Source: Scytonema sp. RU_4_4 (GTDB taxonomy: Bacteria; Cyanobacteriota; Cyanobacteriia; Cyanobacteriales; Nostocaceae). From it: a stretch of 40,115 nt of DNA. Below are positions 1 through 40,115 of this stretch, in pieces. The stretch spans positions 1 to 40,115 of the forward strand of contig JAAUSC010000045.1 in the NCBI GenBank assembly GCA_012031965.1. Direction: 5' to 3'. The notes under the pieces were generated by a model. The model did no database searches, had not been told where the DNA came from, and saw only the letters and a list, made by a program, of their open reading frames with translations. The position numbers and the translations under genes were made by a program. How positions within the stretch are numbered: the stretch's first letter is position 1; each line of letters begins with the position of its first letter.

Positions 1-1331
<1,331 letters not shown>

Positions 1332-1431
1332 AAATAGCTATGCGATACGCGCAGCGTCAAGCTTCTGGCTTATCGCTCTTTGGGCAGTGCGCTGGGTGCG
1401 ATCGCTTTACCTTAAAGTTAGACGATAATGT

Positions 1432-1449
1432 TGAAGAACTTGTGAGGAA
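1432..1449 (+). promoter_or_regulatory. Shared direct repeat, copy 1 (upstream of nifJ)
   Basis: TGAAGAACTTGTGAGGAA: two TGAGGAA-like half sites 11 bp apart. It lies 200 bp upstream of the nifJ start and reads on the strand opposite to nifJ, as do the other copies relative to their genes (3432, 12746, 24440, 28721, 28953, 30827). Confidence 0.7.
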
Positions 1450-1553
1450 CCACAGAGATTACAGTATTAGACTCGTTCTCAGGCTCAGCCTGGGAATGCT
1501 TCCAGATTCGATGGGAGGCTATGATCGCAGATTCTGCCATCAGGTATGGTTGC

Positions 1554-1949
1554 TCAGGGCAAATTTGCTTCTTGCAGAATTTCTCCATTTAAGTTAGCTC
1601 CAGTCAAATCAGCTTCACTCAAATCGGCTTCTCTCAAACTTGCTCCGCTCAAATTTGCTTGTGCTAAGTTAGCTCCTCTCAGGTTAGCTTGTGCTAGGTT
1701 AGCTCCCTCCAATTTGGCATCTCTCAAGGTGGCACTCAAGACAGTTTCAGTCAAGTTTGCTCCCGCTAAGATTGCACCCCGCAAGCTAGCACTGGATAAA
1801 TTTGCTTTCTGCAAAATTGCACCTGTTAGTACAGCTTCACTGAGGTTAGCTTCACTTAAGTTAGCTTTGCTCAAATCCGCTCCACTGAGGTTAGCAACAA
1901 TCAGGGTGGCTCGTTTTAGATTCGCCTGACTTAGATTAGCCACCACCAA
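1554..1949 (-). CDS. Small pentapeptide-repeat protein, possibly a gene remnant
   Basis: The translation is almost wholly A(N/D)LSxA-type pentapeptides (ANLSQ, ANLSG, ADLSK, ANLSE and so on) over about 130 residues, which fold as a right-handed quadrilateral beta-helix. No ATG exists: the frame opens with TTG-GTG-GTG after an in-frame TAA and lacks a clear ribosome site, and the protein starts and ends inside the repeat array with no capping region. It could be a real gene with a TTG or GTG start, or a fragment of a longer gene like the complete 288-residue relative at 25366-26232. Its role is unknown. Its 5' end faces nothing related; nifJ lies downstream on the same strand. Confidence 0.5.
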   Translation of the reverse strand: MVVANLSQANLKRATLIVANLSGADLSKANLSEANLSEAVLTGAILQKANLSSASLRGAILAGANLTETVLSATLRDAKLEGANLAQANLRGANLAQANLSGASLREADLSEADLTGANLNGEILQEANLP

Positions 1950-2033
1950 GAACGCCCCACACTTTCCGTTGAGAAACCCGGTTTTTTAGGTCTTGTTGAG
2001 AATGGTGCAAGATATGAGCGCCCCACGAGGGGA

Positions 2034-2057
2034 AGTCAAAAGTCAAAAGTCAAAAGT
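2034..2057 (+). repeat. Short tandem repeat, AGTCAAA x3
   Basis: Three perfect AGTCAAA heptamers followed by AGT, of the short tandemly repeated repetitive type known from heterocyst-forming cyanobacteria. Confidence 0.8.
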
Positions 2058-2433
2058 ATGAAACCTCCTCGCAACTTTTGAAAGAAGCACATTTTTCTTC
2101 ACTGACTGAAAGCCTTGCTATGTAAGCGTTATAAAATGTGTTTCTTAGGAGTAAAGCTCTCTGGCTCTGGCTTTCCATAGGGTTGACATGAAGCCAGAGT
2201 CAACGTCAGAATCAGGGTTCGCAGAGGGAAAGATTTTAGCGCAGCTAAAAGCGAGATGTGTATACAGTAGGTACAGTGCCCTGAATGGCGACACGCAGAT
2301 GTTGTTGCACTCCAGGTTGATTGATAAGGCACTTAAGCGTAATAAAATATCCCACCGTCGCAAGCGCCTGAAAGGCTGGGCACCAATACTAATAACCATC
2401 TTGCACACCCAAGAACAAATACGGTGAGGCAGT

Positions 2434-2470
2434 GCATTGCGGGGGTTCCCCCCCGTTGTAGCAACTGCCG
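2434..2470 (+). repeat. Second copy of the interspersed repeat found in nifJ
   Basis: Matches 27-62 over the whole core (GC[A/G]TTGCGG.GGTTCCC..CCGTTGTAGC.ACTG.CG) with a few substitutions and one extra C. Here it lies between genes, downstream of hypA. Confidence 0.7.
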
Positions 2471-2535
2471 AACCCGAAGGGCGGAATATTTTATTTTTTG
2501 GATCTCCCTAATTTGAGTAACATTCACGCTCTCAA

Positions 2536-2877
2536 TCAAGACACTTCCAAAAAAGCGAGTTCAAACTCCTTGCCTTGACGCACTTCACAATAAGCTTGGT
2601 GACACTCCGGACATTCATTGAGCTCGCTAGTCGGGAGAAATTCAATGTTGCAATTCGAGCAGTAACAGATAACAGGAACCTTCTCCACTTGTAGTTTGGC
2701 ATCTTCAGCAATTGTTCCTTTTTTGGCAACATCAAAAGCAAACTCCAAGGAATCTGGCATAACACCAGATGCTTCACCAACTCGCATTTGAACGACACGA
2801 ATATGTTGAGCGCCTTCTTCTTTGGCACGCACTACAGCAGCTTCGAGAATATTTTGTATCATTCCAACTTCATGCAT
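2536..2877 (-). CDS. hypA: Hydrogenase nickel incorporation protein HypA
   Basis: HypA binds nickel and, with HypB, delivers it to the large subunit of NiFe hydrogenases in the cytoplasm. The 113-residue product has the invariant start MHEVGM (His2 binds nickel in this family) and two CxxC pairs, CSNC and CPEC, which form the structural zinc site, with the usual spacing. The length is normal. Its start lies inside the end of the upstream hoxW-like gene (19-bp overlap), so the two are probably co-transcribed and translationally coupled, with the shared direct repeat at 3432-3449 upstream of both. The partner hydrogenase is presumably Hox, encoded in the same window. Confidence 0.95.
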   Translation of the reverse strand: MHEVGMIQNILEAAVVRAKEEGAQHIRVVQMRVGEASGVMPDSLEFAFDVAKKGTIAEDAKLQVEKVPVICYCSNCNIEFLPTSELNECPECHQAYCEVRQGKEFELAFLEVS

Positions 2878-3350
2878 AATTCTTTCCTCACAGTTTTTAT
2901 CAAATGGTTTATTTTCTCAAGTGCTATTTCTATTCCCCGTTCAGCAACGGATGATAGGCTTTCGCCTAATTCAAAATTCACTCCTGGTACCATCACCCAC
3001 CATCCTTGCGGTGAACAACCATAAACAGCTTGTGTGAGCGTAAGTAGATAACTAGGGTTGCTGCTGTGTCCCATTGTCACACTCGCATCGGTAACTTTTA
3101 TAGGACAGACTTGCACATCCTGTTGTGCTGTGGCGGGATATGCATCAACAAAAATGGTAACATCAACGTTTGCCAAGCTTTCAGCCAGTTCTGGTGTGAG
3201 TTGGGGAACACATAATGTAGACACATTCGCGAGTTTCCAACTTGCTATTGCATCACTCACTCGTAGTCCAGCAGCATCATCACCACGCAAGTCATTACCG
3301 TAGCCAATTATGACAAACGAAGGGGAGAGATTGGCGAGAACATTGCTCAT
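2859..3350 (-). CDS. hoxW: Hydrogenase maturation endopeptidase, HoxW type
   Basis: This protease trims the C-terminal tail of HoxH once nickel is inserted. It has the family start FVIIGYGNDLRGDDAAG (acidic metal ligand in GDD), a second Asp in FVDAYPA and the His of MGHSSNP, as in HyaD/HoxW proteases; the length of about 163 residues is typical. The ATG at 3350 is chosen because the GTG at 3362 has no better ribosome site and the extra residues are not conserved-looking; AGG precedes the ATG closely. It overlaps hypA by 19 bp. The target tail is visible in hoxH (17811-19262). HoxW rather than another HyaD-like protease is inferred from the presence of Hox genes and the absence of uptake-hydrogenase genes here. 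Confidence 0.88.
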   Translation of the reverse strand: MSNVLANLSPSFVIIGYGNDLRGDDAAGLRVSDAIASWKLANVSTLCVPQLTPELAESLANVDVTIFVDAYPATAQQDVQVCPIKVTDASVTMGHSSNPSYLLTLTQAVYGCSPQGWWVMVPGVNFELGESLSSVAERGIEIALEKINHLIKTVRKELCMKLE

Positions 3351-3431
3351 AATCCTAGCCACATTTAGGACACTGCTTGAGTAGATTTTTCGATAGTGCA
3401 GAACTCACATTCTAAAATTAGGTGAAAAATT

Positions 3432-3449
3432 TGAGGAACTTGTGAGGTA
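3432..3449 (+). promoter_or_regulatory. Shared direct repeat, copy 2 (upstream of hoxW-hypA)
   Basis: TGAGGAACTTGTGAGGTA, 82 bp upstream of the chosen hoxW start, on the opposite strand. Identical to the consensus except for one base in the last position pair. Confidence 0.75.
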
Positions 3450-3586
3450 ACTCAATAGTACTAACCAAACAGCTTTTACCCAGTTTTATTAGATTAGAAG
3501 GCGATTCGGCGAACGGTGAGTTTAAATATCTTTAAAAAACAATACCTTCGCCAATTTACGAGGCTTGAGGATAGGGTTTAGTAGAG

Positions 3587-3877
3587 TAGACCTCTTGCAA
3601 AAATGCTTGAAATGTCATGTTGAGCGAAGCGAAACATCTCTTGAGATTCTGAGGCTATGCCTAACGGCAGGCTGAGTCCTGAGCCTGCGGCACGGCGAAG
3701 CCGAACGGACACGCTACGCGTTGGCGCAGCCTGTCCGTAGGACTTACGCCAACGCCGCGCCAAGGCGTTAGCGTAGCGTCTCCGGAGGAGATACGCTACA
3801 CTGCGTTTCGCTGCCCTCCAGGCACGCTGCGCTAACAGAATGACATTCACAACTTTTCGACTTTTGCAAGAAGTCTA
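3587..3877. mobile_element. MITE-like composite repeat element
   Basis: Bounded by 16-bp inverted repeats TAGACCTCTTGCAAAA (3587-3602) and TTTTGCAAGAAGTCTA (3862-3877) with one mismatch. The inside holds further palindromes rich in ACGCTACGC and GTAGCGTCTCC-type sequence and a TGAGCGAAGCGAAACATCTC-type core, common in cyanobacterial intergenic repeats. No transposase frame. No target duplication is obvious. Confidence 0.65.
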
Positions 3878-4036
3878 GTGAATACGACCATTACCTGTGA
3901 GCTTGTGGAAAATCTTGGTTAATAAAATTGGCGATTGTTTTTGAGGAAGTACTTTATCATTTCATGGACATATCGTCGCCTCCCTTGAGTAATATGCTAG
4001 TGTGCTAGCATAAAAGGAATTAACTCAATTCCCATC

Positions 4037-4222
4037 ATGGAACGAATAAACAAACGAACTCACAGCGATTACACCCAAAGTGCCGCTTATTTACCCAAAG
4101 ATTTGGTGAAAAACTTTAAACAGTTGCTTGTGGAATTAGAGATAGGGCACAGTGAAGCAATGGAGGAAGCGATAAGGATGTGGTGTGATGCGGCTATCAA
4201 AAAGGTGAATAAGAGTAAATGA
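4037..4222 (+). CDS. Small hypothetical protein, first of three overlapping small genes
   Basis: This 61-residue protein (MERINKRTHSDYTQSAAYL start) is charged, with a predicted helical middle LVKNFKQLLVELEIGHSEAMEEAIRMW; I quote it in two parts: LVKNFKQLLVELE and IGHSEAMEEAIRMW. The layout (polar N-terminus, two helices) recalls ribbon-helix-helix antitoxins, but I cannot assign a family. Its TGA overlaps the ATG of the next gene (ATGA at 4219-4222), which argues that it is a real, translationally coupled gene. Confidence 0.55.
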   Translation: MERINKRTHSDYTQSAAYLPKDLVKNFKQLLVELEIGHSEAMEEAIRMWCDAAIKKVNKSK

Positions 4223-4410
4223 GGTATCCGCATTATCCCACAGCCGAACAAAATCTCACCTGTTTCATCCTCAGTCACAACTTAACAACGATGTTGCTAG
4301 ACATTGGAATAGTGAGATTAGATGAGCGAACGGGAAATGTTTACATCTTGGCTGGAAAAGAGAATGGGATTGTAATTACACCCAATGGTAAATGGAGATA
4401 TGACGAATGA
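4219..4410 (+). CDS. Small conserved cyanobacterial protein, DUF6888-like
   Basis: The 63-residue product has the pattern PTAEQ..CFILSHNLT followed by VRLDERTGNVYILAG and a final ITPNGKWRY, which matches the short cyanobacterial family I know as DUF6888. It overlaps both neighbours by ATGA (4219-4222 and 4407-4410). Members of this family usually lie next to the DUF6887 family, as here. Function is unknown; the pairing and size suggest a toxin-antitoxin or accessory pair, which is only inference. The family name is from memory and not checked by a search. Confidence 0.65.
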   Translation: MRYPHYPTAEQNLTCFILSHNLTTMLLDIGIVRLDERTGNVYILAGKENGIVITPNGKWRYDE

Positions 4411-4610
4411 CTAAGCCCAATTTTCTCACAATGAGTAAATCGGAACTTAAGCGCTATCTACTAGAGCATCGTAACGATACAGAAGCATTCCACGCGCTCA
4501 TGGACAGAATCAACGCAGAACCAGACCAAAAGTTTTATACAGTAGATGAAGCTGACGTGTTACAGGAGTTGATTGAAGCAAAACACCATTCTAAAGACGA
4601 AACAGTATGA
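4407..4610 (+). CDS. Small conserved cyanobacterial protein, DUF6887-like
   Basis: The 67-residue protein reads MTKPNFLTMSKSELKRYLLE then HRNDTEAFHALMDR, a pattern I associate with DUF6887 (KPNF..MS..EL..Y.LEHR.D.EAF..LMDR). Its ATG overlaps the stop of the DUF6888-like gene, so the three small genes at 4037-4610 form one coupled unit. Function unknown; it is acidic and probably helical. Confidence 0.65.
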   Translation: MTKPNFLTMSKSELKRYLLEHRNDTEAFHALMDRINAEPDQKFYTVDEADVLQELIEAKHHSKDETV

Positions 4611-5026
4611 ACCTTTATGGTGAATCTAGAACCCTCTACAGTACTGACTTAGCGGCTTTTTAGTTATGAGAATTCAGATTATCGGTACTCAGGTATGTCG
4701 TCTAAACAATATATCTGTAGCGACCCATCCAAGTTATATTATGTTTCTAAGAAACTATTGCACCCTTTGTGCTAAGCCGCTCCGAAAAACCTATACAGAA
4801 CTAGTCAACCATAGACAAAGCTGTACAAAGTCAGAGCGTGCAGACTAAGACCCACTTAGGTCTACGATTTTTGAGTCATGACACCTACAAGTGAACGCCA
4901 GCTTGTAGCTCTGTCGAACTCAGTTAAGCAATCAGTAAACAGGTTTATAGCTGTAGTGCTGAGTTCATAACAAGCTCTTAAATCATTGTCGAGGCAAACA
5001 TTACTTAGTGATAAGGATGACAGAAT
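4611..5026 (+). other. Non-coding stretch upstream of iscB
   Basis: No convincing gene. AGCGGCTT (near 4649) and AAGCCGCT (near 4774) could pair over a distance. Three local stems follow (see the candidate omega RNA). A 60-codon frame at 4666-4848 has no recognisable content and overlaps the structured region. Confidence 0.5.
4820..5020 (+). ncRNA. Candidate omega RNA scaffold for IscB
   Basis: IscB nucleases use an RNA encoded immediately 5' of the gene. This stretch has stacked perfect stems: AGACC/GGTCT (about 4848-4863), CTACAAG/CTTGTAG (4885-4891 and 4902-4908), and GAACTCAG/CTGAGTTC (4917-4924 and 4960-4967), the last enclosing an internal loop. Position, density of stems and lack of coding content fit an omega RNA. 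Exact ends and guide segment are not determined; the guide would be at the 5' end. Confidence 0.45.
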
Positions 5027-6409
5027 ATGTCAAATTACGTTTTTCTAATTGACCAAAACAAAACTCCTCTCAATCCAGTGCATCCAGCACAAGCTAGAAA
5101 GCTTCTGGACTCTGGTAAAGCCGCCGTGTTTCGTCGCTATCCATTTGTACTGATTTTGAAGCGAGTTATCGAAAATCCAAACGTGTATCCACTTACGCTC
5201 AAAATTGACCCTGGCTCAAAAGTGACAGGTATTGTGTTGGTTACGAACCAAGGTGATGTCATTTGGGCAATGGAATTGCAGCATCGAGGTCAACAAATCA
5301 AAGATGCTCTGGAACACCGTAGAGCGGTGCGTAGAGGACGGAGAAACCGAAATACTCGTTATCGTCAAACTCGATTTCTTAACCGCAAACGTCCCAGTGG
5401 TTGGTTAGCACCATCATTGCGACACCGCGTCCTCACAACTGAGACTTGGGTGAAGCGGCTACAAAGATTTGTACCAATAGGTTCAATTGTTCAGGAGTTA
5501 GTGAAGTTCGATACTCAAGCAATCCAAAATCCAGAAATCTCAGGTACTGAATATCAGCAAGGAACGCTACATGGTTATGAGTGCCGTGAGTATTTGCTAG
5601 AGAAGTGGAATCGTCAATGTGCTTACTGTGGAGTAAAGGACGTTCCTCTAGAAATTGAGCATATCCAATCGAAGTCCAAAGGCGGGTCAGACCGGATATC
5701 CAATCTCTGCTTGGCTTGTCACAAATGCAATCAGCGCAAAGGGAATAAAGACATCAAGGATTTTCTTAAAGGTAAGCCAGACGTTCTGAATCGTGTTCAA
5801 AAACTTGGCTTAGCACCTCTCAAAGATGCAGCATCTGTCAATTCTACTAGATGGTCTTTGTTCAATACTTTAAAGTCCTTTGGCTTGCCAATTATTACAA
5901 GCACTGGTGGTCAGACAAAATTCAACCGGACTCGATTTAATCTACCAAAAGCACACTGGATTGATGCAGCCTGTGTTGGTGACGCATTGTCCCCTAAAAA
6001 TGAGCGGAACCCTATTAACCCAACGATAAATCGTGCGGCTTCCGAACTAACCGAGGAGGGTTCCGCTCATTTTTTACGTGTTAGACCCCGTGTGGTTGAA
6101 ACCATAAAACTTGTCATCACTAAAATTCTAAAGGTAAGAGCAACTGGTTTTGGTGGTAGGCAACGATGTCAGACTGATAAGTTTGGCTACCCACAAAAAC
6201 ATCGTCCATTGCGCCCAATACTTGGTTTTTCAACTGGCGACATTGTTCGTGCAGATGTTCCAAAAGGTAAGTACGCCGGGACTTTTACCGCTAGAGTCTG
6301 TCCAATGTCGCATGGTTACGGAGAGTTTGTTATTGACAAAAAACGGAGGTCAGTCAAATTGGAATACCTAACCCCTGTCCACAGAAAGGATGGATACGAC
6401 TATGCCTAG
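5027..6409 (+). CDS. iscB: IscB-type RNA-guided nuclease (RuvC + HNH)
   Basis: IscB is the transposon-encoded ancestor of Cas9; it cuts DNA under guidance of an omega RNA. Domains in order: N-terminal PLMP region (DQNKTPLNPVHPAQA), RuvC-I with Asp61 in LKIDPGSKV, an arginine-rich bridge helix (about 95-120), RuvC-II with Glu157 in IVQELVKFD, an HNH domain with CAYC and CLACHKC zinc-type pairs and catalytic His212 in EIEHI, RuvC-III AHWIDAACVG (His310, Asp313), and a C-terminal TGDIVRADV/GYGEF region. All catalytic residues look intact. Residues about 324-350 come from an inserted 79-bp palindrome that keeps the frame. ATG 5027 follows AAGGATGAC. No TnpA transposase is nearby, so the element is not autonomous here. 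Confidence 0.9.
   Translation: MSNYVFLIDQNKTPLNPVHPAQARKLLDSGKAAVFRRYPFVLILKRVIENPNVYPLTLKIDPGSKVTGIVLVTNQGDVIWAMELQHRGQQIKDALEHRRAVRRGRRNRNTRYRQTRFLNRKRPSGWLAPSLRHRVLTTETWVKRLQRFVPIGSIVQELVKFDTQAIQNPEISGTEYQQGTLHGYECREYLLEKWNRQCAYCGVKDVPLEIEHIQSKSKGGSDRISNLCLACHKCNQRKGNKDIKDFLKGKPDVLNRVQKLGLAPLKDAASVNSTRWSLFNTLKSFGLPIITSTGGQTKFNRTRFNLPKAHWIDAACVGDALSPKNERNPINPTINRAASELTEEGSAHFLRVRPRVVETIKLVITKILKVRATGFGGRQRCQTDKFGYPQKHRPLRPILGFSTGDIVRADVPKGKYAGTFTARVCPMSHGYGEFVIDKKRRSVKLEYLTPVHRKDGYDYA
5996..6074 (+). repeat. 79-bp palindromic element inside iscB
   Basis: Perfect 18-bp inverted repeat: AAAAATGAGCGGAACCCT (5996-6013) and AGGGTTCCGCTCATTTTT (6057-6074), with an inner stem ACGAT/ATCGT in the loop. 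It sits between the RuvC-III motif and the conserved ATG.G.RQ.C region of IscB, where relatives have no such stretch, and adds about 27 codons without a stop. Confidence 0.85.
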
Positions 6410-6440
6410 ACCTATACAAAATGACCAGACTTGTATAGGT
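6410..6440 (+). terminator. Hairpin at the 3' end of iscB (terminator or transposon end)
   Basis: ACCTATACAA (6410-6419) pairs perfectly with TTGTATAGGT (6431-6440) around an 11-base loop and starts right after the iscB stop. No T run follows, so a subterminal hairpin of an IS200/IS605-like right end is as likely as a terminator. Confidence 0.5.
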
Positions 6441-6454
6441 ATGCAGAGAAATCA

Positions 6455-6473
6455 AGTTACAGTTTCTAGCCCT
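6455..6473 (+). repeat. 19-bp direct repeat, copy 1
   Basis: AGTTACAGTTTCTAGCCCT, identical to 11377-11395. Both copies lie just downstream of a hairpin of transposon-end type (6410-6440 and 11321-11341), so they may be common target or end sequence. Confidence 0.7.
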
Positions 6474-6570
6474 TAAATTTGTGGAACACTCTCAGCATCT
6501 GTGTGACCGGGCTGAGGCAAGTGTTTGGCTTATTTCTTGTAAACTCCCCAACCTAACTAGCACCAGACGA

Positions 6571-7995
6571 ATGAACCCAGAGATATTGGCAAGATTACGG
6601 AGCTTGTGTCAAGATGAAGCGGCATTTGAGGAAGTTAGACAGATTATAGCAGCCAAAGTCCAACAATTGGAGCAGGAAATCAATCAGGCATATTTCCGGG
6701 TGGAGCAGCAAAAAGCATTGTTCCGTGTCATTACTCGCTTGCGGGAACCTCTAGATTTAGAAACAATTTTTAAAGCCACAGCCATTGAGGTTCGCCAACT
6801 CTTACAAGCAGACCGAGTAGGCATGTTTCGCTTCTATCCAGACTCAGGCTGGGATGATGGAGAATTTGTTTCTGAGGATGTCGATCAAGCTTTTCCTTCA
6901 GCTATGGCGCAAAAAATCCATGACCACTGTTTCGGGGAGCAATTTGCAATCCATTATCAGCAGGGGCGGGTTCAGGCGGTTGCAGATATCTATAGTTATG
7001 GGTTGAGCGACTGTCACATCCAGGTTCTATCTCAATTTCAGGTACGGGCTAACCTGGCAGTACCGCTCCTGCAAGGTGAAAAACTCTGGGGATTGCTCTG
7101 TATTCACCAATGTCGCGCTAAGCGAGAGTGGCAGGCGACAGAAATCGAATTTGTCAGCCAAATTGCCACTCACCTAGGGGTAGCCCTCCAGCACGCAGAA
7201 CTCCTGGCTGACCTACGAGCGGAAGTACTGGAGCGCCTACAGGCCCAGCAAGCAGTTCAATCGCTAAACCAGGGACTGCAACGAGCGATAGTTGAACTAC
7301 AGGCAGTGAATAAGGAACTGGAAGCTTTTTGCTACTCTGTCTCCCATGATCTGCGTGCTCCTTTACGCGGTATTGACGGCTTCAGTCAAGCTCTGCTGGA
7401 AGACTACTTTGACCTGCTGGACGCAACCGGACAGGACTACCTGCGGCGAATTCGGGGAGCGACTCACCGGATGGGGCAATTGATCGATGACCTCCTCAAT
7501 CTATCTCGGGTAACCCGCAGCGACATGCACCCCGAACCTGTGGATCTGAGTCTGTTAGCTAGTGGAATTTGTACTGAATTACAACAGAGTCAGCCAGAGC
7601 GACATGTAGACTTTACAATCCAAACAGGATTGGTAGCTCAAGGGGATAGTCATCTGCTGCGAGTGTTGTTGGTGAACTTACTGAATAATGCTTGGAAATT
7701 TACATCCAAGCACCCCCAGGCGCGGATTGAATTTGGAGCGAGCAAGAGCGAAAGTGACGTCAGCGTCTACTTTGTTCGAGATGATGGCGCGGGCTTTGAT
7801 ATGACGTATGCCAATAAGTTATTTGGTCCCTTTCAGCGTTTGCATGGCATGAATGAATTTCCAGGAAATGGGATTGGACTCGCCACTGTGCAGCGGATTG
7901 TGCATCGGCATGGTGGTCGGGTGTGGGCACAAGGGGCTGTGGAACAGGGGGCTACTTTTTACTTTACATTAGTAGCAGAGGAGGAAGGGGCATGA
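6571..7995 (+). CDS. Histidine kinase with phytochrome/cyanobacteriochrome-type GAF domain
   Basis: A likely light-sensing kinase. Residues from the chosen ATG: short coiled coil (20-45), GAF domain (about 50-210), coiled coil (210-250), HisKA with phospho-acceptor His259 in YSVSHDLRAPLRG, and a HATPase with N box LLNNAWKF and G boxes VRDDGAGFD and GNGIGLATV. The GAF has DRVGMFRF and, at the bilin attachment position, Cys148-His149 (GLSDCHIQVLSQFQVRANL), as in bilin-binding cyanobacterial GAFs. No membrane segment. A GTG at 6481 would add 30 residues that look non-conserved, so the ATG at 6571 is preferred, although its ribosome site is weak. The stop overlaps the start of the next gene (ATGA), an Rcp1-like regulator, which fits a phytochrome-type pair. 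Bilin binding is inferred. Confidence 0.85.
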   Translation: MNPEILARLRSLCQDEAAFEEVRQIIAAKVQQLEQEINQAYFRVEQQKALFRVITRLREPLDLETIFKATAIEVRQLLQADRVGMFRFYPDSGWDDGEFVSEDVDQAFPSAMAQKIHDHCFGEQFAIHYQQGRVQAVADIYSYGLSDCHIQVLSQFQVRANLAVPLLQGEKLWGLLCIHQCRAKREWQATEIEFVSQIATHLGVALQHAELLADLRAEVLERLQAQQAVQSLNQGLQRAIVELQAVNKELEAFCYSVSHDLRAPLRGIDGFSQALLEDYFDLLDATGQDYLRRIRGATHRMGQLIDDLLNLSRVTRSDMHPEPVDLSLLASGICTELQQSQPERHVDFTIQTGLVAQGDSHLLRVLLVNLLNNAWKFTSKHPQARIEFGASKSESDVSVYFVRDDGAGFDMTYANKLFGPFQRLHGMNEFPGNGIGLATVQRIVHRHGGRVWAQGAVEQGATFYFTLVAEEEGA

Positions 7996-8435
7996 GCACG
8001 AACAACAAAACTATTCTTTTGGTGGAAGATAATCCCGATGATGAAGCTTTGGCAATCCGAGCTCTCAAGCGCAATCACATCAGCAATGAGATTATAGTAG
8101 CTCATGACGGTGTTGAAGCCCTAGATTACCTGTTTGGAACCGGAGTTTATGCGGGACGGGATCTCAGCCTCAAGCCTACGGTGATTTTGTTGGATCTAAA
8201 GCTGCCCCGCATTGATGGTATGGAAGTCTTGCGCCGCTTGCGAGAAGATGAACGCACTAAGCTACTGCCAGTGGTGATTCTGACCACTTCCAGCGAAGAA
8301 CAAGATATGCTCAATAGTTACAGCTTGGGGTGCAACAGTTACATCCGCAAACCCGTGAGTTTTATCGAATTTACGGAAGCTGTCCGGCAATTAGGGATGT
8401 ACTGGCTCCTTATGAACGAACTACCGCCACTTTAG
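7992..8435 (+). CDS. Rcp1-like single-domain response regulator
   Basis: This 147-residue protein is a receiver domain only: acidic pocket in LLVEDNPDDEAL, phosphorylated Asp in VILLDLKLPRIDG, conserved Thr in VILTTSSEEQD and Lys in SYIRKPVSF. The NPDD start and the long RALKRNHI helix are typical of Rcp1, the partner of cyanobacterial phytochrome Cph1. AGGAAGGGGC precedes the ATG at 7992, which overlaps the kinase stop (ATGA). It has no output domain and presumably shuttles phosphate from the kinase upstream to another protein, possibly the hybrid kinase encoded downstream. Confidence 0.92.
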   Translation: MSTNNKTILLVEDNPDDEALAIRALKRNHISNEIIVAHDGVEALDYLFGTGVYAGRDLSLKPTVILLDLKLPRIDGMEVLRRLREDERTKLLPVVILTTSSEEQDMLNSYSLGCNSYIRKPVSFIEFTEAVRQLGMYWLLMNELPPL

Positions 8436-8448
8436 GAAGGCAGTCACG

Positions 8449-11147
8449 ATGAACTCTCACCTGCGTGTTCTGATTGTTGAGGATTCTGAAGATGATACTC
8501 TCTTAACAGTGAGGGAGTTACGTCGGGGTGGCTATACTCTAGACTATGTTCGGGTAGATACCCCAGATGCTATGCAGGCATCTCTAGAACAACAGTCGTG
8601 GGACATTGTGATTGCAGATTACACCCTGCCTGTTTTCAGTGCTCTACAAGCCCTTAAACTCCTCCAAAGCCGAAAACTGGATTTACCATTATTATCATCT
8701 CCGGTACTATTGGTGAAGATACTGCCGTCGCCGCCATGAAAGCCGGAGCGCATGACTATCTCATAAAAGGTCATCTCACCCGCCTAGTACCCGCAGTGGA
8801 GCGGGAATTGCGGGAGGCACAGGAACGACAGAAACGGCACCGCGCAGAACAGGCATTACAGGAAGCAGACGAGGTATTGCGAAAGTATACAGATGAGTTA
8901 GAAGAACTTTACAACCATGCTCCCTGTGGCTATCACTCCCTGGACAAAGATGGCGTCTTCGTCCGTATCAACGACACAGAACTTAACATGTTGGGGTACA
9001 GGCGGGATGAGATAATTGGTAAGAAGAAGTTTTCCGACCTACTTGCTGCTGAGAGCTTACAGATCTTCCAAGAAAATTTCCCGCTTTTCCAGCAGCGGGG
9101 TTGGGTGCGAGATCTGGAGTTTCAAATGATTCGCAAGGATGGCACTATCCTGCCCGTAAGCTTGAGCGCTACTGCGATGACGGATATGACAGGGAACTAC
9201 CTGATGAGTCGCTCTGTGGTTATTGATATCACCGAACGCAAGCGCTCAGAGAATGAACTACGGGACTCGGAGGCGCGGTATCGCCTGCTGTTTGAAAGTA
9301 ACCCCAACCCCATGTGGGTTTTTGACCTGGAAACTCTTGCTTTTCTGGCGGTGAACCAAGCGGCGATCGCCCATTACGGCTATTCCAAAGAAGAATTTTT
9401 GAGCATGACGCTTGCCGACATTATTCCGAACGCCGACATGACCTCACTGCACCAGGCTTTATCTACCTTCACACCGGGACAGAACGACTTTGGGGTTTGG
9501 AAACATCGCAAGAAGGATGGCAGTCTGATCGATATCAAGGCATTGGGTCACATTTTCTCATTTGCGGGTAAATGGACAAGCCTGGTCCTGCTCGACGACA
9601 TCAGCGATCGCCTGCAAGCGGAACAGAAAATCCGCGAACAAGCAGCCTTGCTCGATGTCGCAACTGACGCAATTTTTGTTCAAGATCTCGAACAGCACCT
9701 CTTATTCTGGAATAAAAGTGCTGAGCGCCTGTACGGATGGGAGACAGCAGAAGTCCTTGGCAAGAGTGCCGAGTCACTTTTGTACCGACATGAAGAAACT
9801 TTGCCACACTTTGAAGCAATGCAGGCAACGCTGGCGAAAGAGGGTCAGTGGCGGGGTGAGTTGCAGCAAGTCACAAAGGACGGTAAGGACATTCGAGTCG
9901 AAAGTCGCTGGACGCTTGTGTGTAATGAAGCTGGCAACCCCAAATCGATTCTAATTGTTAATACTGATATTACTGAGAAAAAACAACTCGAAACCCAGCT
10001 TCTGCGCACCCAACGGCTGGAAAGCTTAGGCACTCTCGCTTCGGGCATTGCCCACGACTTCAACAATATCCTCACTCCCATTTTGGCAGTTGCTCAACTA
10101 CTCCCCCTCAAATTCCCCAACCTTGATGAGAACACTCAGCAATTATTGAGGATGCTGGAAGGCAGTGCCAAGCGTGGTGCTGATTTGGTCAAGCAAATTC
10201 TGTCGTTTACTCGTCGAGGAATGGAAGGGAGCCGCACCATCGTCCAGACTAGGCATTTGCTTTGCGATGTGGCACAGGTCGCTCAAAGAACTTTCCCAAA
10301 ATCTATCGAAACCCAGACCAATATAGCACCCAATCTTTGGACAGTTTTTGCAGATGCAACTCAACTTCATCAAGTGCTGATGAACCTAACAGTCAATGCT
10401 CGTGATGCTATGCCCGATGGCGGTATCCTGGAGATTAGCGCCGAAAACCTTTGCGTTGATGAAAGCTATGCTCGTATGCATGTGGATGCTGAGGTAGGCT
10501 CATACATTGTGATTACAATTACTGATACCGGAAAGGGCATTCCGCCAGAAATTATGGACCGCATTTTTGATCCCTTTTTTACAACTAAAGAGGTGGGTAA
10601 GGGAACTGGTCTAGGACTTTCCACTGTCATGGGAATTATTAAAGGTCACTGCGGTTTTGTGAATGTTTATAGCGAGATGGGCAAGGGCAGCATCTTTAAG
10701 GTGTACCTGCCGAGTTGCCAAGTCACTGAAACCCAAGTAGCAGCCGATGCAGAACTACCAAGGGGTAATGGCGAATTGATTTTGGTGGTAGATGACGAAC
10801 TCACAATCTGCGAGATAGCTCAAACCACACTGGAAAGCCATAACTATAGGATTTTAACCGCCAGCGATGGAATTGAGGCACTTGCACTCTATGCTCAGTA
10901 TAAGAATGACATCAGTGTGGTGTTGATAGATATGATGATGCCAGGGATGGATGGTTCTGCCACGATTCTGACATTGCAACGCATGAATCCCCAGGTGCAA
11001 ATCATTGCGATGAGCGGACTAATGAGCAATTGGACGACTGCTCAAAAAAGAAATCTTGGCATCCAAGACTTCTTGCCAAAACCCTTTACAGCTCAAGCAT
11101 TACTGAGTACCGTTCTACAACACTTGGACAAAGCTAGACAAAGTTGA
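8449..11147 (+). pseudogene. Hybrid histidine kinase (REC-PAS x3-HisKA-HATPase-REC) broken by a one-base deletion
   Basis: The frame from 8449 encodes the first part of a receiver domain (VLIVEDSEDD, phospho-Asp in DIVIADYTLP) and then goes out of register near 8687-8690, ending at 8739. Reading one frame over gives FIIISGTIGEDTAVAAMKAG, the expected continuation, so one T seems missing in CCATTATTATC. The second frame (from ATG 8736, 803 codons) carries the end of the receiver (DYLIKGHL), three PAS domains (about 55-165, 180-295, 300-415), HisKA of the HDFNN type (GIAHDFNNIL), a HATPase (DTGKGIPP, GTGLGLSTV) and a C-terminal receiver (VVDDE, IDMMMPGMDG). The two frames overlap as ATGA, so coupled translation of the second part is possible. 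A sequencing error cannot be excluded. Confidence 0.85.
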
Positions 11148-11370
11148 ACCTTGTTAGACATTGCCCGGATTGTTTCCTGCTTCAACCTGGCAGTGTCGGC
11201 ACTAACCAGTCCACAGGCTTAAATTCGGATAGAACTTATCCTATGTTTCGCTCTTGTTTCGCGTTAGAGAAATAATAGCACATTTGAATGTTGGACAAAA
11301 ATGTTAATCAAACGAATACCCCGCCCTTCAAGGGCGGGGTTTATCCCTATTAATGTCTAGCTTTGTCCAA
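11124..11370. mobile_element. Small inverted-repeat element with an IS605-type end hairpin
   Basis: TTGGACAAAGCTAGACA (11124-11140) and its exact complement TGTCTAGCTTTGTCCAA (11354-11370) enclose 213 bp without a gene. Inside lies CCCCGCCCTTCAAGGGCGGGG (11321-11341), split here as CCCCGCCC-TTCAA-GGGCGGGG, the kind of hairpin found at right ends of IS200/IS605 elements that carry tnpB. The left arm overlaps the last codons of the hybrid kinase. It may be a decayed element end or a MITE. Confidence 0.5.
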
Positions 11371-11376
11371 CAATTT

Positions 11377-11395
11377 AGTTACAGTTTCTAGCCCT
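11377..11395 (+). repeat. 19-bp direct repeat, copy 2
   Basis: Identical to 6455-6473. The two copies bracket the kinase-regulator-kinase block (about 4.9 kb). Confidence 0.7.
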
Positions 11396-11407
11396 ACGGG
11401 AGATGCT

Positions 11408-12640
11408 TTAAGGTAAAGCGAAAGCGGATTCTGTCACCACTTTGGTAGAGGCTTCCTGGTAAATTTCAGCTTTGAGTGGTTGGTAAAACAGCTCGTACCA
11501 CAGATGACCCACCCGTGCATCAAATTCCCCTACTTGACCTCGCATGAATAGGTGCAAGCACTTTGCAGACTTCCCTGGTAACAGTTGCCAACAGAAACGG
11601 CTTTTATTTCCTTCTTGTGGATGTGTCACCGCGTCTATATGCACATCAGTCGCCAAGCCATAAGCTGGGTAAGGCGATGTGGTGGAACCAACAGCAAACC
11701 AATCGGGTACAGGGAAGACCTGTTGGATATCCTCTGTTTGTCCCATGTTCATGTGGGCAAAGTAGCGAGGTGCAAAGTAAAGATTGGTGACTTGTTTTCC
11801 ATCTATAATTCTGTCTTCTTCACCCTTGGGTTTAGCTTTGATAAATAATTCCTCAATTAAGTAGTTAGCGCCAGCATACAAGCTGATGACTCGGTAAAGT
11901 TCACACACAAAATGACGATTATTGCCTGTATCTGGATCTGCACCCATATAGTCGAAGGGTTCTGAGGCAATAGTCATGCTGGCTCGCACCGGACCACTAG
12001 ATTGGGATATGAGCCGATACGAATGGTTGAACAGAGAAACGTGATAGTATGGCGATTTTGGATGAGGAGGTCCAGGTAACAAAAGTTCAGCTACCTGCAT
12101 ACAGCGCTTTTCTGGGTCTTGCCCTAGCCACTCACCCCTTGCAGCTAGGAATGGATCTAAAATTTCCTGATGGTCAAGTTGCACGCTGGTGGCGGAACCC
12201 GAAAACCAGTTGTGCTGATTATCCTCAGGTGCAGGTATCAAATTGAACCAGACAATCAGGTGGTTGTTCACCAGTCTGACTCCCCGCGCTTGTCCAGAAG
12301 TCCCGTAGACCACCTCTAGAGAAGGCTCTCCCAATTTTGCAGGCATTGGCTTACCCCGGTCTACTCTCACAAAGCCTGAAGCAAGTCTGCCATCCTCCAA
12401 ATTGGGTGGAATTGGTTTTTGTAGTGAAAACACGAGAACGTCACGAGAAGAATCTTCTGGATCAACTCGGTCAACTTGGGCATGAATTTGCGTATGTGAA
12501 AGGTCGCGGAGGTCACTTAGTACAAGTTCTTCTGGAGGAATTTGGAATTGTTGATAGATAGGTTGCCAAGGAAGAGTAATATAACCACTCCGCCAAGAAT
12601 TGGAAGGATTGAAAATAGCTAATAAATTAATGGACGGCAT
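11408..12640 (-). CDS. Conserved protein of unknown function (410 residues), preceded by the shared motif
   Basis: I do not recognise a family. The protein is soluble, without signal peptide or membrane segments, rich in aromatic residues and predicted beta strands, with motifs SSGPVRASMTIASEPFDYMG, ELYRVISLYAGANYLIEELF and LYFAPRYFAHMNMGQ; the mixture of short strands and conserved Arg/Tyr/Asp resembles beta-sandwich carbohydrate-acting proteins, which is only an impression. The ATG at 12640 is chosen because GGAGG lies about 10 bp upstream; a TTG at 12655 is an unlikely alternative. The direct repeat shared with nifJ and hox genes lies 106 bp upstream (12746-12763), which suggests common regulation. 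The persulfide repressor gene lies further upstream on the same strand. Confidence 0.75.
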   Translation of the reverse strand: MPSINLLAIFNPSNSWRSGYITLPWQPIYQQFQIPPEELVLSDLRDLSHTQIHAQVDRVDPEDSSRDVLVFSLQKPIPPNLEDGRLASGFVRVDRGKPMPAKLGEPSLEVVYGTSGQARGVRLVNNHLIVWFNLIPAPEDNQHNWFSGSATSVQLDHQEILDPFLAARGEWLGQDPEKRCMQVAELLLPGPPHPKSPYYHVSLFNHSYRLISQSSGPVRASMTIASEPFDYMGADPDTGNNRHFVCELYRVISLYAGANYLIEELFIKAKPKGEEDRIIDGKQVTNLYFAPRYFAHMNMGQTEDIQQVFPVPDWFAVGSTTSPYPAYGLATDVHIDAVTHPQEGNKSRFCWQLLPGKSAKCLHLFMRGQVGEFDARVGHLWYELFYQPLKAEIYQEASTKVVTESAFALP

Positions 12641-12745
12641 AAGTTGCCCTCCCAACTTTTGTTATGCAGTTGCGTTTTTTGGAGTTATTTAGTTAGCTGT
12701 GTACTCTGAAGTACTGAGCTATTTTTTTAGCTTAGGAGAAAATTT

Positions 12746-12763
12746 TGAGGAAGTCGTGAGGAA
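12746..12763 (+). promoter_or_regulatory. Shared direct repeat, copy 3 (upstream of the 12640 gene)
   Basis: TGAGGAAGTCGTGAGGAA: both TGAGGAA half sites perfect, spacer changed from CTTG to GTCG. It reads on the strand opposite to the gene that starts at 12640. Conservation of the half sites and change in the spacer suggest the halves are the contacted parts. Confidence 0.7.
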
Positions 12764-12848
12764 GTTAGAAAAATTAAGGCGAAGTGCTTGATAGAAACTG
12801 ACTTTACAGACGACCGTTTAGGAATTCTCTTGAAAATTGGAGCAATTT

Positions 12849-13193
12849 TTACGGATGGCGGAGTGCTTGCAGTTGCTCGAACTGTTGGGTTTGTTCTTGC
12901 AGACGAATCGCAAGGCGATCGCACACTAACTCACATAGCTCAAAAATTATCGGGTCAGTAATTTGGTAAAAAACACTGATTCCTTGTGGCTGACGACTAA
13001 CTATACCCGCTTGCATCAATACTTTCAGATGCTTGGAAACATTAGCCTGTCCCAGTCCGGTTTCTTGGATGATTTCCGTCACATTTTTCGCTCCTGACTT
13101 GAGACAACACAAAACTTGCAGCCGACTCACTTCTGACAACACTTTAAAATATTCAGCAACGGGAGCAAGGGTTTGAGGCGAGGATTCTAGCAT
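12849..13193 (-). CDS. ArsR-family repressor, BigR/SqrR-like persulfide sensor
   Basis: A 114-residue winged-helix repressor: helix-turn-helix NVTEIIQETGLGQANVSKHL, wing RQPQGISVFYQITD. It lacks the ELCVGDL metal motif of SmtB/ArsR. Instead it has Cys29/Cys30 in LQVLCCLKSG and Cys87 (and Cys91) in ELCELVCDRL, the positions of the two thiols that form a polysulfide bridge in BigR and SqrR. The divergent neighbour genes encode a DUF442 protein, a persulfide dioxygenase and a sulfite-type exporter, the classic BigR targets. Presumably it represses that operon, and its own gene, from the 90-bp region between them until persulfide oxidises it. The thiol alignment is by eye. Confidence 0.88.
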   Translation of the reverse strand: MLESSPQTLAPVAEYFKVLSEVSRLQVLCCLKSGAKNVTEIIQETGLGQANVSKHLKVLMQAGIVSRQPQGISVFYQITDPIIFELCELVCDRLAIRLQEQTQQFEQLQALRHP

Positions 13194-13235
13194 ACAGACT
13201 TAAATATTACATCTTTTTATATATACTTACTATTA

Positions 13236-13253
13236 TATTACCAGATAGTAATA
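13236..13253. promoter_or_regulatory. Candidate operator of the persulfide operon
   Basis: Perfect inverted repeat TATTAC-N6-GTAATA in the 90-bp region between the divergent ArsR gene and the DUF442 gene, about 30 bp before the latter's start. AT-rich sequence with TATATATACTTACTATTATA just to the left could hold both promoters. Confidence 0.6.
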
Positions 13254-13283
13254 TGGTAAATAGAGTTAAGAACTAAGAGAGTA

Positions 13284-13733
13284 ATGGAAAACGTCAAAAA
13301 GATTAACAATGAATTAACAGTAGCAGGACAGGTAACACTAGAGCAGTTACAGCAGGCGGTGAGTGAAGGTTACAAGTCCGTACTAAATCTCCGTTCGCCT
13401 GATGAACAAGGCTTTTGGAGCGATGAGCCGCAACAAGTAGAAGCGCTGGGGCTGGATTATGTCAATATGCCTGTCAAAGTCGAGACTCTCACCGAAGAAC
13501 AAACAACGGAGATTTTAAAACAAATCGACGAACTTCCGAAACCAGCCTTAATCCATTGTGGTAAACAGATGCGAGCAGGAGCAATGGCACTGATGAATAT
13601 AGCAACACGACAAGGTATGGTACCAGAACAAGCATTTCACAAAGCTGGTGAAATTGGCTTTGATTGCAGTGCCTATCCGAAGATGAAAGAGTTTTTCGAG
13701 CAATATGTTTCCAAGCACTCAAAAGCTAATTAG
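13284..13733 (+). CDS. DUF442/Blh-type phosphatase-like (rhodanese-related) protein
   Basis: The 149-residue protein matches the DUF442 family found fused to or beside persulfide dioxygenases (Blh, CstB-related). The active loop is HCGKQMRAG, with Cys and Arg spaced CX4R as in rhodanese-like and phosphatase-like folds; SVLNLRSPDEQGFW at about 32-45 is also typical. It probably handles sulfane sulfur or protects the dioxygenase; the exact reaction in cyanobacteria is not known to me. It is the first gene of the operon, 90 bp from the divergent repressor, and ends 40 bp before the dioxygenase. Confidence 0.85.
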   Translation: MENVKKINNELTVAGQVTLEQLQQAVSEGYKSVLNLRSPDEQGFWSDEPQQVEALGLDYVNMPVKVETLTEEQTTEILKQIDELPKPALIHCGKQMRAGAMALMNIATRQGMVPEQAFHKAGEIGFDCSAYPKMKEFFEQYVSKHSKAN

Positions 13734-13773
13734 AAAATAATATCCACCATGATGAATGATGGAGGATGCACAT

Positions 13774-14472
13774 ATGTTATTTAGGCAACTATTTGATCCA
13801 GAAAGCAGTACCTACACTTATTTGATTGCTGATCTCAATACCAAAGAAGCAATTCTCGTTGATCCAGTCCGAGAGCAAGTGGAGCGAGACTTGAAATTAC
13901 TCCAAGAACTGGGACTTACCCTACGTTTCTGTTTAGAAACTCACATTCACGCAGATCACATCACGGGAACCGATAAACTACGAGCAGCTACAGGTTGTTT
14001 AGGTATTGTCCCAGAAAATGCTCAAGCTGCTTGTGCCGACCGCCACATTAAAGATGAAGAAACATTACAATTAGGCACAATGACCATCAAAGCCATTGCC
14101 ACTCCCGGTCATACCGACAGCCATAATGCTTACTTGGTTAATGGTGATCGAGTCCTCACAGGAGATGCTTTGTTTATCAGAGGATGCGGTCGAACAGATT
14201 TTCAAAGTGGTGATGCAGGTACTCTCTATGACTCAGTAACGCAATACTTCTTTACCTTACCAGAGGACACTCTGGTGTATCCAGGTCATGATTACCGTGG
14301 TCATACTGTATCCACCATCGGGGAAGAAAAGCGTTGGAATCCCCGGTTTGTAGGACGTAGCCGCCAAGAATTCATTGAATTTATGGGGAACCTGAATCTG
14401 CCAAATCCCAAGAAGATGATGGAAGCCGTACCCGCAAATGAAATGTGCGGTCATTTGGCAGACGTCGCTTAG
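13774..14472 (+). CDS. Persulfide dioxygenase (ETHE1-like metallo-beta-lactamase fold)
   Basis: ETHE1-like enzymes oxidise glutathione persulfide to sulfite with a mononuclear iron. The 232-residue protein has the HxHxDH motif in ETHIHADHITG, the third His in ATPGHTDSH, the metal Asp in LTGDALFIRGCGRTDFQ (the CGRTDFQ stretch is diagnostic for ETHE1) and a final His in VYPGHDY. The ATG at 13774 is preferred over the one at 13756 because GGAGG lies 8 bp before it. It lies 26 bp before the exporter gene, so dioxygenase product (sulfite) and export are probably coupled. Confidence 0.93.
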   Translation: MLFRQLFDPESSTYTYLIADLNTKEAILVDPVREQVERDLKLLQELGLTLRFCLETHIHADHITGTDKLRAATGCLGIVPENAQAACADRHIKDEETLQLGTMTIKAIATPGHTDSHNAYLVNGDRVLTGDALFIRGCGRTDFQSGDAGTLYDSVTQYFFTLPEDTLVYPGHDYRGHTVSTIGEEKRWNPRFVGRSRQEFIEFMGNLNLPNPKKMMEAVPANEMCGHLADVA

Positions 14473-14498
14473 AACCATTGGCGATTGCAGGAATCAAT

Positions 14499-15359
14499 AT
14501 GTTTGCGTGGATTTTAGGTCACATCCTAGCAGCGGCAATTGGAATTAGCCTGGGTTTAATCGGTGGGGGAGGCTCGATACTCGCTGTACCAACCCTAGTT
14601 TACATCATGGGAGTGCCCCCTAAGTCGGCGATCGCCATGAGTTTAGCGATCGTAGGAGCGGTTAGCTTGTTGGGAGTCATTCCCCACTGGAAACTTGGCA
14701 ATATCCAGTTAAAAACTGCTCTGATGTTTGGATTATCGACGATGTTAGGGGCGTACTTGGGAGCACGCATTGCAATGCTGCCTTTCGTCACAGGCACTTT
14801 ACAAATGTTGCTGTTTGCCACAATGATGTTACTAGCAGCAGGGTTTATGATTCGTAAGAGTTCCGTAACAACGACATCCTCACCTGTCTCTCAACCAGAC
14901 TTAGAACTGTATCCCAAACCTATCTGCAAATATTGCTGGTTGTGGCTTATGACTGAAGGAATTGGTGTTGGTGCATTGACAGGATTAGTCGGTGTGGGAG
15001 GGGGTTTCGCAATTGTACCAGCCCTTGTATTGTTAGCAAATGTACCGATGAAACAGGCGATAGGTACATCTTTGTTGGTCATTGTTCTGAACTCAATTGC
15101 TGCTTTTTTAGGATACTTCGGTCGTGTAACCCTCAACTGGCAGTTGATGCTTTCTTTTACCTTTGCCGCCAGTTTAGGTATTATTGCTGGGGCTTACATT
15201 GTTCGATTTGTTCAAGCAAGGCACTTACAGAAAGTATTTGGCTATTTTCTCTTAGCCATGGCTGCCTTTATTTTCTGGCAAAATCGGACAAAGTTTCACT
15301 CTTCAAAGACACAACAGCAGATACCTCCAGAACAAGCTGAAATAGCCCTAGCTAAATAA
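14499..15359 (+). CDS. TauE/SafE (TSUP) family exporter, probably sulfite
   Basis: A 286-residue membrane protein with about eight hydrophobic segments and the two family repeats: GISLGLIGGGGSILAVPTL near the N-terminus and GALTGLVGVGGGFAIVPALV in the second half. Members linked to ETHE1 and BigR genes are thought to export sulfite or related sulfur oxyanions. The ATG at 14499 is chosen because upstream codons overlap the dioxygenase gene and are not hydrophobic. Last gene of the operon; AT-rich sequence follows without a clear terminator. Confidence 0.9.
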   Translation: MFAWILGHILAAAIGISLGLIGGGGSILAVPTLVYIMGVPPKSAIAMSLAIVGAVSLLGVIPHWKLGNIQLKTALMFGLSTMLGAYLGARIAMLPFVTGTLQMLLFATMMLLAAGFMIRKSSVTTTSSPVSQPDLELYPKPICKYCWLWLMTEGIGVGALTGLVGVGGGFAIVPALVLLANVPMKQAIGTSLLVIVLNSIAAFLGYFGRVTLNWQLMLSFTFAASLGIIAGAYIVRFVQARHLQKVFGYFLLAMAAFIFWQNRTKFHSSKTQQQIPPEQAEIALAK

Positions 15360-15808
15360 AAAACTTGTAGGCTTTTCCATAAATAAGTATCCTGTGATGG
15401 GTTATAGGCGTAGTACCTAGCACGGAATGTGTGATTACCTCGCGGCAAATTTCTAAATCTGACCAAAATTGTGGGATTTCTTCCCCAAAATCCATTTTTA
15501 CCGCCACCTTCCCCGACACAGGTAACTGGCAAACTTCCTTTAATATTCCCAATTGCAGAACAAGCCTGGATAGACCATACAGGAGGTTGCAGTTGCAATC
15601 CTCCACGAGAGATTTCTGCAATGGTAATAGCACAAGCAATATGATTTCTCTGAAGCCGACCTCTACGACATTGACTCCTGTTCGCCGATTTTTTGAGGAG
15701 TTAGGAAAATACGTATACCGCAAACAGTTATCAGTGAACAGTTATCAGTTAACTTTCTAGCTTTCAAGTGCTTCCAACCAAACTAGCAAATCAGCCATGC
15801 TGGTAAAA
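15360..15808. other. Intergenic stretch with decayed coding traces
   Basis: Minus-strand frames here look partly protein-like (for example LPVSGKVAVKMDFGEEIPQF at about 15440-15530, and RNHIACAITIAEISR in another frame), as if a gene had been broken by frameshifts, but I cannot name a family. CAGTTATCAGTGAA-type repeats occupy 15725-15754. Confidence 0.35.
15725..15754. repeat. Short repeat, CAGTTATCAGTGAA units
   Basis: One complete unit and a partial one; the same unit forms a longer array at 19284-19347. Confidence 0.75.
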
Positions 15809-16510
15809 TCAAGCCTTTGTCAATTGCTTTACAAACTCCCCGTGTTCAGGAGAATTTAGTCCCAACTGCAGCACCTCTAACACCCGTGCCATCTGATTAT
15901 TTAACAACGCTTCCACCGCCAGCCACAAGCCTGGAAACGCTTGAGAGCGAATAATGCCATCCTTATTGACAGGGAGCGATCGATACTCCCCTTCCACCAA
16001 ATTAAACCAATCGAGTTGATTCTCAAAGGATTGCCAAACAATATACTCCAATACCCCATTACGGCGATAAGCTTGCTTTTTGCTACCTGTATCAATTGCA
16101 GCGCTGCTGGCAGCAATTTCCACCACTAATTCCGGAACTCCCTCCAAATAACCATCATCCGTTAACTTAGCTTTCCCTCCCACCGCTTCATCCAAAATCA
16201 AAACAATATCTGGCTGGGGTTCGTTATCCAAATCGAGGCGAATCGTTGGCTCAATACCTAAACGTAGCTCTGGTGTGGAGATTTGATACGTCCAGAGCCA
16301 TCCGTGTAAACGGCTATGGGGTTCTGCGTGTTGTTGAAAACGTAAGGGAGATGCCACGTAAACGATTCCTTCGATTAGTTCCGCTTTTTTGATATGGGGT
16401 GCAGCCAGATAGCGTCGCTCAAATTCAGGACGAGTTAGGCGATCGCCACTTTCCAAAGGCGGTAAATCCTGGGCTTTAGTGCGAGGCTGACGGGGTAGGT
16501 GGGTCGTCAT
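15809..16510 (-). CDS. Uma2-family (DUF820) PD-(D/E)XK endonuclease-like protein
   Basis: A 233-residue member of the Uma2/DUF820 family, which is greatly expanded in cyanobacteria. It shows the nuclease-fold core: Glu in AELIEGIVYVASP, Asp in NEPQPDIVLI, Glu in VPELVVEIAASS, Lys in DTGSKKQAYRRNGVLEYIVW. Cellular role is unknown; many copies may be mobile or selfish. The ATG at 16510 is clear. It stands alone between a decayed stretch and a 500-bp intergenic region. Confidence 0.9.
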   Translation of the reverse strand: MTTHLPRQPRTKAQDLPPLESGDRLTRPEFERRYLAAPHIKKAELIEGIVYVASPLRFQQHAEPHSRLHGWLWTYQISTPELRLGIEPTIRLDLDNEPQPDIVLILDEAVGGKAKLTDDGYLEGVPELVVEIAASSAAIDTGSKKQAYRRNGVLEYIVWQSFENQLDWFNLVEGEYRSLPVNKDGIIRSQAFPGLWLAVEALLNNQMARVLEVLQLGLNSPEHGEFVKQLTKA

Positions 16511-17027
16511 GGCAGCGTTCTGAAGTTATTTGTCTTATCTTAAAACAATTATTGTCGTGAGTAATTCCATTATGGCGCTGGCGAATAATAGGTCTTCTTT
16601 TATTTTTGCAAAATTGGGATGCTCCCGTATTCCTCCGCATTTTCTGGGGGATTTGTCAATAGCTCAAATAACAAACTGGGAGATTGTTGAAATAACTTAT
16701 AAAATATCGAATCTCGACGCATGAAGAATTTTACTAAATCGGCGCAATAATCAAAGACTTAGCATTGATGAGCTTAACCCTCAATGGCGAACGCATCTTC
16801 TGCGAGTTGGATAAAACGAAATATGACCCAACAAAAATAACCGAGAAAATTAGGATAATTATGAACAGCAATCGCTTCCATAAATTTACTTTTTTTCAAG
16901 ATTATTAATCATACCATTTTTGTAAATTATTGCTGCAATATTAGATTTTTTGGTGAGAATACGCCAGAATAAAAATAGGTTTAAGTATAAACAAAGCCTG
17001 TTTAGAAATAGCAGGGAGGTGTAAGTT
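16511..17027. other. Intergenic stretch, nothing recognised
   Basis: AT-rich, with one 64-codon frame (16530-16724) of no recognisable content and no ribosome site. The promoter of the secreted protein at 17028 presumably lies near its right end. Confidence 0.5.
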
Positions 17028-17441
17028 ATGAGCGTGAAAAAATTGGCTTACGCTTTTGGCGCGTCACTCATTCTAATGAGTTCAATTTTCGCTCTCAAAG
17101 CTTGGGCACTTGATGTCAGAGACTTTCATGGAAACTATTCTATGAGTCATGACGGATGGAAAGGTAATTTAACTCTGTTTAACTCCTCTGACCCAGAGTT
17201 TAGGTGTAATCCTCTGTGCGGAATGTATACCGACAGTGGTGGTCGTAATTATCTTGTGAAGGTGAGCAATATTCAAGGTTACAAAATCACCTTCTACGTG
17301 ATTGGAATCGGGGATGAAAACGCAGAGGGAACTGGTGGTCAGAAATTTGAAGGATATTTGATGACCCAAACAAAAGATGCCATTGCAGGAAATACTTGGT
17401 GGCATAGCAGACCATTTGGATTTTATGCTGTAAAGCATTAA
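17028..17441 (+). CDS. Small secreted beta-rich protein of unknown function
   Basis: A 137-residue protein with a signal peptide (KKLAYAFGASLILMSSIFAL, cleaved probably after KAWA, about residue 28). The mature part begins DVRDFHGNYSMSHDGWKGNL and contains two Cys (RCNPLCGMY) that could form a disulfide, then QKFEGYLMTQTKDAIAGNTWW and PFGFYAVK. The alternation of strands and conserved Gly/Trp suggests a small beta barrel, as in avidin- or lipocalin-like proteins, but this is not shown. A good ribosome site GGGAGGTG precedes the ATG. It is convergent with hoxH. Confidence 0.75.
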   Translation: MSVKKLAYAFGASLILMSSIFALKAWALDVRDFHGNYSMSHDGWKGNLTLFNSSDPEFRCNPLCGMYTDSGGRNYLVKVSNIQGYKITFYVIGIGDENAEGTGGQKFEGYLMTQTKDAIAGNTWWHSRPFGFYAVKH

Positions 17442-17810
17442 TTTTCTAGAAATAATATTAAGCCTGGAGAGCCATGATAATTGTAGGGGCGGGTTTAGCC
17501 AGAAATCTTTTCTACATAACGCAAGTTGCTAGTTAGTGCCCCTGAATCGTATCATTAGGATACAAAATCAGCGTTTTTGCGTATTGCTAGGCACCAAAAT
17601 TTAAGACTTTCTACTTAAAAAGAGGCGCTTTTTTATAACTAGCAACTTGGGTTACATAAGATAAAAAGTCTTGGCGCAACGCTGTGCTTATCTCAATGCT
17701 TCTCAGCATAGCCTGACTTACAAAACTGAAAAGGCGTCCGCTTCAAATCCCCTCATTTTAATTATGGAGATTCTCTTTTTACTTTTTACTTTTAAAAAAG
17801 CACTGTCCCA
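17442..17810. other. Intergenic stretch between convergent genes
   Basis: Holds the inverted-repeat element at 17518-17653 and ACTTTTTACTTTT repeats at about 17778-17792. No gene seen and no clear terminator for hoxH. Confidence 0.5.
17518..17653. mobile_element. MITE-like inverted-repeat element
   Basis: AACGCAAGTTGCTAGTTA (17518-17535) and TAACTAGCAACTTGGGTT (17636-17653) are inverted repeats with one mismatch. GTGCC/GGCAC pairing inside would extend the fold. The flanks add partly matching ACAT/ATGT. No coding capacity. Confidence 0.6.
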
Positions 17811-19262
17811 CTAATCCCTCCAAACTTCATTAATTACATTTCCATCCACCCCAACTAACTGAACATGCAATGGCATTTGTCCCGCTGCATGCGTTGAACA
17901 ACTCAAACAAGGGTCAAACGCTCGAATTCCCGCTTCCACTCGATTTAACATTCCTTCTGGAATTTCCGAACTGTGAATAAAATGCCGCGCAATTTGTGCC
18001 ACAGTGCGATTCATTGCCAAATTATTCTGACCTGTAGCAATGATTAAATTCACCTTTTGAATTAAACCATTTTCATCAACTTTATAATGGTGGAACAAAG
18101 TTCCACGAGGTGCTTCACTACAGCCAATTCCTTCTAATTGGTTAATTCCTGCATCAGCACGCAATTTAGTAGAGAGTAAATCTGGATCATCCATCATTAT
18201 TTCTATGCGTTCAATACATGCCAAAATTTCAATTAAACGAGCATAGTGATAGAAAAACGATGACGTGACTGTGCCTTTGCCGTAATCTCTAAACTCTCTT
18301 AATTCTGTATCAGCTAAAGATGTGCCAATGGAAGTACAAATATTGAGACGTGCTAAAGGTCCAACACGATAAATGCCACTATCCAAACGACAATGGTCAT
18401 GCTGGTCGGGATATCCTAGAGAGCGATAGTAGGGAAATTTCAGGTAAGACCACGGTTCAACTGCTTCCCCAATAAATTCTTGATAGCGAGAAGGGTCGAG
18501 GCGATCAGCAATAATATTACCTGCGCTGTCTACAAACCGAATGCACCCATCGTAATTTTCCCACAAACCTTCAGGTGTGACTAATCCCATAAATAAACTA
18601 GGAAAATTACCAAAGGTTTGCGCTTCTGCTTGATAGTCTTTGAGCAAGCGTTTAAACCGCCCCAGCGCATCTAAAATCGTGGTTTTTGCTTCTGGAATGC
18701 GGTTTGTAATGTGGGTGCGTCCTTCTTGAGATAAAGGTTCTCTGACGCCTCCCGGAACCGCCCATGATGGATGTATCTTGCGCCCTCCCAATTGTTCAAT
18801 AATTTCTTGTCCAAACTGACGTAAACGAATTCCCCCACGAGCAAGTTCTGGTTCAGCTGCAATTAAACCAAACACATTGCGCTTTTGCGGGTCGCTATCC
18901 ATTCCTAATAATAAATCTGGGGCGCTCAGATGAAAGAAACTCAAAGCATGGGATTGGATAATTTGCCCCAAGTTCATCAAGCGACGCAATTTTGCTGCTG
19001 CTATTGGTATGGTGACGGCAAGAATGGCATCTCCTGCTTTGGCAGAAGCTAATAAGTGACTCACCGGACAAATGCCACAAATTCTTGCTGTAATTCCTGG
19101 CATTTCCCACAGAGGACGACCTTCACAAAACTTTTCAAATCCGCGAAATTCTGTGACGTGAAAGCGAGCATCGCTGACTTGTCCGGCATCATCTAAATAA
19201 ATAGTGATTTTGGCGTGTCCTTCAATGCGGCTAACAGGATCGATGATTATTCTTTGTGACAT
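17811..19262 (-). CDS. hoxH: Bidirectional NiFe hydrogenase, large (catalytic) subunit HoxH
   Basis: HoxH carries the NiFe centre that interconverts H2 with protons and electrons. The 483-residue precursor has both nickel motifs: [10 protein letters not shown] (Cys62, Cys65) and DPCLSCSTH (Cys452, Cys455, His458). After His458 follows a 25-residue tail ([20 protein letters not shown] and five more), the part removed by HoxW after nickel insertion. Length and motifs are normal, so the subunit looks functional. It is the last gene of the cluster; a repeat array and the polymer-forming protein gene separate it from hoxY. Confidence 0.97.
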
Positions 19263-19283
19263 AAATGTTTTCTCTGAGTTGTT

Positions 19284-19347
19284 CAGTTACCAGTTATCAG
19301 TGAACAGTTATCAGTGAACAGTTATCAGTTATTCACTGTTCACTGTT
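19284..19347. repeat. Tandem repeat array, 14-bp CAGTTATCAGTGAA units
   Basis: Two perfect 14-bp units (19291-19304 and 19305-19318), a partial third, and a degenerate copy before them; TTCACTGTTCACTG then forms an inverted counterpart. It lies between hoxH and the gene upstream, so the mRNA here could fold into GTGAACAG/CTGTTCAC stems. Confidence 0.8.
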
Positions 19348-19366
19348 TTAATTCCTTTGTTATTTC

Positions 19367-20722
19367 CTAAACTGGGGTAAGTTGTCTATCTTGAGTGCGA
19401 CTCATTCTTGTTCGTCCCCACTGCCAGACTGCACCTAAACCAAACAAGATGACAATCAAACTGAGAATGCTACCCAGCACTGGTATGGCGGTCAGGATGA
19501 CAAACACTACCAAGCCAACTAGGAGGGAAATAAAGCGTCCTGTTGGTCGGTCTGGTCGCAATTGATGCATTAACCATCGCCCACCCAGGAAACTAAGGAC
19601 CATTGGCGGTACGAAACTGGCGAAAATTGCAAACCCAACACTAATAAAGAGATTAGTCAGCGTGCCAATACCAATGATTGGAAGAATCAAATCGGGTAGG
19701 GTAAAAGCAAGTGGCACAGTTAACAATAAGGTGATGATACCAATAACACATACTACTAACCAAACTCCGATAAATGTCACAACACCCCATCCCAAACTCG
19801 GTAGCGGTTGAGCTTGCACTGTCGCTGCTAAGCCTTGTGTCCAAAGGGGGACAAACCGCAGCAGCAACCAACCAATGAGTAGCAATGCACCAAATCGTTG
19901 CAAATGTTGAAGTAAAATTTCACCTGGACTTTGTGACTGTACAAACCTATTCCAACCTGTTCTGTGTGGCTGTCCTTCATAGGACAATTCTTCACGCACC
20001 ACACCACCTGCTACCTGTGCTTTCTGGTTAATCTGTGCGTTCTGAGTCGATTGGTAGGTTAGTTTACCACCAATTTGTGCGGTATCGGTAAGGGTCAAAC
20101 CTTGTGGAATTTGCGGAATAACTACTGCTGGTTTTGGTATAAAAGGTGCTTGTAAAGGGTCTGGGTCGCCAACTGCCACAACTCGCATATTTCGACCCAC
20201 AGAACCACGTAACTCTAGGGAATTCATTGCTCCCAGGACATTTTGACTCACCGTTCCTGCTAACAAGGCTTGAGCGCCAAAGAAATTGACATCGCCTCCG
20301 ATACTGCTACCTGCTTTATTTTCTAAACTGGCACCAGCGGCAATTAGATCATCTTTGACTTTGGCTTTGCTGTCGAGTGTTAGGACTTGTCCAGCAACAC
20401 GGACATCATCGTTGACAGCGCCGTTGATAACTACCGTTTGTCCAGCAGCGATTAAATCGCCATCGATAGTACCATTAATTGTAATTTGCTTGCCAGCCAA
20501 AACTGCATCGCCTTTGACTGTGCCATCAATGGTTAATGTTTCGCCAGCTAAGTACAAATCATCATCGATCACTTGGTTAGCGCTGATGGTGACTTGTTTT
20601 TGAGCCATACTATTGCTTGACCAAGCTGGCGAGAAGCCCAAGAGTAATGATGCTAAAACTAAGATAAAGATTAATACAAGAATTCTTTTGCTGTATTGTC
20701 GTAATCCTTTGATTATATTCAT
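19367..20722 (-). CDS. Polymer-forming (bactofilin-like) membrane protein between hoxY and hoxH
   Basis: The 451-residue protein has an N-terminal hydrophobic segment (about 14-34, ending in SPAWSS), then a beta-helical region with repeats such as VTISANQVIDDDLYLAGETL, ITINGTIDGDLIAAGQTV and VRVAGQVLTLDSKAKV (about 40-200), as in bactofilin/polymer-forming cytoskeletal proteins, and four or more membrane helices in the C-terminal half (about 270-430). From memory, Anabaena PCC 7120 also has an unrelated gene between hoxY and hoxH (alr0765). Role in hydrogenase function is unknown; a membrane or periplasmic scaffold is possible. Upstream spacing to hoxY is 69 bp. Confidence 0.8.
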   Translation of the reverse strand: MNIIKGLRQYSKRILVLIFILVLASLLLGFSPAWSSNSMAQKQVTISANQVIDDDLYLAGETLTIDGTVKGDAVLAGKQITINGTIDGDLIAAGQTVVINGAVNDDVRVAGQVLTLDSKAKVKDDLIAAGASLENKAGSSIGGDVNFFGAQALLAGTVSQNVLGAMNSLELRGSVGRNMRVVAVGDPDPLQAPFIPKPAVVIPQIPQGLTLTDTAQIGGKLTYQSTQNAQINQKAQVAGGVVREELSYEGQPHRTGWNRFVQSQSPGEILLQHLQRFGALLLIGWLLLRFVPLWTQGLAATVQAQPLPSLGWGVVTFIGVWLVVCVIGIITLLLTVPLAFTLPDLILPIIGIGTLTNLFISVGFAIFASFVPPMVLSFLGGRWLMHQLRPDRPTGRFISLLVGLVVFVILTAIPVLGSILSLIVILFGLGAVWQWGRTRMSRTQDRQLTPV

Positions 20723-20791
20723 CGGTTACCTGCCTGTTTGGGGATGTATATACGAAAGCGCACAGAACGCACCAGACGCGAGAGATTATGT

Positions 20792-21337
20792 TTACCCGAA
20801 TTTGATTAAGTCGCGTCCTTGGAGTTGTGGTTTTTCCCCCCGCAAGAGTGGTTCCAGTGCGGCGCGAATTCGGTTTGCGTCTGGTGGACAACCCGGTAAG
20901 TAAACATCTACAGGAACAACGCTATGTACGGGTGTGACTTTATCCAGTAAGGGCGGTACAATACCTGGTTCTTGAGGAATTTGTCCGTGAATATCCGCAG
21001 CTTCAATGTAGCAGCGTTGCAAGACAGGTTCTGCACTCCCTAACGGGTTGCGTAAAGCTGTGACGTTACCAGTGACGGCGCAGTCACCAAAAGAGACAAG
21101 GATTTTTGAGCGTTCTCTGACTTTATAAATCAATTCTAAGTGGTCAGAGTTGGCGATCGCCCCTTCTACCAACACCACATCTACACCTTCTGGATATTCC
21201 TTGACATCAGCGAAGGGACTATAAACCAAATCCACCTGTTGTGCTAAATCAAACAGCCATTCATCCAAGTCGAGAAAGGACATATGACAGCCTGAACAGC
21301 CTCCTAGCCAAACCGTTGCCAATTTTAAACGAGTCAT
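20792..21337 (-). CDS. hoxY: Bidirectional NiFe hydrogenase, small subunit HoxY
   Basis: HoxY holds the proximal [4Fe-4S] cluster that links the NiFe site of HoxH to the diaphorase. The 181-residue protein has the expected short form: [12 protein letters not shown] (Cys14, Cys17), FGDCAVTGN and [11 protein letters not shown] supply the four Cys ligands. No signal peptide, as usual for cytoplasmic Hox. It follows the DUF3122 gene by about 50 bp and precedes the polymer-forming protein gene. Confidence 0.96.
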
Positions 21338-21387
21338 TTTTTCTGATTTATCTTGAGTGTTTATAGCTACTTAAGCAAGTCATACTC

Positions 21388-21900
21388 TTAATCAAGTAGT
21401 TCTTGCCATTCCTGCACAAGAGATTGGGGGACTACAATATTAACGAAGCGCTCTCTACCCAGAGGTAAGGAAAGCAGCAAATCATCTGTTGGCAATTCTG
21501 GTAGGATATCTTTGAAGTTATACTGACCTATAGTTGGTGCTGGTGCTGACTCTAAGAAAATATCCGTAGCTTTCCAGACTTTACCTGTCGTAGACATAAT
21601 CCTTAACGGTTGTGGATGAAGCAATTCAGCAGAACCAGGATATCCCACGAGCCGTAGATTGACTGAAGTAACGTGACCGGGATAAACTCGCTTAAACAGT
21701 ACGACTTGCCAAGATTTTCCCGATGCATCATTTAATTTTTGCTGTGAGCGATAAAGTATTTCTCCTGGTGCTTCTTCTTGGTGACTTAAAGCGGCGAGAA
21801 CTGGCTGGGATGTGAAGCTTCCTAAACCCAGGAATATAAATATTGTCAGTATCCCCAGCAAAAGGAGCCACCAAAATATTTGTAGGATACGGCGAGCCAT
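21388..21900 (-). CDS. DUF3122 protein between hoxU and hoxY
   Basis: A 170-residue protein with one N-terminal membrane segment or signal (ILQIFWWLLLLGILTIFIFL) followed by SHQEEAPGEILYRSQQKL and GKSWQVVLFKR, which match the cyanobacterial family DUF3122. The ATG at 21900 has GGGGTG upstream; the GTG at 21909 is less likely. A gene at the same place (between hoxU and hoxY) is present in Anabaena PCC 7120 as I recall it. The mature part is probably outside the cytoplasm, which makes a direct role in a cytoplasmic hydrogenase unclear. Confidence 0.75.
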   Translation of the reverse strand: MARRILQIFWWLLLLGILTIFIFLGLGSFTSQPVLAALSHQEEAPGEILYRSQQKLNDASGKSWQVVLFKRVYPGHVTSVNLRLVGYPGSAELLHPQPLRIMSTTGKVWKATDIFLESAPAPTIGQYNFKDILPELPTDDLLLSLPLGRERFVNIVVPQSLVQEWQELLD

Positions 21901-21942
21901 AAGATTCACCCCAAAGTATACACTTCATATTTCATGGCTGTT

Positions 21943-22659
21943 TTAAAACAGCCATTGCTTTTTCTCCCGTGCTGTAACAAGGAATTCGAGTTGGGAGCGC
22001 GAGCGTTTCATTTCTCCGACACTTGAACCCTGGTAGAAAATCGCACCTGTTGGACAAGCGTTCACGCACTTCCCACAGGAAGTACAAGTTTGCGAAGTTC
22101 CCCAAGGTTGATTCAAGTCAGTAATCACATGGGAGTTTGTCCCTCTACCCGCCATATCCCAAGTGTGTGCTCCTTCAATTTCATCGCAGACACGGACACA
22201 ACGAGTACAAAGAACACAACGGTTATGGTCAATGCCAAAGCGATCATGTGAAATATCAACTTGGCGGTTAGGAAATTGGTATTCTAACCGCACATGATCC
22301 ATACCCATCTCAATTGCCAAGTCTTGTAATTCACAGTTACCATTAGCTACGCAGACTGAACAAATGTGATTGCCTTCAGCAAATAGCATTTCTACAATCG
22401 TGCGACGGTATTTTTGCAGGCGATCGCTATTTGTATGGACTTCCATACCTTCAGCAACTTTCGTCACACAAGCAGGTTGGAGTTTCTGACTACCAGCAAT
22501 TTCTACTAAGCAAAGACGACAAGCGCCTACATCCGAAAGCCCCTCTAAATGACACAGAGTCGGGATATGAATTCCAGCATCCTGGGCTGCTTGGAGAATG
22601 CTTTCCTCCTCGCGGGCGCTGACCAATTGCTCATTTATTGTTAAAGTTTGTACTGACAT
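21943..22659 (-). CDS. hoxU: Hox diaphorase subunit HoxU
   Basis: HoxU is the electron-wire subunit (NuoG N-terminal homologue). The 238-residue protein has a [2Fe-2S] plant-type region ([21 protein letters not shown], quoted as [12 protein letters not shown] and GACRLC), [13 protein letters not shown], and two ferredoxin-like 4Fe-4S motifs, [13 protein letters not shown] and [17 protein letters not shown] 22659 is chosen because AGAGGTAAAA precedes it and the added upstream residues are low-complexity (AAATTCAAATTC repeats). Upstream on the same strand is the RetSat-like gene, 34 bp away; the promoter is probably at or above that gene. Confidence 0.96.
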
Positions 22660-22693
22660 TTTTACCTCTATATTTTTGAATTTAATTTGAATT

Positions 22694-24313
22694 TTAAATT
22701 TCTTTTTTTGAATTTGAAATTGGGAAAATGATGGCGAACATGACCTTGAAGAAGCCAAACAATCCGTTGATAATTCCTGCTGTCATCACACCGCCGATTG
22801 TTGCTCCCACGATTCCATGAACTAAGGCATCTGTTCCGGTGAGATACAAGTTTTTAATTGGAGTTTTCGCGTTAATCCATTTCTGGTCAAATCTTTCTGG
22901 CACTGAGGCAGTCCCATAGGTAGAGCCTTTATCACTGGCGACGAAGTATTCTACTGTTAAAGGCGTAGCTAGTTCGTAGTATTCAATTAAGTCTTTGAAA
23001 CCAGGATAGTAATTTTCTACAAAATTAATAATTTTTTGAGCGAGTTTTTCCTTAAGTTTATAATAATCTGGGTCTCGTTTTCTCCAGGGCTGACCCTGCC
23101 ATCTAGCAAAGTAATTGTAGTCCGCATAAATAATGATTTCAGCGGTGGAGCGACCTACTGTGTGGTTTTTCAGTGATGGAAAAGAAAGCATACAACTGTT
23201 AATAATCTTATCCGGTGCAGCCAGTTGTTCTTGAAGTGCCTGGTCGTGGTTGTAAGTATTAAAAATCCAATAATTTTGTGTCCCAAAGCCCAGTTTTTCG
23301 GGAGACTCTTTCAATCCCAAAAACAGGAACAACATACTGTAACCCTTGGGAAATGCTGTGATTTGGTTGCGGTACGCAGTTGCATAACCTTCAGGAAGCA
23401 GTTCGGTATAGGTCTTGAATGCCCCAGCATCAGAAATAACTACAGACGCATAATATGCTTCTACTTCCGCCTTTGCATTGTGGGTCTTCTTAGCTTTTAC
23501 CCCCTTCGCCACGCCGTTTTTCACAATAATCTCTGTAACATGGCGTTGGGTAAGCACCATTCCTCCAGCTTTTTTAATAGTTGGTAGAATGCAATCAACA
23601 ATTGCTTGTGACCCGCCCACAGGATACCAACTGCCCTTGCCATAACTGGTCATAGCTACAGCATGAATCCCAAAGGAGATTTGCGAGGGTGGTAAGCCAT
23701 AGGCACCCCATTGAGAAGTTAGCAAAGCTTTCAAATAGGGGTTTCGGAAATTCCGCTCCACATATTCCTTGGTTGTTAGACGGGCAAGTTTTCCTAGTCT
23801 GCCAACACAAAGCTTAATGAGTCGCTGGAGCCATTTGGGCAAAAAATCCGCAATCAAATGTATCTTGTACCAAATAGTGACTTTTTGTAAGTCGGAAAAG
23901 TATCGCTTGATGCTTGCCTTTTCCTCTGGGAACATCCTAATTAGGTCAGATATGTTTCTTTGCGGGTTGGAATATATCTCGAAGGTGAAGTCTGGGTAGA
24001 CAAGTTTATCAGATAGATTAGGCAACTTTTCCCATTGCAGCTTGCCCTCAGTGATGTAGTCAAACACAACTCGTCCGATGTCACCTTTTGCCATTTCTGT
24101 CACTGCTTGGACACCGATATCCCATCGAAAGCCTTTGCGTTTAAATTCTTGGGTAAAGCCACCGACAATGAAATGCTGTTCCAGAATCAGCACTTTTTTG
24201 TGGTTTAATTTTGAAAGGATGGCAGCAACAGTTAGTCCGCCAATGCCAGAGCCGATGACAATCACGTCGAATTGATTGGAATCAGATATTTTCTGTGTTG
24301 TCTTCATTGCCAT
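22694..24313 (-). CDS. RetSat/CrtI-like FAD-dependent oxidoreductase
   Basis: A 539-residue member of the phytoene desaturase/retinol saturase superfamily. The FAD dinucleotide fold is at the N-terminus: [20 protein letters not shown] then [29 protein letters not shown] follows, and the C-terminal FAD motif is [20 protein letters not shown]. The substrate cannot be told; it may be a carotenoid, retinoid or isoprenoid double bond. The ATG at 24313 has GGAGAG just upstream; a TTG at 24424 is improbable. It lies between the two halves of the hox cluster, and the shared direct repeat at 24440-24457 is 127 bp upstream, so it may head the transcript that carries hoxU-hoxY-hoxH. Confidence 0.85.
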
Positions 24314-24439
24314 CAACTCTCCTACAAAATTGGGTATTGGTTGGCTAATTGGGGGGCAATGTTCATCGTCTGCTGCGAAAGGAGCACCCTGGCTCCACTT
24401 AAGCTGAGTTGAGTTTATTTCCAAGCTACGAAAAAAGAA

Positions 24440-24457
24440 TGAGGAACTTGTGAGAAA
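24440..24457 (+). promoter_or_regulatory. Shared direct repeat, copy 4 (upstream of RetSat-like gene and hoxU-hoxH)
   Basis: TGAGGAACTTGTGAGAAA: one mismatch in the second half site. It lies in the only gap between the DUF6544 gene and the RetSat-like gene, on the strand opposite to them, where a promoter for the second half of the hox cluster would be expected. Confidence 0.7.
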
Positions 24458-24471
24458 GTGGAGAGTTGAGG

Positions 24472-25317
24472 TCAGATTTCACGGAACTCAGCCTGCTCAA
24501 TCGTGGCACAGAAAAACTCTGAGTAACGATCTGTCCCAAACCACCAACCTGCACCCATGAGTGAGGGAATTGTAAATCCTCCAAATGTATGTTCTTCCTG
24601 GTATTCTCCTCCAAAGGGAATGTAAGTGTAACTACCATCTTCTGTGTGGTCTCCCCAACGTGGTAGAGAAAGCTTCAGCAACTTGCCATTAGCAGGATCT
24701 ATAGTTAATGTCAGCGTTACAGGTTCATCGTTAATCTTCAGACTAGCTTGAATAGTGTTCTCATCAATTGCCTTCCAACTTACGCCGCGTTGAGGTAGCA
24801 AAGCAGAAGGTAACCAAATCAATTCTCCCGCTAGTCGTCCAATACTGGAGCGGACAATATCAGGACTGTGAGCATTTACGAGCGGAAGGAGTCCCCAAAG
24901 AGAGAACCGCATTCGACCAGACCCTTTAATGTAGTAATCAGCTCCTCGCATTTGGAACAAACCACGACCGATTGTTGCTTTCCAAACAAATCCTTGAGAT
25001 GCCGAAATAATCTCTTTGGCTCGCATCGGTACCCACGGTTTATCCTGTGCAGTCCGAAAACTTCCACTCATTTCCAGACTGACAGAGGACGCAAGAGGAG
25101 TTCCCGGAGCAATGCTATGCAAAAAGTAGCGCTGTACGGGAGCAGGTAATTCTGCAACCATGTCTTCAGTGAAACTATTTTCTGTCGGTACTTCTTCGAG
25201 TTCTCGCCAAATTCTACTAACTTCTTTATCGTTCTTTATCTGCATGATGAGCAGAACGAGTAAGGCGATCGCCAGTAATACACCAATGCTAAAGAAAATT
25301 TTGGCAAACATTAGCAT
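24472..25317 (-). CDS. DUF6544-like membrane-anchored protein
   Basis: The 281-residue protein has one N-terminal membrane segment (FFSIGVLLAIALLVLLIMQI) and a globular part with ELPAPVQRYFLHSIAPGTP, SGSFRTAQDKPWVPMRAKE, GFVWKATIGR and YYIKGSGRMRF, the pattern I associate with DUF6544. It ends in CATIEQAEFREI. Function unknown. The ATG at 25317 is preferred to GTG 25320. It lies 49 bp downstream of the pentapeptide gene on the same strand and is the last gene before the internal motif at 24440. Confidence 0.7.
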   Translation of the reverse strand: MLMFAKIFFSIGVLLAIALLVLLIMQIKNDKEVSRIWRELEEVPTENSFTEDMVAELPAPVQRYFLHSIAPGTPLASSVSLEMSGSFRTAQDKPWVPMRAKEIISASQGFVWKATIGRGLFQMRGADYYIKGSGRMRFSLWGLLPLVNAHSPDIVRSSIGRLAGELIWLPSALLPQRGVSWKAIDENTIQASLKINDEPVTLTLTIDPANGKLLKLSLPRWGDHTEDGSYTYIPFGGEYQEEHTFGGFTIPSLMGAGWWFGTDRYSEFFCATIEQAEFREI

Positions 25318-25365
25318 CACCTAGTCTTTTGACTGTAGTTGTTAGGTTTTGTTATGTTGACAGCT

Positions 25366-26232
25366 TCAAAGACCCTTTCCTTGGCGAAGAGTGTCAACAT
25401 TCGAGAGCTTAGCTTGATGAAGGTTAGCTTGACTCAAGTCAGCTTCTGTTTGATCAGTCTCTGTTAGATCGGCATAACTAAAGTTAGTACCACTCAGGAT
25501 AGTCAGTCTTAAATTGGCTCCCTTAAGGTTAGCCTCACTCAAGTTAGCCCCGCTAAGGTTAGCCTCACTCAAATTAGCATTGCTTAAATTAGCCTTACTC
25601 AGATTTGCTCCACTCAAGTCAGTATTAATGAGGTCAGATCCACTGAGGTTAGCCTCGGGGAGATTGGCTCCTTTCAGATTAGCCTTAGCTAAATCTGCTT
25701 CAGTCAAGACAGCTTGTCTAAATTCAGTTCCCGTTAAGTTAGCTTCAGAAAAGTCAGCTTCTTTCAAATCCGCCTCACTAAAATCAGTTTGATCGAGGTT
25801 AGCCTGACTAAAGTTAACTCTATTCAGGCGGGCGCTATTGAAATTAGCTCCTTCAAAGTTAGCCTGACTGAAATTAGCCTCAAAACACATAGCCCCTATT
25901 AAACTAGCTGCACTTAGGTTAACTCCCTTGAGGTTTGCACCAATCAAATTAGCTCCACTTAAGTTAGCTTCAAGTAAATCGGCATTGAGCAAGTTAGCTG
26001 CGCTCAAGTCCGCTCCGCTAAAATTAGCTCTTATTAAACGAGCATTAAAGAGGTTCGCATATGTCAGATTTGCTCCATCAAAGTCAGCGTTGACCAAATT
26101 GGCATTGGCTAAGTTAGTCCTATTAAGGTTAGCTTTAGAGAGATCTGGTTTGAGATTTGGATTTCTCTGTCTCCACGAATTCCAACTATCCACACCTTTT
26201 CTTAGGAGGTCAAGATGTTCCTGATTTGCCAT
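25366..26232 (-). CDS. Pentapeptide-repeat protein downstream of hoxF
   Basis: The 288-residue protein starts with the usual short helical cap (MANQEHLDLLRKGVDSWNSW) and continues as more than 45 A(D/N)LxxA pentapeptides, giving a beta-helical rod. A short tail (KLSNVDTLRQGKGL) ends it. No membrane segment. Unlike the fragment at 1554-1949 it is complete, with AGAGGC before the ATG. Its place right after hoxF on the same strand, 109 bp away, suggests co-transcription, but the role is unknown. Confidence 0.88.
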   Translation of the reverse strand: MANQEHLDLLRKGVDSWNSWRQRNPNLKPDLSKANLNRTNLANANLVNADFDGANLTYANLFNARLIRANFSGADLSAANLLNADLLEANLSGANLIGANLKGVNLSAASLIGAMCFEANFSQANFEGANFNSARLNRVNFSQANLDQTDFSEADLKEADFSEANLTGTEFRQAVLTEADLAKANLKGANLPEANLSGSDLINTDLSGANLSKANLSNANLSEANLSGANLSEANLKGANLRLTILSGTNFSYADLTETDQTEADLSQANLHQAKLSNVDTLRQGKGL

Positions 26233-26341
26233 ATTAATTGCCTCTTATTAGTTAGAAAACTGTTGTTACTCCTTTGAGTGTTCGCCAAATCTTACTCACT
26301 TTTTTGCCTCCCTAGTAAGTGTTTTATGGGTGTATTCGTAT

Positions 26342-27970
26342 TCAGAAGCCAGCATTATCTGTGGTTTCATGAATCAACGCCAAATACTCATCCCGGAAAT
26401 ACTGCAATGTACTAAATACCGGATTCGGTGCAGACTGACCCAAACCACACAAACTGGTATGCTTCACCATATCGCACAGTTCTTCCAGCAGTTCTAAGTC
26501 AACAAGTGATGCTTTGCCTTCCCGAATCTTGCTCAACAATTGATACAACTGCACTGTCCCCACACGACAGGGAATACACTTACCACAGGACTCATCCATG
26601 CAAAATTCCATGAAGAAGCGGGCGACATCCACCATGTTGGTGGTTTCATCCATAACAATCATTCCACCAGAACCCATGATGGAACCAAGTTGAGCAAGAG
26701 ATTCGTAATCTACGGGAGTATCAAAAGCGAAAGCGGGAATACACCCACCTGAAGGACCACCTGTTTGCACTGCTTTGGCTGTACCACCATCTGGCACACC
26801 TCCGCCCATTTCTTCCACAATTTGCCGCAGGGTGGTTCCCATCGGCACTTCGATTAAACCAGTATTGCGGATTTTACCAGCTAGTGCGAAAACTTTTGTA
26901 CCTTTGCTTTTTTCTGTACCGATGCTGGCAAACATGTCTGCACCTTTGCGAATAATCCAAGGGACATTGGCAAAGGTTTCGACGTTGTTAATTAAAGTCG
27001 GAAATCCCCACAAACCACTCTGGGCTGGATAAGGCGGTCGGGGACGAGGTGTACCGCGTTTGCCCTCAATTGAAGCCATTAACGCGGTTTCTTCACCACA
27101 AACATAAGCCCCCGCACCAATGCGAATATCAATCTTGAAATCAAAGGGTGAGTCAAAAATATGACTTCCTAACAAACCAAGGCGTTGTGCTTGGCGAATG
27201 GCAATTTGTAGACGGTTGATAGCGATGGGATATTCAGCACGAATATAAATGTAACCTTGAGTTGCACCGACAGCATAGGCGGCGATCGCCATCCCTTCCA
27301 AAACACGATGAGGGTCACTTTCCAAAACACTCCGATCCATAAACGCGCCTGGATCGCCCTCATCAGCGTTACAGATCACATATTTGCGTTCTCCCTTTGC
27401 CTTGGCAACAGTTGCCCATTTTATACCCGTGGGGTATCCTGCACCACCTCGTCCTCGCAACCCACTGCGGGTGATAGCTTCTGTGACTTCACTCGGTGTC
27501 ATCTCTCGCAGCACATGGTAAAGCGCTTGATAGCCTTCAGCAGCAATGTAAGATTCAATGCGTTCCGGGTCAACTTTGCCGCTGTTTTCTAAGACAATGG
27601 GTAGTTGCTTGGTAAAAAATGATTCGGTAATATCACCTGCTTGTACTTTGACTTCACCACCATTTAATGACGCCACAATTGAGGCAGAATTTTCAGGAGT
27701 TATTTTCTCATAGAGTAAGGTACTGCTATTGTTCTCTACCAGATTGTCAACTTGTACCAAAGGACCTTGGCAACACAAACCCATACAACCCACACCGCAG
27801 ACTTCTACTTTATCTGCCAGTCCTGCTTCTTTGGTTACCTTCTCCAAACTTTCTTTGACGCTGATGGAACCAGATGATAAACAACCTGCTGCCATACAGC
27901 AACGGATGCGAACAGGTTTGGATTCAGCACGCTCTTTCTCAGCTATTTCCAGTAGTTCCGTCAGATCCAT
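26342..27970 (-). CDS. hoxF: Hox diaphorase flavoprotein subunit HoxF
   Basis: HoxF (NuoF homologue, fused to a NuoE-like N-terminal part) binds NAD(P)H and FMN and feeds electrons to HoxU. The 542-residue protein has an N-terminal thioredoxin-like [2Fe-2S] region ([26 protein letters not shown]), the FMN loop [16 protein letters not shown] (about 168-183), [19 protein letters not shown] (about 297-315), and a C-terminal 4Fe-4S site [16 protein letters not shown] plus [10 protein letters not shown]. Length and motifs are complete. The start overlaps the end of hoxE by 32 bp, so the two are translationally coupled. Confidence 0.97.
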
Positions 27971-28496
27971 GTTTGAGCCATCCTTTTATTTGTTCGGTCA
28001 CTGACTCTGGTGTTTGGTGTCCGCACACTGTACCATCAAACACTACTGCTGGCGCAATTCCACAAGCACCCAGACATCTTGCTGTTAACAACGAAAGTTG
28101 CCTATCTAGCGTTGTTTCACCTGCATGAATTTTGGCGCACTTTTCTACAGTTGCTAGTAAATTTGCTGCACCTTTGACGTAACAAGCGGTACCCGTACAC
28201 ACAACACAGCTATGTACACCCTTCGGTGCTAAGGAGAACAAGTGATAAAAAGTTGCCACACCATAAACACGACTGGGTGGCAGTTTCAGGCTGTGGGCAA
28301 TGTAGAGTAATAAGTCATTTTCTAGGTAGCCAAAGAGTTCTTGTGCCTTATGCAAAACTTCTATCAGTGCATCCTGCTGATATTGATGGCGCTTCATGGT
28401 TGCATCCAGTATCTTGAAGCGTTTGTCACCGCTGAGATGCTCTTTTGAAGGACTTTTTGCATACTGATTTTTGTTATCAGCTGTCACAGGATTCAT
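27939..28496 (-). CDS. hoxE: Hox diaphorase subunit HoxE
   Basis: HoxE (NuoE-like) carries a [2Fe-2S] cluster and, from structural work on Synechocystis Hox, takes part in electron exchange with ferredoxin or flavodoxin. The 185-residue protein has the four-Cys pattern CTGTAC ([13 protein letters not shown]) and CLGAC ([11 protein letters not shown]) with normal spacing, after a helical N-terminal domain ([20 protein letters not shown]). The ATG at 28496 lacks a strong ribosome site. It is the first gene of the cluster; the shared direct repeat lies 225 bp upstream. Confidence 0.97.
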
Positions 28497-28720
28497 GTCT
28501 TTGTTTTTATACAGTGGGTTGTTTTGGTTTCAAACTTGTCTTGATATATATGTAAGTACAAAATGCTTGTTGTAGTAATTTTTCGTTGATTTGCAGTGCT
28601 TTGCTGACTAAGTGTCAGTCATGTTACAGATTAGAGAATATGAGACTGTTTGGTTGCAGTGCTTGTAACTCCTGAATTCTACACATACAGTTCTACATAC
28701 ATAGTTATAGATGAATAATT

Positions 28721-28738
28721 TGAGGAACTTGTGAGGTC
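28721..28738 (+). promoter_or_regulatory. Shared direct repeat, copy 5 (upstream of hoxE)
   Basis: TGAGGAACTTGTGAGGTC: differs from the consensus only in the last two bases. It is 225 bp before the hoxE start, on the opposite strand. Confidence 0.75.
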
Positions 28739-28809
28739 TGTGTCAAGATTTAATAACAGTACACTGGTAGGATCAGCCTAGAAAAGAAGTCCTGTTTTGG
28801 AGAGAATTA

Positions 28810-28899
28810 ATGAAGCGGAAGAAGGTTTTAGCTAACTTTACTTTTCGTTACATACTTCTGTTTATTTGCGCCTTTCTAGTTATAGAACAGTCATATTAA
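28810..28899 (+). CDS. Possible 29-residue membrane peptide
   Basis: ATG at 28810 follows TTGGAGAGAATTA, a good ribosome site. The peptide starts MKRKKVLANFT and has one hydrophobic segment (YILLFICAFLVI) before a short polar end. It could be a small membrane protein, or a signal peptide left from the gene whose peptidoglycan-binding remnant lies 135 bp downstream. Confidence 0.35.
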   Translation: MKRKKVLANFTFRYILLFICAFLVIEQSY

Positions 28900-28952
28900 A
28901 CATCTGCTAAACAAAATGATTTTTAAAATATTAAATCTTGTATGAAGGGTAT

Positions 28953-28970
28953 TTCCTCACAACATTCTCA
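28953..28970 (-). promoter_or_regulatory. Shared direct repeat, copy 6 (reverse orientation)
   Basis: Minus strand reads TGAGAATGTTGTGAGGAA: second half perfect, first half with changes, same 11-bp period. This is the only copy on the minus strand, and the only one whose nearest downstream coding traces (29035-29163 and the gene at 29281) lie on the plus strand, so the orientation rule holds. Confidence 0.6.
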
Positions 28971-29034
28971 CAACTTTTTCTTATTCTAAAAATAGAGATA
29001 TTCAAGATAATCTCTCAGGAGTAGATAGAAAAAC

Positions 29035-29163
29035 ATCGGTCTCAAAACAGAAAAGACTGTGAAATCTTATCAACTCAACCGTGATTTTGTTGTAGATGGT
29101 ATACTCGGTCCGAAAACCTGGCACAAAATGACTGACGATATACCTGAAGAGGTACCTTGTTAA
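29035..29163 (+). pseudogene. Peptidoglycan-binding domain remnant
   Basis: The frame encodes KTVKSYQLNRDFVVDGILG and PKTWHKMTDD before TAA, matching the end of a PG_binding_1 repeat (Y/FQ....VDG..GPKTW..L). A TAG lies in frame just upstream (about 29025) and only a GTG (29059) could start it. AGGAG at about 29017 precedes the area. It is either a broken secreted cell-wall-binding protein or a very short one. Confidence 0.5.
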
Positions 29164-29280
29164 TCGAAGTAACTCTAAGAGTTTATTTGGCTAGCCACAT
29201 ATTTACATTTTTGAATCTAGAAAATTTTCAAATGTTTTTCTCAGAAGTTTAACACTACCTTCTGAGGAAAGAAGGTGAGT

Positions 29281-29892
29281 ATGAATCATAAAAATTTCCG
29301 GAAAACACCAATCGCGCTTGTACCAGCTTTTCTTGCCACGGCGACACTAATGACAGCCTTTGTTAGCCCCGCCTTTGCTGCACCAAAAGTTGAAATTGTC
29401 GGCGCAGGTTACGGTGGTAGTGGTTGCCCCGGAGGCTCTGCGAATGTGACCGTTAGCCCTGATGGTCAAGAGCTAACTATTCTATTTGATAAGTTTATAG
29501 CTCTTGGAAATAACTCCAGAGAAAGCCGCAAAAGCTGTAATTTGACAATTCCGATCAAAGTACCCCAAGGCTTTCAAATTTCCCTTTACGATGCTGATTA
29601 TCGAGGCTATGTTGCTCCTTTTACCACTGGACAATTAAGATCAGAGTACTTTTTTGCCGGTCAGCGCGGACCTGTTTTTTCTCGACAATTTAGTGGCGAA
29701 ACTAACTATAACGTTCGAGATAGTTTAGAGACTGTAGCTGATGTCTGGTCGCGTTGTGGCGACAGTTTGAACATGCGGGTGAATGCTGGGATGTCCGCTA
29801 GTGGTCAAGGAATGGCTACTGTTGACTCTTTCGATCTTGCACATCGAGGTTTGGTTTATCACATCAAATATCGCACCTGTCCTAGCAATTAG
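29281..29892 (+). CDS. Secreted DUF4360 protein
   Basis: The 203-residue protein has a signal peptide (TPIALVPAFLATATLMTAFV, cleaved probably after PAFA) and a mature part with VGAGYGGSGCPGGSANVTVS, SPDGQELTILFDKF and VPQGFQISLYDADYRGYV, typical of DUF4360, a family of secreted proteins of unknown role in bacteria and fungi. Four Cys could form two disulfides (SGCPG, KSCNL, SRCGD, YRTCP). ATG 29281 follows GAAGGTGAGT; an in-frame GTG at 29275 is the overlapping alternative. The inverted copy of the shared motif lies 310 bp upstream. Confidence 0.88.
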   Translation: MNHKNFRKTPIALVPAFLATATLMTAFVSPAFAAPKVEIVGAGYGGSGCPGGSANVTVSPDGQELTILFDKFIALGNNSRESRKSCNLTIPIKVPQGFQISLYDADYRGYVAPFTTGQLRSEYFFAGQRGPVFSRQFSGETNYNVRDSLETVADVWSRCGDSLNMRVNAGMSASGQGMATVDSFDLAHRGLVYHIKYRTCPSN

Positions 29893-30300
29893 CAAAGTTG
29901 AGAGCATCCAGGAGGAATAATTCTTCAAATCATCAATTGTGCAATAGCAATCCGAATGACATCGTGAGAAAATGCGGAGATGAAAAGTATCTATATTATA
30001 GATATTTTAGATTTTTTCACTCACAAATAATTTAGGATTGCTATCGCTCATATCGACGGGCATATTGATTGCATCCAGGAATATCAGCTGCAGAGAAGTC
30101 TTTTTTCAATCTTTGAAGTTCAATCTTTTTTGCTTGAACTTTCTTTAGAGTTATTGAAAAACCTTTGAAAGGGATTAGAAGTCGACCACGGAGATATTGC
30201 TGGTACGAATGATAAGAGGAATAGACAAAACGATATTGTCTGCAATATTATTGAGGGAATTTGCAAAAATAGTTGGTCATCTGGCAATGCTCCTAATGGT
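29893..30300. other. Intergenic stretch with a hairpin element
   Basis: Contains the inverted-repeat element at 29941-30047. Minus-strand sequence at 30120-30300 has a hydrophobic reading frame (IILQTISFCLFLLSFVPAIS) that may be the continuation, in another frame, of the damaged gene at 30301-30603. Confidence 0.4.
29941..30047. repeat. Hairpin/MITE-like element downstream of the DUF4360 gene
   Basis: GCAATAGCAATCC (29941-29953) and GGATTGCTATCGC (30035-30047) are inverted repeats with one mismatch. The middle has ATCTATATTATAGAT, a palindrome, and GTGAG/CTCAC pairing between the arms, so the whole 107 bp can fold. Confidence 0.55.
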
Positions 30301-30603
30301 TTAGATGGTTGAGACCACATCAGCGTTACTAAAAATAGCATTAATAAAGTTTTCAACAATTAACTCTGATGAACGTCTAGATACTAGTGAGCGAAGCCGT
30401 CGAATAACAACAAAACACAGTAGGAATACTATGAGCCATGCTAATGGGGTCAAAATGATTGTGCTTCCAGCCTTGCTAAAAGTCTCAACATCATTCCCCA
30501 GCTTTTTAACCGCCGTAATGCTTCTGTCCCAATTGCTTGGGGTAGGTGTTATGATAGGTTTTAGGGTGTTACTTCCTTGCATAAGCTTAGGTATTTTGTT
30601 CAA
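30301..30603 (-). pseudogene. Damaged gene for a small membrane protein
   Basis: The 100-codon frame has a polar N-terminal part, a membrane segment (STIILTPLAWLIVFLLCFVV) and a charged end (RRLRSLVSRRSSELIVENF). Only TTG is available as start, with an in-frame stop shortly upstream. The sequence after its stop continues as a hydrophobic frame in another register, which suggests a frameshift. A plus-strand frame (30305-30793) overlaps it and looks less protein-like. The shared motif at 30827 is 224 bp upstream, the same distance as for hoxE. Not recognised. Confidence 0.35.
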
Positions 30604-31036
30604 TACAATATGTGTGATGCTAAAGTATCAAGCAAGGTTATCGAGAGCAGCCGCTTTCGTGAGGAAGTCACTGACCTTGCACCATTTTCAACAAGGTGAG
30701 AGTAACCGGGTTTCTGAACGAAAAATCAAGGATTTTAGTTTTACCTATTCGCAAGAAACCTGCTTTCTTGCGGTAGTGCAGGATGGTAAGTGACTTTACT
30801 TACCTACTTAATTTAGAAAAAGATGTTGAGGAACTTGTGAGGAAATAAAACCAAAGCTGGCAAGTTATTGAAAGATTTAGCGTTTGTCAAATTTGTGGTA
30901 AAACTTGCGGCAAAGGTATTTTGCAAGAAAGATGCGCCTCGAAATAGACACTCCCTTCTCTGTCGAACCAAAGGCTTTATCTAAAGACTCCCCTCGGACT
31001 ATGTTCTCAAGTTAAGATCATTACTGAGACAAGAAA
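30604..31036. other. Stretch with the shared motif and decayed sequence
   Basis: Holds motif copy 7 (30827-30844). A short plus-strand frame at about 30872-30948 reads CQICGKTCGKGIL, resembling a zinc-ribbon scrap, without start or extension. Otherwise nothing recognised. Confidence 0.4.
30827..30844 (+). promoter_or_regulatory. Shared direct repeat, copy 7 (perfect consensus)
   Basis: TGAGGAACTTGTGAGGAA. Downstream on the opposite strand lies only the damaged gene at 30301-30603; upstream to the right is the stub of the acetate-CoA ligase gene. The perfect site in decayed surroundings suggests that the gene it served was lost recently. Confidence 0.7.
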
Positions 31037-31189
31037 TCAGGTCGCCCCAATCCACATCAAGCATACTGGTTTTTCCGTCGCCCCAATAACAGCGACAGTC
31101 TGCGGTGCAAAGATGGCATCAAGAGGGCGATACTCAGAGCGTAAAATATCATAGGCGGGATCAACTGTGCTGGGAATTGGCTTTTGCAT
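31037..31189 (-). pseudogene. N-terminal stub of ADP-forming acetate-CoA ligase (GNAT-fused type)
   Basis: The 50-codon frame reads MQKPIPSTVDPAYDILRSEY then RPLDAIFAPQTVAVIGATEK, matching the start of the CoA-binding domain of acetate-CoA ligase (ADP-forming)/acetyltransferase proteins, which run to some 900 residues. After GATEK the sequence is unrelated and stops. ATTGGGGCGAC occurs at the break and again 33 bp on, which suggests deletion or slippage. The enzyme would convert acetyl-CoA to acetate with ATP gain, the step after NifJ. Too short to be functional. Confidence 0.7.
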
Positions 31190-31290
31190 AGTCTGTAAGG
31201 TTGATTAAGGTTGGGTCATTTGGCGGATGAGAAAAGATATAGCGGATTGCAACCGGGTAGAATACAGTAAGGAAGTACAGGATGTATAAA

Positions 31291-32187
31291 AATGAAGGCG
31301 TATTCTCTTGAGCTTAGAGAAAAAATAGTTCAAGCGTATGACAATCATGAAGGCTCTCAACGTCAACTAGCTTCTCGGTTTAAAGTCAGCCTTAGTTTCA
31401 TATGCACGAGCGATTGAAGGGCAGGGTGCATATGGGGAGCGTCCTTATCATCATCGAGATAATATTACCGGAAGAAAGGCAGAGGGCAGCTATGCTGAAG
31501 GTTCATATTGTCAGCTTTTAGACAAATTATAGTCCTCTGTGCTCTGCCAAACGGTTTAAAGCCCACGCCAGATGCTTCAAGTCGGCAGACCCGCCCACGG
31601 CACTGGCTCCTGAATTCATTTATGGAGAAAAATAAACGCGTTCGCGCAGCGTGGCGTCAGCCATAGCAACTTTATTAAATCCCCGCTTTTAAGCGTGGGG
31701 ATTCCCTTGTGCCCTCAGCAGTCGCCTGCGGCACGGCTTGAAGCCGTTCACGTAGTGTGCGCTCTGCGCTTACGTACTTCTGCCTTCTTAATTTGATTGG
31801 AGCAATTGGACTTTCAGGTTGGATCGGTGCAATGACTCTGAATGGTGGTACAAATGGAGATATTTTTCGATTTTTCATAGAGAATATTTTGCTTCCAAAT
31901 TTATGGGAAGGAGCATGTGTTGTGGTTGTTTGCCTGCACACAAAGTGGCAGGAATCCGCGAATTGATTGAACAAAAAGGTGCAAGGCTGGTTTATTTATC
32001 CCCTTACTCCCCCGATTTCAACCCTATTGAGAACTGTTGGTCAAAAATTAAGGAACACCTCCGTTCTGTTGCTGCGCGTTCGCGAGAAATTTTAGAACAA
32101 GCTATCACCGAAGCACTAGATATGGTTGTATCAAATGATATTCGGAATTACTTTACCCACTGCTGCTACTGTATTCCACTGAGTTGA
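31291..32187 (+). pseudogene. IS630 transposase, broken in pieces
   Basis: The N-terminal helix-turn-helix is at 31291-31403 (MKAYSLELREKIVQAYDNHE, RQLASRFKVSLSF) and ends abruptly. The catalytic part restarts at about 31787 with LNLIGAIGLSGWIGAMTLNG and FRFFIENILLPNLWEGACVV, goes out of frame near 31925 and continues in the next frame as PAHKVAGIRELIEQKGARLV and YLSPYSPDFNPIENCWSKIK (DDE-type Glu in NPIE). At the break the expected VMDNLPAHK is damaged, so the second catalytic Asp is lost. About 380 bp between the two parts is foreign. Confidence 0.8.
31678..31703 (+). repeat. IS200/IS605-type end hairpin inside the IS630 remnant
   Basis: AATCCCCGCTT and AAGCGTGGGGATT form an imperfect stem, followed by CCCTTGTGCCCTCAGCAGTC and CTGCGGCACGGCTTGAAGCC, a sequence type seen at right ends of tnpB-carrying elements. 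No tnpB frame is left. Compare the hairpin at 11321-11341. Confidence 0.55.
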
Positions 32188-32198
32188 AAAACGCTATA

Positions 32199-32354
32199 AA
32201 GTTGAAATAGCGCTCGTGCAAAGGTGCTTTTCCCCACACCACCTTTATCACCTGTAATAATTACCAGTCGCTTTTGAGGTTTACTATTATTAATATTGGT
32301 TGTATTATCATCAGACATGACTTTTTTACCCTTATTGTTTCTATTTGTAGACAT
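32199..32354 (-). pseudogene. ParA-like ATPase, N-terminal part cut by IS630
   Basis: The frame starts at ATG 32354 with a polar leader (MSTNRNNKGKKVMSDDN) and then RLVIITGDKGGVGKSTFARA, a deviant Walker A motif (KGGVGKST) typical of ParA/MinD-type ATPases, here with a leader as in plasmid or conjugation-associated members. Homology ends at the IS630 edge (32198). The rest of the gene is not visible on the left side of the insertion, so it was deleted too. Confidence 0.65.
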
Positions 32355-32976
32355 AACATTTCTCTAAAAAGCAAATACACCTTGTTAATGTAAATCAAAA
32401 TTTTTAAACCTTGTTTTGAAGAAAACAATTCATTTTTAATAGTTAAAAAACATTTAGTGCAAGCAACCTTTTACGATAAAACTAGTTGATTATACAGGTT
32501 ATCAGCAAACAACATAAAATGGCTATATCCTTCTATGAATACTTCCACAATAAATAAAAGTATACTTATGCAAAAACGTCAATGCCTGCATCAATTCTAA
32601 AATACTCATATGTTTGCCCTAAAAATTAGCTATGTGATGGAGCCAATAAAGACTCATTATTCAATTAAACCTAACTACTCTGTTTTACATAGATTGGTTT
32701 TAGTATGTAACCTTAACCTCAAAAAGCCAATCAACAAAACTTCAGTATTGAACCAACATTTGTTGATATATAAATTAGCAATAAATTTCATTTAGTTTGC
32801 CTAAATATCATGAAATATAAAAATATATACAAAAATGTAGGGAATTTTCTCAGTTCGCGTTGATAGGTATTTTTAGGAGACTATTGTGAAGCTTGCTCTC
32901 TCCTTGCTGTTTGTTGGAGTTTGGCAAATGATATACTTTGTGATATGGCTGATGACACTCATCCCAAGAGAGTTCA
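32355..32976. other. AT-rich intergenic stretch, nothing recognised
   Basis: Long A/T-rich sequence with one weak 61-codon frame (32610-32795) lacking recognisable content. The promoters of the divergent ParA remnant and the large kinase would lie here. Confidence 0.5.
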
Positions 32977-35900
32977 ATGATTGCCTTACCTGGAGTTACC
33001 ATCCACAGAAAAATCTATGAGAGCTTGGCAACTCTTGTGTATCGAGGCATACGAGAGCGGGAGAATTGTGCAGTCATCGCCAAAGTTCTGAAGCAGGATT
33101 ATCCTTCTTCTCAGGAATTAACTCGCTATCGGCAGGAATATGCAATGACTCGCTCCCTCAACATCGAAGGCGTAGTTAAGGCATACAGCCAGCAAGACTA
33201 CCAGCGCACGCTGGTTATTCTCCTGGAAGATTTTGGTGGAGAGTCTTTAGAATACTGGATGCGGCAGCAATCAGACTTCTGTCCCATGCCCTTGTCGATT
33301 TTTTTGGATGTGGCGATCGCCCTTACCCATACTCTGGACAGAATCCATGCGGCTCATGTCATTCATAAAGACATCAATTCCGGCAACATTGTCTTTAATC
33401 CGAACACTGGCGTTGTCAAGATTATTGATTTTGGCATTGCGACTCGCTTCAGTCGCACCAATCCCACATTCAAAAGTCTCCATCTTCTAGAAGGAACCCC
33501 CGCCTATTTGTCGCCAGAGCAAACCGGGCGGATGAACCGGATGCTCGACTATCGCACCGATTTCTACTCGCTGGGCGTAACCTTCTACGAACTGTTGACG
33601 GGACAATTACCGTTTCCCACCAAAGATCTCCTAGAGCTAGTCCACTGCCACATTGCCAGACCGCCGACTCCTCCGCACGAATTGAACGCGACGATTCCCC
33701 AACCTGTCTCAGATCTTATTTTGAAACTGATGGCGAAGAATGCGGAGGATCGCTATCAAAGTGCTTGGGGCATCAAAGCAGATTTAGAACGCTGTGCCCA
33801 GCAACTGGTAGAAGTGGGTCTAATTGAACCTGTACCATTGGGTCTGCAAGATGTTTCTGAACAGTTTTGCACTCCTCAAAAACTGTATGGACGAGAAGCG
33901 GAGATTGAAGCATTATTGGCAGCGTTCGACGGAGTAGCTAGAAAAGAGACGTTTCGCGAAATTTGTCAACTAGAGTCAGGCATAGAAAGTGTTCAATTCA
34001 ATGTCGAACTCATGCTCGTTTCTGGTTACGCTGGCGTTGGCAAAACGGCATTGGTGCAGGAACTCTATGAACCCATCACAGCAAACCACGGCTATTTCAT
34101 ATCGGGGAAATTTGACCAATTCAGGCGCAATGTTCCCTACAGCGCTATTGTGGCTGCTCTGCAAAAGTTGGTGCAGCAACTCTTGGGAGAACCGGATGAG
34201 CAGGTGGAATTGTGGCGATCGCGTTTACTCAGTGCTTTAGGAAACAACGGACAAATCATCATTGATGTCATCCCCGAAGTCGAGTTAATCATTGGCAAGC
34301 AGTTGCCCGTACCAGAAGTTGGAGCAACTGAGGCACAGAATCGCTTCAACCTAACGTTTCAAAAATTCGTGCGGGTGTTTTGTGCAAAAGAGCATCCCCT
34401 GGTTATCTTCTTAGACGATCTACAGTGGATTGATTCTGCGACGCTGAAGTTAATCGAACTCATCTTACTCGACGAGCAAACCCAACATCTGTTTTTGATC
34501 GGAGCCTACCGAGATAATGAAGTGTCTCCAACGCATCCATTGGTCTTAACGCTAGAGAACCTGCGAAACCAGGGAGCCATACTTCAGGAAATCATCCTGG
34601 ATCCCTTAACGCTGGAACCGTTAAGCCAGCTAATAGCTGAGACATTACATCACCATCCTGATACCGTTCATACCCTAGCTCAGGCTGTGTCACGTAAAAC
34701 CGAGGGCAACCCGTTCTTTGTCGGTGAATTTCTGCGAATGCTGTATGGCGAAAATCTGTTGACTTTCGATGCACAACAGTTGAGCTGGCAGTGGAACCTG
34801 GCTGAGATTGAAGCTCAAGATATCACGGATAATGTGGTGGAGTTGCTGTTGCGTCAGTTGCAGAAATTGCCGGAAGCAACACAGCAAATTCTCTCCATCG
34901 CTGCTTGTACTGGGGCTGAGTTTGATTTAGAGACATTGGCGATCGTTTTGGAAAAATCACGTAAAGCAATTTTTCAGGATTTACTAGCAGCAATACAAGC
35001 TGGATTAATTCAACCCATTTCTGGCTTGGACGAAGACTTGTTGGTGCAGGAGTATAAGTTTTCGCACGATCGCGTCCAGCAAGCGGCTTATGCTTTGATT
35101 GATGAGTCGCACAAACAAGTTGTTCATCTCCAAATCGGTTGCAATTTACTCGAAAAAACTTCACCAGAGCAACGAGCCGATCGGCTGTTTGCCATTGTGG
35201 ATCATCTTAATCATGGAGTTGAACTGGTCACTACTCAACCAGAACGAACTGAAATCGTCAGACTGAATTTAATGGCAGGTCAGAAAGCAAAGGCAGCAAC
35301 GGCTTATGAAGCAGCGCTTCAGTATTTCAATACAGGGCTTAAACTCCTCAATTCAGAGAGTTGGCAGAGCGAGTATGACCTGACCTTAGCGCTGTATTCA
35401 GAAGCAGCAGGAGCGGCATATCTTCACGGTCGCTTTGATGAGATGGAACAATTGGTAGAAGCGGTACTTGATTGCGCCAAAACAGTGGTTGACAAAGTGC
35501 AGGCTTACGATAGCAGAATTCAAGGATATTTGTCACAGGGCAACCTGAAAGAAGCACTAAAAACTGGATTGGAAGCGTTAAAGCTCTTGGGAATAGATTT
35601 AATAGAAAATCCAAGTCAGGCAGATATTCAAAGGGAATTGGAGTCAACTGCTGCACTACTTGCTGAACGAGAAATCGAAGACTTGATTAATTTACCAGAG
35701 ATGACTGCACCAGAACCGCGCTCAGCTATGTCAATCCTAGCGAATATGGGGTCTGCTGCATTTATAATGTTGCCAGCACTGTGGGTACTGATTACTTTCA
35801 AAACGGTAAATTTATCAATCAACTGCGGTAATGCTATCTGGTCATCACTGTATTATGCTTGCTATGGGTTTGTTCTATGTGGAGTTGTTCAAGACATTGA

Positions 35901-38900
35901 ACTCGGTTATGAGTTCGGCAAATTGGCTCTCAGTTTGGCGAAACGATTGAATACCCAGAAAGGAAATGCTAAAACATTAATGTTTTCGAGTGTCCATATC
36001 ATGCACTGGAAGGTGCATCTTAGGAACATAATACCAATGCTGGCTGATGCCTATCAAAATGGAGTGGAAACTGGAGACTTTGAATCTGCTGGTTATGCTG
36101 CATATTACGTGTGCTATAACTCGTTTTTTGCTGGAGAGGAACTTACCCAACTGGAACAAAAAACAGCAACTTACAGCAAAGCGATCGACCAAATCAGACG
36201 GGAAAGCCCCTCGAATTGGATTGCAATATTGTGGCAGACAATTCTTAATTTGTTAAATAGGTCTGAAAATCCCAGCCACTTAATTGGTAGGCTATGTAAT
36301 GAAGAGCAGGCGTTACCACACGCTATTGCAGTTAAAGATGGAATTGCAATTCAAATGCTCTATTTACACAAAGTTATATTATGCTATCTATTTGGAAAAC
36401 ATCATCAAGCTGTACAAATTGCTGTTTTGGCAAGGCAACATTTTGAAGAGGTGACAGCAATAACGGTTTTGCCTTTATTCTGTTTGTACCATTCTCTGAC
36501 ACTTTTGAGCATATTGCTTGATGCTTCAAACTCTGAAAAAGCAGATTGGCTAAGTTGTGTTAATACCAACCAGGAAAAGATGCAGAAATGGGCAGAACAT
36601 GCCCCAATGAATTACCTTCATAAATATCATCTAGTTGAGGCAGAGAAAGCGCGAGTTTTAGGGCAATTTCTTGAGGCTGAAGAGTTGTATGAACAAGCGA
36701 TCGCAGGTGCTTCTGAACATGAGTTTATCCAGGAAGAAGCATTAGCGTATGAATTAGCGGCTAAACATTATCTAGCGCGAGGTCGGTCAAAGATTGCCCA
36801 AACCTACATGAAAGAGGCGCACTATTGCTACGATCGCTGGGGCGCAATAGCTAAAGTTAAAGACTTAGAAAAACGCTATCCACAACTACTCAATTCCAAC
36901 TTGATTCGGCAATCGAATTCAATCTTGACCGATGAAACGATCCGTCATCCAACTGCGGCGATCGATCTGGCTGCGGTGATGAAAGCAGCTCAAGCCCTCT
37001 CAGAAATGATCCATCTCGATCAATTAATTGCCACGTTGATGCAGGTGGTGATAGAAAATGCAGGAGCCGAAACAGGTGCTCTGATTCTCCTGGAAGACGA
37101 TCAGCTCACTGTGGTGGCTCAATGCAGTGGGAGTAGACAGTGCGACCTGGAAAAGATCGCTGTTGCTGACTGTGCAACGATCCCTGTCTCCGTGATTCAC
37201 TCAGCAGAACGCACTCAAGAAACTCTGGTGTTTGATGATGCAGCCAGCGAACCGTCTTTTTTGACTGATCCTTATATTCAACACCAACAGACGAGATCGC
37301 TCCTCTCTATGCCAATTCTCAAGCAAGGTCAGCTAATCGGCATCCTTTATTTGGAGAACAATCTCAGTACCGGAGTGTTTACCAGTGATCGCTTACAAGT
37401 CCTGAAACTGTTGATGGCTCAGGCAGCAATTTCACTGGAGAATGCTCGGTTGTATGAACGGTTAGCAGATTATGCTGAAACACTGGAACGAAAAGTAGAA
37501 GAGCGAACTCAATCCCTACAGCAGGAGATTGCGGAACGTCAACAAACTGAAGCCGCATTGAGACAAAGTGAAGCAAATTATCGCAACCTGCTACAAACCG
37601 CGAATTCCGTTATCATTCGCTATGATTCGCAAGGACGGATTCACTACATTAACGATTATGGGGTAAAACTCCTGGGCTATGAAGAGCATGAGATTTTAGG
37701 GCGAACCGTATTTGAAACCATCATTCCAGAAGCCGAACTCTCTGGACGCGACATGCGACCCTTTGTCCATGATTTACTTCGCAATCCTCAATTGTACCCG
37801 AAAGGCGAGGGTGAAAACTTGTGTCGAGATGGTCGGCGAGTTTGGATGGCCTGGTCGAATCAAGCCATCTTCAATGACCAGGGAGAGGTCGTTGAAATCT
37901 TATCGGTGGGCAACGACACCACCCAGCGTAGGCAAGCAGAAGAGGCATTACAACGCAGTGAAGCCAAGTTCCGAACTATCTTTGAAAACTCGCAGGTCGG
38001 CATCTTCCGAACCCGCCTCTCGGATGGATTACTTCTCGATGCCAATCAACGCCATGCCAATCTGTTTGGCTTTGATTCACCAGAGGAGAGCATTGGGCTT
38101 GAACACGCTACAGACTACTATGTAAATCCCAGCGATCGCCAACAATTCCTTGAGTTGCTGAAGCGTGATAGGGAAGTGCGAAGCTATGAAGCACAGATGC
38201 GAAAACGAGATGGGACATTGTTTTGGGGTCTTTTCTCTTCTTATATGAATGCAGGCGATGACTACATCGAAGGGGTGATTGCCGATATTAGCGATCGCAA
38301 ACGAGCAGAAGCCGCTCTACAAATAAGTGAAGAACGACTACGCTTGGCATTAACCGCTTCAAATCAGGGACTCTACGATCTCAATATCAAAACTGAAGAA
38401 GTCGTGATTAACCCAGAATACGCTTTAATGCTGGGCTACGATCCAGCAACATTTCATGTGACCAAATCTAGGTGGATTGAGAGTTTGCATCCTGACGATA
38501 GAGAATCAGTGCTTGCAGCTTACCATGCTTGTATTACTGGAGAAGTCCCCAGCTATCAAGCAGAGTATCGCCATCGTACCCAGGATGGTCAGTGGAAATG
38601 GATTCTTGCTGTCGGCAAAATTGTTACCTGGAATGAATTCGGTGAACCCATCCGAGCGTTGGGAGTTGTTACGGATATCGACGATCGCAAACAGGCAGAA
38701 GCCGCTTCAATTTTGGAAGAGCGCAACCGCATGGCACGCGAAATTCACGATACACTCGCTCAGGCGTTTACAGGCATTCTGGCTCAGGTAGGAGCGGCAA
38801 AACAGGTGCTAACGGATGATTTAGAAGCAACTCAGGCACACTTAGACCTGATCAAAGAATTGGCACGAACTGGACTGGTTGAAGCGCGGCGATCGGTCGT

Positions 38901-39321
38901 AGCGCTCCGTCCTCAGCTTTTGGAGGAGGGCAGTTTACAGGGCGCTCTTCATCGTCTCGTCGCTCAAATCAGAACTGCCGCAATGGATACCACTTTATAT
39001 TATGAGATCGAGGGTGCAGTGTATTCTCTACCCACTGAAGTCGAGAGCAACCTACTGCGGATGGGGCAGGAAGCATTAACGAATGCGATTAGACATGCCA
39101 ATGCTGACGAAATCCGAGTGGAGCTAGTCTACGATCTCAATCAGGTTTGCTTGCGCGTGCAAGACAATGGACAGGGCTTTGGAGTTGGGAGTATTCCATC
39201 CTCTGAGGGGTTTGGTTTATTAGGCATGAGCGAACGGGCAGAGCGCATCGGCGCACAACTCACGATTAGGAGTCAACCTGGACAAGGAACAGAGATTATT
39301 GTCACCGTCAATCGGGAGTAG
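32977..39321 (+). CDS. Giant Ser/Thr kinase-AAA-GAF-PAS-histidine kinase fusion
   Basis: A 2114-residue multi-sensor protein of a type common in filamentous cyanobacteria. Order: Ser/Thr kinase domain (about 8-275; HKDINSGNI near 130 and KIIDFGIA near 150 are catalytic and metal loops), AAA/predicted ATPase (about 300-560; Walker A GYAGVGKT, Walker B VIFLDDLQW near 475), helical TPR-like region (about 700-1320), GAF (about 1330-1495), coiled coil (about 1496-1530), three PAS domains (about 1535-1905), HisKA_3 with phospho-His in MAREIHDTLAQ (about 1923) and a HATPase (NAIRHANADEI, DNGQGFGVG, GFGLLGMSERA). The loop HKD replaces the usual HRD. The HisKA_3 type signals to NarL-type regulators, and one follows 7 bp after the stop. 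The signal is unknown. Confidence 0.93.
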   Translation: MIALPGVTIHRKIYESLATLVYRGIRERENCAVIAKVLKQDYPSSQELTRYRQEYAMTRSLNIEGVVKAYSQQDYQRTLVILLEDFGGESLEYWMRQQSDFCPMPLSIFLDVAIALTHTLDRIHAAHVIHKDINSGNIVFNPNTGVVKIIDFGIATRFSRTNPTFKSLHLLEGTPAYLSPEQTGRMNRMLDYRTDFYSLGVTFYELLTGQLPFPTKDLLELVHCHIARPPTPPHELNATIPQPVSDLILKLMAKNAEDRYQSAWGIKADLERCAQQLVEVGLIEPVPLGLQDVSEQFCTPQKLYGREAEIEALLAAFDGVARKETFREICQLESGIESVQFNVELMLVSGYAGVGKTALVQELYEPITANHGYFISGKFDQFRRNVPYSAIVAALQKLVQQLLGEPDEQVELWRSRLLSALGNNGQIIIDVIPEVELIIGKQLPVPEVGATEAQNRFNLTFQKFVRVFCAKEHPLVIFLDDLQWIDSATLKLIELILLDEQTQHLFLIGAYRDNEVSPTHPLVLTLENLRNQGAILQEIILDPLTLEPLSQLIAETLHHHPDTVHTLAQAVSRKTEGNPFFVGEFLRMLYGENLLTFDAQQLSWQWNLAEIEAQDITDNVVELLLRQLQKLPEATQQILSIAACTGAEFDLETLAIVLEKSRKAIFQDLLAAIQAGLIQPISGLDEDLLVQEYKFSHDRVQQAAYALIDESHKQVVHLQIGCNLLEKTSPEQRADRLFAIVDHLNHGVELVTTQPERTEIVRLNLMAGQKAKAATAYEAALQYFNTGLKLLNSESWQSEYDLTLALYSEAAGAAYLHGRFDEMEQLVEAVLDCAKTVVDKVQAYDSRIQGYLSQGNLKEALKTGLEALKLLGIDLIENPSQADIQRELESTAALLAEREIEDLINLPEMTAPEPRSAMSILANMGSAAFIMLPALWVLITFKTVNLSINCGNAIWSSLYYACYGFVLCGVVQDIELGYEFGKLALSLAKRLNTQKGNAKTLMFSSVHIMHWKVHLRNIIPMLADAYQNGVETGDFESAGYAAYYVCYNSFFAGEELTQLEQKTATYSKAIDQIRRESPSNWIAILWQTILNLLNRSENPSHLIGRLCNEEQALPHAIAVKDGIAIQMLYLHKVILCYLFGKHHQAVQIAVLARQHFEEVTAITVLPLFCLYHSLTLLSILLDASNSEKADWLSCVNTNQEKMQKWAEHAPMNYLHKYHLVEAEKARVLGQFLEAEELYEQAIAGASEHEFIQEEALAYELAAKHYLARGRSKIAQTYMKEAHYCYDRWGAIAKVKDLEKRYPQLLNSNLIRQSNSILTDETIRHPTAAIDLAAVMKAAQALSEMIHLDQLIATLMQVVIENAGAETGALILLEDDQLTVVAQCSGSRQCDLEKIAVADCATIPVSVIHSAERTQETLVFDDAASEPSFLTDPYIQHQQTRSLLSMPILKQGQLIGILYLENNLSTGVFTSDRLQVLKLLMAQAAISLENARLYERLADYAETLERKVEERTQSLQQEIAERQQTEAALRQSEANYRNLLQTANSVIIRYDSQGRIHYINDYGVKLLGYEEHEILGRTVFETIIPEAELSGRDMRPFVHDLLRNPQLYPKGEGENLCRDGRRVWMAWSNQAIFNDQGEVVEILSVGNDTTQRRQAEEALQRSEAKFRTIFENSQVGIFRTRLSDGLLLDANQRHANLFGFDSPEESIGLEHATDYYVNPSDRQQFLELLKRDREVRSYEAQMRKRDGTLFWGLFSSYMNAGDDYIEGVIADISDRKRAEAALQISEERLRLALTASNQGLYDLNIKTEEVVINPEYALMLGYDPATFHVTKSRWIESLHPDDRESVLAAYHACITGEVPSYQAEYRHRTQDGQWKWILAVGKIVTWNEFGEPIRALGVVTDIDDRKQAEAASILEERNRMAREIHDTLAQAFTGILAQVGAAKQVLTDDLEATQAHLDLIKELARTGLVEARRSVVALRPQLLEEGSLQGALHRLVAQIRTAAMDTTLYYEIEGAVYSLPTEVESNLLRMGQEALTNAIRHANADEIRVELVYDLNQVCLRVQDNGQGFGVGSIPSSEGFGLLGMSERAERIGAQLTIRSQPGQGTEIIVTVNRE

Positions 39322-39328
39322 CATCACG

Positions 39329-39958
39329 ATGAGCCAAGCCGCAACAATTCGGGTTCTGATTGCAGACGACCATGCCATTTTTCGGCAAGGATTAGCCACG
39401 ATTATTAACCGTGATCCAGAGATGCAGGTGATTGCCCAAGCCGAAAATGGGAAACAAGCGATCGCGCTATTTGGGAAACACCAACCGGATGTCACGCTCA
39501 TGGATCTGCGAATGCCTGAAGTGGAGGGAGTTGCCGCCATTGGTGCAATTTGTGCGATCGCTAAATCTGCTCGGATTATTGTACTGACCACGTATGATAG
39601 TGACGAAGATATTTATCGGGGATTGCAGGCAGGAGCCAAAGGATACCTGTTGAAAGAAACTGAACCAGACGAGCTTCTAAATGCCATTCGCACCGTTCAT
39701 CGGGGTCAGAAGTATATTCCGCCCGATGTGGGAGCAAAGTTGGTACAGCGCCTCAGCAATCCAGAACTGAGTGAAAGAGAATTAGAAGTACTCCGCTCAC
39801 TGGCACAGGGGATGAGCAATGCCGAGATTGCTGATGCTTTGAGTATTGGTGAAGGCACGGTTAAATCCCATGTCAATCGAATTTTGAATAAATTAGATGT
39901 GAGCGATCGTACCCAAGCTGTGATTGTTGCCGTCAAACGCGGCATTGTCAGTTTGTAA
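39329..39958 (+). CDS. NarL/LuxR-type response regulator
   Basis: This 209-residue regulator is the likely partner of the giant kinase: 7 bp separate the genes. Receiver (about 6-125): VLIADDHAIFRQG acidic pair, phospho-Asp in VTLMDLRMPEVEG, Thr in VLTTYDSDED, Lys in GYLLKETEPD. LuxR-type DNA-binding domain (about 145-205): LSERELEVLRSLAQGMSNAE and GTVKSHVNRILNKLDVSDRT. The ATG at 39329 is preferred; a TTG at 39299 would overlap the kinase gene. Targets are unknown. Nothing recognisable follows to the window end. Confidence 0.93.
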   Translation: MSQAATIRVLIADDHAIFRQGLATIINRDPEMQVIAQAENGKQAIALFGKHQPDVTLMDLRMPEVEGVAAIGAICAIAKSARIIVLTTYDSDEDIYRGLQAGAKGYLLKETEPDELLNAIRTVHRGQKYIPPDVGAKLVQRLSNPELSERELEVLRSLAQGMSNAEIADALSIGEGTVKSHVNRILNKLDVSDRTQAVIVAVKRGIVSL

Positions 39959-40115
39959 GGTGTACTTTCGATCAAATTTGGATTCTAACTTAACCCTCTT
40001 TTATCACTTTCGGAAGAGAATAATCTGGGATGCTTCCAGCATAAGACTTTTACCAAAAATCTTGATTTCAGCCATTCTGGAACGAAAATAAACGCTCAAA
40101 TGCTCGCTCTATCTA

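Follow-up and report, generated by a model that had tools for sequence, protein, structure and literature searches.

A Pho box-like promoter element precedes hydrogenase, fermentation and D1' genes of cyanobacteria and tends to co-occur with a clade of hybrid OmpR-type response regulators

Introduction

The Pho box of PhoB-type class II promoters consists of two direct repeats with an 11-bp period, located beside the -10 element. The NarL/LuxR-type protein DosR uses a palindromic site, and its mycobacterial regulon includes Usp, Hsp20, CBS, phosphofructokinase, a PEP/pyruvate dikinase-type enzyme and nitroreductase-like proteins. The FNR/Anr site is likewise palindromic (TTGAT-N4-ATCAA). In the available parts of the cyanobacterial literature, the low-oxygen control of hox and nifJ in Synechocystis is assigned to SigE, cyAbrB2, LexA and Rre34 (PMC11368403, PMC13421787), while in filamentous cyanobacteria the control of hydrogenase and fermentation is loosely ascribed to LexA and AbrB-like proteins only. 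The psbA1 gene of Acaryochloris is induced under microoxic conditions (PMC5295598), and the available part of that paper names neither a regulator nor a site for low-oxygen psbA.

The element described here resembles the Pho box in its 11-bp-period direct repeats beside the -10 and in a candidate regulator with a Trans_reg_C winged helix-turn-helix. It differs, however, in its core (TTCCTCA), in its regulon, and in the fusion of the candidate to HPt, to more receivers and often to a kinase or GGDEF domain. The kinds of target genes are similar to those of DosR, but a direct repeat and an OmpR-type domain set the system apart from the DosR regulon, and the consensus, being a direct repeat of other sequence, is not an FNR/Anr site either. 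The physiological targets are the same as those of the Synechocystis low-oxygen control; the accessible sections of the two papers on the latter (PMC11368403, PMC13421787) make no mention of the element. A literature search, which included the 14- and 15-letter cores of the box, found no published description of the motif among the matches listed.

Results and Discussion

Seven elements in the Scytonema window

The window, i.e. the whole analysed stretch of 40,115 nucleotides from Scytonema sp. RU_4_4, had been described as containing seven intergenic copies of an 18-mer with 0-3 mismatches. A search of the window recovered all seven at the positions given, and under a simple gene model 7/7 lie outside ORFs. 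Shuffled windows contained 0.05 copies on average, and seven were reached in 0 of 100 shuffles. In gene orientation, it consists of TTCCTCA-CAAG-TTCCTCA, 11 AT-rich bases and TAnnnT, the latter being a conserved -10 element 11 bp past the box that the preliminary description had missed. No longer common repeat was found around the copies in the printed flanks. The elements, with their scores in a promoter model of 40 columns, are as follows.

1410 to 1449, minus strand: promoter element 1, box TTCCTCACAAGTTCTTCA at 1432-1449, -10 TAACTT at 1415-1420, score 41.7, upstream of nifJ
3410 to 3449, minus strand: promoter element 2, box TACCTCACAAGTTCCTCA at 3432-3449, -10 TAATTT at 3415-3420, score 48.8, upstream of hoxW-hypA
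12724 to 12763, minus strand: promoter element 3, box TTCCTCACGACTTCCTCA at 12746-12763, -10 TAAGCT at 12729-12734, score 44.5, upstream of the gene for a 415-aa protein
24418 to 24457, minus strand: promoter element 4, box TTTCTCACAAGTTCCTCA at 24440-24457, -10 TAGCTT at 24423-24428, score 34.3, upstream of the RetSat-like gene and hoxU
28699 to 28738, minus strand: promoter element 5, box GACCTCACAAGTTCCTCA at 28721-28738, -10 TATAAC at 28704-28709, score 38.2, upstream of hoxE-hoxF
28953 to 28992, plus strand: promoter element 6, box TTCCTCACAACATTCTCA at 28953-28970, -10 TATTCT at 28982-28987, score 33.8, back to back with element 5
30805 to 30844, minus strand: promoter element 7, perfect box TTCCTCACAAGTTCCTCA at 30827-30844, -10 TAAATT at 30810-30815, score 46.2

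The genes behind these elements are listed below.

2 to 1240, minus strand: nifJ, pyruvate:ferredoxin oxidoreductase, partial TIGR02176 match (4.8e-186)
2536 to 2877, minus strand: hypA, TIGR00100 above cut-off
2862 to 3362, minus strand: hoxW-like hydrogenase maturation protease, TIGR00072 above cut-off
11411 to 12655, minus strand: 415-aa protein, whose homologues in four further loci (L051, L062, L116, L250) also follow the element
17811 to 19262, minus strand: hoxH, NiFe hydrogenase large subunit, assigned by gene order, with all large-subunit models below their cut-offs
21943 to 22656, minus strand: hoxU, NF005745 above cut-off (442 bits)
22697 to 24316, minus strand: RetSat/amine-oxidase-like flavoprotein, Pfam NAD_binding_8 and Amino_oxidase
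26342 to 27970, minus strand: hoxF (NuoF-like), situated behind hoxE, TIGR01959 at 490.6 bits, below the cut-off of 558.65
27942 to 28496, minus strand: hoxE, NF005747 above cut-off (283 bits)
28971 to 29274, plus strand: remnant of a small peptidoglycan-binding protein, with a single stop-to-stop piece of 44 residues
29275 to 29892, plus strand: DUF4360 protein, PF14273 (5e-44)

The nifJ match falls below its cut-off because the gene is shortened by the contig end. The 415-aa protein has no Pfam match. The RetSat-like flavoprotein belongs to a five-site family found behind the element, and for its ORF a start near 24316 is more likely than the one at 24424 annotated earlier, since the -10 of element 4 overlaps the longer ORF. 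The targets of elements 6 and 7, regarded as weak from the beginning, do look decayed: the former is the remnant, of which longer homologues stand behind the same element in L103 and L302 (PF01471 was found in the L103 and L105 proteins), and no convincing intact gene is present in the window behind the latter.

Geometry, specificity and placement of the element

Alignment of 111 sites, gathered with up to 2 mismatches, yielded a tandem direct repeat, TTCCTCA-N4-TTCCTCA, with a period of ∼11 bp. The -10 columns (T 92%, A 95%, T 69%) occupy fixed positions, and the TA pair follows the box by 11 bp in 101 of the 111 sites, which is the fixed box-to-(-10) distance of OmpR/PhoB-type promoters and strengthens the layout of this type proposed earlier. 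In the host genome, 28 matches with up to 3 mismatches were detected versus 6 for the pattern read backward, or 18 versus 1 if the TA was included. Nine of the 28 copies (L014, L016, L018, L019, L021, L023, L024, L027, L028) were dropped with model scores below 10; in the fetched host stretches, to which scoring was confined, 21 sites reached a score of at least 19, including the 7 of the window. At a score of 12, loci longer than 4 kb gave 96 matches versus 0 in reversed sequence, many of these loci having also supplied training sites. Across 84,980 species genomes, 115 stretches matched, and the 80 of them that were listed are all cyanobacterial.

The preliminary description had named random scatter, including inside genes, as the mark of a plain dispersed repeat. 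In the long loci, 76 of 81 sites are intergenic, versus 23.5% of random positions, and for 73 of the 81 the nearest gene ahead shares the strand of the site. An origin as a dispersed repeat or the end of a mobile element was nevertheless considered, since a dispersed repeat whose core is similar does occur in genome G025, where the flanks of 15 fetched copies resemble one another. For that look-alike the explanation is true; for the window copies it was rejected, as their flanks are unrelated and their siting is intergenic. The flanks of the 111 aligned sites are unrelated too, and the sites are oriented, keep a fixed distance to the -10 and persist at orthologous promoters, so that for the element as a whole such an origin is scarcely credible. 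The site counts of G025, and perhaps of its congener G097, may be too high (2 of 149 genomes). The element therefore belongs to promoters and shares the design of the Pho box; it is not a dispersed repeat.

Target genes and the D1 proteins

Genes preceded by the element include hoxE, hoxW-hypA, hoxU, nifJ, pfl, ppsA, pfkA, Usp, Hsp20 and CBS genes and five psbA copies, along with genes for PflA/NrdG-like activases, ADP-forming CoA-ligase-like enzymes, CBS(-CP12) proteins and nitroreductase-like proteins. The regulon suggested at the outset, comprising pyruvate oxidation, hydrogenase maturation and both hox units, is supported, its sites being intergenic and conserved upstream of the hoxE, hoxW and nifJ orthologues. 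In Nostoc PCC 7120, the available part of one study records a joint fall of nifJ (42-fold), the hox clusters (74-fold on average) and ppsA (107-fold) after a CO2 step-down (PMC7699953). These transcripts concern CO2, not oxygen, and the comparison is made at the level of genes, not via the element.

The D1 comparison covered 21 genes of at least 300 aa in five genomes, derived from 46 Photo_RC matches of which 30 were fetched. The five genes bearing the element all encode A80, L158 and A286, which we take to be the low-oxygen D1' signature, whereas 14 of the 16 genes lacking it encode G, F and T. A literature search found no publication of these letters as a signature. The likeness to low-oxygen psbA (D1') induction is that of 5/5 element-bearing genes; the difference is a single D1'-like gene of G025 (L431/L441), which has all three letters yet no element.

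A clade of hybrid response regulators as the candidate

The most likely regulator, as proposed here, is a hybrid response regulator of a single orthologous clade (28 rows in the tree, support 99) with the architecture REC-Trans_reg_C-HPt-REC, followed by PAS/GAF-HisKA-HATPase-REC, by GGDEF or by nothing more. Trans_reg_C is the OmpR winged helix-turn-helix domain, and PF00072 together with PF00486 was found in 8/8 members scanned; the solved structures that match best in sequence include DrrD-type 1kgs, RegX3, MtrA, PhoP and RpaA. The window contains no regulator gene, just as first reported; the only clade member of the host genome, a 787-aa GGDEF-type protein, is encoded on contig C319 (L030:16503-18863).

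The 74 genomes possessing the clade have a median of 9 sites versus 1 in the 75 lacking it (p=8e-23), and the difference persists inside the host's own family (71 versus 18 genomes, p=1e-9), related genomes being non-independent observations in both cases. Five genomes with weak clade matches (E 1e-98 to 1e-96: G114, G120, G124, G134, G146) were counted as lacking it. Conservation upstream of orthologues, a check named in the preliminary description, was scored in 30 copies with loci per gene (30 of 47 for hoxE, 30 of 44 for hoxW and 30 of a longer list for nifJ). An element within 1,500 bp was present at 20/30, 17/30 and 11/30 of them, respectively, and in 0/90 of the reversed controls. Divided by the presence of the clade, the counts are 20/22 with versus 0/8 without for hoxE, 17/23 versus 0/7 for hoxW and 10/21 versus 1/9 for nifJ. 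If only genomes outside the model training are considered, the element is present at hoxE in 10 of 11 clade-bearing ones. The regulator gene and hoxE are close divergent neighbours, 1.06-3.5 kb apart, in 7 genomes (7 of the 12 pairs located on one record), and 10 of 28 clade members have an element within 1 kb upstream of their own gene. The element and the clade gene tend to come and go together, which points to a shared, so far undescribed switch.

There are exceptions. At least five sites occur in four genomes with no clade member (G053 with 16, G133 with 6, G058 and G072 with 5 each), and nine genomes possessing the clade have three sites or fewer, one of them none. That only 10 of 21 nifJ copies in clade-bearing genomes have the element counts against the proposal. 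The site-rich region of G053 does encode a diverged hybrid, the recognition helix of which is nearly identical.

The clade protein could also be a fellow target or a passenger and not the reader of the site. The site might then be read by another response regulator, such as a Hik31/Rre34-type pair, RpaA or the related 688-aa protein P0001, encoded next to pfkA, with the hybrid clade as a linked passenger or an upstream phosphodonor. The host genome has 22 Trans_reg_C matches, the P0001 gene lies directly behind a pfkA operon bearing the element, and Rre34 is named for nifJ in the accessible part of a Synechocystis study (PMC11368403). However, of 59 genomes only 9 possess a close relative of P0001 (E 1e-99 or better), and site-rich genomes such as G013, G010 and G020 have none at that level, a distribution by which P0001 was rejected as the general regulator. 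RpaA, to our knowledge, is near universal and would therefore leave the loss of sites unexplained. A reader other than the hybrid clade is regarded as unlikely.

Proposed mechanism

The element is quite probably the binding site of an OmpR/PhoB-type activator governing a low-oxygen/fermentation regulon, with the hybrid clade as the regulator, a prediction made from sequence. The two tandem TTCCTCA contacts, one 11-bp period apart, would take over the role of the -35, and the bound activator would set RNA polymerase at the TAnnnT -10, eleven bases on. The protein reading the element would be the clade member, in the host the GGDEF-type protein of C319, and its regulon would comprise nifJ, pfl and the activases, hoxEF, the hoxU operon, hoxW-hypA, PEP synthase, phosphofructokinase, the CoA-ligase-like enzymes, Usp, Hsp20, the CBS(-CP12) and nitroreductase-like proteins and the alternative D1. 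The signal may be low oxygen or over-reduction/redox.

The box overlaps the expected place of the -35, and the regulator might instead cover that region as a repressor in air, to be relieved at low oxygen. Its fixed distance of 11 bp from the -10 is, on the other hand, the arrangement of PhoB-type activators. The hoxE and hoxW copies of clade-less genomes, which lack the site, are expected if a site is useless without its protein, although such loss fits a repressor too. Repression seems improbable, more so than a different reader of the site, and activation by the hybrid clade is retained as the preferred reading.

A broader proposal, towards which we lean with less assurance, is that several cyanobacterial lineages possess a single anoxia/fermentation regulon in which a hybrid OmpR-type regulator with its own phosphorelay (or GGDEF output) would jointly switch hydrogenase, PFOR/PFL, PEP synthase, stress proteins and the photosystem II D1', similar in content to that of DosR, with another regulator and another site. 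With a site defined, over ten target families listed and a single candidate gene at hand, the question of this regulation can be tested directly. If the proposal is true, the same switch would link hydrogen production to the replacement of D1 in photosystem II, with a bearing on hydrogen biotechnology and on the life of oxygen producers without oxygen.

Occurrence of the element in the window and in its own genome

The preliminary description had reported seven copies of an 18-bp repeat in the window, each placed between genes. Both points were borne out: the copies carry 0–3 mismatches (0.05 copies are expected from dinucleotide shuffles), and all seven lie between ORFs. Their printed flanks have nothing in common outside the motif. 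In the own genome (7.33 Mb, 400 contigs), 28 matches with up to three mismatches were found, versus 6 for the backwards-read pattern; of these, nine fall under a score of 10 in the promoter model outlined below, and the fetched stretches hold 21 sites scoring at least 19.

Own-genome sites scoring at least 19
Window: 7
Contig C99: 4
Contig C68: 3
Contig C319: 2
Contig C278: 2 (weak)
Contigs C148, C339 and C202: one each

The top-scoring own-genome site (50.8; fetched locus L029:9594-9633) precedes a gene for a baeRF-type release-factor-like protein. The 415-aa protein encoded at 11411-12655 of the window, which has no Pfam match, was found behind the element in five loci; its homologue in locus L062 has no NCBIfam match.

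The genes downstream of the sites at 28953 and 30827 had been called weak. Since the remnant behind 28953 matches a small protein with longer homologues, in loci L103 and L302, that also stand behind the element, this site appears, from sequence comparison, to be the promoter of a family member that has decayed. A PG_binding_1 domain is present in the proteins of L103 and L105. No convincing intact gene was found behind the perfect site at 30827.

Anatomy of the element

An alignment of 111 distinct sites (up to two mismatches, from the loci fetched by then, oriented along the gene) gave the consensus TTCCTCA-CAAG-TTCCTCA, followed by AT-rich bases and TAnnnT. In this -10 hexamer the T occupies a fixed column in 92% of the sites, the A in 95% and the final T in 69%, with T and A both in place in 101 of 111; 5' of the box every column stays below 50%. 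The box is thus a direct-repeat pair of 11-bp period that ends 11 bp before the -10. PhoB-type activators use the same box/-10 geometry, the activator replacing the -35, and the element matches such promoters in repeat type, period and distance. It is very likely an activator-type site, for which we infer both binding and direction.

A 40-column promoter model built from 101 sites gave, at score 12 in loci longer than 4 kb, 96 hits versus 0 on reversed sequence, many of these loci having also supplied training sites. In loci of at least 9 kb, 76 of 81 sites are intergenic, versus 23.5% for random positions, and for 73 of the 81 the first gene ahead lies on the same strand.

Spread among genomes

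The box (up to two mismatches) occurs in 42 of 59 genomes, own included, with a reversed control near zero. An exact scan for box plus TA over 84,980 species genomes returned at least 115 stretches; among the matches listed, 80 of 80 are cyanobacterial, with representatives among Nostoc, Calothrix, Leptolyngbyaceae, Acaryochloris, Xenococcus/Pleurocapsa and Chamaesiphon. Two islands, in genomes G017 (C53:15001-86000, L101-L104; 14 boxes) and G027 (C34, L105-L106; 9 boxes, both at up to two mismatches), are rich in genes resembling Usp, CBS and Hsp20 genes. A separate dispersed repeat of genome G025 (L445-L459; core TTTCTCACAAATTCCTCA, flanks alike in 15 fetched copies) mimics the box.

A candidate regulator

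In relatives, large hybrid response regulators repeatedly adjoin the element. The REC-wHTH parts of these proteins group into a single clade (support 99) of 28 rows, drawn from 28 genomes. Each member shares at least 70% identity with a reference member, against at most 67% for all other rows; some genomes hold a second member. The eight members scanned begin with REC-Trans_reg_C-HPt-REC, after which come PAS/GAF-HisKA-HATPase-REC (five), GGDEF (two) or no further output (one). The own genome yielded 22 Trans_reg_C matches and the following member.

Own-genome clade member
L030:16503-18863, contig C319: 787 aa, GGDEF type

Among 149 genomes (clade presence at E ≤1e-100), the median number of sites is 9 with the clade (n=74) versus 1 without (n=75; Mann-Whitney p=8e-23), and the difference holds within the own family (71 versus 18 genomes, p=1e-9); for the reversed control the mean per genome is 0.35 and 0.32. 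Three of the four genera compared that have both states agree (24 versus 1, 16 versus 1 and 2 versus 1 sites). In the own genus, clade genomes have 18, 7, 6 and 0 sites (the last being G003, 89% complete), the others 4, 3 and 1. Some genomes depart from the association.

The suggested check for conservation upstream of hox and nifJ orthologues, made within 1,500 bp on the same strand as the gene, at score 22 and for 30 matches with loci per gene, supported such conservation. With and without the clade, respectively, the element precedes hoxE in 20/22 and 0/8 genomes, hoxW in 17/23 and 0/7, and nifJ in 10/21 and 1/9, the lone exception being G053, which bears a diverged hybrid. The reversed control gave 0/90, and hoxE of clade genomes outside model training has the element in 10 of 11. 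Some genomes have an extra gene between element and hoxE, e.g. a Usp gene in L081. Regulator and hoxE, where on one record, are divergent with matched parts 1.06–3.5 kb apart in 7 of 12 pairs; the remaining 10 of the 22 clade genomes with a hoxE carry the two genes on separate contigs. Taken together, the hybrid clade is probably the regulator of the element, which it would bind.

HoxE (E 1e-30) and HoxW (E 1e-25) had no match in six searched congeners (G001-G006), so that the hox island of the own genome reflects either gain here or loss elsewhere.

Target genes

An ORF lies within reach of 264 of 294 model sites. Families were obtained by clustering these ORFs, with 55 singletons, and named by resemblance, with a check of one member for the main families.

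Recurrent target families (sites)
Usp: 28
Small CxxC protein: 23
PEP synthase: 14
Hsp20: 12
NifJ: 11
HoxW: 9
4Fe-4S/radical-SAM activases: 9
PfkA: 8
HoxE: 7
CBS: 7
PFL: 4
HoxU: 4
PsbA: 4
Plus others

Pfam confirmed Usp, PPDK_N, HSP20, Radical_SAM, PFK and CBS with CP12, as well as a PFL-like protein with Gly_radical, a nitroreductase-like domain, CoA-ligase domains and a cation ATPase. In the window, HoxE, HoxU and HypA match NCBIfam models above cut-off; for HoxF and HoxH the hits to related models stay below it, and the contig end truncates NifJ. The CxxC/zinc-finger-like protein (81–84 aa; L249:167-409 and L033:4187-4438), the second commonest target, has no Pfam match in the member scanned.

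Five genomes picked for having a psbA with the element contributed 21 D1 genes of at least 300 aa. Five of these, one per genome, have the element upstream, and all five encode A80, L158 and A286, which we take to be the signature letters of low-oxygen D1'. The 16 others have G, F, T (14), A, F, T (one) or, in one gene of G025, all three D1' letters. This G025 gene (L431/L441), a longer D1-like gene with no upstream element, adjoins another odd D1 copy. For Acaryochloris, a psbA of this kind is reported to be induced under microoxic conditions (PMC5295598).

For Nostoc PCC 7120 after CO2 step-down, PMC7699953 lists nifJ (-42), the hox clusters (-74 average) and ppsA (-107) together, a trio that the element marks in other genomes; for hox, that paper puts forward LexA or cyAbrB. 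A 2026 review (PMC13421787) names RpaA and cyAbrB proteins for hox and, for nifJ, cyAbrB2 with SigE, to which an eLife paper (PMC11368403) adds LexA and Rre34. A full-text literature search for the 14- and 15-letter box cores found no paper.

The regulon is quite likely a low-oxygen/fermentation one, this signal being presumed. In the protein encoded at L106:7182-7808, behind the element, CBS domains are fused to a CP12 domain, which hints at a link to Calvin-cycle control.
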